A stretch of 64,000 nt of DNA from an uncultured Pseudomonadota bacterium. GTDB lineage: Bacteria; Pseudomonadota; Gammaproteobacteria; Steroidobacterales; Woeseiaceae. The position numbers and the translations under genes were made by a program. The notes below the pieces were generated by a model. That model was not told the origin of the DNA. It searched no databases and saw only the letters and a list, made by a program, of their open reading frames with translations. The stretch spans positions 62,001-126,000 of the forward strand of contig CAJXJW010000007.1 in assembly GCA_913055625.1 (NCBI GenBank). Direction: 5' to 3'. Every line of letters begins with the position of its first letter. Positions within the stretch are counted from its first letter, which is position 1. This document shows positions 1-64,000 of this stretch, piece by piece.

Positions 1-1
1 C

Positions 2-331
2 CTGTCGCGAAAGCGCCGGGAAGCCGGATTGCCGATGCTCGACATCGACTCCGCCGGCGCCGACGCCATGGCGCAGGCGGCATTGTTTGCCTGCTGCGAC
101 GCGGTCGTCACCGTGCCGCAGACGGCGTTGCACGTTGCCGGCGCTGTCGGCGCGCGATGCTATGTGCTCGTGCCCGATGCGCCGGATTGGCGGCTCGGGA
201 CCGGCGCGGCAGACATGCCTTATTACCGGTCCGTTCGCCTGGTCGGCAAGGGTGCCGACGGATCCTGGGAAAGCAGGCTGGCGGATATTGCCGCGGAGCT
301 CTCGTCGGGTTCGCGTGCAGCCGGCCCCTGA
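2..331 (+). CDS. C-terminal end of a TPR/glycosyltransferase-like protein (partial)
   Basis: The reading frame is open from the left edge, so only the last ~109 residues are visible. The stretch TALHVAGAVGARCYVLVP followed by DAPDWRLG resembles the C-terminal donor-binding end of tetratricopeptide-repeat proteins with a glycosyltransferase family 9/41-like module, where the pattern is roughly (T/S)xxxHLAGALGxPV(W)xLLPxxPDWRW, followed by PYYRSVRLV. No start codon belongs to this fragment; internal ATG/TTG codons are not likely true starts. The fold assignment is inference from this short motif, and the substrate cannot be told. Nothing in the next genes relates to it. Confidence 0.55.
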   Translation: MSRKRREAGLPMLDIDSAGADAMAQAALFACCDAVVTVPQTALHVAGAVGARCYVLVPDAPDWRLGTGAADMPYYRSVRLVGKGADGSWESRLADIAAELSSGSRAAGP

Positions 332-346
332 GGGGATACGCGACAA

Positions 347-371
347 TGTGTCCCGGCTTTTCGGGAACACA
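347..371 (+). terminator. Possible weak hairpin between the left-edge gene and the next gene
   Basis: TGTGTCCCG pairs with CGGG-A-ACACA across a GCTTTT loop with one bulged A. There is no run of T after it, so it is at best a weak or Rho-assisted terminator. It lies just before the Shine-Dalgarno sequence of the next gene and could instead influence its leader. Confidence 0.3.
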
Positions 372-390
372 TCACAGGAGGCACTGAACT

Positions 391-1704
391 ATGCACCGCA
401 GGGATTTCCTGAGCGCGTCCGCCGCGATAATCGGCGCCACGAGCACCGGCGGCGTGATCGCCGGACCGAACGACCGCCTGCAGATCGGTGTCATCGGCTG
501 CAACGGCATGGGCTGGGCGAACACCGAATCGCTGCTCAACGTGCCCGGCGTCGACGTCGTCGCGGTCTGTGACGTCGACCGGTCGGTCATCGACCGCCGG
601 CTCGCCGATTACGCGAAGCGCCGCGAGAACAAGCCGGCCACTTACGGCGACTACCGGGAGCTGCTGGCGCGCAGGGACGTCGACGCGGTGATCATCGGCA
701 CGCCCGATCACTGGCATTGCCGGCAGATGATTGACGCGGTGCGCGCCGGCAAGGACGTTTACGTCGAGAAGCCGGTGGCGAACACGATCGAGGAGTGCCG
801 GCTCATGGTCGAGGCAGCCCGCGAAACGGGCAGGGTGGTCCAGACAGGGCAGTGGCAGCGCAGCGGCCCGCATTACCGGACGGCGCGCGACATCGTGCGG
901 TCCGGCGTACTCGGCAAGATTCGGCTGGTGCGCACCTGGGCGTACCAGGGCTGGATGCAGCCGGTGCCGGTCGTCGCCGATTCGCCGGTACCGGACGGCG
1001 TCGATTACGGCATGTGGCTCGGCCCGGCGCCGGCGCGTGCGTTCAACCGGAACCGTTTTCACTTCTCGTTCCGCTGGTTCTGGGACTACGCGGGCGGCCT
1101 GATGACGGACTGGGGCGTGCACCAGATCGACATCGCGCTGTGGGTCATGGGTGCCGACGCGCCGACGTCGATCATGGCGTCCGGCGGCAAGCTCGCGTGG
1201 CCGGACGACGCATCCGAAACGCCCGACACGCTGCAGGCGGTCTTCCAGTACCCGGGTTTTTCCATGGTCTGGGAGCACGCGACCGGCATCGACCTCGGGC
1301 CGTACCGGATGGGCGAGGGCATCGCGTTCGTCGGTAACAACGGCACGCTGGTCGTCCACCGCGGCGGCTTCAACGTTTACCCCGAGCGGGAATTCGTCGG
1401 CTGGGGCAAGGAAGGGCCGCTGAAGATGGACGAGATCCCTGGAGAAGGGCCGTCCGGTGCCAGCACCCTGGATCTGCATACTCAGAACTTCGCCGACGCC
1501 GTTCGCGCGGGGGACCCCGGGATGCTGAACACGCCGATCGAATCCGGCGCGATCGCCGCGATCAATGCGCAGATGGGCAACATCGCGTATCGCACCGGCA
1601 GCCCCCTCGCGTGGGACGCAGGGGCGGGTCGCTTCCGGGACAATGCCGCCGCGAACCGGCTGCTGCGCGCCGAGTACCACAACGGCTGGAATCTGCGGGC
1701 ATGA
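391..1704 (+). CDS. Gfo/Idh/MocA family oxidoreductase with Tat signal (exported)
   Basis: An NAD(P)-dependent dehydrogenase of the Gfo/Idh/MocA family. The N-terminus HRRDFLSASAA is a twin-arginine signal, so the folded, cofactor-loaded enzyme is probably periplasmic, like glucose-fructose oxidoreductase. The Rossmann glycine motif GCNGMG is at residues ~36-41 and the family's EKP motif at 126-128. A well-placed AGGAGG precedes the ATG. The 437-residue length is normal for secreted members. A strong hairpin follows the stop. The gene converges on the TonB receptor and may belong to the same sugar or cyclitol use locus, but it has no RpiR-type operator of its own that I can see. The substrate is unknown. 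Confidence 0.85.
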   Translation: MHRRDFLSASAAIIGATSTGGVIAGPNDRLQIGVIGCNGMGWANTESLLNVPGVDVVAVCDVDRSVIDRRLADYAKRRENKPATYGDYRELLARRDVDAVIIGTPDHWHCRQMIDAVRAGKDVYVEKPVANTIEECRLMVEAARETGRVVQTGQWQRSGPHYRTARDIVRSGVLGKIRLVRTWAYQGWMQPVPVVADSPVPDGVDYGMWLGPAPARAFNRNRFHFSFRWFWDYAGGLMTDWGVHQIDIALWVMGADAPTSIMASGGKLAWPDDASETPDTLQAVFQYPGFSMVWEHATGIDLGPYRMGEGIAFVGNNGTLVVHRGGFNVYPEREFVGWGKEGPLKMDEIPGEGPSGASTLDLHTQNFADAVRAGDPGMLNTPIESGAIAAINAQMGNIAYRTGSPLAWDAGAGRFRDNAAANRLLRAEYHNGWNLRA

Positions 1705-1707
1705 AAA

Positions 1708-1733
1708 AAGCCCCGGCCTCGCGGCCGGGGCTT
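1708..1733. terminator. Bidirectional intrinsic terminator
   Basis: An 11-bp perfect stem (AAGCCCCGGCC / GGCCGGGGCTT) closes a TCGC loop. A-rich sequence lies on the left and CTTCTT on the right, between two converging genes. It probably ends both the oxidoreductase transcript and the TonB receptor transcript. Confidence 0.8.
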
Positions 1734-1749
1734 CTTAAGCTTTCTCAGG

Positions 1750-4557
1750 TTAGAACTTGACCTGTATACCGGCGAAGGCGTTCCACGAGTAGATCTCGTT
1801 CTCCGCCAGGCGGCCGCTTTCCCTGCCGCTGAACATTCGCAACGGTGCGTCGTTGAGGTTCATGAATTCGATATACGCGTTCAGGTTGTCCGTGAACTGG
1901 TAACTCGCCTTCAGGTCGAGCTGGCCGCGGTCATCGAAGTACAGGTCCTGGCTCTCGTCGTCGCCGAGGCCGTCGAGGTAGGTGCTGTAGTACGTGTAGG
2001 CGATGCGTGCCTCGAAGCCCGCCCACTCGTAGAACAGTGCGGCGTTGCCGATGTGTTCGGACTGCAGGAAGAACGGCAGTTTTTCATCGCGACCGAATAC
2101 CGTGGCTTCACTGTCCGTGTAAGTGTAGTTGAGCGAAATGCCGAGCCCGCTGAAGGCCGACGGCAGCCCGATGAACTGCTGCTGGTAGTTGAACTCGACG
2201 CCGAAAATGCTGCCCTCCTCGGCATTGTCCGTCGTTTCGACAACGAGTTCGCTGAAGAAGCGTCCCTCGAAGGTCTCGTCCTCGAACTCAGTGATGCGCG
2301 TGAAGATCGGGTCCTCGATGTCCTTGTAAAAGACGCCCGCCGCGAGGATGCCGCCTGTTTCCAGGTACCACTCGATGGCAAGGTCGAAGTTCATCGATTC
2401 GAGCGGCACGAGGTTCGGATTGCCGGCCTCGATTTCGCCCTCAAAGACGCCCGGGTCGTCCTCGTCAACCTCGAAGAGCCGGAACGGGGCAAGGACCTCG
2501 TAGGAAGGCCGGCCAACCGTGTTCGTCCACGCAGCGCGGAACAGCAGGTTGTCCTGAAGCGCCCAGCGCAGGTGCAGGCTGGGCAGCCAGTGCGTGTAGT
2601 CGTCGCTGCCCGATACGGGCACCGGTGCTTCCGGGTCGCCGTCGACAAACACGACGTCGTAGGCCGAGAAACTTGAGTCTGTCTGTTCGACGCGGACGCC
2701 GGCGATCATCGTCGCATTGCCGACGTCGAACTCACCCATGATATAGGCGGCGTCGACGCGCTCGTTTACTTCGAAGTCAACGCCGTAGGACTCCGCCACC
2801 GTGTCGGCGTCGTTCACTTCGAAGCCGGCCGTGTTGCCGTCGTAGAAGCCCTCGAGCGCCGGGAACAGCATGCGCGGACCGAAGTCGTAGTACGGGCGAA
2901 CGCTGTCGTAGAAATCGGCCTTGCCCGGCTCGGTGAAGCCGACCAGCGTGAGGTCATCCGCATATCCGTCGTAGACGGTCATGTCCTGGTCAGACGTCTT
3001 CTCGCGATCCGTGCTCTTGATGCCGAATTTCACGAGGCCGGGCGCATTGCCCACCGTGATGTCACGTTCGAAATCCAGCTGGAAGGACGTGATGTCCTCG
3101 ACGATGATCTGGCCGCCGCGCAGGTACTCGCTGAACTCGAAATTGCCGGGATCGTTGAACGCGGCTGTATCGGAGGCATCGACGCGCCAGAATTCATCCG
3201 ACGTGTCGTAGGTCATCGGCTGCACTTCGCTGAGCTCGAACACCCATTCGCGGTCGCGGGGCGTGTCCTGCTCGGCTTCACCGATCGTCGCCTGAGCGTC
3301 GATGCCCCAGCGGCCGACGATGAACTCGCCGCCGATCGTGTGCGTGCGAATCCGCTGTTTTTCGAGGCGGTCAGAGATCAGCCGCTCGCCTTCGCCCTCG
3401 GTGAACGTGCCCGACGTCGCCGTCTGATTCTCGAGATCACCTTCGCGGTACTTCCAGATCGTCTCCGCCTGGATTTCCGTGTCCTGGTAATCGTTGAAGA
3501 GATTGCGGAAGTACAGCTTCGCCTCGTCGCTGGGCTGCCATTCGAGGTTGGCGACGATGCCGGCGCGCTCGCGCGTGATCCGGTAGTCGCGCAGCACCTG
3601 TTCGTCGGGGATGAGGAAGTTTCCTTCCTCTTCCCACGGGTCGCCGCCCTGCAGGTTCTCGGTGTCGTACTGGCGATCCGTGTAGCTTGCCGACAGCACG
3701 ATGCCCCATTCGTCGTTTGCGCCGAAGACCTGGCCCCAGCCGGCCGCCAGGCCCGTGGGATGCTCGCCGTTCAGGTCGTAGTAGCCGTAGTCCGCCGACG
3801 CCGAGAAGAAGAATCCTTCCGGGTCGTCGAACGCGCTCGGCGTCACGATGTTGATCGCGCCGCCGACGGAGTTGCCGTCCATGTCGGGCGTGACGGCCTT
3901 GACGACCTCGACGCGCGACAGCACTTCCGAGGGAATCGTATCGAGCGCGATGCTCCGGTTGTCCTCCGGCGAGCCGATGACCTGGTTGTCGACCGTCACG
4001 TTCGTGTAGTTGGAATCCACGCCGCGGATCGTGACGTAGCGTCCTTCACCCTGATCGACGGTCGACGTGACACCCGCGACGCGTCGCAGCGCCTCCGCGA
4101 TGTTCTGGTCCGGCAGCTTGCCGGCGTCGTCCGCCGTGATCGCTTCCTTGATCATCGCGGACATGCGCTTGTCCTGCAGCGCGTTCGCTTGCGCCGCGCG
4201 GTAGCCGGTGACGACCACTTCCTCGGTAATGCTGACCGCCGTGAGTTGGAAGTCGAGTGTCGCGCTTCCGCCCTCGCTGACGGTGACGGTCTTTTCCAGC
4301 GGTTGGTAGCCGACGGAGCTGACGACGATCGTGTAGCTGCCGGGTGGCAGGTTGCTGATCGTGTAAGCGCCGTTTGCGGCAGCGGCGACCGAGCGATTGC
4401 TGTCGGCCACCGTCACCTCGGCGAAAGCCAACGGGCGGGACGTCCTGGCATCGGTGATTTCGCCGCGGACTGCGACCTGCGCCACCGCCGCCTGAGATGA
4501 GAACACGAGTATTGCGGTCAGAATGACCCGAAGAACTATCGAACTACCGGCGTGCAT
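1750..4557 (-). CDS. TonB-dependent outer-membrane receptor (Caulobacter type)
   Basis: A 935-residue outer-membrane transporter. In order: signal peptide 1-26 ending AVA-Q, a CarboxypepD_reg-like beta-sandwich (~28-112), a TonB-box-like EEVVVTG, a plug domain with LPDQNIAEALRRVAGV and NVTVDNQVIG, and a long beta-barrel ending in a terminal Phe (VKF). The arrangement matches the TIGR01782-type receptors that import oligosaccharides and other nutrients in proteobacteria. AAGGGG lies at good spacing before the ATG. It diverges from the RpiR regulator, and its probable promoter has an RpiR-type operator between the -35 and -10 boxes. From that context I infer that it imports inositol phosphates/phytate or inositol glycosides; the protein itself does not show the substrate. 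Confidence 0.92.
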   Translation of the reverse strand: MHAGSSIVLRVILTAILVFSSQAAVAQVAVRGEITDARTSRPLAFAEVTVADSNRSVAAAANGAYTISNLPPGSYTIVVSSVGYQPLEKTVTVSEGGSATLDFQLTAVSITEEVVVTGYRAAQANALQDKRMSAMIKEAITADDAGKLPDQNIAEALRRVAGVTSTVDQGEGRYVTIRGVDSNYTNVTVDNQVIGSPEDNRSIALDTIPSEVLSRVEVVKAVTPDMDGNSVGGAINIVTPSAFDDPEGFFFSASADYGYYDLNGEHPTGLAAGWGQVFGANDEWGIVLSASYTDRQYDTENLQGGDPWEEEGNFLIPDEQVLRDYRITRERAGIVANLEWQPSDEAKLYFRNLFNDYQDTEIQAETIWKYREGDLENQTATSGTFTEGEGERLISDRLEKQRIRTHTIGGEFIVGRWGIDAQATIGEAEQDTPRDREWVFELSEVQPMTYDTSDEFWRVDASDTAAFNDPGNFEFSEYLRGGQIIVEDITSFQLDFERDITVGNAPGLVKFGIKSTDREKTSDQDMTVYDGYADDLTLVGFTEPGKADFYDSVRPYYDFGPRMLFPALEGFYDGNTAGFEVNDADTVAESYGVDFEVNERVDAAYIMGEFDVGNATMIAGVRVEQTDSSFSAYDVVFVDGDPEAPVPVSGSDDYTHWLPSLHLRWALQDNLLFRAAWTNTVGRPSYEVLAPFRLFEVDEDDPGVFEGEIEAGNPNLVPLESMNFDLAIEWYLETGGILAAGVFYKDIEDPIFTRITEFEDETFEGRFFSELVVETTDNAEEGSIFGVEFNYQQQFIGLPSAFSGLGISLNYTYTDSEATVFGRDEKLPFFLQSEHIGNAALFYEWAGFEARIAYTYYSTYLDGLGDDESQDLYFDDRGQLDLKASYQFTDNLNAYIEFMNLNDAPLRMFSGRESGRLAENEIYSWNAFAGIQVKF

Positions 4558-4713
4558 GTTTTTCCCCTTGGCAAAGCGCCTCAGACGAGCGAGGTCGGCA
4601 GCCTAAAGGGACCGTATTACCTTCCTGTTACAGAGCGACCCCGTGATACGTGGTCGCCGTGGCCCCCCGACCCGGCAAGTCCGGACATGGATCAAATGTT
4701 CCGGTCACGGTGG

Positions 4714-4743
4714 AGTATAGAATAAATATTCTGTACCATGCAA
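4714..4743 (-). promoter_or_regulatory. Predicted sigma-70 promoter of the TonB receptor
   Basis: On the minus strand TTGCAT and TATACT are separated by 18 bp. The palindrome at 4719-4732 lies in the spacer and touches the -10 box, the usual place for a repressor. The call is by eye. Confidence 0.5.
4719..4732. promoter_or_regulatory. RpiR-type operator, site 1 (receptor/regulator region)
   Basis: A perfect inverted repeat, AGAAT-AAAT-ATTCT. It has the same shape as the sites upstream of the iol operon and the phytase/transporter pair. It resembles the GGAA-N6-TTCC sites I recall for RpiR-family IolR repressors of alphaproteobacteria. Confidence 0.65.
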
Positions 4744-4745
4744 AT

Positions 4746-4763
4746 CTGAAATACCTGTTTCAG
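4746..4763. promoter_or_regulatory. RpiR-type operator, site 2 (receptor/regulator region)
   Basis: The inverted repeat CTGAAA-TACCTG-TTTCAG has perfect 6-bp arms and contains GAAA-N6-TTTC. Its centre is 29 bp from that of site 1, the same distance as in the pair before the iol operon. Confidence 0.6.
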
Positions 4764-4899
4764 GGCCGGGGCCCGGCGCCGCGATCCGGCGGCCGGCCGC
4801 CACCCTCGGCGTTGGAATGCATTTTCGAGCACTGGAACGTTTGTTGCACGATCGCTAGCATCGACCGGCAAACCGCCCGGAACCTCAAGGAGAAGCGAC

Positions 4900-5736
4900 G
4901 TGCATGCCCCACGGGACATTCGAGAACTGCGCGAGGCGATCGTTGAACGCCACGACGACCTCAGCCCGCGCCTCCGGCAGGTCGCCGCCTACGTGCTGGA
5001 TCATCCGAACGACATGGGCCTCGAGACGCTGGCGGTCATCGCCGAGCGTTGCGGCGTGCAGGCATCCACGATCGTGCGCTTTGCGAAGGCGTTCGGCTAC
5101 GAGGGTGCGAGCCAGATGCAGCGACTGTTTCGGGACGAGTTGATCAGCGCGACGCCGAGCCCGAGCTACGCGGAACGCGTGCGTCAGTTCAGCGAACGGT
5201 CCGGCGACCGGCATTCGCTCACGCCCCACGAGCTGCTCCGGGAGTTTTCCGACAGCAACATCATCGCGCTCGAGCACCTGAAGGAGTCGATCGATGCGAA
5301 GGAACTCGAACGTGCCGTCGACCTCGTGGTCCGGGCGCGAAACGTTTACCTTGTGGGGCTGCGCCGCTCGTTCCCGGTCGCGGCCTACCTTGCCTACGCG
5401 CTGCGGCACATCGACAAGCCCGCGCACCTGATCGACGGACTCGCCGGGATGCTGATCGAGCAGAGCTCGATGCTGTCGAAAGACGACCTGCTGTTCGCGA
5501 TCAGTTTCCGACCATACGCCAAGGAAACCGCGGAGATCGTCGATCGCGCGCGCGAGGCCGGCGCCGGCGTCATATCCATCAGCGACAGCCAGCTCAGCCC
5601 GGTGTCGCGCGAAGCGGACATCTCTTTCGACATCAAGGACGCCGAGGTGCGCCAGTTCCGGTCGTTGACCGCGTCGCTGTGCCTCGCGCAGACACTGGTC
5701 ATCGCCTACGCACACCGCCTGGAGGACAAGCATTGA
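4900..5736 (+). CDS. RpiR/MurR-family transcriptional regulator (IolR-like)
   Basis: A 278-residue regulator with an N-terminal HTH_6 domain (~1-77, including ETLAVIAERCGVQASTIVRF) and a C-terminal SIS sugar-phosphate isomerase-like effector domain (~125-260). RpiR proteins bind phosphorylated sugar intermediates through the SIS domain; IolR of alphaproteobacteria is of this type. The GTG start is chosen for the strong AAGGAG nine bases upstream. Its stop overlaps the TTG start of iolG by four bases, so the two are translationally coupled. The paired palindromes upstream suggest autoregulation, and the same sites at the iol and phytase promoters mark it as the local regulator. The effector is unknown; 2-deoxy-5-keto-gluconate 6-phosphate is a reasonable guess. 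Confidence 0.88.
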   Translation: MHAPRDIRELREAIVERHDDLSPRLRQVAAYVLDHPNDMGLETLAVIAERCGVQASTIVRFAKAFGYEGASQMQRLFRDELISATPSPSYAERVRQFSERSGDRHSLTPHELLREFSDSNIIALEHLKESIDAKELERAVDLVVRARNVYLVGLRRSFPVAAYLAYALRHIDKPAHLIDGLAGMLIEQSSMLSKDDLLFAISFRPYAKETAEIVDRAREAGAGVISISDSQLSPVSREADISFDIKDAEVRQFRSLTASLCLAQTLVIAYAHRLEDKH

Positions 5737-6728
5737 GTATCGAGATCGCCGTGATCGGCGCGGGACGCATCGGTCAGATTCATGCGCGCAACATCGCGCG
5801 GCACCCGGACGCACGGGTGCGCTACGTCGTCGACGTGAATGCGGAAGCGGCCACCCGGCTCGCCGACGCCTGCGGCGCGTCGGTGAGTGACGAGACGACC
5901 GCGCTGACGGATCCCGCGGTCGACGGGGTGGTCATCGCGAGTTCCACTGACACCCACCTGCCGCTGATCGTCGCGTGTGCCGACAGCGGGAAGTCCGTGT
6001 TCTGCGAGAAGCCGCTGGACCTGGACACGTCGCGCGCCGAACAGTGCCGGGCGGCCGCGGCCGACGCCGGCATCGATTTGTTCGTCGGCTTCAATCGCCG
6101 TTTCGACCCGACGTTTCGAAAAATCCGGGACGCCGTGGCGGATGGCCGCGTCGGCCAGCTCGAAATGGTCACTGTCACGAGTCGTGACCCGGCGCCGCCG
6201 CCGCTGGCCTACCTGCGTCGCTCCGGTGGCCTGTTTCGCGACATGATGATTCACGATTTCGACATGGTCTGCTGGCTCACGGGCAGCGAGCCGAAGTCCG
6301 TGTTCGCAACCGGCGCGGCGCGGGTCAGCCAGGACGTGATCGATGCCGGCGATGTCGATACCGCAGCCGTCGTCGTCGAAATGCACGACGGCGCGTATTG
6401 CCAGATCAGCAACAGCCGCCGCTGCGTGTACGGGTACGACCAGCGCATCGAGGTGTTCGGTGCAGCGGGCATGCTGCGTGCGGGGAACGCGACGGAAACG
6501 CGCGTCGAGTCCGCCGACGCGGGCGGGTTTCACACCGAGCCGGCGCTGCCGTTCTTCCTGGAGCGATACGACGCGGCGTATCGGCACGAAACCGACGATT
6601 TCGTGCGCGCGCTGGCCGGGAAGCCACACGCGCTGCCCGGCGCGCGGGACGGGGTGCGTGCCCTGCAGCTCGCCGACGCGGCGGAGGCGAGCCTGAAGGA
6701 GGGCCGGGCCGTGCCGGTTGCCGGATGA
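5733..6728 (+). CDS. iolG: Inositol 2-dehydrogenase (Gfo/Idh/MocA family)
   Basis: A 331-residue NAD-dependent dehydrogenase that oxidises myo-inositol to 2-keto-myo-inositol (scyllo-inosose), the first step of the iol pathway. GAGRIG (residues 9-14) is the Rossmann loop, CEKPLDLD places the catalytic Lys at 93, and DMMIHDFD gives the Asp-x3-His pair that completes the catalytic triad of the IolG type. The start is TTG in the overlap TTGA with the regulator's stop, with GGAGG eight bases upstream; upstream in-frame codons lie inside the regulator gene and are not used. Length is typical. It precedes the promoter of the main iol operon. Confidence 0.85.
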   Translation: MSIEIAVIGAGRIGQIHARNIARHPDARVRYVVDVNAEAATRLADACGASVSDETTALTDPAVDGVVIASSTDTHLPLIVACADSGKSVFCEKPLDLDTSRAEQCRAAAADAGIDLFVGFNRRFDPTFRKIRDAVADGRVGQLEMVTVTSRDPAPPPLAYLRRSGGLFRDMMIHDFDMVCWLTGSEPKSVFATGAARVSQDVIDAGDVDTAAVVVEMHDGAYCQISNSRRCVYGYDQRIEVFGAAGMLRAGNATETRVESADAGGFHTEPALPFFLERYDAAYRHETDDFVRALAGKPHALPGARDGVRALQLADAAEASLKEGRAVPVAG

Positions 6729-6741
6729 AATCATAATTTCA
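6726..6741. promoter_or_regulatory. RpiR-type operator, site 1 of the iol operon
   Basis: A perfect inverted repeat, TGAAAT-CATA-ATTTCA. Its first bases are the stop codon of iolG. Its centre is exactly 29 bp from the centre of the next palindrome. Confidence 0.65.
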
Positions 6742-6751
6742 ATAGCATTCT

Positions 6752-6773
6752 ATTTGAAATATTCATTTCAAAT
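6752..6773. promoter_or_regulatory. RpiR-type operator, site 2 of the iol operon
   Basis: Perfect 9-bp arms, ATTTGAAAT and ATTTCAAAT, around ATTC. This is the strongest palindrome of the set and covers the -35 box of the predicted iol promoter, as expected for a repressor site. Confidence 0.75.
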
Positions 6774-6782
6774 GGGTATCTT
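6754..6782 (+). promoter_or_regulatory. Predicted sigma-70 promoter of the iol operon
   Basis: TTGAAA and TATCTT are separated by 17 bp, about 60 bases before the first start codon. The -35 box lies inside the 22-bp palindrome. Confidence 0.55.
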
Positions 6783-6845
6783 TCGAGTCGCGGGGTCGCG
6801 CGTGGGCGGCCGCGATTCTCGGGACCGGACAGCAGGTTATTGACG

Positions 6846-7976
6846 ATGTCGCAACAGGGCTTCGGCCTGATCGGCACAGGGTTCATGGGCAGGGCGCACG
6901 CCATCGCGCTCGGTGGCGTGGCTCGCGTCTTCGATGACGTCACGGCGCCGCGCTGCGTCGCCGTCGCGGACCAGGACCCGCACCAGGCACAGGACGCCGC
7001 GCGCCGACTCGGCTTCGAGCGCGGCGTCGGCGACTGGCACGATCTCGTCCGGGACCCGGACGTGAACGTGGTCGACATCTGTACGCCGAACTACCTGCAC
7101 GCGGAAATGGCGCTTGCCGCGATTCGCGCCGGCAAGCACGTGTACTGCGAGAAGCCCCTGGCACTGGACGTCGACGAAGCGCAGCAGCTCGCCACGGCGG
7201 CTGCCGAGGCGGGCGTCGTGCACGCGGTCGGGTTGAACTACACGGCGAACCCGATGCTGGCAGTCGCGCGGGACATGATCGCGGCGGGTGAGATCGGCGA
7301 ACCGACGTCGTTCTCCGGGCGCTACCTGGAGGACTACATGACCAGTGCGGACGTGCCGTTCAGCTGGCGTTGCGAGCGGAGACTGGCCGGCTCGGGCGCG
7401 CTGGGCGACCTGGGCTCCCACCTGATCAACCTGCTGCATTTCCTGCTCGGGCGGCCGCGACGGCTGGTCGCAAGCCTGAACACGCTCGTGCCCGAACGGG
7501 CCGACCCGGCCACGGGCGCGCGGCGAAAGGTCGAGAACGAGGATATCGCCAGCGCGTTGATCGAGCTGGAGACGGGCATTCCGGCGACGTTCGAGATCAG
7601 CCGCATCGCCACCGGCTACAAGTGCGGCCTCACGTTCGAATTGGCCGGTACGCGCGGTGCGATCGCCTTCGACCAGGAGCGAATGAACGAGTTGCGCGTT
7701 TATGACGCCGCGGGCAAGCCGGGGCGCCGCGGCTTTCGCACGATACTGGCCGGGCCGGATCACGGCGACTACGGGCGCTTCTGCCCGGCGCCGGGACACG
7801 GCCTCGGCATCAACGACCTGAAGGTCATCGAGATTCACCGCCTGCTGAGGGCCATCGAGCACGGCGAGACGTTCTGGCCGGACTTCGACGAAGGCCTGGC
7901 CGTGCAACGGGTGATGGCGGCGATGGAGTCGTCCGCGGCCGCCGGCGAGTGGGTCTCACTGGATTGGCAGAACTGA
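6846..7976 (+). CDS. Gfo/Idh/MocA family dehydrogenase of the iol operon
   Basis: A 376-residue NAD(P)-dependent oxidoreductase, the second of this family in the locus. It shows the Rossmann motif GTGFMG, the catalytic CEKPLALD, and DLGSHLINLLHF with the Asp-x3-His pair. Proteins of this kind in inositol clusters (IolX, IolW, IolU and relatives) interconvert scyllo-inositol isomers or oxidise other cyclitols or sugars to inosose-like ketones, so this one may widen the substrate range beyond myo-inositol. ATG 6846 is preferred over the TTG six bases upstream because an AGCAGG ribosome-binding-like sequence precedes it. It is the first gene after the operator-controlled promoter, and its stop abuts the iolB start. 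Confidence 0.82.
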   Translation: MSQQGFGLIGTGFMGRAHAIALGGVARVFDDVTAPRCVAVADQDPHQAQDAARRLGFERGVGDWHDLVRDPDVNVVDICTPNYLHAEMALAAIRAGKHVYCEKPLALDVDEAQQLATAAAEAGVVHAVGLNYTANPMLAVARDMIAAGEIGEPTSFSGRYLEDYMTSADVPFSWRCERRLAGSGALGDLGSHLINLLHFLLGRPRRLVASLNTLVPERADPATGARRKVENEDIASALIELETGIPATFEISRIATGYKCGLTFELAGTRGAIAFDQERMNELRVYDAAGKPGRRGFRTILAGPDHGDYGRFCPAPGHGLGINDLKVIEIHRLLRAIEHGETFWPDFDEGLAVQRVMAAMESSAAAGEWVSLDWQN

Positions 7977-8804
7977 ATGCCGGGAGACGGGCAGGACAAC
8001 ATGATCGACGAACACTACGTACCGAGGAGCGCGAAAATGGCGCAGCCCGGAACGCACCGCATCGCAAAGTACGCGGGCATGGAGGTCGCGACCGTGCGCC
8101 TCGCGGCCGGTGACGAACTCGAACTGGAGCCGTCCACCGAGACGGCCTGGCTGCTGATGTCGGGTGCCGTCACCGGGAACGCGGCCGGCGCGGAATTCTC
8201 GTTCCGGCGCGCGTCGCTGTTCGATGAATCGGCGAGCTGCGTGCACGTCGCCGCCGGAACGCGGGTGACCGTACGTGCGCTCGAAGACTCGGAGCTCACC
8301 GCGTACAGTTGCCCGAACACGAAGGCGTTCCCGGCCCGCGTGTTTCGTCCCGACGACGTGCCGAACGAGCACCGCGGCGCCGGCCAGGTGGCCGGCCGCT
8401 GCCTGCGCTTCGTCCGCACGATCTTTGACGGCAGCACGTCGCCGTCGGAAGCCGAGCTCGTGCTCGGGGAAGTCGTGACGCTGCCGGGCGGCTGGTCGAG
8501 CTACCCGCCGCACCATCACCCGCAGCCGGAAATCTACCACTACCGCTTCACGGAGCCGCAGGGCTACGGGCATGCCGAACTGGGCGAGCGGGTCCTCAAG
8601 GTGCGCGACGGCGACACCGTCTGCATCCCGCCGGGCGACGATCATGCGCAATGCGCCGCGCCCGGCTACGGGATGTACTACTCCTGGGTCATACGGCACC
8701 TGCCGGACCTGCCGTATACCGTGCCGGACTTCACCGACGAACACACATGGACGATGGACGGCGACGCGCCGTTCTGGTGGCCGGGTGGCATCGACCGTGG
8801 CTGA
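7977..8804 (+). CDS. iolB: 5-deoxy-glucuronate isomerase
   Basis: Isomerises 5-deoxy-D-glucuronate to 2-deoxy-5-keto-D-gluconate, the fourth step of myo-inositol breakdown. It is a double-cupin protein of 275 residues. The metal-binding cupin stretch YPPHHHPQPEIYHYRF and the later CIPPGDDHAQ are typical of IolB. The ATG lies directly after the previous stop codon; an alternative in-frame ATG at 8001 has AGGA four bases upstream and is a possible true start. The end overlaps iolC by eight bases. Context with iolC, iolD and iolE makes the call firm. Confidence 0.92.
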   Translation: MPGDGQDNMIDEHYVPRSAKMAQPGTHRIAKYAGMEVATVRLAAGDELELEPSTETAWLLMSGAVTGNAAGAEFSFRRASLFDESASCVHVAAGTRVTVRALEDSELTAYSCPNTKAFPARVFRPDDVPNEHRGAGQVAGRCLRFVRTIFDGSTSPSEAELVLGEVVTLPGGWSSYPPHHHPQPEIYHYRFTEPQGYGHAELGERVLKVRDGDTVCIPPGDDHAQCAAPGYGMYYSWVIRHLPDLPYTVPDFTDEHTWTMDGDAPFWWPGGIDRG

Positions 8805-10713
8805 ACGCGAACTCGATGTCGTCTGTCTCGGACGGGCCGCCGTGGATCTCTACGGCCAACAGGTCGGCGGCCGCCTCGAGGACATGCAGTCCTTCGCCAA
8901 GTACCTCGGCGGATCGTCCGGCAACCTCGCGGCGGGCCTGGCGCGACTCGGCGCCCGCAGTGCGATGCTCACGCGCGTCGGGGACGAGCAGATGGGGCGC
9001 TTCGTCCGCGAGGAACTGGCACGGCTCGGCGTCGACGTCAGCCATGTGCGCACCGACCCGGATCGGCTGACGGCCCTCGTGATCCTGGGAATCGGCGCGG
9101 GCGATGACCTGCCGCACATCTTCTACCGCGAACGCTGCGCCGATATGGGCGTCGTCGAGGACGACGTCGACGAGGCCTTCATTGCGTCGGCGCGAATGCT
9201 CGCGATCACGGGTACGCACACGTCGACCGCATCGACGCTGGCAGCCGTGCGCCGGGCCTTCGCGTTTGCGAAAGCCAATGGCACGAAGGTGTTGCTCGAC
9301 ATCGACTACCGGCCCGTGCTGTGGGGCAAGACGAACCCCGGCGACGGGGCCAGCCGCTATGCCGAGTCGGAGGAGGCGACGCGTATACTGCAGTCGTTGC
9401 TGCCCGACTGCGACATCGTCGTCGGTACCGAGGAGGAGTTCGCGATTGCCGGCGGCAGCGAGGACGTTCTCGACGCCATGCGCAGGGTGCGCGAGCTGAC
9501 CACCGGGGCGCTGGTGCTGAAGCGGGGCGCGCAGGGCTGCACGGTCTTCGAGTCGGGCGATATCGGCAGTCTCGACGACGGCGTCGTCATTCCCGGGTTT
9601 CCGGTCGAGGTGTTCAATACCGTCGGCGCGGGCGATGCGTTCCTGTCCGGCTTCCTGTCCGCCCGGCTCGACGGGGCCGGGTGGGAGGAATGCGGCCGGC
9701 TCGGCAATGCCTGCGGGGCGCTGGTGGTCGCGCGCCACGGTTGTACGCCGGCGATGCCGAGCCGTGTCGAGGTCGAACACTTCCTGTCGCTGCGACCCAC
9801 GCCGTTTCGTCCCCGGCTCGACGATGCGCTGTCGCACCTGCACCGCGTCACGACCTGGCGGGACGACCCGCGGCCGCTGTGCGTGCTCGCGTTCGATCAC
9901 CGTAGCCAGTTCGAGGATCTCGCCGGGCAGCACGGCCGCTCGTTCGCCGACATCGGCCGTTTCAAGCGCCTGGTCGCCGACGTGTTGCTGGACGTCGCGG
10001 ACTCCGCGAACGACGGCGTGCGGCTGGGAGCCATCGTGGACCACCGCTACGGGGACGATGCCCTGAACCGGCTCGCGAATCGCGGCCTGTGGACCGCGAG
10101 CCCGGTGGAGACGCCGGGGTCGCGGCCGCTCGCGCTCGAGTTCTCGCCGGCGGCCGGGGCGCGAATTTCCACGTGGCCGGCCGCGCAGATCGTCAAGTGC
10201 CTCGTGTTCTACCACCCGGACGATCCGGCCGAATTGCGGCATCGCCAGGAGGAGCGCGTTCGCGAACTGTATGCCGATCTCGTGCACCAGGAACGGCGCC
10301 TGCTGCTCGAGATCATCTGCCCGGAACGCGGCGGCGCGCTGCCGGACCCTGTCGTGCGATCGCTGCGGCGGTTCTACAACCTCGGCGTACGGCCCGACTG
10401 GTGGAAGCTGCCGTCACAGTCCGCCGAGACCTGGTCCCGCATCGCCGACGTGATCGCGCACAACGACCCGCACTGCAAGGGCGTCGTGATCCTCGGACTG
10501 GGTGAGGCGATTGACACGCTGCGCGACGGACTCGCCGTCGCCGCGCCGTTCGGCATCTGCCGCGGATTTGCCGTCGGGCGCAGCATCTTCGCGGACGCCG
10601 CGGAGCAGTGGTTCGCCGGCACGATGGATGACGCGGCCGCGAGCGCGGACATCGGGCAGCGTTATCGCGCCATGATCAATCTCTGGTGCGATGCGGCGGC
10701 GAACGCCGCTTGA
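8797..10713 (+). CDS. iolC: Bifunctional 5-dehydro-2-deoxygluconokinase / DUF2090 aldolase-like fusion
   Basis: A 638-residue fusion. Residues ~1-330 are a PfkB kinase that phosphorylates 2-deoxy-5-keto-gluconate at C6 (GGSSGNLAAGLARLG near the sugar site; NTVGAGDAFLSG with catalytic Asp ~280). Residues ~345-638 are a DUF2090 domain (LCVLAFDHRSQFEDL), taken in proteobacteria to be the aldolase that cleaves 2-deoxy-5-keto-gluconate 6-phosphate to dihydroxyacetone phosphate and malonate semialdehyde. This would explain the lack of a separate iolJ. The start is GTG, overlapping iolB by eight bases; the longer open frame upstream lies inside iolB. The domain order is common in proteobacterial IolC. 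Confidence 0.92.
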   Translation: MAERELDVVCLGRAAVDLYGQQVGGRLEDMQSFAKYLGGSSGNLAAGLARLGARSAMLTRVGDEQMGRFVREELARLGVDVSHVRTDPDRLTALVILGIGAGDDLPHIFYRERCADMGVVEDDVDEAFIASARMLAITGTHTSTASTLAAVRRAFAFAKANGTKVLLDIDYRPVLWGKTNPGDGASRYAESEEATRILQSLLPDCDIVVGTEEEFAIAGGSEDVLDAMRRVRELTTGALVLKRGAQGCTVFESGDIGSLDDGVVIPGFPVEVFNTVGAGDAFLSGFLSARLDGAGWEECGRLGNACGALVVARHGCTPAMPSRVEVEHFLSLRPTPFRPRLDDALSHLHRVTTWRDDPRPLCVLAFDHRSQFEDLAGQHGRSFADIGRFKRLVADVLLDVADSANDGVRLGAIVDHRYGDDALNRLANRGLWTASPVETPGSRPLALEFSPAAGARISTWPAAQIVKCLVFYHPDDPAELRHRQEERVRELYADLVHQERRLLLEIICPERGGALPDPVVRSLRRFYNLGVRPDWWKLPSQSAETWSRIADVIAHNDPHCKGVVILGLGEAIDTLRDGLAVAAPFGICRGFAVGRSIFADAAEQWFAGTMDDAAASADIGQRYRAMINLWCDAAANAA

Positions 10714-10730
10714 ACGGAGGAAGGAAGACG

Positions 10731-12557
10731 ATGAGCAAGACTGTCCGCCTGACGATGGCCCAGGCCCTCGTCCGCTACCTGGCGGCACAAAAGGTGGACT
10801 CGGATGGCGGGCCGCAGCCGCTCTTTGCCGGCATGTTCGCGATTTTCGGCCACGGCAACGTTGCCGGCCTCGGCGAGGCACTGGCGTCGGCGGAGCCGCC
10901 GATGCCGGTATACCGGGCGCACAACGAGCAGGCCATGGCCCACGCGGCGATTGCGTACGCGAAGGCGAAGGGCCGCCGCAGGATGATGGCGTGTACGACG
11001 TCGATCGGTCCCGGCGCGACGAACATGGTGACGGCTGCCGCGCTGGCACACGTCAACCGCCTGCCGGTGCTGCTGCTGCCGGGTGACACGTTCGCAAGCC
11101 GCCGGCCAGACCCGGTGCTGCAGCAGGTAGAGGATTTCGGCGACCCGACCGTGACGGCGAACGACGTGTTCCGCCCGGTATCGCGTTTCTGGGACCGGAT
11201 CACGCGGCCGGAACAGTTGCTCACCTCATTGCCGCAGGCGCTGTCGGTGCTGGTCGATCCGGCGGAATGCGGGCCGGCGGTCCTCGCGCTCCCGCAGGAT
11301 GTGCAGGCCGAGGCCTGGGATTATCCCGTCGCGTTCTTCGAGGAACGCGTCCACGTGCTGCGGCGGCCGCCGCCGGACCGCGATGCCATCGCCGAACTCG
11401 CGGCGATCCTCGACGCGGCGGAGCGGCCGCTGATCGTCGCCGGCGGTGGCGTTCACTATGCGGGCGCGCAGGACGCGCTGGCAGCCTTCTCGCGGCGCAA
11501 TGGCATCCCGGTCGCGGAGACGCAGGCGGGCAAGGGCGCACTGCCGTGGGATCACCCGTTCAACGTCGGCGCGATCGGCGTGACCGGCGCGTCCTCGGCG
11601 AACCGCGCCGCCGCGGACGCCGACGTGATCATTGCAATCGGAACGCGGCTGCAGGACTTCACGACGGCGTCGAACACGCTGTTCAACCGCGAGGCGAAAC
11701 TCGCGTCGATCAATACCGCGCGGCTCGACACGATCAAGTTCGGCGCACTCGCGGTGCAGGCGGATGCGGCGGTGGCGCTCGAAGATCTCGCCCGCCTTTG
11801 CCGGGTGCCGGAGGTGTCGGCCGACTGGCAGGCCGCCAACTCGGCAGCGATCACCGAATGGCGCAAGTCGGTCGATGCCGCCACGGCGCCGGCCAGGAGC
11901 GGTTTGCCCAGCGATGCCCAGGTGCTCGGCGCCGTCAATCGCGTGGCGACGGAGGCCACGACGGTCGTGTGCGCCGCGGGCGGGTTGCCGGGGGAGCTTC
12001 ACAAGCTGTGGCGCGCGAGCGGGCCGGGCGCCTACCACGTCGAGTATGGCTACTCGTGCATGGGTTACGAAATTGCCGGCGGCCTCGGCGTGAAGATGGC
12101 GGAACCCGAACGCGAGGTCGTGGTGCTGGTCGGCGACGGCAGCTACCTGATGATGAACTCGGAGATCGCCACCTCGGTGATGCTGGGCTTCCGGCTCACG
12201 ATCGTCGTTCTCGACAATCGCGGTTTCGGCTGCATCGAGCGCCTGCAGGCCTCCTGCGGCGGCGAGTCGTTCAACAACCTGCTGTCCGCGGAGCCGGGTG
12301 CCCCGGACGTCGACTTTGTCGCGCACGCGGCGTCCCTCGGTGCGCTCGCGAGAAAGGTCAGGAACGTCGAGGAACTGGCGGATGCCGTGGTCGAGGCGCG
12401 CGAGGCCGAGCGGACCTCGGTCATCGTGATCGACACGACGCACCAGGCGCCGACCGGGGCCGGCGGTGCCTGGTGGGACGTCCCGGTCGCCGAGGTCTCG
12501 ACCCGGCAGGCCGTGCGCGATGCGTATGCCGACTACCGCAAGGCGCGCGACGAATGA
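10731..12557 (+). CDS. iolD: 3D-(3,5/4)-trihydroxycyclohexane-1,2-dione hydrolase
   Basis: A thiamine-diphosphate enzyme of 608 residues that opens the cyclitol ring to give 5-deoxy-glucuronate. It has the three TPP-family domains. The N-terminal pyrimidine-binding part contains HNEQAMAHAAIAYAKA with the activating Glu. The C-terminal part has the pyrophosphate motif GDGSYLMMNSEIA followed by LDNRGFGCIE, the GDG...N pattern. A strong GGAGGAAGG ribosome binding site precedes the ATG. The stop overlaps the iolE start as ATGA. Length and context agree with IolD. Confidence 0.94.
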   Translation: MSKTVRLTMAQALVRYLAAQKVDSDGGPQPLFAGMFAIFGHGNVAGLGEALASAEPPMPVYRAHNEQAMAHAAIAYAKAKGRRRMMACTTSIGPGATNMVTAAALAHVNRLPVLLLPGDTFASRRPDPVLQQVEDFGDPTVTANDVFRPVSRFWDRITRPEQLLTSLPQALSVLVDPAECGPAVLALPQDVQAEAWDYPVAFFEERVHVLRRPPPDRDAIAELAAILDAAERPLIVAGGGVHYAGAQDALAAFSRRNGIPVAETQAGKGALPWDHPFNVGAIGVTGASSANRAAADADVIIAIGTRLQDFTTASNTLFNREAKLASINTARLDTIKFGALAVQADAAVALEDLARLCRVPEVSADWQAANSAAITEWRKSVDAATAPARSGLPSDAQVLGAVNRVATEATTVVCAAGGLPGELHKLWRASGPGAYHVEYGYSCMGYEIAGGLGVKMAEPEREVVVLVGDGSYLMMNSEIATSVMLGFRLTIVVLDNRGFGCIERLQASCGGESFNNLLSAEPGAPDVDFVAHAASLGALARKVRNVEELADAVVEAREAERTSVIVIDTTHQAPTGAGGAWWDVPVAEVSTRQAVRDAYADYRKARDE

Positions 12558-13435
12558 GCCTCAGAATCGGCATCAATCCGCTGACGTGGACGAACGACGA
12601 CCTGCCCGCGCTCGGCGACGACATTCCCCTGGAGACCTGCCTCCGCGAGGCGAAAGCGGCGGGCTACGACGGCGTCGAACTCGGCCGCAAGTTTCCGCGC
12701 GATGCCGCGGTGCTCGGGCCGTTGCTCGAGGAACACGGACTCGCGCTGGTCTCGGGCTGGTACAGCCTGCGCCTGCTGGAGCGCAACGTCGACGCTGAGC
12801 TGGATGCCATGCAGCCGCACTTCGACCTGCTGGACGCACTGGGCTGCAACGTCATGGTCTGCGCGGAGGTCAGCCGCTGCACGCACGGCGACCTGCGCGC
12901 GCGGCTGTCCGGGCGCCCGCGAATGTCGTCCGCCGAGTTCGACCGCTTCGCGAAGCGCCTCGACGCGCTGTCGAGCCGCATGCTCGAGCGCGGCATGCGC
13001 CTCGCGTACCACCACCACATGGGTACCGTGATCCAGTCGCAGGACGAGGTCCATGCGCTGATGCGGCAGACGTCAACGGCCGTGGGGTTGCTGCTGGACA
13101 CCGGCCACCTCACGTTCGCCGGCGGCGACCCGTTGGCGGTCGCGCGCGAACACGCGGACCGCATTGCGCACGTGCACTGCAAGGACGTGCGAAGCGACGT
13201 GCTGGCGCGCGTGTTGAACGACGACACGAGCTTCCTCGAGGCCGTGCTGCAGGGCGTGTTCACGGTGCCGGGCGACGGAGCCATCGACTACCCGCCGGTG
13301 TTCGAGCTGCTGCACGGCGCCGGCTACGCCGGCTGGGTCGTCGTGGAGGCAGAACAGGACCCGTCCATCGCGGACCCGGTCACTTACGCCAAGCTCGGGA
13401 ACCGGAAACTGCGCGAGCTCGCCGCCGGTGCCTGA
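12554..13435 (+). CDS. iolE: 2-keto-myo-inositol (inosose) dehydratase
   Basis: A 293-residue TIM-barrel enzyme of the xylose isomerase-like (AP endonuclease 2) superfamily that removes water from 2-keto-myo-inositol, making the substrate of IolD. The N-terminus GINPLTWTNDD is characteristic of IolE. LLLDTGHLTFAGGDP, HVHCKDVR and VVVEAEQDP carry the metal-ligand acidic residues and histidine of the family. It starts in an ATGA overlap with iolD and is the last gene of the operon. It runs to within three bases of the converging histidine kinase gene, with no terminator visible between them. Confidence 0.94.
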   Translation: MSLRIGINPLTWTNDDLPALGDDIPLETCLREAKAAGYDGVELGRKFPRDAAVLGPLLEEHGLALVSGWYSLRLLERNVDAELDAMQPHFDLLDALGCNVMVCAEVSRCTHGDLRARLSGRPRMSSAEFDRFAKRLDALSSRMLERGMRLAYHHHMGTVIQSQDEVHALMRQTSTAVGLLLDTGHLTFAGGDPLAVAREHADRIAHVHCKDVRSDVLARVLNDDTSFLEAVLQGVFTVPGDGAIDYPPVFELLHGAGYAGWVVVEAEQDPSIADPVTYAKLGNRKLRELAAGA

Positions 13436-13438
13436 TCG

Positions 13439-14794
13439 TCAGTCCGCGGCTGTGCGGCCGCCCGGCAGGACCAGCGTCGCGCGCAGCCCGCTTTCGCCGG
13501 CCGGGGACAGTTCGAGGCGGCCGCCGTAGCTGTCGGCCAGCGCACTGACGATGGCCAGGCCGAGGCCAGACCCCGGCGTCGCCTCGTCGAGCCGCTTGCC
13601 GCGCTGCAGGATCGTCGACAATGCCGCTTCCGGAACACCGGGCCCGTCGTCGCTCACCGCAACCGCGAGTTCGCCGCCATCCAGCGTCGCCGACACTCGC
13701 ACCGTCCGGCGCGCCCACTTGCAGGCATTGTCGAGCAGGTTACCGAGCATGTCCTCGAGGTCGGCCCGGCTGCCGTGAAACTCGAGTTCCGGCGCGAGGT
13801 CGACGTCGAATACGAGCGAGCGGTCGCCGTGCACCGACGACAACATCGCGACGACGGCCTGCACCACGTCCGTGAGCCGCGTGCGGCTCTGGCGGTCGGC
13901 CGGCACACTGACGGCAAGGTGGCGGTCCACGTTTTCTCGGATGCGCACGACCTGGTCGGCGACGATCGTCCCGAGATTCGCGTCCCCGCGGTCGGCGGCC
14001 GCGAGCATCACCGACAACGGTGTCTTCAGCGCATGCGCGAGGTCGCCGGCACCGGTGCGCGCCCGTTCGACCATCCGGTCGTTGTGCTCGAGCACCGCGT
14101 TGAGTTCGTCCGCCAGGGGCCGGATCTCCCGCGGAAACCGGGCCGACTGCAGTTTGCGCGCGCGGCCGCTGCGCAGGGCCTCCAGCGCCTGCGTGATCTC
14201 GCGGAGCGGCCGCAAGCCGAACGTGGCCTGCGCGAGCAGCGCTGCCAAGAGGGCCGCGGCGACCAGTGCGCCGGCGACGCCGGCCATGACCCGGAAGCGT
14301 GCGACATCGGCCAGCGTTTCGCCGACGTCGCTGGCAACGCTGATGCGAACCGGCGCCGCGACGCCGGGCACGTCGATCTCCCGCGACGCAATACGCAAGG
14401 TCTGATCCAGCGGCCCGGGCCCGTTCACGTAGGCAATACCGACCTGCCCGACCACCGGCATGGCGGGTTGCGGCAGGTCCGAGTCCCACAACGATGTCGA
14501 ACGAAACGCCTGGCCGTCGGCGCTGACGCGCCAGTAGTGGCCTGAGAGGGCGCGCGCGTACCGCGAGTCCAGCGGCTCGCCGCGCATCCGGACGCGATCG
14601 CGGCCGTCGGCCGTGACCAGGCCGGCGACCGTCAGCAGGTCGTCGGCCAGCCTGCGGTCGAACGCGGCGAGCACGCTGCGCTCGAAGGCCGCCCCGAGCA
14701 GCGCCGCGACGACCACGGCGGACAGCAGCATGCCCGCGAGGCCGGACAGGACGAGCCGGGTTCGCAACGAGCGGGACTTCGGGTTCCTAGCCAT
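13439..14794 (-). CDS. Sensor histidine kinase (PhoQ-like)
   Basis: An inner-membrane two-component sensor of 451 residues. TM1 spans ~14-36, a periplasmic sensor region ~37-168, TM2 ~169-190, then a HAMP-like segment, an H-box with phospho-accepting His254 (HALKTPLSVML), and an ATPase domain with DNACKWA, DDGPGVP and GSGLGLAIV. The atypical HALKTPL H-box and the neighbouring PepSY proteins match the PhoPQ-like systems of gammaproteobacteria. It overlaps the response-regulator gene by eight bases and is cotranscribed with it. Nothing visible links it to inositol use; it may simply separate the two halves of that locus. Confidence 0.9.
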   Translation of the reverse strand: MARNPKSRSLRTRLVLSGLAGMLLSAVVVAALLGAAFERSVLAAFDRRLADDLLTVAGLVTADGRDRVRMRGEPLDSRYARALSGHYWRVSADGQAFRSTSLWDSDLPQPAMPVVGQVGIAYVNGPGPLDQTLRIASREIDVPGVAAPVRISVASDVGETLADVARFRVMAGVAGALVAAALLAALLAQATFGLRPLREITQALEALRSGRARKLQSARFPREIRPLADELNAVLEHNDRMVERARTGAGDLAHALKTPLSVMLAAADRGDANLGTIVADQVVRIRENVDRHLAVSVPADRQSRTRLTDVVQAVVAMLSSVHGDRSLVFDVDLAPELEFHGSRADLEDMLGNLLDNACKWARRTVRVSATLDGGELAVAVSDDGPGVPEAALSTILQRGKRLDEATPGSGLGLAIVSALADSYGGRLELSPAGESGLRATLVLPGGRTAAD

Positions 14795-15461
14795 CCTCGC
14801 CGGCCTGCAGGACGAAGCCCTGGCCGCGGCGCGTGTGCAGGAGCTGGTGCGGCGCGAGCTTGCGCCGGATGCGGCCGATCATCACGTCGAGCACATTGGA
14901 ATCCGGATCGTAGCCGACGTCGTACACGTGTTCCCCGAGGCCGGTGCGGGACACGACCTTGCCGGCATGGTGCATCAGGTAGGACAGTATGCGGAACTCC
15001 TGGGCCGTCAGCGACAGGGTCTGTTCCCCGAGGCTGAAGCGCGCGGCGTTGACGTCGAGCGACAGCGGGCCGCAGGTCAGCACCGGTGACGCATGCCCGG
15101 CACTGCGGCGAATCAGGGCGCGCAGGCGCAGCACGAGTTCCTCGGTGCGGAACGGCTTCGTCAGGTAATCGTCCGCGCCGGCGTTGAAGCCCGACATCTT
15201 GTCGAACCAGCGATTTCGGGCCGTGAGTATCAGCACCGGCATCGTGCGCCCGGCGTCGCGCCAGCGGTGCAGGACGGACAGGCCGTCCATGCCGGGCAGG
15301 CCGAGGTCGAGCACCGCCGCGTCGAAGTCCTCGGTCTGGCCGCGGAACTCCGCATCGCTGCCATCGGCAACGACGTCCACCGCGAAGCCCGCCTCGACGA
15401 GCGCCGCGCTCAGTTGCTGCGCCAGCGCATCGTCATCTTCGACCAGTAGCAGCCGCATCAA
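14787..15461 (-). CDS. OmpR/PhoP-family response regulator
   Basis: A 224-residue DNA-binding response regulator. The receiver domain has the acidic pocket VEDDD (8-11), phospho-acceptor Asp52 (VLDLGLPGMDG) and Lys102 (LTKPF). The C-terminal winged helix includes VVSRTGLGEHVYD and NVLDVMIGRIRRKL. It is the partner of the kinase just downstream, with which it overlaps, and it overlaps the upstream PepSY gene by four bases, so the three genes form one operon. Its close relatives regulate genes in response to divalent cations or envelope state; the target here is not shown. Confidence 0.92.
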   Translation of the reverse strand: MMRLLLVEDDDALAQQLSAALVEAGFAVDVVADGSDAEFRGQTEDFDAAVLDLGLPGMDGLSVLHRWRDAGRTMPVLILTARNRWFDKMSGFNAGADDYLTKPFRTEELVLRLRALIRRSAGHASPVLTCGPLSLDVNAARFSLGEQTLSLTAQEFRILSYLMHHAGKVVSRTGLGEHVYDVGYDPDSNVLDVMIGRIRRKLAPHQLLHTRRGQGFVLQAGEDG

Positions 15462-15772
15462 TCGTCCAGGTCGACGTCCAGCAGTTCGCCCGTGCGTGCG
15501 TCGTACTCGAGTTCCACCTTCGTCCCGTCGTCCTGGAGGATCTCGATCTCGTACTCGTCGTCATCCTCGAGTTCCACTTCGACGATGCGCCCGGGGTACC
15601 GCGTCCGGGCGTCCCTGACAATGTCCTCGAGCGGGACGTAGCGCCCGGTTTCGACGCCTTCCCGGGCGCGCTCCGCGTCATCGTCCGCGAACGTCGGCTG
15701 CAACAGCGCGGCACCGACCAGGAGCGCACCCGCGAGGGCGATCGGTACAACAATGGCGGTACGTCTACTCAT
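15458..15772 (-). CDS. Small exported PepSY-domain protein
   Basis: About 104 residues. It has a signal peptide (SRRTAIVVPIALAGALL, cleaved near TFA-D) and a single acidic PepSY-like domain ending GTKVELEYDARTGELLDVD. PepSY proteins often sit beside PhoPQ-type systems and are thought to act in the periplasm, perhaps as modulators. The ATG at 15772 is preferred over one four codons upstream, as it begins the signal peptide directly. It leads the operon with the response regulator and kinase. The region up to the divergent PepSY gene is a bidirectional promoter region. Confidence 0.8.
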   Translation of the reverse strand: MSRRTAIVVPIALAGALLVGAALLQPTFADDDAERAREGVETGRYVPLEDIVRDARTRYPGRIVEVELEDDDEYEIEILQDDGTKVELEYDARTGELLDVDLDD

Positions 15773-15903
15773 GGCCGGCAGCATGCCGCATCGCGGCTAA
15801 ATGCTTCATGAACGATGCTCTCACTCGCGTGTTACCCGCATCATGGATAGTGCCCCGGGAAGGGTGTTTGCCCTGCAAACCTTACCAGCCAAGGAGAACC
15901 TGT

Positions 15904-16326
15904 ATGAAACAATTCACCGCTTTTTCGCTGCTGGCCGCCAGCACGGCCGTGATCGCCGCCGGGCAGCTCGATTCGGCCGACGTGGTCATCGAGGCGCTGG
16001 CCGGCGCGGGCCATGCCGACGTGCGCAAGGTCGAACTGGATGACAACCTCTGGGAGGCCGAGGTCCGGGGCGCGGATGGCCGCTATTACGACCTGCACGT
16101 GATCCCGGAGACCGGCGCGATCCTCGATCCGAAGTCGGACCGTCCGGTGTTGACCGCCGCGGAGATTCGCGCGCAGCTCGAGTCGAAGGGCTACACGGAC
16201 ATCGACGACCTGGATCTCGACGGTGCGGTCTGGGAGGCGGAAGCCATTGACGCCAGCGGCATCGAGGTGGATCTGGTCATCAACGGCTTCGACGGTAGCG
16301 TGCTGTACTCGGAAGCGGACGACTGA
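15904..16326 (+). CDS. Exported protein with two PepSY domains
   Basis: A 140-residue protein with a short signal peptide (MKQFTAFSLLAASTAVIAA) and two PepSY-type repeats. Each repeat has an ...LWEAEV/VWEAEAI... strand, and each is followed by an acidic D-rich turn (GAILDPKSD, GSVLYSEADD). The AAGGAG site six to seven bases before ATG 15904 fixes the start. It diverges from the PepSY-regulator-kinase operon and is a likely target of that system. A perfect terminator palindrome follows. Function is unknown beyond the family link to periplasmic inhibitor-like modules. Confidence 0.8.
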   Translation: MKQFTAFSLLAASTAVIAAGQLDSADVVIEALAGAGHADVRKVELDDNLWEAEVRGADGRYYDLHVIPETGAILDPKSDRPVLTAAEIRAQLESKGYTDIDDLDLDGAVWEAEAIDASGIEVDLVINGFDGSVLYSEADD

Positions 16327-16346
16327 TTCGTCGGCATCGCCCGACA

Positions 16347-16378
16347 AAAAAAAGCCGGCCACGTGGCCGGCTTTTTTT
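16347..16378. terminator. Bidirectional intrinsic terminator
   Basis: A perfect palindrome: GCCGGCCAC/GTGGCCGGC flanked by seven A on the left and seven T on the right. It ends the PepSY gene and the converging phytase gene. Confidence 0.93.
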
Positions 16379-16406
16379 GTTGTGCACGGGGTCAGTCGAT
16401 CCCGTG

Positions 16407-18428
16407 TTAATCAATCCCGAGCGCCTCGGCGATGTCGCGCCAGGCGACGTACTTGAAGTTCTGGCGCTGTTCCGGCGCGATGTTGCGGCCGTCCTGGACG
16501 ACGAGCAGGCCGTCGGACAGGACGCCCCCGAAGTTCGCCGACGAAACATCCAGGCCGTCGGTTTCCGACGCGCCGTCGATGCCCGCTGCGACATTGGCGA
16601 CGATGTGAAAGAAGCCAACAAAGTCGTTGTTGCCCTCGCGACGATAGATCGCGTAGTTGTTCGCGCCCTGGTTCGACGCAACGATGTACCCATTGCCGTC
16701 GCCGGCGTCGAACAGTGCGACGCCTTCGACGTCGTCGGTCAGGCGCCCGGCGTCGTCCGTCGTGTCGAGGGAGGTCCGGTCCGTGCCGCCGTCCGGTTCC
16801 GCCGAGTATTTCCAGAGGCCCACGTCTTCCTCGGCCACGTACAGCGCCGCGTGCACGTCGTCGGCGACGCAGCCTTCCGCCTGCGAGCCCACCGGGATGT
16901 CGCGCACCGGCTCGCCGGTCACGCGGCCGTTGCCGTTGTCGGTGAGGCGCCATTGCCGGACCAGCCCGGAGTCGGCGTCGTTGGCAAAGACGTAGTGGTC
17001 GCCCGTCTGCGGGCTGCGGTACTGGCACAGGCCGTACGGGTCGGCAAAGCCGGTCGGAATCACGCCGTCGGTGACCTCGACGAGCCGCCGTTCGGCGACG
17101 TCGATCGCGTACACGGTGATGCCGTCGTTGCTGCGATTGGTTGCCGTGACGATCGGCACGTCCCTGCCGCCGAGCCGGAAACCGTCGCGCACGTCGACGT
17201 TGTTCAGCCGGCCGTCCTCGAGTACCTGCAACGTCCGGCCGTCGAGGTCGAACACGTACAGGCCGGATTTCTTGCCGGTGCCGATCACGAGGCTCTGCGC
17301 CGGGTCTTCCGGGTGTACCCAGATCGCCGGGTCGTCGGCCGAGTCACCCCAGGTCGGGATGACATCGGTTTCGAGGACCGGGCGCACGACGTTCGGCCGG
17401 GGCGCATCGGCAAGGCCGGTCGCCGCCTGCAGCCCGAGCGTCGCGGTGACGGCGCCCAGGTCGACGAGCTTGAGATCGGATCCGCCGTCCGACTGGTCCT
17501 CGTCCGCAATGGCGAGCAAGGCCGCGCCGTCCGTCGCGATCGCGAGGCCTTCGGGTTCCGACAGGCCGTCCACCGTGAACGTGCCGACGCGTTCGCCGTC
17601 GGGCAGCGCGTAGACGGCAATTTCCTCCTTGCCGATGTCCGCGACGTACAGGTAGGCAAGGTCCGGGTTGACCGCGTGGATGGCGACGCCCTTGAGATCG
17701 TCCGACAACCGGCCGAACGGCTCCCGGAGGTCGACCGGTTCGCGGGTCGTGTCTTCTTCGGCCTCGCCGCCGATGCGCCAGATGCCGTTGGATTCCTCGA
17801 CGACGTACAGGCCGCCGTCACGCGGGTCGACGGCGCAGAACCCGCTGCTCTTCGCGGACGGCACCGTCCTGAGCAACCGGGCTTCCACGCCACTCGCCGT
17901 GACGAACAGCTCGTAGTGGCGGATCAGGCCGGTGTCGGTGACGGCGTACAGGTAGTCTGCGCCGGACAGGCGGCTGCGGTAGTGGCACACGCCGGTCACT
18001 TCGTCCTCGACGTCGATCGGGTCCGGCATAACCACCTCGAAGCTGCGGTCGGCAACGTCGAAGGTGTAGCCGCGGAGCGAGGCGGTCGCCGCGTCGTAGA
18101 CGACGATCAGCGTGTCGGCGTCGCCCAGCGCGATGTCCGGCACCGTGACGACGAGGCCGGCCTCGACCGCGTCGAGCGTGGCGATCCGTGCACCGTCATT
18201 GCCATAGACTTCGAGGCCCGACATGGCGGCGCCGAGAACGAGGCGTTCGCCGGTGCCGGGTGCGTACCAAAATGCAGCATTCACGAGGCTGCCGTGAACG
18301 ACGGGCGCGGTGGGCGCCGATGACAGGGCAGCTACCGCGTCGCCATTGGTCGCCGACGCGTCGGATGGCGCGCCGCAACCCGCGAGTGGGAGTGCCGTAA
18401 GAATCAATAAAAACAACGTATTACGCAT
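16407..18428 (-). CDS. Beta-propeller phytase, dual-domain lipoprotein
   Basis: A 673-residue cell-surface or periplasmic phytase that hydrolyses phytate to lower inositol phosphates and phosphate. The lipobox LPLAGC gives a lipoprotein start. The C-terminal half is a complete six-bladed phytase propeller: DDPAIWVHPEDPAQS, GTGKKSGLYVFDLDG, NNVDVRDGF, EGCVADDVHAALYVAEED and GIDGASETDGLDV carry the calcium/phosphate-site acidic, Lys and Arg residues. The N-terminal half repeats many of these blades imperfectly (GVCHYRSRLSGADYLYAV, SGFCAVDPRDGGLYVVEE), as in tandem-domain phytases where that half is incomplete. GGAG before ATG 18428 sets the start. It diverges from the OPA transporter across an RpiR-type operator, tying phytate use to inositol catabolism. 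Confidence 0.92.
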   Translation of the reverse strand: MRNTLFLLILTALPLAGCGAPSDASATNGDAVAALSSAPTAPVVHGSLVNAAFWYAPGTGERLVLGAAMSGLEVYGNDGARIATLDAVEAGLVVTVPDIALGDADTLIVVYDAATASLRGYTFDVADRSFEVVMPDPIDVEDEVTGVCHYRSRLSGADYLYAVTDTGLIRHYELFVTASGVEARLLRTVPSAKSSGFCAVDPRDGGLYVVEESNGIWRIGGEAEEDTTREPVDLREPFGRLSDDLKGVAIHAVNPDLAYLYVADIGKEEIAVYALPDGERVGTFTVDGLSEPEGLAIATDGAALLAIADEDQSDGGSDLKLVDLGAVTATLGLQAATGLADAPRPNVVRPVLETDVIPTWGDSADDPAIWVHPEDPAQSLVIGTGKKSGLYVFDLDGRTLQVLEDGRLNNVDVRDGFRLGGRDVPIVTATNRSNDGITVYAIDVAERRLVEVTDGVIPTGFADPYGLCQYRSPQTGDHYVFANDADSGLVRQWRLTDNGNGRVTGEPVRDIPVGSQAEGCVADDVHAALYVAEEDVGLWKYSAEPDGGTDRTSLDTTDDAGRLTDDVEGVALFDAGDGNGYIVASNQGANNYAIYRREGNNDFVGFFHIVANVAAGIDGASETDGLDVSSANFGGVLSDGLLVVQDGRNIAPEQRQNFKYVAWRDIAEALGID

Positions 18429-18486
18429 GGGTAGCTCCGCATGTATCGGCACCGGCGGCACCGGCTGTTCCAGTGCGCGAACGGTG

Positions 18487-18502
18487 TAGAATGATTATTC
18501 TA
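18487..18502. promoter_or_regulatory. RpiR-type operator between phytase and OPA transporter
   Basis: A perfect inverted repeat, TAGAAT-GATT-ATTCTA, sharing GAAT-N4-ATTC with the site at 4719. It lies between two diverging genes and where the weak -35 of the transporter promoter should be, so it may control both. Confidence 0.7.
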
Positions 18503-18510
18503 TCTGTTAG

Positions 18511-18516
18511 TATAAT
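18511..18516 (+). promoter_or_regulatory. Predicted -10 box of the OPA transporter operon
   Basis: A perfect TATAAT. At 17 bp upstream the -35 position (AGAATG) is poor and falls in the operator at 18487. Confidence 0.5.
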
Positions 18517-18517
18517 T

Positions 18518-18533
18518 GAATGAAAATTTCATT
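18518..18533. promoter_or_regulatory. Possible second RpiR-type operator of the phytase/transporter region
   Basis: GAAT-GAAA-ATTTC, inside a short palindrome with arms AATGAAA/TTTCATT. Aligned on the GAAT half, it is 29 bp from the operator at 18487. It is less symmetric than the others. Confidence 0.45.
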
Positions 18534-18566
18534 TTGATGACGGCGGCGTTCATAAAGGGTTTAGGG

Positions 18567-19913
18567 ATGGTGCGGAAACTGGCAACGATGTTTGCAACGG
18601 GACAGGACCGGCCGGAGCGCTCCGACCGCGGTGAAGTGGACCGGCTGTACCGGCACCACCGCCTGCGCATCCTCCTGGCCATCACGCTCGGCTACGGTCT
18701 CGCCTATACCTGCCGGTTGGCGCTGTCCGTCGTCAAGAAACCGCTGCTCGACGAGGGCATCTTCACCGCCGTCGAACTCGGCACGATCGGCGCCGCGCTT
18801 TTCTACGCGTATGCCTTCGGCAAGCTGGTGAACGGTTTCCTTGCCGACCACGCGAACATGAAGGTGTTCTTCGCGTTCGGCCTGCTCATGTCCGCGCTCG
18901 TCAACGTCGGCATGGGCTTCTCGACCGTCGTGGCCGTGTCCGCGGCACTGTGGGCCCTGAACGGCTGGTTCCAGGGCTTCGGCGCGCCGGCGGGGATCGT
19001 GTCGCTCGCGAACTGGTTCAGCAACCGCGAGCGAGGCCGCTACTACGGCATCTGGAGCACCGCGCATTCGATCGGGGAGGGCCTGACCTTCGTCGTCGTC
19101 GCGGCGATCGTTGCGATGTTCGGCTGGCGCTACGGCTTCTGGACGCCGGGCGTGCTGTGCATCGCCGTGGCAATCGGCATCTACCTGCTTATGCAGGACC
19201 GGCCACGCACGCTCGGACTGCCCGAGGTCAACGACTGGAAGAACGACCACTGGGAAAAGTCCGACGGCCGCGAGCGGGAGAACCTGTGGAAAAAGCAGCT
19301 CTCGATCCTCGTGTACCCGTCGATCTGGATCCTCGCGCTGGCCAGCGCGACGAACTACGTCGTGCGCTACGCGATCAACAGTTGGGGCATCCTGTACCTG
19401 CAGGAAGCCCGCGGCTATTCGCTGGTCGAGGCGGGTTCGCTGCTGATGGTGAACACGCTCGCCGGCATCGTCGGCTGCATCGCGTTCGGCTACATCTCGG
19501 ACAAGGTCTTCGGCGCACACCGGCCGCCGGCCAACCTGATCTTTGCGATCGTCGAGATCATCGCACTGCTCTTGATCTTCTTCGGCCCACAGAACACGCC
19601 GATGCTGGTCTTCGCCTTCATTCTCTACGGCATAGGCCTCAACGGGCTGGTGACTTCGCTCGGCGGCCTGTTCGGCGTGGACATCGCGCCGAAGTGCGCG
19701 GCCGGCGCGGTCATGGGATTCGTCGGCATCTTCAGCTACATCGGCGCCGGCATCCAGGAAAACGTGAGCGGCTACCTCATCGACAAGGGCACGACCATCG
19801 TCGACGGCAACCGCGTCTACGATTTCTCGGACGCGATCCTGTTCTGGGTCGGCGCATCCATCGTTTCCATGCTGCTGGCGGCCACGCTGTGGCGCGTCCG
19901 CCTGCGCGACTGA
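18567..19913 (+). CDS. OPA-family (GlpT/UhpT-like) organophosphate transporter of the MFS
   Basis: A 12-TM inner-membrane antiporter of ~448 residues. It aligns by eye with E. coli GlpT along its length: WFQGFGAP, NRERGRYYGIW and YISDKVF match GlpT's WFQGMGWP, QKERGGIVSVW and WMSDKVF. The two substrate-phosphate arginines of the family are present (R50 in YTCR, R267 in NYVVRYAINSW), as is the histidine of WSTAHSIG (~H167). So it should import a phosphorylated solute in exchange for phosphate. Beside a phytase and under the same operator, an inositol monophosphate is the obvious candidate. The start is uncertain: ATG 18567 is favoured, but TTG 18516, ATG 18537 and ATG 18588 are in frame. It leads a four-gene operon. 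Confidence 0.88.
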   Translation: MVRKLATMFATGQDRPERSDRGEVDRLYRHHRLRILLAITLGYGLAYTCRLALSVVKKPLLDEGIFTAVELGTIGAALFYAYAFGKLVNGFLADHANMKVFFAFGLLMSALVNVGMGFSTVVAVSAALWALNGWFQGFGAPAGIVSLANWFSNRERGRYYGIWSTAHSIGEGLTFVVVAAIVAMFGWRYGFWTPGVLCIAVAIGIYLLMQDRPRTLGLPEVNDWKNDHWEKSDGRERENLWKKQLSILVYPSIWILALASATNYVVRYAINSWGILYLQEARGYSLVEAGSLLMVNTLAGIVGCIAFGYISDKVFGAHRPPANLIFAIVEIIALLLIFFGPQNTPMLVFAFILYGIGLNGLVTSLGGLFGVDIAPKCAAGAVMGFVGIFSYIGAGIQENVSGYLIDKGTTIVDGNRVYDFSDAILFWVGASIVSMLLAATLWRVRLRD

Positions 19914-19938
19914 TCATTTTCAACACCTGGAGCAAGCA

Positions 19939-20838
19939 GTGAAGTCCTACGACCTCGTTTCCATCGGCAACTACACCAAGGACACCATCGTTTCGAAGGC
20001 GGGCACGCGCTACGTCGACGGGGGCGGCTATTGCTACGCGGCCCATGCCGCGCACCTGCGCGGCCTCGATGTCGCCGCCGTCACGCGGCTCGCGGCCGAG
20101 GATCGAAAGTCGACCCAGCCGCTCGTCGACAAGGGTATCGACGTGTTCATCATCGAGTCGCCGCAGTCGACGCTGATGCGTCTGGAATACCCGACGGACA
20201 ACGTCGACGAACGCACGCTCACCGTGGAGTCCGTGGCGGACCCGTACACGCCGGACTTGCTCGCGGACTTCAGCGCGCGCTCGTTCATCGTCAACGGCTC
20301 GGCGCGCGGAGAGGCATCACTGGACGTCATGCAGTCGCTGAAATCCCGTTGCGAGCACCTGTGCGCCGATGTGCAGGGCTTCATCCGCATCGTCGGCGAC
20401 GACGGTCAGCTGCGCTACGAAGCGTGGCCGGAGCAGGAAGCGATACTTGGTCTGCTCGACATCCTGAAGACGGATGCGGTGGAGGCCGAGTTCCTGACCG
20501 GCGAGGCCGACATCCACAAGGCGGCCCGTGCCCTGGCGGACCAGGGGCCCGCGGAGATCGTGCTCACGCATCGCAACGGATTGCTCGTGCTGGCCGACGG
20601 CGAGTACCACGAGGCGGGCTTCCACCCCGACGTGCTGCGTGGCCGCAGCGGGCGCGGCGACACCTGCATGGGTTCCTATGTCGCGGCGCGCCACGACCTG
20701 TCGCCGGCGGACGCCACGGTGTGGGCCGCGGCGGCCACGAGCCTCAAGATGGAGGCGGAAGGCCCGATCATGCGCAGCGCGGACGACGTGCGCGCGCTGA
20801 TTCGCGCGAAGTACGAAACGAACGGGGCCGCGGCATGA
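19939..20838 (+). CDS. PfkB-family carbohydrate kinase (possible inositol kinase)
   Basis: A 299-residue kinase of the ribokinase/PfkB fold. The N-terminal SIGNYTKDT recalls the VGNYCHD opening that I remember from plant myo-inositol kinase, followed by GGGYCYAAHAAHLRGLDVA. The ATP/anion-hole motif near the C-terminus is SGRGDTCMG rather than the usual GAGDxF(x)G, with the likely catalytic base Asp241. GTG is the start, with TGGAG upstream. It lies 25 bases after the transporter gene and overlaps the phosphoesterase gene as ATGA. Given the context, a cyclitol or sugar substrate is likely, but none is proved; the iolC kinase step is already covered by another gene. Confidence 0.7.
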   Translation: MKSYDLVSIGNYTKDTIVSKAGTRYVDGGGYCYAAHAAHLRGLDVAAVTRLAAEDRKSTQPLVDKGIDVFIIESPQSTLMRLEYPTDNVDERTLTVESVADPYTPDLLADFSARSFIVNGSARGEASLDVMQSLKSRCEHLCADVQGFIRIVGDDGQLRYEAWPEQEAILGLLDILKTDAVEAEFLTGEADIHKAARALADQGPAEIVLTHRNGLLVLADGEYHEAGFHPDVLRGRSGRGDTCMGSYVAARHDLSPADATVWAAAATSLKMEAEGPIMRSADDVRALIRAKYETNGAAA

Positions 20839-22100
20839 ACAGGGCATGGGTATGGAGTTCGGTCACCTGCCTGCTGCTTGCCGGGTGCGTGACGCCGCCT
20901 GATGAAGGCCCCGGCAGTGCAACGAGTATCCTCCTGATCGGGGACACCGGCTACGACTACGACTGGCTGGAGCAGGACGACTACGACGACAAGTTCACGG
21001 GCCGCGAGTTCGTCATGAAGGAACTCGACGACTGGATCGAGGACAAGTTGCCGATCGAAAATTTCGCCATCCCGCCGATGCACTTCGCCGAGCAGACCGG
21101 CGGCTACGTGATGGCGAGCGGCATGTGGCCGGTATCGAAAGCGTCGACAGCCTGGTGCGCCGAAGCGGGCCGCTGTGAATTCGGTGTCATGCTGGGCGAC
21201 AACATCTACCCGTCGGGCGCGACGCTCGGCGCGGACGGCCGCGACGACGACGAACGTTTCCGCGATCTCCTGTGGGCGCCGTACAAGGGCTACCGGGACC
21301 AGGACCCTGAATTCGTGCTGTACGCGGTGCTCGGTAACCATGACTGGGAGACGTCGCGCGAGGGCGCGATGCTGCAGGTCGAGTACATGCAGCAGTCGCC
21401 GCTGTATCACATGGACGGCATCTGGTACCGCGCCAGGCCGACTCCGGACATCGAGTTGTTCGCCATCGACACGACCGTGATGCTGGCGGGCCACACCGTG
21501 TACAAGGACGCCCTGGACGACGCCGGGGTGCCGATTCACACCGGCGAAGTCGAACCGGAGGTGCCGTGGGCGACGCCGCAAGGCGACGAGCGCAACATGC
21601 TGGCCTGGCTCGAGGCTGCGCTCGCGGAATCGGATGCGCGCTGGAAGATCGTGATCGGCCATCATCCGCTGTGGTCGTCATCGGGCACGAAGGTCGAAGA
21701 AGAGATCGTGCTTCGGCGCATACTTCGGCCGGTACTCTGTCGGTATGCGGATGCCTATATCGCGGGGCATGATCACATGCTGGAAGTCCACACCGATGAC
21801 TGTCGCAACGAACTTCCCGACGGCAACGACGCACCGCCGCTGCTGCACGTCGTCTCCGGCGCGGCCGGCAAGCAGCGGCCCGCGAACCCGGCGTTCATGG
21901 ACTGGCAGCTGAGAGAGCACGCGGACCTGAAATCGCTGTACGTCCGCGCGCTCGTCTGGGGCTTTGGCGAGCTGGTGGTCGAGGACGACGTCGCGAAGCT
22001 CATCATGGTGACCACGCCCAACGACGGCTCCGGCGCCACCAACGTCGAGTACGAGAACGACTTCGCGCGCCGTTCCGGCAGGCTGCGGGCCGGCGAGTGA
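20835..22100 (+). CDS. Metallophosphoesterase lipoprotein (acid-phosphatase-like)
   Basis: A 421-residue exported phosphatase of the calcineurin-like/purple acid phosphatase (ACP5-like) group. The N-terminus has lipobox LLLAGC, so it is probably anchored in the envelope. The five metal-site motifs appear in order: GDTGYDYD, GDNIYPSG, GNHDWE, IGHHPLWSSSG and AGHDHML. It could remove further phosphates from the lower inositol phosphates left by the phytase. The start overlaps the kinase stop (ATGA), and the stop overlaps the symporter start (GTGA), so the operon is translationally coupled. The substrate is an inference from context. Confidence 0.83.
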   Translation: MNRAWVWSSVTCLLLAGCVTPPDEGPGSATSILLIGDTGYDYDWLEQDDYDDKFTGREFVMKELDDWIEDKLPIENFAIPPMHFAEQTGGYVMASGMWPVSKASTAWCAEAGRCEFGVMLGDNIYPSGATLGADGRDDDERFRDLLWAPYKGYRDQDPEFVLYAVLGNHDWETSREGAMLQVEYMQQSPLYHMDGIWYRARPTPDIELFAIDTTVMLAGHTVYKDALDDAGVPIHTGEVEPEVPWATPQGDERNMLAWLEAALAESDARWKIVIGHHPLWSSSGTKVEEEIVLRRILRPVLCRYADAYIAGHDHMLEVHTDDCRNELPDGNDAPPLLHVVSGAAGKQRPANPAFMDWQLREHADLKSLYVRALVWGFGELVVEDDVAKLIMVTTPNDGSGATNVEYENDFARRSGRLRAGE

Positions 22101-23716
22101 TCCTCGCCGGGTTCATCGGCTTCACGGCGCTGGTCGGCGTCGTGACCTGGCTGGGAACCCGGCGCCACGACGTTACGCGGAGCGCCGACGGCTATTTCCT
22201 CGGCGGCCGCAGCCTGACGGCCTGGGTCATCGCGGGTTCGTTGCTGTTGACGAACCTGTCGACGGAGCACCTGATCGGCCTCAACGGGGACGCGTTCAAG
22301 CACACGATCGCCGTGATGGCCTGGGAAACGACGGCGGCCATCGCGATGGTGCTGACGGCGCTCGTGTTCCTGCCGCGGTACCTGAAGGCGGGCATCACGA
22401 CGATCCCGGAGTTCCTCGAGGCGCGCTTCGATCGCACGACCCGCGTCATCATGTCGCTGCTGTTTCTCGCGTCCTACGCGGCCGCGATCCTGCCGGTCGT
22501 GCTGCTGTTCGGCGCGACCGGCATCGAGAACCTGTTCGACATCTCCGCGCGCGTCGGCATCAGCGTCGACCAGGCGCGCCTGATCCTCATCTGGGGGATC
22601 GGCGCGCTGGGCTCGGTTTACGCGATCGTCGGCGGCCTGCGCGCGGTCGCGATTTCCGACACGGTGAACGGCATCGGCTTCCTGGTGGCAGGCCTGCTCA
22701 TTACGTACCTGGCACTGGCGGCCGCCGGCGACGGCTCGGCGGCTGCCGGGCTGGCGACGGTGTACGCCGCGGAGCAACCGAAGTTCGACATCACCGGCGA
22801 CGAACCGGGCAGTTTCCTGCCGTTCGGCGTGCTGTTCACCGGCCTCGTCATCAACCAGGTGTTCTTCTGGTGCGTGAACCAGTCGATCCTGCAGCGGGCG
22901 CTGGGCGCGCGGAGTCTCGCCGAGGGCCAGAAGGGCGTGCTGATCGGGGCGTTCCTGAAGCTGCTCGGGCCGCTGATCGTGGTGCTGCCCGGCGTCGTCG
23001 CGTGGCACCTGTTCAAGAGCGAACTCGGGCCGGACGACTACCTGCTGGCGTACCCGACGCTCGTGAAGTCGGTGCTGCCGCCGGCATTGTCCGGCGTCTT
23101 CGCGGCGGTCATGGTCGGCGCCGTGCTCAGTACGTTCAACAGCGTCCTGAACAGCGCGGCGACGCTGTGGAGCCAGGGCGTCTACAAGGCCGTCCTGCGC
23201 CGCGACGCCGACGAGCAGCGGGTCGTGGCGAACGGCCGCAACTGCAGCATCGTGCTGGCAATCGCCGCGATGGCGGTGGCGCCGGCGATCGACACGAGCG
23301 GCAGCCTGTACAACTACCTGCAGCAGATCAACGCGACGTTCTTCGGCCCGATGCTGGCCGTCGTGCTGGCGGCGTTGTTCACGACCCGCATCTCCGCGCT
23401 GGCCGCGAAGACCGCCCTGATCGTCGGTCCGGTGCTGTTCTACGTCATCAATTTCGCGCTGCACGACCCGATCCAGGCCTGGCTCGGTCGCACGTTTGCG
23501 TTGTCCGGTCCGGTGCATTTCCTGCACTTCCTGGCGTTCGTGTTCGTGCTCACGGCCACCATGATGGTCGCGATCAGCCTGGTCCGGCCGGGCCCCGGCG
23601 TGCTTCCGGCCGCGCCGGCCGCACCGGTCGAACTGACGCCCTGGCGCCACGCGCGGGTCGTTTCCGGGGTGGTCGTGATCGTGACGATCGCGACCTACGT
23701 CCTGCTGGCGCAATAG
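22097..23716 (+). CDS. Sodium:solute symporter (SSS/SLC5 family)
   Basis: A ~14-TM sodium-coupled transporter of 539 residues. ADGYFLGGRSLTAWVIAGSLLLTNLSTEHLIGLNG is recognisable as the family's first two helices, cut here by length but beginning at residue ~30; GGLRAVAISDTVNGIGFL is the SSS signature region. SLC5-like members import sugars, inositol and organic acids. As the last gene of the phytase-linked operon it probably brings in free myo-inositol, complementing the phosphate-ester uptake by the OPA transporter. GTG is the start, in a GTGA overlap with the phosphoesterase stop. Confidence 0.85.
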   Translation: MILAGFIGFTALVGVVTWLGTRRHDVTRSADGYFLGGRSLTAWVIAGSLLLTNLSTEHLIGLNGDAFKHTIAVMAWETTAAIAMVLTALVFLPRYLKAGITTIPEFLEARFDRTTRVIMSLLFLASYAAAILPVVLLFGATGIENLFDISARVGISVDQARLILIWGIGALGSVYAIVGGLRAVAISDTVNGIGFLVAGLLITYLALAAAGDGSAAAGLATVYAAEQPKFDITGDEPGSFLPFGVLFTGLVINQVFFWCVNQSILQRALGARSLAEGQKGVLIGAFLKLLGPLIVVLPGVVAWHLFKSELGPDDYLLAYPTLVKSVLPPALSGVFAAVMVGAVLSTFNSVLNSAATLWSQGVYKAVLRRDADEQRVVANGRNCSIVLAIAAMAVAPAIDTSGSLYNYLQQINATFFGPMLAVVLAALFTTRISALAAKTALIVGPVLFYVINFALHDPIQAWLGRTFALSGPVHFLHFLAFVFVLTATMMVAISLVRPGPGVLPAAPAAPVELTPWRHARVVSGVVVIVTIATYVLLAQ

Positions 23717-23778
23717 CCCGGTAACGGCCGCCGGGGATCGGCGGTATCATTGGCGCTCCCGAACCCCCGGTACGCCCC

Positions 23779-25932
<2,154 letters not shown>

Positions 25933-25974
25933 CTGGTTTAAACCGATTCATACTTCATCGATGGGTGGTTAGCC

Positions 25975-26463
25975 ATGGGTATCATTGTTCACGGCTTCTT
26001 GATAGGCATCATCGCGACGATCTGCCTCGATGTCTGGGCGGCATTCGTCAAACATGTGCTCCATCTTCCGGCGGCCCACTGGGCCATGGTCGGCCGCTGG
26101 GTTGGTCACCTGCCGCGAGGCCGTTTCGTTCATCCAGCGATTGCGGAGTCGCCCCCGATCTCCAATGAACTCGCGATCGGCTGGATCACGCACTACGTGA
26201 CAGGTATCGTCTACGGCATCGCTTACCTCGGCATCGTGCAGGGTTTGCTGTCGCGGGATCCTTCCCTCGTATCAGCGCTGATCTTTGGACTGGCAACGGT
26301 CGTTGCCCCTTGGTTCATCCTGCAGCCGGGGCTCGGTGCCGGGGTGTTTGCGTCCCGGACGCCAAACCCGGCGCGTACACGAATGATCAACCTGTCAATG
26401 CACACCGTCTTTGGCGTATCACTGTACCTGGGCTGGGTCCTGGTTGACCGGTTGTTGCACTGA
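25975..26463 (+). CDS. DUF2938 family membrane protein
   Basis: A 162-residue protein with four hydrophobic segments (~5-25, 70-90, 98-118, 140-158). The stretch [16 protein letters not shown] and the following IAWITHY-like [10 protein letters not shown] are the conserved core of DUF2938, a family of small inner-membrane proteins with no known function. The ATG at 25975 follows GGTGGTTAGCC. It stands alone, and its codon use is like that of the genes before it. Confidence 0.75.
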
Positions 26464-26520
26464 TGGTGGCCCGGCCTTACTTCGGCGCTGCAGGGAACTT
26501 ACTAATGCTTGGAGCCTACT

Positions 26521-26889
26521 ATGACTGACGCGATCGACACTTTTTTCGGCGCTTGGCAACTCGAATCCCGGGAAGAAAGAGTCGACAAGATCACCGGGGC
26601 TGTCGCTCCAGGCGTCGTGTACGTCGATCCCCGGACGCCGGAACCCATAACCAGCGTCAGCGCACTATGTGATTACGTCGGAATGTTCTCCGCGAATGCG
26701 CCCGGCTGGTCCGCAAGAGTCGTGTCCACCAGCACGATTGCCGGCATGACGCGCGCTACCGTCGCCTTTAGCGGCAAGGGGGCGGATGGCAAAGAGCAAA
26801 CGCAGCTGGGTCAATACTTCGTCGAAACAGAGGGTGGCTTGATCTCCAGGATGGTCGGCTTCGTGGGTATAGGCGCACCAGAATGCTGA
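26521..26889 (+). CDS. Small NTF2/SnoaL-like protein
   Basis: A 122-residue soluble protein. The predicted helix-strand order, with AIDTFFGAWQLESREERVDKI at its start and a beta-rich end (TRATVAFSGKG, QYFVETEGGLISRMVGF), suggests the NTF2-like (SnoaL) alpha+beta barrel, a fold used by small isomerases, hydrolases and binding proteins. GGAG six bases before ATG 26521 supports that start over the TTG at 26509. No catalytic residues can be assigned. Confidence 0.55.
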   Translation: MTDAIDTFFGAWQLESREERVDKITGAVAPGVVYVDPRTPEPITSVSALCDYVGMFSANAPGWSARVVSTSTIAGMTRATVAFSGKGADGKEQTQLGQYFVETEGGLISRMVGFVGIGAPEC

Positions 26890-26895
26890 AGGCGT

Positions 26896-26934
26896 TAAAG
26901 GTGTCGGCGTTAGAGGTGTCAGGTTTATTTTCTC
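26896..26934 (+). repeat. GGTGTC-type dispersed repeat, copy 1
   Basis: TTAAAGGTGTC, a short spacer, then AGAGGTGTC running into AGGTTTATTTTCTC. The same sequence occurs at 60553-60603 and, inverted, at 61676-61726. It sits just before the next small gene. Confidence 0.8.
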
Positions 26935-26961
26935 AACACGCCTTTGCCGCAGATGGGGGCT

Positions 26962-27456
26962 ATGCCCGAACGCAAACTAAGCAACTGGGTCGCGGTTGCG
27001 GAGATAATATCTGCAGCTGCAGTCGTAATTTCATTGCTCTATGTTGGCCTCGAGATACGTAGAACAACCCTGGAGTCAGATGCCGATATTCAGGCAGAAC
27101 TGCTTTCGTATACGCATCAAAGAAGGAACCTGGTGATTGAGAGCGGTGACCTCGCTTCGTTGCTGACGAGAGGTTACGCCGATCCCAACCAGTTGCCCCC
27201 TGACGAAGCACTCCGTTTCCAGAACTACAATGAGTTGCTCTATGTCGCGTGGGAACGCGCCTACATGACGAATGCGGCTGGCGTTTTTTCGGACGAACTG
27301 TTTGGTGCCTGGAACGAATGGTTTATCTCAATCGCGGAAAGTAACCCGGAGTTCGTTTGGCCCATGGTGCGAGATTCGCAGGGCTGGAGTCCGCCCTTTG
27401 TAGAGCACGTAAATCAATCACTAGGCTACCCGAGATCGGATTCGAGAGAAGACTGA
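26962..27456 (+). CDS. Hypothetical protein with N-terminal membrane helix
   Basis: About 164 residues. A single transmembrane helix near the start (AVAEIISAAAVVISLLYVGL) is followed by EIRR and a soluble helical domain of ~130 residues rich in acidic and aromatic residues. This NW..AEI.SA.AVV.SL.YV..EIR opening is common in uncharacterised proteins of marine gammaproteobacteria. ATG 26962 is preferred because GGGGGC precedes it; in-frame TTG 26944 and ATG 26953 are alternatives. Function unknown. GC content is lower than in the inositol locus, in keeping with an accessory patch. Confidence 0.6.
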   Translation: MPERKLSNWVAVAEIISAAAVVISLLYVGLEIRRTTLESDADIQAELLSYTHQRRNLVIESGDLASLLTRGYADPNQLPPDEALRFQNYNELLYVAWERAYMTNAAGVFSDELFGAWNEWFISIAESNPEFVWPMVRDSQGWSPPFVEHVNQSLGYPRSDSRED

Positions 27457-27461
27457 GCGGC

Positions 27462-27722
27462 ACTCAGGCCGATGCCTGTCCCCACTGCGGCTTGAGATAC
27501 GCGCAGCGCTGGAATGAAATCAGAGCTTCAAATGTATTTGGTTACCTATTCTGGATCGTAATCGCTTTTCTCGTGCTTGTTGTGCTATTGGCGCTTACCG
27601 GCCGGCAATGCCCGTTTCTGGCCGAGAGCGGCGAGGTTCCAGGTCGAGGCTCGAAAGGCAGCTTGAAGGAACTGGACTTAGTCCAATCCGCCACGTGGCG
27701 GATTTCCTCGAAACCACTTTAG
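27462..27722 (+). pseudogene. Possible remnant of a zinc-ribbon membrane protein
   Basis: The frame reads ADACPHCGLRYAQRW, a half zinc ribbon, then a clear transmembrane helix (FGYLFWIVIAFLVLVVLLAL) and RQCPF. There is no ATG, GTG or TTG between the end of the preceding gene's coding part and this stretch; the only in-frame start is a TTG at 27357 inside the preceding gene. The 3' end also runs into a palindromic repeat. I read it as a decayed or truncated gene, but a short expressed protein overlapping the upstream gene cannot be excluded. Confidence 0.3.
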
Positions 27723-27754
27723 GTTTCATGAATAGCATCCGCCACGTGGAGGAT
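27686..27754. repeat. Palindrome-doublet repeat, copy A
   Basis: The 18-bp perfect palindrome ATCCGCCACGTGGCGGAT (27686-27703) recurs with one change at 27737-27754. Between them lies TCGAAACC-ACTTTA-GGTTTC, itself a stem with 6-bp arms (27710-27727). A second element with the same central sequence but a different outer palindrome is at 28620-28706. There is no T-run, so a terminator is unlikely. Apart from this repeat, 27755-27870 shows no feature. Confidence 0.65.
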
Positions 27755-27872
27755 CAGTGACGGCTTCACTTCGCATAGCGGACAGTCGTTCCGCCTGATA
27801 TAAACTGTCAGCCTCTGACGCATACCGGCCTGTCGGGACTGTCGACGCTTCCACTTAGAATCAATAACTTAG

Positions 27873-27889
27873 CAATCATGCGATGATTG
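27873..27889. promoter_or_regulatory. Inverted repeat upstream of higBA
   Basis: CAATCAT-GCG-ATGATTG has perfect 7-bp arms and overlaps the -35 box of the higBA promoter by three bases. It may be a second antitoxin operator. Confidence 0.5.
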
Positions 27890-27916
27890 ACTAACTATAC
27901 GTCATTGACGTATAGT
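27887..27916 (+). promoter_or_regulatory. higBA promoter with embedded operator
   Basis: TTGACT and TATAGT with an 18-bp spacer. The inverted repeat ACTATACGTCA-T-TGACGTATAGT (27894-27916, 11-bp perfect arms) fills the spacer and includes the -10 box. This fits autorepression by the HigA antitoxin or the HigBA complex. Transcription should start about 27923, at the toxin's GTG. Confidence 0.7.
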
Positions 27917-27923
27917 CTTGATT

Positions 27924-28241
27924 GTGCGCCACCGCCTATTCATCGAGTCGCAGGTCTTTACCAAGTTCATTGGCGACTACTTAAACGACGACGAATACTC
28001 GGCGCTCCAGCACTACATGCTGGAACACCCGAAAGCAGGGCCTGTTATTCGAGGCTCTGGGGGTGTTCGCAAGCTTCGATGGAACTTGCGAGGCAAAGGC
28101 AAGAGCGGCGGTGTACGAGTGATTTATTACATTCCAGATGGTAATTCATTCTGGATGTTAACGATCTACGGCAAAGGTGATGTGGACAATATTCCAGGGC
28201 CGATGCTAAAGAAGATCAAAGAGGCGATGAACGATGGCTAA
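27924..28241 (+). CDS. higB: Type II toxin, HigB/RelE family
   Basis: A ~105-residue ribosome-dependent mRNA interferase-like toxin. FIESQVFTKFIGDYLNDDEY, GSGGVRKLRW and GVRVIYYI are the core of the RelE/HigB-type family with basic catalytic residues at KLRW..GKGKSGGVRVIYY. The GTG start at 27924 lies seven bases after the -10 box, with no Shine-Dalgarno sequence, so translation may be leaderless; TTG 27918 is an alternative. The 3' end overlaps the antitoxin gene by eight bases. Toxin-first order is typical of higBA. The codon use is more AT-rich than the surrounding genome, which suggests transfer. Confidence 0.85.
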   Translation: MRHRLFIESQVFTKFIGDYLNDDEYSALQHYMLEHPKAGPVIRGSGGVRKLRWNLRGKGKSGGVRVIYYIPDGNSFWMLTIYGKGDVDNIPGPMLKKIKEAMNDG

Positions 28242-28515
28242 ACGTGATATCGGTCAAGAGATTCTAGACTCGATCAATGAGATTAAGGCTGGCGATGTTG
28301 GTCGTGTACATGTGTACATAACCGCAGATCAGATCAAAGCTGTGCGCGAAAAAGTTGGCGTATCGCAGAGTTCATTTGCTGCGATGTTGAACGTATCAAC
28401 GCGCACCCTTCAAGAGTGGGAGCAAGGAAGACGTCAGCCAAACGGGCCGGCTCGTTCATTACTTGCGATTGCCGCTAAGCGACCCGAAGTCATGCAGGAA
28501 GTGTTTGCTGCTTAG
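28234..28515 (+). CDS. higA: Antitoxin, HigA-like XRE/HTH protein
   Basis: A 93-residue antitoxin and repressor. The C-terminal HTH (~37-80) reads IKAVREKVGVSQSSFAAML followed by VSTRTLQEWEQGRRQPNGPA, the form usual in HigA antitoxins of the toxin-first modules. The N-terminal ~30 residues should neutralise the toxin. ATG 28234 overlaps the toxin gene by eight bases, and GAGGCGATGAACG supplies a ribosome binding site inside it. The promoter palindromes upstream are its likely operators. Confidence 0.88.
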   Translation: MAKRDIGQEILDSINEIKAGDVGRVHVYITADQIKAVREKVGVSQSSFAAMLNVSTRTLQEWEQGRRQPNGPARSLLAIAAKRPEVMQEVFAA

Positions 28516-28619
28516 AGGAACTCAAAGGTCGATCGGCTGGATTTGGCCGAATCCCGCCTCCCGTGGCTGCCTGAAAGTAGTCGCTGGAGTGTCCGCTACG
28601 GGCGATGAGCGGAAACCCC

Positions 28620-28706
28620 ACGTTACCGCGGAAACGTTTCTCGAAACGACTTTAGGTTTATTGTCTAAGTTGAGCGGTAGCTGTCTGGACGTTACCGCGG
28701 AAACGT
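28620..28706. repeat. Palindrome-doublet repeat, copy B
   Basis: Two identical copies of the near-palindrome ACGTTACCGCGGAAACGT (28620-28637 and 28689-28706) flank TTCTCGAAACGACTTTAGG followed by TTTATTG. The central part matches copy A at 27704-27726, but the outer palindrome is unrelated to that of copy A. It lies in the 300-base gap between higA and the SDR gene (28516-28815), which otherwise shows no gene or clear promoter. Confidence 0.65.
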
Positions 28707-28815
28707 CGAGAGCACGGGTCGGCTTGTGCCACGTACGGGCCGCAAATCGACGTTCATTCCGGCGACGGATTCCGACAGAATTGGCCGCGGACTCTACGGA
28801 TGAAAGGACGGCATC

Positions 28816-29564
28816 GTGCGTGATTCTCGAGTGGCTATCGTTACCGGCGCAGGCAGGGGCATCGGTGCGGCTACGGCAAGGCTGTTGGGTAACGCGGGCT
28901 ATGCCGTCTGCGTGAACTACCGTTCGGACGCGGCGTCTGCCGACAAGGTCGTCGAGGAGCTCAAAGGGGCCGGTGCGAAGGCCATTGCGGTCAAGGCGGA
29001 CGTCAGCCACGAAGAGGACGTCGTTCGGATGTTCGAGGCCGTCGATCGGGAGCTCGGCACGCCGAGTGCACTGGTCAACAATGCCGGCATCCTGATTCAG
29101 CAGATGCGAGTCGCGGACATGGACGCGGCGCGCATCAATGCGACCCTGACGACAAACGTCACCGGCACGCTGCTTTGCTGCCGCGAGGCCGTGCGCCGGA
29201 TGTCGACACAGCATGGCGGGCCGGGCGGCTCTATCGTGAACGTTTCGTCCGTGGCCGCGCGCACCGGTTCACCGGGCGAGTACGTCGACTACGCGGCGTC
29301 AAAAGGAGCGGTCGATACGCTGACCCGTGGCCTGGCCGTGGAGGTCGCCGGCGAAGGTATCCGCGTGAACGGTGTGCGGCCCGGGTTCATCTATACCGAC
29401 ATGCACGCGAGCGGCGGCGAGCCCGGCCGCGTGGACCGGCTGGCCGCATCGATACCCATGAAGCGCGGTGGGACGGCGGAGGAGATCGCGCAGTCCATTG
29501 CCTGGCTGCTGTCCGACGAGGCTTCCTACGTCACCGGGGCTTTCATCGATGCCGCCGGCGGCCG

Positions 29565-29568
<4 letters not shown>
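28816..29568 (+). CDS. SDR family oxidoreductase
   Basis: A 250-residue classical short-chain dehydrogenase. It has the cofactor motif TGAGRGIG (~10-17), NNAG (~88-91), the catalytic Ser of VNVSSVAA and the YxxxK of YVDYAASKGA, and ends with FIDAAGGR. NAD(P)(H)-dependent oxidation or reduction of an alcohol or ketone; the nearest named groups are glucose 1-dehydrogenase and FabG-like proteins. The start is GTG, with a GAAAGGA sequence nine bases before it. The 3' end overlaps that of aguB (opposite strand) by four bases. High GC resumes here after the accessory patch. Substrate unknown. Confidence 0.85.
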
Positions 29569-30485
<917 letters not shown>

Positions 30486-30489
30486 CGGT

Positions 30490-32445
30490 CTACTCCTTGC
30501 GCTCGGTCGTCGTGTCGTAATACGTCTGCGTGTCGAAGAATGCCATGTACTGGTCGAGAATCTGCATCGCGCGCTTCGGCCGCACGGCGCCGCTGTCGAT
30601 CTTCTCCTTGATCAGGTCCTGCATGCGCCGCCGGAGGTCGTTCGGGAAGTACTGCACCTGAGCGAGCATGTCGTGCACCGCGCTGCCCGGGATCGACTTT
30701 TCCAGCCAGAAGTTGTTCTCTTCCTCGGCGTCACCGTACACGTGCACTTCGCTGACACGGCCGAACAGGTTGTGCGCGTCGCCCATGATGTCCTGGTAGG
30801 CGCCCATCAGGAACACGCCGAGGTAGTATGGCTCGCCGTCGTTCAGCGGATGAAGCTCAAGAAAGCTGTTGTCTTCGTTCGCGGATACGTACTGGCCCAC
30901 CTTGCCGTCCGAGTCGCAGGTCAGGTCGACGAGCATCGTGCGCCGCGTCGGGCGCTCGTCGAGGCGCGCGAGCGGCATGATCGGGAACGGCTGGTCGATG
31001 GCCCAATGGTCGAGCATCGACTGGAATACCGAAAAATTGCAGAGGTACTGGTCGACGAGCAGTTCCTCGAGCTTCTGCATCTGTACCGGCGGCGGTTCGG
31101 GCTCCATCTCGCGCAGGCGGGCGAGGGCCGCGGAACAGGCGCTCCAGTACAGGCGCTCGACCTGTGCGTTGTCTGCCAGCGACAGGAAGCCCATGCCGAA
31201 CAGCGTCGACGCTTCCTGGTGCGCGACCTCGATGTCGTGGTAGGCCTCGACGATGCCGGCGACGCCGTCGTTCAAGGCTTCGTCGCCGCGCAGCCATTCG
31301 AGCGTGGCGTGCAGCGCGCCGACGAGCCGGTGCGCGTCGGCCGGCGGCGCGTAGTCGTCGCCCGCGCGGTCCTTGCGAAATGCACCGAGCGTTTCGACGA
31401 CCAGGATAGAGTGATGCGCGGTCATCGCACGGCCGCTCTCGGAGACGAGGATCGGCGGCGGCACGTCGCGCTCGTCGCAGACTTCCTGCACGGCCGAGAC
31501 GATCGTGTTCGCGTATTCCTGCAGGCCGTAGTTGATGCTGCCGTCCTCGAAGCTGCCGGTGTAGTTGACGCCGACGCCGCCACCGACGTCGAGGTAGCGG
31601 ACGTTCACGCCGCGGCCGACGAGCTCCGCGTAGATCTGCGACATCTCCTTCGCGGCCGCGCGCAGCTGCTGGATCTCGGTGATCTGGCTGCCGAGGTGGA
31701 AGTGCAGCAGCACGAAAGCGTCCTTCGCGTCGTCCGCGTCGAGCCGGTCGACGATGTCGATCAATTCCGGCAGCGAGATGCCGAACTTCGAGCGGTAGCC
31801 GCCGGACGCTGCCCACTTGCCGGCGCCGGTCGTTCGCAGCCGCACGCGCACGCCGAACTGCGACGTGACCGACTCCCGTCTTGCAATGGCCATGAGCTGC
31901 TCGAACTCGACGTACTTTTCCATCACCGGGATGACGTTCTTGCCGAGCGTCTGCGCCGCGACGATCAGCGACAGCATCTGCGGGTCCTTGACGCCGTTGC
32001 AGACGAGCAGCCCGTCGTCGTCCGCGAGGTGCGGAATCGTTGCGACCAGCTCGGCCTTCGAGCCGCACTCGAGGCCCAGCCCGTACGGCTTGCCCGCGGC
32101 GATGACTTCCTCGAGGACCTCGTGGAGCTGGTTCACTTTGACCGGGTACACGCCTCGGTAGACGTTCCGGTAGTCGACGTTCTCGATCGCCTCGGCGAAC
32201 GCGCGGTTCAGCCGTTTCACGCGCGCGTGCAGGATGTCCTGGAAGCGCAGCAGCAGCGGGAAGCGAATGCCGCGCGCGCGCGTCTCCTCCAGCACGTCCA
32301 TGATGTCGATCGTGAGCGCGTCGCCGTCGATCGGCCGAACGACGACGTGCCCGGCCTCGTTGACGTCGAAGAACCCGTCGCTCCAGCCGTCGACGCGGTA
32401 CAGTGCCGCCGCATCCTCGACGGACCAGCTTTCGGTCATGCTCAT
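30490..32445 (-). CDS. speA: Biosynthetic arginine decarboxylase
   Basis: A 651-residue PLP enzyme (alanine-racemase-like fold III plus beta-barrel) that converts arginine to agmatine. YRGVYPVKVNQ carries the PLP-binding Lys; GLECGSKAEL, LDVGGGVGVNYTGSFEDGSINYGL and the C-terminal Cys-containing region fit SpeA, as do length and the insertions. ATG 32445 is used; a second ATG two codons later is possible. It lies in one transcript with aguA, the deoxyhypusine-synthase-like gene and aguB, so agmatine formed here is used at once by AguA and AguB. Confidence 0.95.
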   Translation of the reverse strand: MSMTESWSVEDAAALYRVDGWSDGFFDVNEAGHVVVRPIDGDALTIDIMDVLEETRARGIRFPLLLRFQDILHARVKRLNRAFAEAIENVDYRNVYRGVYPVKVNQLHEVLEEVIAAGKPYGLGLECGSKAELVATIPHLADDDGLLVCNGVKDPQMLSLIVAAQTLGKNVIPVMEKYVEFEQLMAIARRESVTSQFGVRVRLRTTGAGKWAASGGYRSKFGISLPELIDIVDRLDADDAKDAFVLLHFHLGSQITEIQQLRAAAKEMSQIYAELVGRGVNVRYLDVGGGVGVNYTGSFEDGSINYGLQEYANTIVSAVQEVCDERDVPPPILVSESGRAMTAHHSILVVETLGAFRKDRAGDDYAPPADAHRLVGALHATLEWLRGDEALNDGVAGIVEAYHDIEVAHQEASTLFGMGFLSLADNAQVERLYWSACSAALARLREMEPEPPPVQMQKLEELLVDQYLCNFSVFQSMLDHWAIDQPFPIMPLARLDERPTRRTMLVDLTCDSDGKVGQYVSANEDNSFLELHPLNDGEPYYLGVFLMGAYQDIMGDAHNLFGRVSEVHVYGDAEEENNFWLEKSIPGSAVHDMLAQVQYFPNDLRRRMQDLIKEKIDSGAVRPKRAMQILDQYMAFFDTQTYYDTTTERKE

Positions 32446-32458
32446 CCGCGCTGCCCGA

Positions 32459-33430
<972 letters not shown>

Positions 33431-33452
33431 TGAGGGTCTCCGGAAATCTTTC

Positions 33453-34517
33453 TCATTTGAACACGGGTACCTGCTGGCTCAGGCAGTGAAACGTGCCGAG
33501 GCCGAGCACGAGGTCCGTGCAGTCGATGGCGACGACGTTGCGGCCCGGGAACGCGGCCGCCAGGACCTGCCGCGCGGGCTCGTCGCCGGGGTCATTGAAT
33601 GCCGGCATGATGACGGTTTTGTTGCCGATGTAGAAGTTCGCGTAGCTCGCGGGCAGGCGATCGCCCTCGAATTCCACCGGGCCCGGCATCTGGATTTCGA
33701 GCACCTCGAGCGGCCGGCCGTCGGCGAGCCGGACCGCGTCGAGGCGCTCGCGGTTCTCGGCCAGCATGGCGTGGTTCTCGTCGGCCGTGTTGCGTTCGAC
33801 GACCGTGACCACGCGGTCCTCGGCGACGAAGCGCGTCAGGTCGTCCACGTGGCCGTCCGTGTCGTCGCCGACGATGCCGTCGCCGAGCCAGATGATCTGC
33901 GAGACGCCGAGCGTGTCGCGCAAGGCCTGTTCGATGTCATCTCGCGACAGCGCCGGGTTGCGGTTCGGGTTCAGCAGGCATTGCTCGGTCGTCAGCAGCG
34001 CGCCGGCGCCGTTCACGTCGATCGACCCGCCTTCCAGCACCAGGTCGATCGTCTCGCAGGGCACGCCGAGCGCCGCCGCCATCTGCGGCGGGATCACGTT
34101 GTCGAGGTCCCACGGCGGGTATTTCCCGCCCCAGGCGTTGAAGCCGAAATCGAGCGCGAGGCCCTCGGGGCCGTCGTCGCCGTCGCGCGTGACGAAGATC
34201 GCGCCGTGGTCGCGGCACCAGGCATCGTTCGTCCGGAACCGGTGGAAGCGGACGTTCGCCGCGTTCGCCTTGCCCTCGAGCAGCCCGGCGACATGCCGCT
34301 CGTGTGCCTCGTCCAGCACGTTGATGCGCACGAGTTCGCCGGCCGCGAGCGCGGCGACGAAACGCACCATGACGGGCTCGACCGGTTCGAACTTGCCGGG
34401 CCAGCTGTCGCGCTTGTGCGGCCACGACAGCCAGGTCGCCTGGTGCGGCGACCATTCTGCGGGCATCGAGTATCCGCGGCCGGCGGGTGAGCCGGCGTGC
34501 TTAGGTTTGTGAGGCAT
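33453..34517 (-). CDS. aguA: Agmatine deiminase
   Basis: A 354-residue guanidino-modifying enzyme that turns agmatine into N-carbamoylputrescine and ammonia. MPAEWSPHQATWLSWP opens the domain; the catalytic residues appear as EGGSIDVNG, GDDTDGHVDD (His) and GLGTFHCLSQQVP with the nucleophilic Cys near residue 345. It is the first gene of the four-gene polyamine set. The upstream gene on the same strand is the GH31 glycosidase, 46 bases away, with a small hairpin just ahead of this start, so its own promoter is not obvious. No Shine-Dalgarno sequence precedes ATG 34517; ATG 34466 is an alternative. Confidence 0.93.
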   Translation of the reverse strand: MPHKPKHAGSPAGRGYSMPAEWSPHQATWLSWPHKRDSWPGKFEPVEPVMVRFVAALAAGELVRINVLDEAHERHVAGLLEGKANAANVRFHRFRTNDAWCRDHGAIFVTRDGDDGPEGLALDFGFNAWGGKYPPWDLDNVIPPQMAAALGVPCETIDLVLEGGSIDVNGAGALLTTEQCLLNPNRNPALSRDDIEQALRDTLGVSQIIWLGDGIVGDDTDGHVDDLTRFVAEDRVVTVVERNTADENHAMLAENRERLDAVRLADGRPLEVLEIQMPGPVEFEGDRLPASYANFYIGNKTVIMPAFNDPGDEPARQVLAAAFPGRNVVAIDCTDLVLGLGTFHCLSQQVPVFK

Positions 34518-34534
34518 GCCCGTATTCTACGGGC
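34518..34534. promoter_or_regulatory. Inverted repeat at the aguA start
   Basis: GCCCGTA-TTC-TACGGGC has perfect 7-bp arms and abuts the aguA start codon, covering the place where a ribosome binding site should be. It could be an operator, a weak terminator for the GH31 gene or a translational control hairpin. Confidence 0.4.
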
Positions 34535-34563
34535 GCAGACGCACTGCTGCGCAAGCAATAAGG

Positions 34564-37419
34564 TCAGTCGGGGCGTTCGACCGTTTGCGCGGCTCCGGTA
34601 TACGTAAGCGACGTTTCCGGCACTGCGCCGCCGGGGCCGCCGATCCAGCGGACACTGACCTGCCGTTCAGTGGCCATTCCGTCAAAGCGACCGACGCGTT
34701 CGCCGAGGGTGACAGCGCCGGACGCGTCGTCGTAAGAGACGGGAATGCGCGACCAGGCGCCGGATTCGTACGCGCGGCTCACGCCGTCGTCCTCGTAGAT
34801 CTCGAAGCGCCCGTCGGCGCCCGTGTAGACGTTGAGCACCAGCGGCGCATTCAGGCTCTCGCCCGTGTGCTGGATGTCCGGGCCTGTGGGCACGATCGAG
34901 CCGGCACGTACGAACAGCGGCATCCGCGCGAGCGGTGCTGCCGCGGCTATCGTCTGCCCGCCGGCGTGGCGTTCGCCGGTGTCGAAGTCGTACCAGTCCG
35001 TTCCGGCCGGCAGGTACACGGCACGGCTGCGGGCGCCCGGTTCGTGCACGGGGGCCACGAGCAGCGCCGGGCCGAACAGGTACGCGTCCGTGACGCCGCG
35101 CGCCTGCGCATCATGCGGGAAGTCCATTGCGAGGCCGCGCATGATCGTGCCGTCGCGATGGTAGGCATCGCCCGCGAGCGTGTACACGTACGGCATCAGC
35201 CGGTAGCGCAGCTTCGTGTAGTGGACGAGGCTGTCGTAGACCTCGGTGCCTTCGTCCGCGAGGTTGAAGATTTCGCGGTACGGGTTCTGGCCGTGCGAAC
35301 GGAACAGCGGGGCAAACGCGCCGAACTGAAACCAGCGCAGGTTGATCTCCTGCCAGCTCGCACGGTGTTCGGCCGGCATCTCGTCGAAGCGGCCCACGGC
35401 GCCGCCCGGGAACCAGCGGTAGTGGTCTTCCGGCGTGAAGCCGCCGATGTCGAACGTCCAGTACGGCATGCCCGCGAAGCCCACGCTGATGCCGGCCGCG
35501 ATCTGCTCGCGCAGGTTCGACCAGCGCGTGACGATATCGCCGCTCCAGATCGCGGCACCGGTACGCTGGATGCCGCCGAAGCCGGAGCGGGTCAGGATGA
35601 AGCTGCGCTTGTCCGGGTCCGTTTCGCGCTCGCCCTCGTACACGGCCTCCGCGTGCGGCAGCGCGTAGGCGTTAAACAACTCGGCCCCGGTGCCCATCGC
35701 GTTCGGCGTCATCGCGTCCTTGCGGTGTTCGAACGACAGGTTAGAGTGCATGTCCGGCTCGACGGCATCGAGCCACCAGGCATCGAAGCCGTGCACGTTC
35801 AGCGAGTCGCGCATCTGCCGCCAGTAGATCCCGCGGCAGTCCGCATCGAACGCATCGTAGAACGCGTTCAGGTACCCGGGCGCGATCCAGTCGATGTTTT
35901 GTTCCTCGATGTTCTTGTTGAACATGCAGCCCTGTGCGTCCAGCTCCTCGTAGTGCGCGGTCGTCGGGTAGAACTTCGGCCACACCGAGATCATGATGCT
36001 CGCGTCGAGTTCGTGGACCTCGTCGACCATGGCCGACGGGTCGGGGAAGAACTCGGGATCGAAGTCGTGGCTGCCCCAGGCATCGACCGGCCAGTAGGAC
36101 CAGTCGAGCACGATGTTGTCGATCGGGATCTTGCGCGCGCGGTACTCCTTCAGCACGTCGAGCAGCTCGTCCTGCGACTTGTAGCGCTCGCGGCTCTGCC
36201 AGTAGCCGAACGCCCGTTTCGGCAGCATCGTCGCCTTGCCGGTGAGGCGACGGTAGCCGGCGACGACGTCGTCCGGCGTGTCGCCCGCGACGACGTAGTA
36301 GTCGACGATGCGGCCGGTGTCCGCGGCGAGTGACAGCGTGCCGGCGTCCGGAGACGGCGTGTGCTGCGCGAGTCGCAGGTAGCCGCCCTGGGCACGCCAG
36401 TCGATCTCGAGTGCGTATTCCCGGCCTTCCGTCATGTCGACGGTCGCGTCGTGGTACCAGGGGTTCCAGTTCATGCGCCAGCGGTCGACGAGCGTGTCGC
36501 CGTCGATCCGCATCGTCGCGTAGCCGCTGGAGTAGAGGCGCAGTTCGTGTGCGCCGGAGGCACGCGGCACGATGCCGCCGCGCCACTCGACGCGCAGGTC
36601 CTGTGCACCGTCGGTTTCCGGCGGGAACGGGTGTTCCTTCGTGTTGCCCTGCGCCAGGAACTGGTAGTCGATATCGGTCTCCACGCGCTCGAGCAGCAGC
36701 TTTTCACCGTCGTAGTAGCGGGCGGTGAGGCCGCCCGGTTCACCGCCGGCATCGAGTAGGTCGAACGAATCCGCGATCGGCGCCGCCGGCGACGGCGCGC
36801 CCATGCGGGAAATCGCCGCGGAGTTCCACAGCAGGCCGTAGCCGTTCGTCGACGTGAGAAACGGCACCGTGATGATGAGGTTGTGGGTCGTCATTTCCAC
36901 GTTTTCGCCGGCCAGGTCGACGAGGCCGTCCTGGCGCTGGCCGAGGCCGTACAGCGACTCGCCGTCGTTGCGCGCAAAAAGCTGCCGCACGGCGTAACCG
37001 TGGCTCCCGCGCTCACGGCCGGTCTCGGCCAGCAGGGTCCTGCCGTTCGCATCGCTGACGCGGACGTTGCCGGTATCGAGGTCGACGGCTGCCGCGATGT
37101 CCTTGGCGCGCACGTGGAGCGTGCCGTCCTGCTCTTCTGCCGAGAACGCGGCATCGCCGGCGTCGGCCACGACCATCATCGTGTCCACGGCGGCATCGAT
37201 GTCGGCCGCGGTGCCGGCAGTCACGCGCAGCGACCGGTCGTCGACGACCTGGACGCGTACCCGCGGGAACTCGGTGCCGGGGATCGTCACCTCGACGCCC
37301 GCTGCGTCCCGCGTCCAGCGCGCGGACGATGCCGCGGTGTCGTCGGCCGGGCCCGAGCAGCCCGCGGTGGCGGCCAGCGCGAGCAGGGCCGGGAAGGCAG
37401 GGAAATGGCGGGTATTCAT
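34564..37419 (-). CDS. Glycoside hydrolase family 31 lipoprotein with PA14 domain
   Basis: A 951-residue exo-glycosidase (alpha-xylosidase/alpha-glucosidase type). The N-terminus ends in lipobox ATAGC. An N-terminal beta-sandwich is followed by a PA14-like insert (~250-390, GAHELRLYSSGYATMRIDGD), as in the Xyl31A group. The barrel has DAWWLDAVEPDM with the nucleophile Asp ~551 and WSGDIVTRW with the acid/base Asp, then two C-terminal sandwiches. PA14-bearing GH31 enzymes act on xyloglucan or malto-oligosaccharides. A LacI-type operator lies 65-80 bases upstream of the ATG. It is the only carbohydrase in the window and has no partner gene beside it. Confidence 0.9.
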   Translation of the reverse strand: MNTRHFPAFPALLALAATAGCSGPADDTAASSARWTRDAAGVEVTIPGTEFPRVRVQVVDDRSLRVTAGTAADIDAAVDTMMVVADAGDAAFSAEEQDGTLHVRAKDIAAAVDLDTGNVRVSDANGRTLLAETGRERGSHGYAVRQLFARNDGESLYGLGQRQDGLVDLAGENVEMTTHNLIITVPFLTSTNGYGLLWNSAAISRMGAPSPAAPIADSFDLLDAGGEPGGLTARYYDGEKLLLERVETDIDYQFLAQGNTKEHPFPPETDGAQDLRVEWRGGIVPRASGAHELRLYSSGYATMRIDGDTLVDRWRMNWNPWYHDATVDMTEGREYALEIDWRAQGGYLRLAQHTPSPDAGTLSLAADTGRIVDYYVVAGDTPDDVVAGYRRLTGKATMLPKRAFGYWQSRERYKSQDELLDVLKEYRARKIPIDNIVLDWSYWPVDAWGSHDFDPEFFPDPSAMVDEVHELDASIMISVWPKFYPTTAHYEELDAQGCMFNKNIEEQNIDWIAPGYLNAFYDAFDADCRGIYWRQMRDSLNVHGFDAWWLDAVEPDMHSNLSFEHRKDAMTPNAMGTGAELFNAYALPHAEAVYEGERETDPDKRSFILTRSGFGGIQRTGAAIWSGDIVTRWSNLREQIAAGISVGFAGMPYWTFDIGGFTPEDHYRWFPGGAVGRFDEMPAEHRASWQEINLRWFQFGAFAPLFRSHGQNPYREIFNLADEGTEVYDSLVHYTKLRYRLMPYVYTLAGDAYHRDGTIMRGLAMDFPHDAQARGVTDAYLFGPALLVAPVHEPGARSRAVYLPAGTDWYDFDTGERHAGGQTIAAAAPLARMPLFVRAGSIVPTGPDIQHTGESLNAPLVLNVYTGADGRFEIYEDDGVSRAYESGAWSRIPVSYDDASGAVTLGERVGRFDGMATERQVSVRWIGGPGGAVPETSLTYTGAAQTVERPD

Positions 37420-37484
37420 AGCGTCGGCACCACGTCAGGTTGGCGGGCGGCCGGCGAACACGGCTTGCCGGCCCCCCGGCGGCA

Positions 37485-37500
37485 ATGTGAGCGCTACCAT
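37485..37500 (-). promoter_or_regulatory. LacI-family operator upstream of the GH31 gene
   Basis: Read on the GH31 strand: ATGGTAGCGCTCACAT, with an AGCGCT core and ATG/CAT flanks. From memory this differs by one base from the XylR box of Xanthomonas (TGGTAGCGCTAACA). It points to control by a xylose- or glucoside-responsive LacI regulator elsewhere in the genome. Confidence 0.55.
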
Positions 37501-37568
37501 AGCATTAGCGGCGCGGCGGGAAAATCCATGTCATACAATTCAGCGCCGCGATCAGCCTGAGGAATACC

Positions 37569-38132
37569 ATGCGCATCGACGCTATAGCCATCGGCCACGA
37601 GCCGCCGAAAGACGTCAACGTCATCATCGAGGTACCGATCGGCGGTCAGCCGATCAAGTACGAACTGGACAAGGATGCCGGAGCGCTGGTCGTCGACCGC
37701 TTCCTGTACACGCCGATGTCCTACCCGGGCAACTACGGCTTCGTGCCGCACACGTTGTCCGACGACGGCGACCCGATCGACGTGCTCGTCTGCAACACGC
37801 GGGAGCTGGTGCCCGGCTGCGTCATCAACGTGCGCCCGATCGGCGTGCTGATCATGGAAGACAACGCCGGGCAGGACGAGAAGATCGTTGCCGTGCCGTC
37901 GGAGCGCACGACGAAACGCTACGACCACGTCCGCAATTACAGCGACCTGCCGACCATCACGTTGCAGCAGGTCGAACACTTCTTCGAGCACTACAAGGAT
38001 CTCGAACCCGGGAAGTGGGTCAAGATCGGCGATTGGCACGGCAGGGACGTCGCGCAGCGACTGATCGTCGAGGCGATCGAGCGCGGGCGCCGCCCGGTGG
38101 AGGAACTGCGGCGCCGTCAGAGCGACCCGTAG
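37569..38132 (+). CDS. ppa: Inorganic pyrophosphatase (family I)
   Basis: A 187-residue soluble enzyme that hydrolyses pyrophosphate to phosphate and pulls biosynthetic reactions forward. The family signature with metal-binding Asp residues reads [29 protein letters not shown] and the C-terminal WVKIGDW.GR..A are typical. TACAAT at 37534-37539 may be its -10 box, giving a leader of about 25 bases with GAGGAAT before the ATG. The 3' end overlaps that of the aldo/keto reductase (opposite strand) by 16 bases. Confidence 0.95.
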
Positions 38133-39037
38133 AACGCCTCCATCCGCGCGCGCTCGGACGCGTCGGGCAGCCGACCGTGGGCGGCCATCATGTTGTCCTC
38201 GACGTGCCGAACCTTCGTCATGCCCGGGATGGCGACCGTCGCCGCCGGGTGCGAGAGCGCGTACTTCAGCAGGAATTGCGCCCAGGAATGGCAATCGAAG
38301 GCCTGCGCCCACTCGGGCAGCGCCTCGTTACCGACGCGTTCGAAGATCCGGCCGCCGCCGAAGCCGCGGTTGATGATCACGGCCATGCCGCGGTCCGCCG
38401 CGAGCGGCAGCAGGCGCTCGGCTGCCGTCTGCTGCTCCAGTGAATAGTTCACCTGGATGAAGTCCAGGTCCTCGGCCCGCATGACCTTCTCGAACTCGGC
38501 GTACTGCGACTCGTTCGACGTCGTGATGCCGATGTAGCGGATCCGGCCTTCCTGCTGCCATTCACGCAGGACCGGCAGGGCCTTCTGCCAGCCGCGCAGG
38601 TTGTGCACCTGCATCAGGTCGAAATCGGGCGTGCCGAGCTTTTCCGAGGATTCGCGCATCTGGCCATTCGTCGCGTCCCCGGCGTTCTCGAGGTCGGTCT
38701 TCGTCGCGATGAACATGTCCTCGGTGATGTCGAGCGCCCGCATCAGGTCGCCGAGAACTGACTCCGACGAGCGGTACATCGGGGCAGTGTCGATGACGGT
38801 GCCGCCGAGTTCCCGGAAGCGGGCGAGCGCCGCCTGCAGCGGCGCGCGTTCGTCCGCGCCGGCACCGACACCGTAGCGATTCGTGCCGAGGCCGACGACC
38901 GGGATTTTCTCGCCGCTGGACGGAATGGCCTTGCGGATCAGGTGCTCCGGCCCGGCGTGCGACGCGCCCGCGCCGAGCGCGAAACCGGTGCCGGCCGCGA
39001 GGGCGGCCTTGTTGAACTGGCGGCGGGAAAGTTTCAT
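38117..39037 (-). CDS. Tat-exported aldo/keto reductase
   Basis: A 306-residue TIM-barrel oxidoreductase of the AKR superfamily. The N-terminus [19 protein letters not shown] is a twin-arginine signal, so it is probably periplasmic. The catalytic tetrad can be followed: Asp in VIDTAPMY, Tyr in the same stretch, Lys in FIATKT and His in LMQVHNLRG. No SxxxR-type NADPH loop is clear near the end, and a periplasmic AKR would need its cofactor bound before export. AGGAGG is well placed before the ATG. Substrate unknown. Confidence 0.87.
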
Positions 39038-39139
39038 GGTGTCCTCCTGTTGGGTTCATGGACAGCCGAGGCGCGGCTGCGTTCCGCGGCAGGCCACTAT
39101 AATATGCAGTTCGTGGTCCGCGCACCGAGGGGGTCAGGG

Positions 39140-39592
39140 ATGTCGGGTTTGTATTACGAGGAATTTGCGGTCGGCCAGGTCTTCGACCACCCGATCCGCC
39201 GCACCGTCACCGAAACCGACAATGTCCTGATCACCACGCTCACGCACAACCCGGCGGCGCTGCACCTCGATGCCGAGACCATGAAGGAGACGGAGTTCGG
39301 CCAGGTGCTGGTCAATAGCTGCTTCACACTGTCGCTGATGGTCGGCATTTCCGTCAACGATACGACCCACGGCACGACCGTCGCCAATCTCGGTTGGGAC
39401 GAGGTGCGCTTCCCGAAGCCCGTTTTCGTCGGCGACACGCTGCGCATCCGCACGGAGGTGCTGGAGGTCCGTGAAAGCCGCTCGCGCCCCGACAACGGCA
39501 TCGTCGTCCTGGAGCACCGGGCCTACAATCAGCGCGACGAGCTGGTCGGCTCGTGCCGGCGTTCGGCCCTGATGCTGAAGAAGCCGGGATGA
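39140..39592 (+). CDS. MaoC family hydratase/dehydratase
   Basis: A 150-residue hot-dog-fold enzyme acting on acyl-CoA. The hydratase motif, with Asn-Pro and His-x-Asp, reads [17 protein letters not shown] 39140 follows GAGGGGGTCAGG; a perfect TATAAT at 39098-39103 is the likely -10 box. It overlaps the next gene, a CitE-like lyase, as ATGA. Pairs of a MaoC hydratase with a CitE-like lyase occur in mesaconyl/beta-methylmalyl-CoA and in itaconyl/citramalyl-CoA metabolism, so either is possible here. The exact substrate cannot be told from sequence alone. Confidence 0.82.
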
Positions 39593-40455
39593 TTCGCAGT
39601 TTCCTGTTTACGCCGGCGGACGACGAGCGCAAGGTCGAAAAGGCGCTGGCGTCGGCCGCAGACGCGGTGATCCTGGATCTCGAGGACTCGGTCGCGCCGT
39701 CCAACCGGCCGGCTGCGCGGCGCATAGCGTTGCGGCACACGCGCTCGCGCGAGCAGGTCTGGGTCCGGATCAACCCCCTCGATTCGGAAGACGCGGACAT
39801 CGATCTCGAGGAAGTCGTCGCCGGCGGCCCTGCGGGCATCGTGCTGCCCAAGCCCGAGAGCGCCGCTGACACCATCGACCTCGCGGTCCGGCTGGACGAA
39901 CTCGAGGCCGAACATGACCTGCCGGCTGGCAGCATCCGCATCCTGCCGATCTGCACGGAACGGCCGGAAGCATTGTTTGCACTCGGTGGCTACTGCGACG
40001 CTACGCCGCGCCTCGCCGGTCTCGCCTGGGGCGCCGAGGACCTGAGTGCCGCGGTCGGCGCGCGCACGGCCCGCGCACCCGGCGGCGAGTGGCTGCCGCC
40101 CTACGAGCTGGCCCGTTCACTGTGCCTGTTCGCGGCCGCGGCGGCCGGCGTTGCGGCGATCGATACGGTGTACACGGATTTCCGCGACGACGAAGGCCTG
40201 CGAAAATACGCAAGCATCGCGCGGCGTGACGGGTTTACCGGCATGCTGGCCATCCATCCGGCGCAGGTGGCCGTCATCAACGACGCGTTCAGGCCCACGC
40301 CGGACGAGATCGCCAGGGCGCGGAGGATCGTCGACTTGTTCGATGCGAACCCCGGCGCCGGCACGCTCGGCCTGGACGGCAGGATGCTCGACCGGCCGCA
40401 CCTCGAGCAGGCGCGGCGCCTGCTTGCCGCCGGGGACGAGCAGCATGAAGAATAA
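39589..40455 (+). CDS. CitE-like CoA-ester lyase (HpcH/HpaI aldolase family)
   Basis: A 288-residue TIM-barrel lyase of the citrate-lyase-beta/malyl-CoA lyase family. [29 protein letters not shown] and IVLPKPESA are the conserved beta-strand ends that bind Mg2+ and the CoA thioester; [12 protein letters not shown] and [11 protein letters not shown] are further family marks. It cleaves a 3-hydroxyacyl-CoA such as malyl-, beta-methylmalyl- or citramalyl-CoA. The start overlaps the MaoC stop (ATGA). acs follows after 24 bases, which suggests that acetate or acetyl-CoA is part of the same small pathway. Confidence 0.85.
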
Positions 40456-40479
40456 CCAGAATCGGTAAGGTGAACTGCA

Positions 40480-42423
<1,944 letters not shown>

Positions 42424-42432
42424 CGCGGCCCG

Positions 42433-43890
42433 TCAGGCGGCGGTGTCGTCGTCGAACAGGTCGTTGAAGGTTTCGTCGAACTCGAGCGTCGGCAGGCCGT
42501 CATCGCCGACGTCGGCGTCCGACTGCGCGAACACTTCCGCCGACGGGTCCGTGAGCGCATCCGACTCGCGCTCGACCGCCGGGGGTGCGGCAGGTGCCGT
42601 GGCGGGCGCCGCGCTGCTGGCCTTGCGGTGTGCGGCAGGCTGCGGCCGGGACAGCGACGCGGCGTCGATGCGCTTCGCATCGGCGATCTGCCGCTCGTAC
42701 ATGCCGACGAACTCTTCGGCGATGATCTGCGGCAGCGGGCCGGAGCCCTTCTCCGTCAGCACGGGGTACAGGTCGCAGTACATCTGCCAGAATTTCTGGC
42801 GCTCCAGGAAACCGAGCAGCGGCTTCGCGCTGCCCTCGCGGCGAAACGAGGCCTGCAACTCGTCCGGGTCGAAGCGGTCGGCAAATTCCCGGAACGCGTG
42901 CGTCATGGCATCGAGGATCGCGGCCTGGTGGTGCAGCAGGTCGCGGCACACCTCGCGCGCCGCGTCGCGCGGCCCGAGGTATTCGCCTTCGCGGCCGACG
43001 AGCAGCTGCATGACCGAGTCGCCGGGGTTTTCCGACAGCTTCATCGGGTTGTTGTGGCGCGGCAGGACCGTCGTCTGGTCGAGATTGAAGGAGACTTTCA
43101 GTTCCCGGCGCCCCGCCAGCATGAGGCTGATGCCTTCGACCAGTTCCCGCAGGACCTGCCCGGCATTCTGCAGCACTTCCGCCGGGTCGACGGAGGGGTG
43201 CAGGTCAGCGCGGCTCACGCCGACGCCGTCGAGGAACGTGTCGAACAGGTCCTCGGCGGAGATCGGTACCGCCTGCGATTCGCCCTTCGGTGGCCGTGCA
43301 GGCTTCAAGACCGGCTTCGGCGAGGGCTTGGCGGCGGAAACCGGCTTTGTCTCGGGTTTCGGCGCGGGTGGTGCGGCGTCCGCAGGGCCCGCGGGCGTTT
43401 CCGGTTGCGCCTCGCCCCACAGCGATGAGCTGAAGTCGACGTGGTCGACGAGTTCGTCTTCGTCGAGCAATTGCATGCCGGTGCGCAGGGACGCCTCGGC
43501 GACCTTCTCCTCGATCGGCTCGGGCAACTCCGTCTGCGTGCCCTCGAGGGGCATGACGATGCTTTCGCCGCGGTCGAGCGTGACCGCGATCTCGAAGTCT
43601 CCCATGCGCAGCTTGTCACCGTTGAACAGGCGGCGTGGATTGCCCTTGCCGACAGGTTCACGCTCGCCATTGACGTACACGCCGTTGGAGCTCGTGTCCG
43701 CGAGGTAATAGACGCCGCCCTTGTAGTCGATCGTGGCATGTCGCCCGGAGATGTAGCGATCCGGGTCCGGAAGTATCCAGTCGCTCTGCAGGGAACGACC
43801 GATCGTGCCGCCTTCCTCGTCGAACTCGTGCACGGCATCGTCGCCGACGATGTCGCGGTGTTCGCTGATGATTTCCAGGTGCAACGGCAT
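42433..43890 (-). CDS. tagH: Type VI secretion-associated FHA domain protein
   Basis: About 485 residues. The N-terminal FHA domain (~1-105), with GTIGRSLQSDW, SGRHATI and SSNGVYVNG, binds phosphothreonine. A Pro/Ala/Lys-rich linker (~150-215) leads to the T6SS_FHA_C domain (DLFDTFLDGVGVSRADL, LNPGDSVMQLL-like ENPGDSVMQLLVG, and the FWQMYCDLYP region), then an acidic tail. TagH (Fha) takes part in phosphorylation-dependent control of type VI secretion. No T6SS structural gene is in the window, so it is an orphan here. ATG 43890 fits the FHA start better than one 12 codons upstream. Confidence 0.87.
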   Translation of the reverse strand: MPLHLEIISEHRDIVGDDAVHEFDEEGGTIGRSLQSDWILPDPDRYISGRHATIDYKGGVYYLADTSSNGVYVNGEREPVGKGNPRRLFNGDKLRMGDFEIAVTLDRGESIVMPLEGTQTELPEPIEEKVAEASLRTGMQLLDEDELVDHVDFSSSLWGEAQPETPAGPADAAPPAPKPETKPVSAAKPSPKPVLKPARPPKGESQAVPISAEDLFDTFLDGVGVSRADLHPSVDPAEVLQNAGQVLRELVEGISLMLAGRRELKVSFNLDQTTVLPRHNNPMKLSENPGDSVMQLLVGREGEYLGPRDAAREVCRDLLHHQAAILDAMTHAFREFADRFDPDELQASFRREGSAKPLLGFLERQKFWQMYCDLYPVLTEKGSGPLPQIIAEEFVGMYERQIADAKRIDAASLSRPQPAAHRKASSAAPATAPAAPPAVERESDALTDPSAEVFAQSDADVGDDGLPTLEFDETFNDLFDDDTAA

Positions 43891-44147
43891 GGGCGGTACT
43901 CGCGCGAGGCCGGTTCCGCGCGGCACCGTGCCGGCGGAACTCCATTCATCGTCGAATTGTGCCCAAAGTCAAGGGCTTATGCTGCCAAGCGGTTCACATA
44001 ACGAGGCACGCGCCGGTCGCGAGCAGGCATGTATATGGGAATTATGAGCCATATTCGAACAATATTGCGCTGTCGTCGCGACGTCGCCGCCCGCGTGCGG
44101 AATTCGGTACACTGCGCGCCCGCCAGCGGTCCGTGACAAGATTCCCC

Positions 44148-44483
44148 ATGAGCTCGAAACGACTCTACAAGGTCATCTTCCTGAACCAGGGCCAGGTCTA
44201 CGAGGTGTACGCGAAAAGCGTGGGCCACGGCGACCTGTTCGGCTTCGTCGCTGTCGAAGCGCTGGTGTTCGGCGAACGCACCACCGTCGTCGTCGATCCG
44301 TCCGAGGAGAAGATCAAGGGCGAGTTCGAGAACGTCCGCCGCTCGTACATCCCGCTGCACTCGATCGTGCGCATCGACGAGGTGGACAAGCAGGGCACGA
44401 GCAAGGTGTCGAAGTTCGAGGGCGGCAACGTGGCGCAGTTCCCGGTGCCCATTTATACGCCGGGCGACAAGCCGGGCTCCTGA
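44148..44483 (+). CDS. DUF1820 family protein
   Basis: A 111-residue soluble protein of DUF1820, a family found in gammaproteobacteria. [19 protein letters not shown] and [14 protein letters not shown] form its conserved core, and [20 protein letters not shown] its tail. Function is unknown; members are often next to unrelated housekeeping genes, here purL. ATG 44148 is used; no strong ribosome binding site is visible. The preceding 257 bases are lower in GC and hold the promoter region but no other feature I can name. Confidence 0.85.
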
Positions 44484-44580
44484 GCGATTGCCTGCGGGGG
44501 CAACTATTGCCTCCAATTCGGGGTCCGGTATCATCGCGTTTTCCGCCCCCCGTCATTCCCAGACCGACAAGGCCAGCGCA

Positions 44581-47500
44581 TTGTCCGAACCCGCACCCGT
44601 GGCGACGCCGTCCACGACGATCCTGGAGCTGGCCGGCCAGCCGGCCTTGTCGGACTTCCGGCGGGACAAGCTGACGCGCGAACTCCAGCGTGCCGATGAT
44701 CGCATCAAGGCCGTCCAGGCGCGCTACACGTATTTCGCGCAACTCGCGGCGCCGATATCGAACGAGCATCGCGACCGGTTGCGGGCGTTGCTGCTGCCAG
44801 GGGGCAAGGCGGAGGCGCTGAAGCGGAACGCGGCGACGCTGTACGTGGTGCCGCGGCCCGGAACGATTTCACCGTGGTCGTCGAAGGCGACCGACATCGT
44901 GCGAGTGTGCGGCATTGACGAGGTCCGCCGCATCGAGCGCGGCATCTGCTATGCGATCACGTACAAGCGGGCAGCGGACGAGCACGACCGCTTCGCGCTG
45001 GGGCCGCTGTTGCACGATCGCATGACCGAGGCGGTGCTTGGGCATGCCGAGGACGCGGCCTGCTTGTTCGCGGAACACGCGCCGGCGCCGCTCGGCGTGG
45101 TGCCGCTCGGCGATGACGGCCGTGCCGCGCTGGAGCGCGCGAATGCCGAACTGGGGCTCGCGCTGTCCGACGACGAGATCGCCTACCTTCTCGAGAACTA
45201 CGCCGCGCTCGGCCGCGACCCGACGGATGCCGAGCTGATGATGTTCGCCCAGGCGAATTCCGAGCATTGCCGGCACAAGATTTTCAATGCGGACTGGGTC
45301 ATCGACGGCGTCGCGACGAATCAGCGGCTGTTCGGGATGATCCGGACGACCACGGAGGCGAGCCCCGACGGCGTGCTTTCGGCCTACTCGGACAACGCCG
45401 CGGTGATCGAAGGCTTCAATGGTCGGCGCCTGCAGCCCGATCCGGGGACGCGCGCCTACACCTGGTGCGACGAGCCGGTGCACATCCTGATGAAGGTCGA
45501 AACGCACAACCACCCGACCGCGATCTCGCCGTTCCCGGGCGCCGCGACCGGCTCGGGTGGCGAGATCCGTGACGAGGGTGCGACCGGCCTCGGTGCCCGG
45601 CCCAAGGCGGGGCTGACCGGCTTCAGCGTGTCGCACCTGCGCATCCCGGGCTATGCCCAGTCCTGGGAGATCGACTTCCCGCACCCGGACCGGATGGCAA
45701 CGCCGCTCGACATCATGCTCGAAGGCCCGATCGGTGGCGCGGCCTTCAACAACGAATTCGGCCGGCCGAACCTTGCCGGCTACTTCCGCACGTTCGAGGC
45801 CCGCGTGCCGGGGCTGCCCGACAACGAGATCCGCGGCTACCACAAGCCGATCATGATCGCCGGCGGCGTCGGCAATGTCCGCGCGGAGCACGCGGTGAAG
45901 CGCGATGTACCGGCGGGCGCGCGCATCGTCATCCTCGGCGGTCCCGCGATGCTGATCGGGCTGGGCGGCGGCGCCGCGTCCAGCGTCGCGAGCGGCGCGT
46001 CCAGCGAGGACCTGGATTTCGCGTCCGTCCAGCGTGGCAACCCGGAGATGCAGCGCCGCGCGCAGGAAGTCATCGACCGGTGCGCGGCGATGGGCGAGGA
46101 GAACCCGATCCTGCTCGTGCACGACATCGGTGCGGGCGGTTTATCGAACGCGGTGCCCGAGGCTGTCGATCACAGCAAGCTCGGGGCGCGCGTGGAGCTG
46201 CGCGAGGTCGACAACGCCGAGCCCGGCCTGTCGCCGATGGCGATCTGGTGCAACGAGGCGCAGGAGCGCTACGTCCTCATCGTCGGCGACGACCGCATCG
46301 ACGAGTTCCGCGACATCTGCGCGCGCGAACGCTGCCCGGCTGCCGTCATCGGCACGCTGACCGATGATGGCAGGCTCGTGGTCAGTGACCGCGAGTTCGA
46401 CAACAACGTCGTCGACATGCCGATGCAGATGCTGCTCGGCAACCCGCCGAAGATGACGCGCGATGTGCAGCGCCTGGCGGCGCCGGACGACGGCCTGGAC
46501 CTGTCCGGCATCGACGTCGAGCAGGCCGCGCTGCGCGTGCTGCGCTTTCCCGCGGTCGCGGACAAGTCGTTCCTCATTCACATCGGCGACCGCACGGTCG
46601 GCGGCTTGACCGCGCGCGACCAGCTCGTCGGTCCGTGGCAGGTCCCTGTCGCGGACGTCGCGATCACGTCGACGGGCTTCGGCGCGGTGACCGGCGAGGC
46701 GATGGCGATGGGCGAGCGCACGCCGCTCGCGGTCTACGACGCGCCGGCGTCCGGCCGCATTGCCGTCGCGGAAGCGCTGACGAACATCGCTGCGGCACCG
46801 ATCGAGGACATCCGCCGCGTGCGCCTGTCTGCGAACTGGATGGCGGCGGCAGGGCACCCCGGCGAGGACGCGCGCCTCTTCGACACGGTAGCCGCCGTCG
46901 TCGACGACCTGTGCCGCAAGCTCGGTATCGCAATCCCGGTCGGGAAGGACTCGCTGTCAATGCGGGCCACGTGGGAGGCGGACGGTGAGGCCTTCCAGGT
47001 CGTGGCGCCGGTGTCGCTCATCGTGTCGGCGTTTGCGCCGGTGACGGACGTGCGGGGCCACCTGACGCCGGAGCTCAGGCGGATCGACGAGCAGAGCTAC
47101 CTGTTGCTCGTCGATCTCGGCTGCGGGAAGAACCGGCTCGGCGGCTCCTGCCTCGCGCAGGCTTTCAACCGTACCGGCGGCGCGGTGCCCGATGTCGACG
47201 ATCCCGATTCGCTGGGCGCGTTGTTCGCGGCCGTGCAGGAGCTGAACAGCCGCGACATGCTGCTCGCGTACCACGATCGCAGCGACGGCGGCCTGTTGGT
47301 GGCGGTCGCGGAAATGCTGTTTGCGAGTCGCCTCGGCGTCTCGCTGCAGGTCGCCGGCAGCGGCAACGCGCTGCTCGCAGCGCTGTTCGCGGAAGAAGTG
47401 GGCGCGGTCATGCAGGTCGCGAAGTCGAAGCTCACACAGGTTCAGATGGTGCTCGACCGGCACGGTGTGACGGCCGAGGCGATCGGCCGCGTCGAGCCGA

Positions 47501-48501
47501 CGCCGCGCCTGGTCGTCCGTGCCGACGACGGCATCGTTCTCGACCTCGACCGGCGCACCCTGCAGCGCGAGTGGTCCGAGATGAGCTACCGGATGCAGGC
47601 GCTGCGCGACAACCCGGTGACAGCGAAGGAAGCCTTCGACGCGGTCCTTGACGACGACGACCCCGGCCTGAACGCGTCCCTGACGTTCGACCCGAACGAC
47701 GACATTTCCCGGCCGTACCGCGGCGGCAGCGGCCAGCCGCGCGTCGCGATACTGCGCGAACAGGGTGTGAACAGCCAATACGAGATGGCGGCCGCGTTCC
47801 TGCGCGCCGGTTTCGCGCCGGTCGACGTGCACATGAGCGACCTGCTCGCCGGCCGCGACAGTCTCGCGAACTACCAGGGCGTCGTCGCCTGCGGAGGCTT
47901 CTCCTACGGAGACGTGCTCGGTGCCGGCGGCGGCTGGGCGAAGTCCATCCTGTACAACCCGCGCGCACGGGACGAATTCGAGGCGTTCTTCACGCGCCAG
48001 GATACGTTTGCGTTGGGTGTCTGCAACGGCTGCCAGATGCTCTCGCACCTGCGGGAGCTCATCCCGGGCGCGGCGCACTGGCCGCGCTTCCTGCGCAACA
48101 AGTCGGAACAGTTCGAGGCGCGGCTGAGCCTCGTGGAGGTTGTGGAAAGCCCGTCGCTGTTCCTGGCCGGAATGGCCGGCTCCCGGCTGCCGATCGCCAC
48201 GTCACACGGCGAGGGCCGCGCCGTCTTCGACAGCGACGCAGACCGCTACTCGGCCTCGTACACGATCGCCGCGCGCTACGTCGACAATCACGGCGCGGTC
48301 GCGGACCGATATCCGGCCAACCCGAACGGGTCCCCGGACGGCATCTGCGCGCTGTCGAACGAAGACGGCCGCGTCACGATCATCATGCCGCACCCGGAGC
48401 GCGTCGCGCTGACGACGCAGAATTCGTGGCATCCGGACGACTGGGGCCAGGAGGGCCCGTGGATGCGCATCTTCCACAACGCCCGCGTCGCCGTGGGTTG
48501 A
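44581..48501 (+). CDS. purL: Phosphoribosylformylglycinamidine synthase (single-chain)
   Basis: A purine-biosynthesis enzyme of ~1306 residues that converts FGAR to FGAM with ATP and glutamine. The N-terminal PurS-like part begins [18 protein letters not shown], matching E. coli MEILRGSPALSAF. Two AIRS-type ATP-binding modules follow ([43 protein letters not shown]), then the glutaminase domain with the triad [15 protein letters not shown] and MPHPER. TTG 44581 is the likely start, with AAGG eight bases upstream and the right length; the frame stays open to 44488 without an ATG. Confidence 0.93.
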
Positions 48502-48502
48502 T

Positions 48503-49192
48503 TCAGGCGCTGGAGGCGAGGTCGCCCGAGGCTTCCTGGACGAAGAACTTCCGCACCTTGAGCGCGCGCGTGAGTTTCCCGCGCCGCACGAAGCACTGGT
48601 AGAAGAGGTCCTTCATGACTTCGAGCAGGATGCCGGCCTGGACCCGGTTCAGGATCGGCAGGTTGTCATCGCCGGTGTCGAAGATGATCGTCTTGATCGG
48701 GGCGAAGCTCTCGTCGTCCATTTCGGCGATGTCCTGCGCGATGATCACTTCCTCGTAGGCGCGCAGCTTGCTGCCGTCGCCCATTGCGCGAAACGCGGAC
48801 TGCGCCGCACGCCGGCACATGGACGCGAAGGCATTGAAACTGTTGCCGGAGTAACAGGACAGTGCCTCGCGGAACAAGAGTTCCGTTTCCTTCGGCAGGT
48901 AGGAGTGCGGAAAGCGCTCGGCAGGCCTTTCGAGCTCCGCGAAGTTGCGGTACAGGTGGACCGCGTCGTCCGTGAATTCCTTGATCGCGAAGCGCAGGAA
49001 AACCGGTGCCTGGCAGGCGTCGCACTGGTAGACGAGGCCGACGTGCTTCGGGCGCGTCTCGATCAGCGGCGCGGCGTCCGGCACCGACTGTGGCGTCATG
49101 TTCGCGAATACGCCGCAGTACGGGCATTCGAGCGCCAGGCGCTCGCCCTCGTCGTTCGAAAAGCCGTCAGTACGGTGGAGCCGTATCGCCAT
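48503..49192 (-). CDS. DUF4145 domain protein with zinc-ribbon-like N-terminus
   Basis: A 229-residue protein. Two Cys pairs (CPYC ... CDAC, ~23-26 and ~55-58) form a zinc ribbon, and the remaining helices (LFREALSCYSGNSFNAFASMCRRAAQ in two parts) are the DUF4145 domain, also found in restriction-modification and defence-related proteins. In housekeeping contexts like this one the role is unknown. It converges on purL with one base between the stops. Confidence 0.75.
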   Translation of the reverse strand: MAIRLHRTDGFSNDEGERLALECPYCGVFANMTPQSVPDAAPLIETRPKHVGLVYQCDACQAPVFLRFAIKEFTDDAVHLYRNFAELERPAERFPHSYLPKETELLFREALSCYSGNSFNAFASMCRRAAQSAFRAMGDGSKLRAYEEVIIAQDIAEMDDESFAPIKTIIFDTGDDNLPILNRVQAGILLEVMKDLFYQCFVRRGKLTRALKVRKFFVQEASGDLASSA

Positions 49193-49310
49193 CGCTCGTG
49201 TTCTCGTTATGACGGGCCGGTTGTCGGTTTTGTGCCTGGCCCGAAAATCCAGTATGCATCAGGGCTTTAGGACCCCAACCAACACTGGACATAATACGAG
49301 AAAATTCAGC

Positions 49311-50984
<1,674 letters not shown>

Positions 50985-51056
50985 GTAGGGAACCGGGATG
51001 TCAAAGACCGCGCATTATCCGGTATGCTGCGCCGATCGCAAAGGTTCCGGCATTGC

Positions 51057-52034
51057 ATGGCCAACCCGGTGCAGGTCTACAGGGGAGACGAGATCGCCCG
51101 CTACGGCTTCGGCGACCCGCACCCGTTCGGGACCGATCGTCATGACGTCTTCCACGCCGAGCTGGCGTCCGCCGGCCTCGGCGGGGCCATCGAGTACGCG
51201 CACCCGCGCCGTGCCACCGTCGATGAACTGCTGCTGTTCCACACCGCAGACCATATCGACCGCGTGAGCCGGCAGTCGGAGACCGGCGAGGGATACCTCG
51301 ACGACGGCGACACGCCGGCCGTGCGCGGCATCTTCGAGGCCGCATCCGACGTGGTGGGGTCCGTGCTGGCGGCCGCCGATCGCATCATGCACGGCGAGTC
51401 CCGGCGCGCTTTCGTCCCGATCGCCGGGCTGCACCATGCGGCGCGCGACCGCGCCGCCGGCTTCTGCGTGTTCAACGACTGCGGGGTCGCGGCCGAGTAC
51501 CTGCGGCGCCACTACGGGCTGCGGCGGATCGCCTACATCGATATCGACGCGCACCACGGCGACGGCGTGTTCTACGGTTTCGAGGACGACCCGGACCTGC
51601 TGTTCGCGGACATCCACGAGGATGGCCGCTTCCTGTACCCGGGTACCGGGGCCGCCGGCGAGACCGGGCGCGGCCCGGCCGAGGGCACGAAGCTGAACCT
51701 GCCCCTGCCGCCGGGCGCGGACGACGCCGACTTCCTGCGCGAATGGGCCCGCATCGAGGCCTACCTCGACGCCGCCCGGCCGGAGTTCATCCTGTTCCAA
51801 TGCGGCGCCGACAGCCTCGAGGGCGACCCGATCACGCACCTGTCGTTCACCGAGGAGGCTCATGCCGCGGCGGCCGCGGCCCTGTGCCGCATCGCGGAGC
51901 GGCATTGCGACGGGCGCATCATCGGCACCGGCGGGGGCGGCTACAACCGCCGGAACCTCGCCCGCGCCTGGACGCGCGTCGTCGAAGCGTTCGCGGCCGC
52001 CGGCCGGCCGGGAGCGCCTGAAGCGGGTGTTTAG
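51057..52034 (+). CDS. Histone deacetylase family protein (AcuC-like)
   Basis: A 325-residue zinc-dependent deacetylase of the arginase/deacetylase fold. [20 protein letters not shown] holds the charge-relay His pair, [14 protein letters not shown] the zinc Asp and His ligands, and [12 protein letters not shown] the second Asp. Bacterial members deacetylate protein lysines (e.g. acetyl-CoA synthetase, as AcuC does) or acetylated polyamines. Both Acs and a polyamine operon occur in this window, so either target is plausible, though neither is shown. The long open frame upstream is antisense to ettA, and ATG 51057 is the likely start. Confidence 0.87.
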
Positions 52035-52095
52035 CGAACGGGGCCAGTCAGGTACCATCGCCGCTTTTCCCGCCGCTGCCACCGGAGAACCCTCG

Positions 52096-53355
52096 ATGTT
52101 CGATACCAACTCGACGCTAGCTGCGTACGATCCCGAAATCGCGCGCGCCATCGAGCAGGAAGAACGACGCCAGGAAGAGCACATCGAGCTCATCGCCTCG
52201 GAAAACTACGCGAGCCCGCGCGTGCTGGCCGCCCAGGGTTCCGTGCTGACGAACAAGTACGCCGAAGGCTACCCCGGGAAGCGCTACTATGGCGGCTGCG
52301 AATACGTGGACGACGCGGAGACGCTCGCTATCGAGCGCGCGAAGGCCCTGTTCGGCGCGGATTACGCGAACGTGCAACCGCATTCGGGCTCGCAGGCCAA
52401 CGCGGCGGCCTGCATGGCACTGCTCGAGCCCGGCGACACGCTCCTCGGCATGAGCCTGGCGGAAGGCGGGCACCTGACGCACGGCACGAAGGTCAACTTC
52501 TCCGGGCGGCTGTACAACGCGGTGCAGTACGGCCTCGACGCGTCGACCGGCCTCATCGACTACGACCAGGTCGAGGCCCTGGCGAAGGAGCACCGGCCGA
52601 AACTCATCATTGCCGGATTCTCCGCTTACTCGCGCGTCGTCGACTGGCAGCGTTTCCGTGACATCGCCGACAGTGTCGACGCCTGCCTGATGGTCGACAT
52701 GGCGCACGTCGCCGGGCTCGTTGCCACCGGCCACTACCCGTCCCCGATCAGCGTCGCGGACGTCGTGACGACAACGACGCACAAGACGCTGCGCGGCCCG
52801 CGCGGCGGGCTGATCCTCGCGCGCAGGAACGACGAGCTGACGAAGAAGTTCAACTCGCTGGTGTTCCCGGGCAACCAGGGCGGGCCGCTGATGCACGTGA
52901 TCGCGGCAAAGGCGGTGGCGTTCAAGGAGGCCATGGAGCCGGGCTTCCGCGACTACCAGGCCGCCGTGTGCGCGAACGCGAAGGTCATGGCCGGGACGCT
53001 GGCCGAACGCGGCTACCCGATCGTCTCGGGCGGCACCGAGAACCACCTGATGCTCGTCAGCCTGATCGAAAAGGGCATCACCGGCAAGGCCGCCGACGAG
53101 GCCCTCGGCAACGCGAACATCACCGTGAACAAGAACGCGGTGCCGAACGACCCCGAATCGCCGTTCGTGACGAGCGGCCTGCGTCTCGGCACACCGGCGA
53201 TCACGACGCGCGGCTTCGGCGCTGAAGAGACACGCCTGCTGACCGGCTGGATTGCGGATATACTCGACGACATCGACGATACGGCGACGATCGATCGCGT
53301 GCGCGCCGATGTGCTCGCGCTGTGCGAGCGCTTCCCGGTGTACGGCGGGAGCTGA
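52096..53355 (+). CDS. glyA: Serine hydroxymethyltransferase
   Basis: A 419-residue PLP enzyme that interconverts serine and glycine while loading tetrahydrofolate with a one-carbon unit. [31 protein letters not shown] and the PLP-Lys motif [15 protein letters not shown] identify it. GGAGAACC precedes the ATG at good spacing. It heads the run glyA-nrdR-rib, an order known from other gammaproteobacteria; nrdR follows after 47 bases. Confidence 0.96.
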
Positions 53356-53402
53356 TATCCCGCGCGGCGAGAGCGGTCCCGAACGACGGTCCCCGAGGGC
53401 CT

Positions 53403-53921
53403 ATGCATTGTCCGTTTTGCAGTAACGAGGAAACCAAGGTCATCGACTCGCGCCTGGCGGGCGATGGCATGCAGATTCGCCGGCGGCGGCAATGCCTCGA
53501 CTGCAACGAACGCTTCACGACCTTCGAGTCCGCGGAACTCGTCATGCCGCGGCTCATCAAGAACGACAACTCCCGCCAGCCCTTCGACGAGGCCAAGCTG
53601 CGCTACAGCATGGTGCGCGCACTCGAAAAGCGCCCGGTGGGCAGCGACGAACTCGAGGAGGCGATCGGGCGCCTCGTGCACAAGCTGCGCACGATGGGCG
53701 AGCGTGAAGTGCCGTCCCGGCTCGTTGGCGAACTCGTCATGGAGGAGCTGCGCGCGCTGGACGAGGTGGCCTACGTGCGCTTCGCGAGCGTGTACCGGCG
53801 CTTCCAGGACATCACCGAGTTCGAGGAGGAGATCCGCCGGCTGCAGAAGATCTCGGATGCCGCCGCGGCCCGCGAACAGATGTCGCTGCTGCCGGACCTG
53901 CTCGAAGGCAAGCGGCGGTGA
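53403..53921 (+). CDS. nrdR: Transcriptional repressor NrdR
   Basis: A 172-residue zinc-ribbon/ATP-cone repressor of ribonucleotide reductase genes. The zinc ribbon is [17 protein letters not shown] plus [12 protein letters not shown] (four Cys), and the ATP-cone spans ~49-140 ([19 protein letters not shown] onward). ATG 53403 is the family start; upstream in-frame codons are in the glyA end. No NrdR box was seen in the window, as its targets (nrdA/B/D) are elsewhere. It lies seven bases before ribD. Confidence 0.95.
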
Positions 53922-53928
53922 CCCGCCC

Positions 53929-55029
53929 GTGACGGGCACCTATACCGCCGACGACCACCGCTACATGGCGCAGGCGCTGCGCCTCGCGGCGCACGGCCGC
54001 TACACGGCACGCCCGAACCCGGTGGTTGGCTGCGTGCTGGTGCGCGACGGCGCCGTCATCGGCGAAGGTTGGCACGCGCGCGCGGGCGAGGCACACGCCG
54101 AAGTGGTCGCGCTCGAAGCCGCGGGCGACGCGCGCGGTGCGACCGCCTACGTGACGCTCGAACCCTGTGCGCATCATGGCCGAACGCCGCCGTGCACGGA
54201 CGCATTGATTGCCGCGGGCGTCACGAACGTCGTTGCCGCGATGCGCGATCCGAACCCGCACGTCGACGGCGGCGGACTCGGCAGGCTGGAAGCCGCCGGC
54301 ATGAGCGCGCGTGTCGGATTGATGGAGGCCGCCGCGGCGCGTCTGAACCGCGGGTTCGTGTCACGCGTGACGCGCGGCCGGCCGTTCGTCCGGATGAAAG
54401 TCGCCGCGAGCCTGGACGGGGCAACGGCGATGCGCGGCGGGGAGAGCCAGTGGATCACCGGGCCGGCCGCCCGTGCCGACGTGCAGCGCCTGCGGGCGCG
54501 GTCGGGTGCCATCCTGACGGGTATCGGCACCGTCCTGGCCGACGACCCGTCACTGACGGTCCGGGATGCCCGGTTCACGGCCGCCGGCCTGCAGCCCGCG
54601 CGCGCCATCGTGGACTCCGAGCTTCGGATGCCCCTGTCGGCGGGGATGCTGTGCCTGCCGGGCCGGACCCTCGTTTATTGCACTGACGACAGCCGTCGCG
54701 AGGCGCTGGAGGGCGAGGGCGGCACGGTGATACGGGTGGGCGACCCGGGTGGCCGGGTCCCGTTGGACGCGGTGCTGGCGGACCTCGCGGGCCGTGAGAT
54801 CAACGACGTCCTCGTCGAGGCCGGCCCGACGCTGGCGGGCGCGCTGCTGCAGGCGGGGCTCGTGGACGAGCTTGTGATTTACCAGGCACCGCATATCATG
54901 GGTCACGAGACGATTCCGATGTTCGAGACGCCCGGATGGCGTACCCTTGCGGACCGGCGCGCGCTGACGGTCACCGATCGGCGGCAGGTCGGCACGGACA
55001 CTCGGATCACGGCGACGGTCGCCCAATGA
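53929..55029 (+). CDS. ribD: Riboflavin biosynthesis deaminase/reductase
   Basis: A 366-residue bifunctional enzyme for the second and third steps of riboflavin synthesis. The N-terminal cytidine-deaminase-like domain has zinc ligands in GEAHAEVVAL and PCAHHGRTPPC; the C-terminal reductase domain reads GRPFVRMKVAASLDGATA and VLVEAGPTLAGALL. The GTG start at 53929 keeps the typical ~10-residue lead before YMAQALRLA; ATG 53965 is an alternative. It is followed after 21 bases by ribE, with no room for an FMN riboswitch. Confidence 0.94.
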   Translation: MTGTYTADDHRYMAQALRLAAHGRYTARPNPVVGCVLVRDGAVIGEGWHARAGEAHAEVVALEAAGDARGATAYVTLEPCAHHGRTPPCTDALIAAGVTNVVAAMRDPNPHVDGGGLGRLEAAGMSARVGLMEAAAARLNRGFVSRVTRGRPFVRMKVAASLDGATAMRGGESQWITGPAARADVQRLRARSGAILTGIGTVLADDPSLTVRDARFTAAGLQPARAIVDSELRMPLSAGMLCLPGRTLVYCTDDSRREALEGEGGTVIRVGDPGGRVPLDAVLADLAGREINDVLVEAGPTLAGALLQAGLVDELVIYQAPHIMGHETIPMFETPGWRTLADRRALTVTDRRQVGTDTRITATVAQ

Positions 55030-55050
55030 GAGACCCCCTCCGGGGAAAGC

Positions 55051-55692
55051 ATGTTTACCGGCATCATTCGTTACCAGGGCACGATCGACGGCGTTGAGCG
55101 GCGTGCGGGGGACGTGCGGCTCACGGTCGCGCTGCCGTCGGACGCCGCGAGCGACCTCGCGCTCGGCGACAGCATCGCGGTGAACGGCGTCTGCCTGACG
55201 GTCGCGGCGCTCGGCGGCGAGACGTTTGCGGCCGACGTCTCCAACGAAACGCTCGGCCTGACCACCTTGGGCGATCTCGGCGCGGGTTCGCGCGTGAATC
55301 TCGAGCCGGCACTCGCGCTCGGCGAGCGCCTGGGCGGCCACCTGGTCAGCGGTCACGTCGACGGCATCGGCAAGGTGCGGTCCGTGGCCGGCGACGCGCG
55401 TTCGCTGCGCATCGCGATCGGCGTGCCGTCGGCGCTCGCGCGCTACCTCGCGAAAAAAGGCTCTGTTTGCGTGGACGGCGTGTCGCTTACCATCAACGCG
55501 GTATCGGGTGACACGTTCGACGTGAATATCATTCCGCACACGGCCGGTGAAACGACGATCGGGCAGTTTGCCCCCGGGACGCGCGTCAACATCGAAGTGG
55601 ATATGCTGGCGCGCTATCTCGAGCGACTGCTCGGCGACAACGACGACACCGGAATTTCCGAAGACTTTCTGAAGGCCCACGGCTATGCCTGA
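55051..55692 (+). CDS. ribE: Riboflavin synthase, alpha chain
   Basis: A 213-residue trimeric enzyme that dismutates two 6,7-dimethyl-8-ribityllumazine molecules to riboflavin. It has two lumazine-binding repeats: MFTGIIRYQGTIDGVE with GVCLTV, and LGGHLVSGHVDGIG with VSLTINAV. An AUG preceded by GGGGAAAGC is used. It overlaps ribB by eight bases, so they are coupled. Confidence 0.96.
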   Translation: MFTGIIRYQGTIDGVERRAGDVRLTVALPSDAASDLALGDSIAVNGVCLTVAALGGETFAADVSNETLGLTTLGDLGAGSRVNLEPALALGERLGGHLVSGHVDGIGKVRSVAGDARSLRIAIGVPSALARYLAKKGSVCVDGVSLTINAVSGDTFDVNIIPHTAGETTIGQFAPGTRVNIEVDMLARYLERLLGDNDDTGISEDFLKAHGYA

Positions 55693-56821
55693 CAACACGA
55701 CACGAATCCGTCCCCGCGACACCAGCTTCTCCGACATCGAGGACATCATCGCCGATATCCGCGACGGCAAGATGGTCATCATGGTCGACGACGAGAACCG
55801 CGAGAACGAGGGCGACCTGCTGATGGCCGCGGACAGGGTCCGGCCGCAGGACATCAACTACATGGCGACGCACGGCCGCGGGCTCATTTGCCTCACGCTG
55901 TCGCGCGAGCGTTGTGCCCAGCTCCGGCTGCCGCTGATGGTGATGGACACGGACCAGCATCACGCGACGAACTTCACGGTGTCGATCGAGGCGGCCGAGG
56001 GCATCACGACCGGCATCTCGGCGCACGATCGCGCGAAGACCGTGCTCGCCGCGGTCGCGAAGGACGCGCGGCCGGAGGACCTGCGCCAGCCGGGCCACAT
56101 ATTCCCGGTCATGTCGCAGCCCGGTGGCGTGCTGACCCGTGCCGGCCATACCGAGGCCGGCTGCGACCTCGCGCGCCTGGCCGGGCTCGAGCCGGCGGCG
56201 GTCATCGTCGAGATCCTGAACGAGGACGGCAGCATGGCGCGGCGCCCGGAGCTCGAGAAGTTTGGGCGTGACCACGGCATCCGCATCGGCACGATCGCGG
56301 ACCTGATCCGCTACCGGCTCGAGAAGGAACGCAGTGTCGAGCGGATCTCCGAGGTCGACGTGGAGACCGAGCACGGGCCGTTCCGCCTGTACTGTTACGA
56401 CGATCACGTGAACCGGGCCGTGCATGTCGCGCTGGTGAAGGGCGACCTCGGGAAAGCCGCGACGCCACTCGTCCGCGTGCACATCCAGGACACGCTGGGC
56501 GACGTGATCGGCGTGAAGAGCCGGTCGCTCGGCTGGCCGCTCGACAGCGCCATCGAGCGCATCGCGAAGGAGGAGGCCGGCGTCGTGGTGCTGCTGCGCG
56601 AGCAGGAAACGTCCCGGGACTTCATCGACGCGGTGAATCATGTCGGTGCAACGACGGACGAGGTCCACGAAAGGCGCAAGGGCGATGCCGTGTTGCGAAC
56701 CTATGGTGTCGGCGCGCAGATCCTGCGCGATCTCGGCCTGTCCAAAATCCGTGTATTATCAGCGCCCAAGCAAATGTACGCGATCTCCGGGTTCGATCTC
56801 GAGATCACCGAATACGTATAA
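55685..56821 (+). CDS. ribB: 3,4-dihydroxy-2-butanone-4-phosphate synthase with degenerate GCH II domain
   Basis: A 378-residue RibBA-like protein. The N-terminal domain (~1-215) is a complete DHBP synthase (MVDDENRENEGDL, GLICLTLS, THATNF-like HHATNFTVS, GHTEAGCDLAR), making the four-carbon precursor of riboflavin from ribulose 5-phosphate. The C-terminal part (~216-378) is GTP cyclohydrolase II in fold only: where the active enzyme has VRVHSECLTGD and CDCGxQ it reads VRVHIQDTLGDVIG and has no zinc Cys. This matches the RibBX type known from other gammaproteobacteria, which need a separate ribA. It ends 33 bases before ribH. Confidence 0.93.
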   Translation: MPDNTTRIRPRDTSFSDIEDIIADIRDGKMVIMVDDENRENEGDLLMAADRVRPQDINYMATHGRGLICLTLSRERCAQLRLPLMVMDTDQHHATNFTVSIEAAEGITTGISAHDRAKTVLAAVAKDARPEDLRQPGHIFPVMSQPGGVLTRAGHTEAGCDLARLAGLEPAAVIVEILNEDGSMARRPELEKFGRDHGIRIGTIADLIRYRLEKERSVERISEVDVETEHGPFRLYCYDDHVNRAVHVALVKGDLGKAATPLVRVHIQDTLGDVIGVKSRSLGWPLDSAIERIAKEEAGVVVLLREQETSRDFIDAVNHVGATTDEVHERRKGDAVLRTYGVGAQILRDLGLSKIRVLSAPKQMYAISGFDLEITEYV

Positions 56822-56854
56822 GGACGGCCGCACGCGCGGCGAACGGTCACGGGA

Positions 56855-57328
56855 ATGGACAAGATCAAGACCACCGAAGGCGATTTGCTGGTGCGGGACG
56901 CCCGCTTCGCGCTGGTCGCGTCACGCTTCAACGACTTCATCGTGGAGTCGCTGCTGAGGGGCGCGGTGCACGCGTTGAAGCAGCACGGCGCGGCCGAGGC
57001 CGACATCGAGATCGTCCGCGTGCCCGGCGCCTTCGAGATGCCGGTGGTCGTGGGCAAGCTGGCCGCGTCGCGGCGCTTCGACGGCATCGTGGCCCTCGGC
57101 GCGGTGATCCGTGGGGGCACGCCGCACTTCGACTACGTCGCCGGGGAGTGCGTCAGCGGCATTGCCGCTGCCGCGCGTGAACACGGCGTACCGGTAGGTT
57201 TCGGCGTGCTCACGGTCGACACGATCGAGCAGGCCATCGAGCGCGCGGGCACGAAAGCCGGCAACAAGGGCGAGGAAGCGGCGCTGGCCGTGATCGAAAC
57301 CGTCAACCTCCTGCGCCGCATCGACTGA
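56855..57328 (+). CDS. ribH: 6,7-dimethyl-8-ribityllumazine synthase
   Basis: A 157-residue capsid-forming enzyme that joins the pyrimidine product of RibD with the RibB product to give lumazine. [24 protein letters not shown] and [16 protein letters not shown] (active-site His) identify it. It is preceded by GAATGG and an ATG at 56855. It runs to within two bases of nusB. Confidence 0.96.
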
Positions 57329-57330
57329 GC

Positions 57331-57780
57331 ATGAACGCCAGGACCTCCGCCGGCGCCCGGACCCGTGCGCGCGAACTGCTGGTGCAGGCGCTCTACCAGA
57401 AACAGATCGCCGGGCACGACTGCGCGGAGCTGTTGCGCCAGTTTCATGAGCAGGCGGCTTACGAGCGCGTCGACCAGGCATTTTTCGACGAAACCTTGCG
57501 CGAGATCTGCCGAGACCAGGCGGATCTCGAGAGCACGATCGCCGACATCGCGGACCGGCCGGTCGCGCAGCTGGACCCGGTCGAGCTGGCCATCCTGCTG
57601 GTGGGCGCGCACGAACTGCGCGACCGCATCGACGTGCCGTATCGCGTCGTCATCAATGAGTCCGTCAACCTGGCGCGCCGCTTCGGCGCGGCGGACAGCC
57701 ACAAGTACATCAATGCCTGCCTCGATCGCGCGGCGCAGGCGCTGCGCACCGTCGAGACCCAAGCCGACGGCAGTGGATGA
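57331..57780 (+). CDS. nusB: Transcription antitermination factor NusB
   Basis: A 149-residue all-helical RNA-binding protein that, with NusE (S10), binds boxA in rRNA leaders. RARELLVQALYQKQIAG opens the fold, RPVAQLDPVELAILLVGAHEL is its central part, and YRVVINESVNLARRFG followed by KYINACLDRAA is the conserved end. The ribH-nusB-thiL order is conserved in proteobacteria. It overlaps thiL by eight bases. Confidence 0.95.
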   Translation: MNARTSAGARTRARELLVQALYQKQIAGHDCAELLRQFHEQAAYERVDQAFFDETLREICRDQADLESTIADIADRPVAQLDPVELAILLVGAHELRDRIDVPYRVVINESVNLARRFGAADSHKYINACLDRAAQALRTVETQADGSG

Positions 57781-58714
57781 ATTCGCGCTGATCCGCCGGT
57801 ACTTCGCGGGCCACGGACGTGGCAGCGGCGTGGCAGTCGGGATCGGCGACGACGGTGCCGTACTGGAACCGGCGCCCGGCATGCAGCAGGTGCAGGTCAT
57901 CGACACGCTCGTCGAGGGCGTACATTTCCCCTCGGATCTCGCCCCCGCGGACGTCGGCTACCGCGCCGTCGCCGTGAATCTCTCCGACATCGCCGCGATG
58001 GGTGCCGTGCCGCGCTGGATGACGCTCGCGCTGTCGTTGCCCGCGGCGGACGAGGAATGGCTGGACGGCTTCGCGAGCGGCCTGCACACCGCCGCGGCGG
58101 AGTACGACGTGGCCCTCGTCGGCGGCGACACGACGCGCGCGCCGGTCGCGGTCATCACTGTGCACATCTCCGGCGACGTCGAGACGGGCGGCGCGATCCT
58201 GCGCTCCGGCGCGCGACCGGGCGACACCGTGTACGTGACCGGGACGCTCGGCGATGCGGCGGCTGGCCTGCGCGGGCTGCGGGAGGGCGACCCGGTGCGG
58301 GAGCTGCTCTGGCGGTTCACGCGTCCGGCCGCGCGCGTGCGCGCCGGTCGGGCACTCCGTGGCGTGGCGACGGCCGCGATCGACGTCTCCGACGGGCTGC
58401 TCGGCGACCTCGGCAAGCTGCTCCTCGCAAGCGGTGTCGGTGCGCGCCTCGATGTGGAGGCATTACCCATCTCGCCGCCGCTCGCGGCGCACTTCGGCGC
58501 GGATGAACAGCGGCGCTTCGCGCTGTCGGGCGGTGACGATTACGAGCTGTGTTTCACGGCGAGCGGCGAACTGCCGGATACCGGCATCGTGCCGGTGACC
58601 GCCATCGGCACCGTGGTCGAGGGCGCCGGCATTGAATTGCGGCTGGATGGGGAACCGTTCGATTACGCCGACGCCGGCTACCGGCATTTCGCGGACGATG
58701 AGAGCGGGGCATGA
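57773..58714 (+). CDS. thiL: Thiamine-monophosphate kinase
   Basis: A 313-residue ATP-dependent kinase making thiamine diphosphate from thiamine monophosphate. VDEFALIRRYF at the start, VGIGDDGAVLEP (Mg-binding Asp), NLSDIAAMGAVPR and LVGGDTTRAPV are characteristic of ThiL, as is DVSDGLLGDLGKLL. The GTG start at 57773 lies inside the nusB end; the longer frame upstream is antigenic to nusB only by overlap. The stop overlaps pgpA as ATGA. IolD in this genome would depend on its product. Confidence 0.94.
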   Translation: MDEFALIRRYFAGHGRGSGVAVGIGDDGAVLEPAPGMQQVQVIDTLVEGVHFPSDLAPADVGYRAVAVNLSDIAAMGAVPRWMTLALSLPAADEEWLDGFASGLHTAAAEYDVALVGGDTTRAPVAVITVHISGDVETGGAILRSGARPGDTVYVTGTLGDAAAGLRGLREGDPVRELLWRFTRPAARVRAGRALRGVATAAIDVSDGLLGDLGKLLLASGVGARLDVEALPISPPLAAHFGADEQRRFALSGGDDYELCFTASGELPDTGIVPVTAIGTVVEGAGIELRLDGEPFDYADAGYRHFADDESGA

Positions 58715-59199
58715 CATCGACTGTCGACAACCTGCCGCGCAAGGTACTCACCAGCCCGGTGAACTTCCTGGCCTTTGGCTTCGGCACCGGGCTCGCGCCG
58801 GTCGCGCCCGGGACCTTCGGCTCCATCCCGGGCCTGCTGCTCGGCTGGGCCACGCTGTCGCTGGGACTTTATGTTCAATTGGGCATCGCAGCCGCGTTGG
58901 TTGTCGTCGGCATCTGGTTGTGCGGGCGCTGCTCGCGGAACCTCGGCGTGCACGACCACGGCGGCATCGTCTGGGACGAAATCGCGGGCATGTACGTGAC
59001 GACGTTGCTGGCCCCGCCGACGATCGCCGGCTTTGCCGCGGCATTCGTGCTTTTCAGGCTGTTCGACATCGCCAAACCGTGGCCGATTCGGGACCTGGAT
59101 CACAGACTCCGCGGAGGCCTCGGAATTATGCTGGATGACCTCGCAGCCGCCCTTTACGCGTTGATTTTACTCGCAATGTATGGGTGGCTCATGACCTGA
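58711..59199 (+). CDS. pgpA: Phosphatidylglycerophosphatase A
   Basis: A 162-residue inner-membrane phosphatase that dephosphorylates phosphatidylglycerophosphate to phosphatidylglycerol. FGTGLAPVAPGTFGSIPG is the family opening; GIVWDEIAGMYVT holds the conserved acidic residues; RLFDIAKPWPI and ...LDDLAAALYA complete it. Four hydrophobic segments are visible. It is coupled to thiL by an ATGA overlap, a common gammaproteobacterial arrangement. Confidence 0.94.
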   Translation: MTSTVDNLPRKVLTSPVNFLAFGFGTGLAPVAPGTFGSIPGLLLGWATLSLGLYVQLGIAAALVVVGIWLCGRCSRNLGVHDHGGIVWDEIAGMYVTTLLAPPTIAGFAAAFVLFRLFDIAKPWPIRDLDHRLRGGLGIMLDDLAAALYALILLAMYGWLMT

Positions 59200-59214
59200 C
59201 AGCCGAGAGAAAAC

Positions 59215-60519
59215 GTGGCCAGCTCTGTCACCGAATTGAAGCGCGACAAGGACGTGCCCGACAAGATCGGTAAGTACGTCATTATCAACAAGATCGGCAA
59301 GGGCAGTACCGGCGACGTCTTCCTGTCGCACGACCCGTACTACCGCCGCGACGTCGCGATCAAGGTCTACAACCTCAACGAAGATTCCGATGCCGATCGC
59401 GCCCGCGTATCGCGCAAGATGTTCTTCAACGAAGCCCACATGGTCGGGATGCTGCAGCACCCGAACATCATGCCGATCTACGACGCCGGCGAGGAAGAGG
59501 GCAAGTACTACGTCGTCACCGAGCACATCCAGGGCGCGCGCACGCTGGCCGCGTATTGTCGCCCGGACAACCTGCTGCGCATCGACGACGTCGTCGAAAT
59601 CATCTACAAGTGCGCGAAGGCGCTGCACTATGCCCACGGTCGCGGTGTGATTCACCGCGACATCAAGCCGTCGAACATCATGCTGACGACGGACAATGAC
59701 GTCCGCATCATCGACTTCGGCATCGCCATCGTCAGCGACTCGGAAGTCTCCCGCATCGAGGGCATCGCGGGCAGCCCGAGCTACATGTCGCCGGAGCAGG
59801 TGCAGTCGGAAGAACTGACGCCGCGCTCGGACCTGTATTCCCTGGGCGCCGTCATGTACGAACTGCTGACCGGCTTCCGCCCGTTCCGGGCCGACAACCT
59901 GTCGAAGCTGCTGCACCAGATCGTCTACGCGACGCCGCCGCCGATCCACACGTACCGCGAGGACATTCCCGAGGAACTCGAGGAAGTCGTCGTCCGCTGC
60001 ATGCTGAAGAACCCGGACATGCGGCCGTCGAGCGGCGCCGTCATGGCTGCGGACCTGACGCGGGTGTACAAGGACCTGCGCACGAAATACGACAGCCTCG
60101 ACAACCAGGAGCACTTCGACCTGCTGCGCACGCTCACGTTCTTCCACGAGTTCTCGCACGCCGAGATCTGGGAAGTGCTGCGCGCGTCCGATTGGCACGA
60201 GTACCGGGACGGCGAGGACATCGTCAAGGAAGGCGAGATCGACGACCGCTTCTACATCATCGTCTCTGGCAACGTGTCGGTGGCATCGAACGGCAAGACC
60301 GTCGGCGCGCTGGCGAGCGGCCAGTGTTTCGGCGAAACCAGCTACGTGCGTGGCGCGAAGCGCCAGGCGTCGATCACGGCCGACGGGGCGGTCACGATCC
60401 TGCGCGTCAGCTCCACGCTGATGGAGCAGGTGTCCTCGAGCTGCCAGCTCCGCTTCAACAAGGTCTTCCTGCGCTCGCTGATCACGCGCCTGCAGGGCGC
60501 CGGTGCAGCGAACACCTGA
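59215..60519 (+). CDS. Ser/Thr protein kinase fused to a cyclic nucleotide-binding domain
   Basis: A 434-residue signalling protein. The Hanks-type kinase domain (~19-285) has the glycine loop GKGSTGDV (28-35), ATP-binding Lys50, HRDIKPSN (147-154), DFG (167-169) and SPSYMSPEQ-like GSPSYMSPEQ. No transmembrane helix or PASTA repeat is present. The C-terminal ~320-430 is a cNMP-binding domain (FYIIVSGNVSVASNGKTV, GQCFGETSYV, lacking a clear Arg-Thr/Ser-Ala nucleotide-binding end). Binding of a cyclic nucleotide may therefore control the kinase. The start is GTG 59215, with GAGAAAAC upstream. It lies 15 bases after pgpA. The orphan FHA protein TagH is a conceivable substrate or partner. Confidence 0.85.
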   Translation: MASSVTELKRDKDVPDKIGKYVIINKIGKGSTGDVFLSHDPYYRRDVAIKVYNLNEDSDADRARVSRKMFFNEAHMVGMLQHPNIMPIYDAGEEEGKYYVVTEHIQGARTLAAYCRPDNLLRIDDVVEIIYKCAKALHYAHGRGVIHRDIKPSNIMLTTDNDVRIIDFGIAIVSDSEVSRIEGIAGSPSYMSPEQVQSEELTPRSDLYSLGAVMYELLTGFRPFRADNLSKLLHQIVYATPPPIHTYREDIPEELEEVVVRCMLKNPDMRPSSGAVMAADLTRVYKDLRTKYDSLDNQEHFDLLRTLTFFHEFSHAEIWEVLRASDWHEYRDGEDIVKEGEIDDRFYIIVSGNVSVASNGKTVGALASGQCFGETSYVRGAKRQASITADGAVTILRVSSTLMEQVSSSCQLRFNKVFLRSLITRLQGAGAANT

Positions 60520-60552
60520 TTGCTCCCGCTCGATCGCGGATCCTCGGGTCTC

Positions 60553-60603
60553 CCAAAAGGTGTCTAAAAGGTGTCATGTCCTAAAAGGTGTCAGGTTTAT
60601 TTT
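60553..60603 (+). repeat. GGTGTC-type dispersed repeat, copy 2 (left flank of cytochrome gene)
   Basis: Three AAAAGGTGTC units in a row, the last running into AGGTTTATTTT. The inverted match at 61676-61726 covers nearly the whole length with a few differences. The 231-base gap 60520-60750 holds nothing else but this block and the next two entries. Confidence 0.85.
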
Positions 60604-60639
60604 CTCGGGGCCACCCAGAAAAATAAACCTGACACCTTT
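60584..60639. repeat. 20-bp inverted repeat within the GGTGTC block
   Basis: The 20 bases at 60584-60603 (AAAGGTGTC to TTTATTTT) are the exact reverse complement of 60620-60639, with a 16-base spacer that includes GGGGCCACCC. The pair could fold into a long stem after the kinase gene and act as its terminator. Confidence 0.7.
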
Positions 60640-60644
60640 CCCTG

Positions 60645-60665
60645 AAAAATAGACCTGACACCTTT
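60645..60665 (-). repeat. GGTGTC-type repeat, additional unit
   Basis: AAAAATAGACCTGACACC followed by TTT. It differs from the right arm of the preceding stem by one base and has the same orientation as that arm. Confidence 0.7.
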
Positions 60666-60750
60666 CCTTTCGGCACCCGAGTCCGCGAAATGCGGTTTGA
60701 ACCTGTCTTGCTGTTAGGACGAGGGACCTTCTAGTCGTCGGAAACGGCTT

Positions 60751-61599
60751 TCAGGGAGCTTGTCGCGCCATCTCAACGAGGTAGTCGTAGATCGCCTTAA
60801 CCTCCTGCTCGGTGAAACGCGAGTAGCGCCAGCGAGAGACTCCGCCCATGAGGTTTAGATCGCGGCCTCCTTTCGCCTTGCCGGTCTTCATTAGCGTGGA
60901 GAATTCCTCGGCCGAGTAGGCCCCGACTATCCGGAGGCTTGGGCGCGGCGGCGCGTCCGTCAGCTGCTCGGTGCTGCCTTGAAGGTTCATTCCATGGCAC
61001 TCCGCGCAGGTGGCGCGAAGAATGAACCGCGCAAAGGCGTGGTCCGGTCCCAGGTCGGGCGGCGCCTGATCCTTCATCTCCGCAACCCATTGCGCCGAGT
61101 CCTTGAATTCTCCGCTCGCGATGTCTTCGGCAAGCGCAGGTCCGATGGTCGGTTCAGGGTGTTGAGCACCATCGACGGGTAGCGTCTTCAGGTAGTCAAC
61201 GAGCGCGGCGAGGTCCTCCGGGTGTAGCTCCGAAAAGAGATACGACGGCATGTCCATCAACGCACGGTCCGGGCGCTTTCCTTCGGAGATCATCACAGCA
61301 AGCTCGTGCCTTGAAAAAGCAGCGGCGCTGTGTGTGAGGTTTGCGGTCCACAGAACACCCAGTTCGGGATCACTCCAGTCCTCGCCAGTGAGGTCCGGCG
61401 TGTGGCACCCAATGCACCCGAGTACCGCAGACAGGCGCTCCCCATGTTCGACCGGATTGGTCGAGATCACGTTAAAGCGGAATGGTTCTATCGCAGACGT
61501 CTGCTCAGCGACAGCTTCGGCATCGGCAACCGGTGTCCTGACGAGACCGGCGACCACCAAGATTGGCAGCAGCATCACACCCAGCATGCTCTTGTTCAA
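60751..61599 (-). CDS. Exported diheme cytochrome c
   Basis: A 282-residue periplasmic electron carrier. A signal peptide (~1-27) precedes two class I cytochrome domains with heme motifs CIGCH (~62-66) and CAECH (~200-204); the axial Met ligands may be in DMPSY and NLMGG. Such diheme proteins often accept electrons from membrane or periplasmic dehydrogenases, such as alcohol or sugar dehydrogenases; none is adjacent. The gene stands alone between inverted GGTGTC-type repeats, which suggests a mobile or recently moved cassette. The ATG follows AAGAGCATG-like sequence on the minus strand; the ribosome binding site is weak. Confidence 0.85.
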   Translation of the reverse strand: MNKSMLGVMLLPILVVAGLVRTPVADAEAVAEQTSAIEPFRFNVISTNPVEHGERLSAVLGCIGCHTPDLTGEDWSDPELGVLWTANLTHSAAAFSRHELAVMISEGKRPDRALMDMPSYLFSELHPEDLAALVDYLKTLPVDGAQHPEPTIGPALAEDIASGEFKDSAQWVAEMKDQAPPDLGPDHAFARFILRATCAECHGMNLQGSTEQLTDAPPRPSLRIVGAYSAEEFSTLMKTGKAKGGRDLNLMGGVSRWRYSRFTEQEVKAIYDYLVEMARQAP

Positions 61600-61675
61600 T
61601 TCGTGACACCCTCTGCGATTCCGCCCTGATCCAGCAGCGCAAAGTGTAACTCAATATCGCCGGCGCCCTTGGCCG

Positions 61676-61726
61676 AAAATAAACCTGACACCTTTTAGGA
61701 CAGACACCTTTTAGGACACCTCTTGG
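61676..61726 (-). repeat. GGTGTC-type dispersed repeat, copy 3 (right flank of cytochrome gene)
   Basis: Read on the minus strand: AGGTGTCCTAAAAGGTGTC, then TGTCCTAAAAGGTGTC and AGGTTTATTTT, closely matching 60553-60603. The copies face each other across the cytochrome gene. The rest of 61600-61796 shows nothing further. Confidence 0.85.
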
Positions 61727-61796
61727 GGCACCATCTTCGGGACCTCGCGGGACGCAGCTCAGAATGCATGGAATGCTCCTGTCGCCAAAATGCGAG

Positions 61797-62198
61797 CTAT
61801 TCCTTGAACGCTTCGGGATGACGGCGACCGCCATCGCCAATCTCATCCCAAGTCGCTCTTGAGTCAACCCATAGATGGTGCGCAACCTTCATGTTCTCAC
61901 CTCCATCGATTATGAGTCCTGCCGGAACGAATGTTCGCGACTCGTCGTTGACGCCCGGAACCGGAGAGCCACATCGTTGGCAGAAACTCATCTCCCACTC
62001 CGCATCCGGTTTCGTCCAGGACGTGATGAATTGTTGACCGCCTGTCCACTCGAATCGCTCATTGTCGACGATGAGGACCGCAATTCCATTGCTTCCCGTC
62101 GCTCGCCGACAAATCGAGCAGTGACAGACTATGACGTCCGAAAGATCGGCATTGATCTTGAAGCTGACCGATCCGCAATTGCATTCGCCGCTTGCCAT
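61797..62198 (-). CDS. GFA family zinc-binding protein
   Basis: A 133-residue protein of the glutathione-dependent formaldehyde-activating (GFA/CENP-V) fold. The zinc-ligand cysteines are in ECNCGSV, VCHCSICRRATG and FCQRCGSPVPG. Despite the name, most family members have no shown formaldehyde activity. ATG 62198 gives the usual compact length; the longer open frame upstream lacks similarity. Slightly lower GC than its neighbours, with the repeat block 71 bases beyond its 3' end. Confidence 0.82.
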   Translation of the reverse strand: MASGECNCGSVSFKINADLSDVIVCHCSICRRATGSNGIAVLIVDNERFEWTGGQQFITSWTKPDAEWEMSFCQRCGSPVPGVNDESRTFVPAGLIIDGGENMKVAHHLWVDSRATWDEIGDGGRRHPEAFKE

Positions 62199-62389
62199 AA
62201 GAATCTGACTCCACGCGATATCCGAGTGCTTGAATTGAACGGCGGAAAGTGTAGCCCAATTCGTCTGGGGCGCCGTACTCGGCCAGCTTCGCTGGTTGCC
62301 TCCGCTTGCATGGAATCGCGGGGCCTGGGCTGCTGTCCGGCCGACTTGAGGTAGACTTCTCGCATCAAGCCGCTGTCCTGAGAGCACCC

Positions 62390-63703
62390 ATGTTGCGCCG
62401 CCTCGCCATTCTCGCCGTCCTGTCCCTGTCCGGAGCCGTGTTCGCGTCAGATCTCCGGGAGGCCATCGAGAAAGACTACGACGAATACCTCTGGCCGTTA
62501 TTCGATCACTTCCATCGCAACCCGGAGCTCTCGCTGATCGAGAACGAGACGGCTGCCCGTATGGCGCAGGAGTTGAAAGCGGCAGGCTTCAAGGTCACCG
62601 AGAACGTCGGTGGCACCGGGCTCGTCGCGATGCTGGAGAACGGGGACGGGCCCCTCGTCATGATGCGGGCCGACATGGACGGACTGCCGGTAGAGGAAAA
62701 GTCGGGCCTCGAGAACGCGTCGCGGAAACAGCAGACAGACCCGATCACCGGCAACGAGGTCTACACGATGCACGCCTGCGGCCATGACGTGCACATCACG
62801 AGCCTCGTCGGCACTGCGCGCCAGATGGCGGCGCGCAAGCGCGACTGGAGCGGCACGCTGATGCTCATCGTCCAGCCCGCCGAGGAGCGCGGCATGGGTG
62901 CGCGCATGATGCGCGAGGACAAGGTCTACGAGCGCTTCGGGACGCCGGATTACGCGCTGGCGTTTCACGTATCGGCGGGCGACGTCGCCGGCATTGTCAA
63001 CGTGACCGAGGGCAGCCCCTACGCCGGGGTCGACACCGTCGACATCATTATTCACGGCGTGGGCGCGCACGGCGCGTCGCCACACCAGGGCAAGGACCCG
63101 ATCGTCCTCGGCGCGCAGATCGTACTGGCGCTGCAGACGCTGGTGTCGCGCGAACTCCCGCCACGCGACCCGGGCGTCGTTACCGTCGGTTCCTTTCACT
63201 CCGGGACGAAGCACAACATCATCTCCGACGAGGCACACCTGCAGATCACGGTACGCAACACCAAGCCGGAAACGCGGAAAATCCTGCTCGAGGGTATCGA
63301 GCGCATCGCCATCAATATGGGCCGGGTCGCAGGGCTGCCCGAGGACAAGTTGCCGGAAGTCGTCCTGTCGAACGAGGGCGGGCCGCCAACGGTGAACGAT
63401 GCCGCGCTTGCCCGGCGGCTGCGCGCTGCCTGGCAGGACGCGATGGGAGACGACCGCGTCGTCGACAACCCGCCGAAAGGCATGGGTGCCGAAGACTTCC
63501 CGCACTTCACGACGAACCCGGCGATCCCGAGCGTCTACTGGGGCATCGGTGGCACGCCGCAGGCGGATTTCGACCGGGAGGCCGAGGGCGGCGAGCCGGT
63601 GCCGAGCCACCACTCGCCGCTGTTCAAGATCTCGCCCGAACCGTCGGTGACGGCGGGCGTCGAGTCGACGGTGATCGCGCTGCTGGAGCTATTCAACAAC
63701 TAG
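62390..63703 (+). CDS. Exported M20 family metallopeptidase (amidohydrolase)
   Basis: A 437-residue zinc-dependent amidohydrolase of the M20D group (hippurate hydrolase/IAA-amino acid hydrolase type). A signal peptide (MLRRLAILAVLSLSGAVFA) places it in the periplasm. Metal ligands are in HACGHDVH and PAEERGMGARMM, and the dimerisation domain in HGVGAHGASPHQGKDP; GMGAEDF is the last metal-ligand region. It cleaves an N-acyl amino acid or similar amide. ATG 62390 is the start of the signal peptide. The 3' end overlaps that of the converging M20 gene by four bases. Confidence 0.9.
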   Translation: MLRRLAILAVLSLSGAVFASDLREAIEKDYDEYLWPLFDHFHRNPELSLIENETAARMAQELKAAGFKVTENVGGTGLVAMLENGDGPLVMMRADMDGLPVEEKSGLENASRKQQTDPITGNEVYTMHACGHDVHITSLVGTARQMAARKRDWSGTLMLIVQPAEERGMGARMMREDKVYERFGTPDYALAFHVSAGDVAGIVNVTEGSPYAGVDTVDIIIHGVGAHGASPHQGKDPIVLGAQIVLALQTLVSRELPPRDPGVVTVGSFHSGTKHNIISDEAHLQITVRNTKPETRKILLEGIERIAINMGRVAGLPEDKLPEVVLSNEGGPPTVNDAALARRLRAAWQDAMGDDRVVDNPPKGMGAEDFPHFTTNPAIPSVYWGIGGTPQADFDREAEGGEPVPSHHSPLFKISPEPSVTAGVESTVIALLELFNN

Positions 63704-64000
63704 TCGGCCGCGCCGATCTCGATCACGATCTCCCACAGGAAGCGCACCATGTCGACGAGTGCCGCTTCGGCGATGCGTTCGTCGTCACTGTGCGCGCCGA
63801 ACTTGCTGTTCAGTTCCTCCAGCGTACGCGCCGGGCCGATGCCATAGGCCTCCACGCCTTTCGCGCGCAGTTGTGCCATGTCGGTCGCGCCGGTGGACAT
63901 CAGCGGCAGCGTCGTTGACTCGGGATACAGGCGCTCGGCGACGGTCTCGATGACTGCGAACATCTCGTTGTCGATGCCCGACGGAACGGCGATCGGCCGG
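63700..64000 (-). CDS. M20 family peptidase, C-terminal part (cut by window edge)
   Basis: The minus-strand frame is open to the right edge, so the start is outside the window; ~99 residues are visible. PLMSTGATDMAQLRAKGVEAYGIGP is the metal-site end of the M20A/M20F peptidases (gaTDs..lR..G...yG..P), here split by length, and PIAVPSGIDNE precedes it. It probably is a second, distinct M20 peptidase converging on the first. The stop overlaps the neighbour's stop by four bases. Confidence 0.8.
   Translation of the reverse strand, partial: RPIAVPSGIDNEMFAVIETVAERLYPESTTLPLMSTGATDMAQLRAKGVEAYGIGPARTLEELNSKFGAHSDDERIAEAALVDMVRFLWEIVIEIGAAD

Follow-up and report, generated by a model that had tools for sequence, protein, structure and literature searches.

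Gene content of the locus

Within the 64-kb stretch of DNA analysed here, which we call the window, genes for a TonB-dependent receptor, an RpiR-family regulator, enzymes of inositol catabolism, a phytase, a phosphatase-like lipoprotein, two transporters and a PfkB-type kinase (PfkB2) lie together (Table 1). The original prediction had described a complete-looking phytate-to-inositol assimilation locus, and every gene that it named is backed by ORF calling, Pfam and NCBIfam. As for completeness, iolG, iolC, iolD and iolE all score above their NCBIfam cut-offs, and the PDB entry nearest to IolG (4hkt) is an inositol 2-dehydrogenase, but the IolA gene lies elsewhere in the window genome (G000:C1:278871-280298; TIGR01722, 695 bits) and the IolB-like protein scores under the NCBIfam IolB cut-off (103 vs 205 bits). 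Its Pfam KduI/IolB match is clear and, judged by sequence, IolB is a divergent member.

Table 1. Features of the locus, with positions in the window
Feature	Position	Strand	Basis or remark
TonB-dependent receptor with CarboxypepD_reg domain	1750-4557	-	Pfam
Divergent receptor/RpiR promoter	4557-4900		GAAW-N4..6-WTTC at 4720, 4748 and 4815; TGAAA-N6-TTTCA at 4747
RpiR-family regulator, HTH_6 + SIS	4900-5736	+	Pfam; predicted inositol-responsive
IolG, inositol 2-dehydrogenase	5733-6728	+	TIGR04380, 413.8 bits vs cut-off 355; TTG start overlaps RpiR stop
Promoter ahead of second dehydrogenase	6720-6846		two operator-like palindromes, at 6727 and 6756
Second Gfo/Idh/MocA dehydrogenase	6846-7976	+	Pfam; nearest solved structure is scyllo-inositol dehydrogenase
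IolB-like 5-deoxy-glucuronate isomerase (KduI/IolB)	7977-8804	+	Pfam KduI, 3.6e-54, 184 bits
IolC fused to DUF2090 aldolase (5-dehydro-2-deoxygluconokinase/phosphogluconate aldolase)	8797-10713	+	NF047869, 750 bits vs cut-off 600
IolD	10731-12557	+	TIGR04377, 920 bits vs cut-off 715
IolE, inosose dehydratase	12554-13435	+	TIGR04379, 399 bits vs cut-off 290
Histidine kinase/response regulator/PepSY block	13439-16326		Pfam
Tandem-propeller (dual-domain beta-propeller) phytase lipoprotein	16407-18428	-	LAGC lipobox; PF02333, 1.5e-108
Divergent phytase/MFS promoter	18428-18537		operator-like sites at 18489 and 18518
OPA-family (GlpT/SLC37-like) MFS antiporter	18537-19913	+	1pw4, E 1.2e-57; predicted inositol-phosphate importer
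PfkB2, predicted pyrophosphate-dependent myo-inositol kinase	19939-20838	+	PF00294
Purple-acid-phosphatase-like (PAP-like) lipoprotein	20835-22100	+	Metallophos; PDB purple acid phosphatases, E 1.7e-11
SSF sodium symporter, predicted free-inositol importer	22097-23716	+	PF00474; NF007790, 652 vs 401 bits

The second Gfo/Idh/MocA dehydrogenase has no NCBIfam equivalog above cut-off, and a scyllo-inositol-specific role for it, suggested by the nearest structure alone, was set aside. Proteins of the creatininase or zinc-alcohol-dehydrogenase type (the IolM, IolN and IolO kinds) were absent from the cluster ORFs scanned, and neither RNA elements nor tRNAs were found within the 64-kb window. The histidine kinase/response regulator/PepSY block, on which the original prediction was silent, splits the locus; a tblastn search of eight congeneric tandem-phytase stretches gave no match to it.

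Of the two stretches of the phytase that match PF02333, the first is a divergent domain scoring 49.6 bits, and the second (residues 358-683) aligns along the whole length of the Bacillus phytase 1poo. Plasmid carriage of similar phytases was considered and rejected, as only one of 21 plasmid records covers at least 80% of the query and all 21 fall below 60% identity. In the transporter operon, 25 bp separate the MFS gene from that of PfkB2, and the PfkB2-PAP and PAP-SSF junctions overlap by 4 bp each. When the MFS protein is aligned to 1pw4, equivalents of the GlpT phosphate-site Arg, Lys, His and Arg are conserved.

Operator-like sites and regulation

It had been claimed that the genes stand under shared putative operators, and as sequence these are real: the pattern GAAW-N4..6-WTTC has eight matches in the 64 kb, seven of them within the three cluster promoters. 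Six matches fell in the 570 bp tested compared with a mean of 0.26 in dinucleotide shuffles, none of 2000 shuffles reaching as many, although the pattern was picked after inspecting the promoters and this statistic is therefore post hoc. The more exact form TGAAA-N6-TTTCA, also picked after the window sites had been seen, occurs at five places in the 3.63-Mb genome, three of which are in this locus. The RpiR protein, with its HTH_6 and SIS domains, is the predicted inositol-type regulator of the locus.

Two other site types were searched for. TGTCA-N6-TGTCA, the E. coli-type Pho box and the only Pho consensus used, had 22 matches in the window with up to two mismatches, compared with a mean of 29.7 expected, and none in the three promoters. 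For GGAA-N6-TTCC, the rhizobial-type IolR site, 30 matches were counted in the window when one mismatch was allowed, the expected number being 15.7 and none of 100 shuffles giving as many. It was dropped in favour of GAAW-N4..6-WTTC, since its four exact sites are all in coding sequence and the receptor/RpiR promoter holds just three sites, each with one mismatch.

Conservation of the linkage

A lack of conserved linkage in relatives had been named as grounds for abandoning the original prediction, and the linkage was found to be conserved. Seven of the nine tandem-phytase genomes of the genus have iol genes in the fetched stretch, and in the other two the contigs end too early; near the single-domain phytase relatives iol genes were found in none of six. 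Ten loci of Steroidobacteraceae type (L057-L066) have the phytase-MFS-PfkB2 set too, and in the stretches examined all of them except L062 show iolB-E, whole or partial; two further families (G110 and G1022) also link phytase, OPA transporter and iol genes. Among phytases in general the linkage is rare, a point that the original prediction did not bring out: across the phylum only 2 of 40 sampled phytase loci have iol genes linked to them (42 other phytase genomes were available, with G732, G870 and G1046 left out of inspection).

The window cluster is strongly diverged from those of its congeners. Its phytase is 43-45% identical to theirs, and in five congeneric clusters (G038, G033, G007, G054 and G051) a receptor homologue of 32-33% identity occupies the same place and an RpiR homologue of 59-62% identity is present. 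An SSF homologue (63-65% identical) was found in G038, G001 and G033, as a cut piece in G051, and also in G591 and G535; the G007 and G054 clusters gave no match to it.

PfkB2 has the signature of a pyrophosphate-type inositol kinase

PfkB2 has the ribokinase fold (PF00294), and the best structural matches of its predicted model (pLDDT 92) are TM0415 entries. It carries all five PPi-kinase signature residues of the TM0415 group (K171, F221, R229, R232 and M266), and the RXGRGD motif is present as RSGRGD; on these grounds it is predicted to be a pyrophosphate-dependent myo-inositol kinase. Of the TM0415 acceptor-site residues, D11, Q141 and R145 are kept and N78 is replaced by Leu. PfkB2 has L78 and L89, as does the mutant of PDB 7e4l, the title of which states that the mutant changes a myo-inositol-1 kinase to a 3-kinase, whereas TM0415 itself has N78 and S89; from L78 and L89, Ins(3)P is the isomer predicted for PfkB2. 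The residues compared are identical to those of a protein of Levilinea saccharolytica (L109), and N78 is likewise Leu in homologue No. 49, which, in the available text of PMC5931981, comes from that species and uses PPi with myo-inositol.

Searches with PfkB2 gave 4591 matches, 120 of them listed, and the best 80 of 107 confirmed genome loci were used. In these 80, K171, R229 and R232 are invariant, and all five residues are found in 25 of the 41 loci linked to the MFS gene and 24 of the 39 unlinked ones; of the loci short of five, 28 differ at position 266 and three have F221W. The 41 linked loci, in which the PfkB2-type gene immediately follows that of the same OPA MFS, belong to several phyla. 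Cultured carriers of PfkB2 include Povalibacter uvarum and Steroidobacter agaridevorans. The other 39 have neither OPA gene nor phytase in the stretch examined, from which it follows that the family has other settings, although many loci lie on short contigs and absences apply to that stretch only. We ruled out PfkB2 as a genus trait: five of 99 genomes match and only the match of the window is strong, the other four being weak (E 1.5e-4 to 4.8e-4, 34-37% identity over a part), and PfkB2 was absent from all other congeners searched (n=60).

Exchange of PfkB2 and inositol monophosphatase

In 11 loci of relatives the MFS operon contains a PF00459 inositol monophosphatase (IMPase), belonging to one of two subfamilies that are about 35% identical. 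Six queries of three kinds found no IMPase in the window or in the 41 MFS-PfkB2 loci among the best 80 of 107, and no locus has both. PfkB2 is absent genome-wide from 10 of the 11 IMPase genomes (some of them drafts 82-88% complete), G1022 being left out. What the original prediction overlooked is that PfkB2, to judge from its signature and position, is a PPi-type inositol kinase occupying the place of a phosphatase. In the congeners the IMPase gene is not adjacent to the MFS gene but one small gene farther on. The cluster IMPase has not been relocated within the window genome, as the three PF00459 proteins encoded there outside the locus are only 31-35% identical to it; they could in principle hydrolyse InsP.

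There were 53 MFS matches, of which 46 were seen in context (39 newly fetched and 7 earlier) and seven were not (G028, G578, G040, G041, G058, G042 and one of G048). In the 31 scored loci the MFS gene lies with phytase or iol genes. G001 was left unscored, its contig stopping after the MFS gene. Two changes suffice to explain the distribution of the IMPase label over the MFS tree, in which G001 was labelled IMPase and G1022 left out. Both PfkB2 and a cluster IMPase are missing from G496, which does have phytase, MFS and iol genes, so neither of the two is indispensable.

Discussion

We consider it very probable that the locus uses phytate as a carbon source. This part of the original prediction fits our observations in that (i) operators are common to the RpiR gene and the other cluster promoters; (ii) E. 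coli-type Pho boxes are not enriched and (iii) the iol enzymes are complete once IolA, encoded elsewhere, is counted. A pathway from phytate to central metabolism in which an inositol phosphate enters through the OPA transporter also seems likely. In such a pathway, the TonB receptor would take up phytate, phytate-metal complexes or lower InsPs at the outer membrane, and the dual-propeller phytase and PAP-like lipoprotein, the latter presumed to be a trimmer of lower InsPs, would strip phosphate in the envelope. The SSF symporter would bring in free inositol, and the OPA transporter would import inositol monophosphate against Pi. IolG-E-D-B-C/aldolase and then IolA would convert inositol to acetyl-CoA and DHAP, with the whole locus under the control of an RpiR protein of inositol type.

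That PfkB2 has an InsP-dephosphorylating role is, in our estimate, a nearly even call that falls slightly on the doubtful side. Our specific proposal, offered tentatively, is that it may be a PPi-forming InsP phosphotransferase whose physiological direction in the cytoplasm is InsP + Pi -> inositol + PPi, the reverse of the kinase reaction, in which case it would substitute for the IMPase of sister species and save the phosphate bond as PPi. Under standard conditions this direction is unfavourable by some 8-10 kJ/mol. A proton-pumping pyrophosphatase is encoded in the window genome; we do not count it as a partner of PfkB2 because 55 of the 62 genomes searched (window included) carry one, and its presence is thus no evidence for a link.

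PfkB2 might instead run forwards and use PPi to phosphorylate inositol, inosose or an intermediate with an opened ring, forming a side branch or a trap, while a housekeeping SuhB-type IMPase, for which the three PF00459 genes are candidates, hydrolyses InsP. In the accessible text, the assays of TM0415 and homologue No. 49 ran in this direction, with a Km of 12 mM for inositol in the case of TM0415, and the authors allow that the true acceptor of both may be another compound, intermediates of the Thermotoga-type pathway having been proposed (PMC5931981). Genes for IolM, IolN and IolO lie beside the relatives in 13, 17 and 16, respectively, of the 41 MFS-linked loci among the best 80 of 107. 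We nevertheless regard forward operation as rather unlikely: the complete iolBCDE route requires no phosphorylated inositol, making InsP beside an InsP importer would be futile, and the MFS operon holds either IMPase or PfkB2 in the other's stead, with no locus carrying both.

The OPA protein could also carry another ester, such as glycerophosphoinositol or a sugar phosphate, and the locus serve phosphoinositide or mixed organophosphate use. The nearest named models of the transporter are UhpC, PgtP and GlpT, each below cut-off, and in a sister MFS clade outside the locus a HAD-type hydrolase comes next in 15 of 24 loci examined. This strikes us as improbable, given that the MFS partner is an inositol monophosphatase or inositol-kinase homologue in 30 of the 31 scored loci. 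A phosphate-scavenging phytase cluster that is a chance neighbour of an inositol operon is very improbable: a receptor-phytase pair is low-phosphate induced in Flavobacterium johnsoniae (PMC8115612, available text) and 38 of the 40 sampled phytase loci have no iolC/D nearby, but the linkage persists in the genus, the Steroidobacteraceae-type loci and two other families, the phytase/MFS and iol promoters carry one operator-like pattern, and E. coli-type Pho boxes are at or below chance.

Bacterial phytases are usually treated as phosphate-releasing enzymes. A conserved phytase-inositol locus with a common operator pattern suggests regulation that in some bacteria is geared to the carbon of phytate as well, and the swap of a phosphatase for a PPi-type kinase in one operon gives a testable handle on the role of the TM0415 family. 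Should the reverse direction of PfkB2 be true, metabolism would gain a PPi-yielding catabolic step that, coupled to an OPA antiporter, would salvage the energy of the phosphoester bond in imported InsPs in several bacterial phyla; the PPi could feed PPi-driven enzymes, such as the proton-pumping pyrophosphatase of the window genome, and the purpose of the TM0415 family would be explained. Among the organic phosphorus compounds of soil, inositol phosphates form a major class (PMC9430895, available text), and the accessible part of a 2026 study of gut isolates describes phytase genes as having no conserved neighbourhood across genera (PMC12838507).

Pairs of TonB receptor and beta-propeller phytase were reportedly described by Lim in 2007. 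The window shares with such pairs the placement of receptor and phytase in one locus (PMC3400609, PMC8115612); the pair in PMC8115612 was read as serving phosphorus acquisition and, unlike in the window, inositol catabolism is not part of the description in the portions of the two papers available. With myo-inositol catabolic gene clusters (PMC9430895) the window has iolG, iolB-like, iolC, iolD, iolE and a genomic iolA in common, and it adds a phytase, an OPA transporter, a PAP-like lipoprotein and a PPi-type kinase under one operator pattern; in the accessible text of that survey, phytase genes are not tied to these clusters. The OPA protein shares fold and phosphate-site residues with the GlpT/UhpT/SLC37 antiporters, its predicted substrate being an inositol phosphate. 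PfkB2 resembles TM0415 and homologue No. 49, as described in the available text of PMC5931981, in its donor-site five, most inositol-contacting residues and fold, but differs from TM0415 at positions 78 and 89 and in its setting, a phytate operon where its gene follows that of an OPA transporter and takes the position of an IMPase. The family is also common to the Thermotoga-type inositol pathway (IolG, IolM, IolN and IolO with TM0415), and IolM/N/O are found in many MFS-PfkB2 loci of other phyla, whereas the window has Bacillus-type iolBCDE instead.

The enzyme behind the OPA-type transporter

In the window, the OPA-type transporter gene (MFS) precedes PfkB2, a predicted PPi-dependent myo-inositol kinase of the TM0415 group. 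Some of the nearest PfkB2 proteins bear Woeseiaceae names, so that the host may be a Woeseiaceae-like member of the Steroidobacterales. Among 80 PfkB2 genome loci drawn from an alignment of close homologues (the best 80 of 107, many on short contigs), an OPA-type MFS gene lay directly upstream of PfkB2 in 41 under a looser rule and in 38 under a strict one (<=400 bp, strong match), the carriers belonging to Pseudomonadota, Acidobacteriota, Neomarinimicrobiota, KSB1, Ignavibacteriota and Bacteroidota. Within the fetched stretches, phytase was also present in 18 of these 41 loci and in none of the 39 without MFS, and six inositol monophosphatase (IMPase) queries found that enzyme in 0/41 and 1/39 (L108), respectively.

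A search that started from the transporter matched 46 genomes among 296 from the order. Near phytase or iol genes, MFS forms an operon with IMPase in G033 (where the IMPase is Pfam PF00459), G051, G032, G007, G054, G038, G591, G048 and G535; in the operons of this first IMPase subfamily inspected for it, a small lipoprotein of the ZrgA-like (zinc uptake) family sits between the two genes, which may relate to phytate chelating metals. In G110 and in G1022, a member of another class of the phylum, an IMPase of a different subfamily (also PF00459) directly follows MFS; these two proteins are 76% identical to each other and 35% to the first subfamily. A PhoD-like phosphatase gene lies downstream of the IMPase in G1022.

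Scored jointly, the MFS loci near phytase or iol genes held PfkB2 in 19 cases (the window, the Steroidobacteraceae-type loci L057-L066 and eight of other phyla; G001 unscored), IMPase in 11, neither in one (G496) and both in none. PfkB2 was absent genome-wide from the 10 IMPase genomes searched for it (all but G1022) and from G496. An MFS tree of 82 rows requires 2 changes for the IMPase label (shuffled mean 10.5) and 5 for the PfkB2 label (27.6). G110 falls among PfkB2 carriers in a group that is well supported; the placement of the window's MFS lacks firm support. In a sister MFS clade away from phytase and iol genes (L179-L204, order relatives), a HAD-type hydrolase comes next in 15 of 24 loci examined. 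The transporter is thus recurrently paired with an enzyme able to take phosphate off its import, and PfkB2 fills that place. The sister clade and its small HAD hydrolase make another transporter-phosphatase pair.

Direction of the PfkB2 reaction

PfkB2 might run backwards, converting inositol phosphate and Pi to inositol and PPi, and would then do the same job as IMPase. Alternatively, it may act forwards and phosphorylate inositol, but a forward reaction would put phosphate back on the very inositol required by the iol enzymes. From standard energies the reverse reaction is uphill by 8-10 kJ/mol; it could be pulled by high Pi, PPi removal and inositol oxidation. A soluble pyrophosphatase gene lies in the window and a proton-pumping one on another contig of the same genome; the pump, which 55 of 62 searched genomes have, is therefore permissive background only. 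We give the reversed role of PfkB2 somewhat less than an even chance.

Of the PfkB2 loci without an OPA gene, 18/39 include a Pit-family phosphate transporter homologous to that of locus L116 (itself PF01384), and in 14 of the 39 a Pit-type gene immediately precedes PfkB2, versus none of the 41 MFS loci. These Pit-PfkB2 loci are mostly from Chloroflexota. Fuller non-OPA loci (for example, L116 and the Levilinea saccharolytica locus L109) also carry an RpiR gene, HAD proteins and an ABC importer whose closest relatives are of phosphonate/glycerol-phosphate types; HAD-HAD or HAD-TIM fusions occur there. Phosphate or organophosphate transport therefore accompanies PfkB2 in most of the best 80 of 107 loci. 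Such company suits an enzyme consuming or yielding Pi and does not on its own fix the reaction direction.

Gene content and regulation

A second reading of 1750-23716, using ORF calls with third-position GC together with Pfam and NCBIfam, showed every gene named in the original prediction to be present. The complete-looking locus is not uninterrupted: a kinase/regulator/PepSY block splits iolE from phytase. In G110 (L285-L286) and in L062/L176, a locus from a Steroidobacter sp., a similar PepSY/regulator/kinase set lies close to MFS or phytase. Adjoining the TonB receptor gene is a Gfo/Idh/MocA oxidoreductase with a signal-like N-terminus, which was not reported as a best match in the congeners' clusters.

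Curated NCBIfam cut-offs are passed by IolG, IolD, IolE and the fused IolC-aldolase. The IolB-like gene matches Pfam KduI/IolB strongly but, at 103 bits, stays below the NCBIfam IolB cut-off of 205. The gene for IolA (TIGR01722) lies on a separate contig, so that, granting a divergent IolB, the predicted classical inositol route to acetyl-CoA is complete genome-wide. The phytase has a lipobox and two PF02333 stretches, the second domain aligning end to end with Bacillus phytase.

The RpiR and IolG genes overlap, the second Gfo/Idh/MocA dehydrogenase (Idh2) through IolE are contiguous, and MFS, PfkB2, the purple-acid-phosphatase-like lipoprotein and the sodium symporter form a tight operon (a 25-bp gap, then two 4-bp overlaps). 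The shared putative operators were borne out at the level of sequence, one pattern, GAAW-N4..6-WTTC, recurring in three cluster promoters. Because the pattern was first taken from these promoters, its match numbers are descriptive: (i) 7 of the 8 matches in the 64-kb window lie in them; (ii) 570 bp tested held 6, against a dinucleotide-shuffle mean of 0.26, with none of 2000 shuffles as high; (iii) a stricter form, TGAAA-N6-TTTCA, has 5 occurrences across the entire 3.63-Mb genome, 3 of them here; and (iv) the looser GAAW-N4..6-WTTC matched 48 times in 7037 bp of intergenic regions from 14 loci, where mononucleotide shuffles gave 1.5 on average and at most 6. Pho boxes of the E. coli type showed no enrichment in the window. 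These results fit a single regulon controlled by the RpiR protein of the cluster, where we infer both regulator and inducer.

Coordinates of features in the window and in two other loci
Feature	Coordinates	Context
GAAW-N4..6-WTTC sites	4720, 4748, 4815	receptor/RpiR promoter
GAAW-N4..6-WTTC sites	6727, 6756	IolG/Idh2 gap
GAAW-N4..6-WTTC sites	18489, 18518	phytase/MFS promoter
Gfo/Idh/MocA oxidoreductase	391-1704	beside TonB receptor gene
Histidine kinase, OmpR-type regulator, PepSY proteins	13439-16326	between iolE and phytase
Phytase	start 18428	
MFS	18537-19913(+)	
PfkB2	19939-20838(+)	
Arginine-to-putrescine set	29565-34517	
Deoxyhypusine-synthase-like gene	32459-33430	within arginine-to-putrescine set
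Soluble pyrophosphatase	37569-38132	
Cyclic-nucleotide-binding/kinase fusion	59215-60519	
ZrgA-like lipoprotein (and equivalents)	L030:17160-17753	congener; MFS/IMPase interval
PhoD-like phosphatase	L287:11792-13267	G1022 cluster

Phytase-iol linkage and precedent

Phytase occurs in 15 of the 99 genomes covered, the window's among them, as 9 tandem and 6 single-domain forms, all tandem carriers falling within the genus. The linkage is conserved there: iol genes lie in the fetched stretch of 7/9 tandem loci (window, G038, G033, G007, G054, G051 and G032), the other two (G001, G048) being cut by contig ends; a further contig of G048 has MFS, IMPase, IolE and IolD. None of the 6 single-domain loci had iol genes (the G006 stretch is only 5.2 kb). 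In a sample from across the phylum, 43 of 398 genomes had phytase and, in 40 loci inspected from 39 of them (3 left out), a TonB receptor was near phytase in 35 and IolC/IolD in 2, G110 and G1022. Receptor-phytase pairing is therefore the rule and phytase-iol linkage rare, yet kept or assembled in several families.

Strains with phytate as sole carbon source have reportedly been described (PMC11219571), and phytate carbon use is therefore not in itself new. The suggestion that this gene set is undescribed as one pathway stands as far as the accessible parts of the open-access literature go, which yielded no report joining phytase, OPA import, iol genes and a PPi-type kinase in one system. In the portions available, a study of gut isolates states that its phytase genes have no neighbourhood conserved across genera (PMC12838507), an inositol cluster survey does not join phytase genes to its clusters (PMC9430895), and receptor and phytase appear as neighbours (PMC3400609), in one case induced by low phosphate (PMC8115612).

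Elsewhere, the window carries an arginine-to-putrescine set (arginine decarboxylase, PAD_porph-type deiminase and C-N hydrolase) enclosing a bacterial deoxyhypusine-synthase-like gene, and a cyclic-nucleotide-binding domain fused to a Ser/Thr protein kinase.
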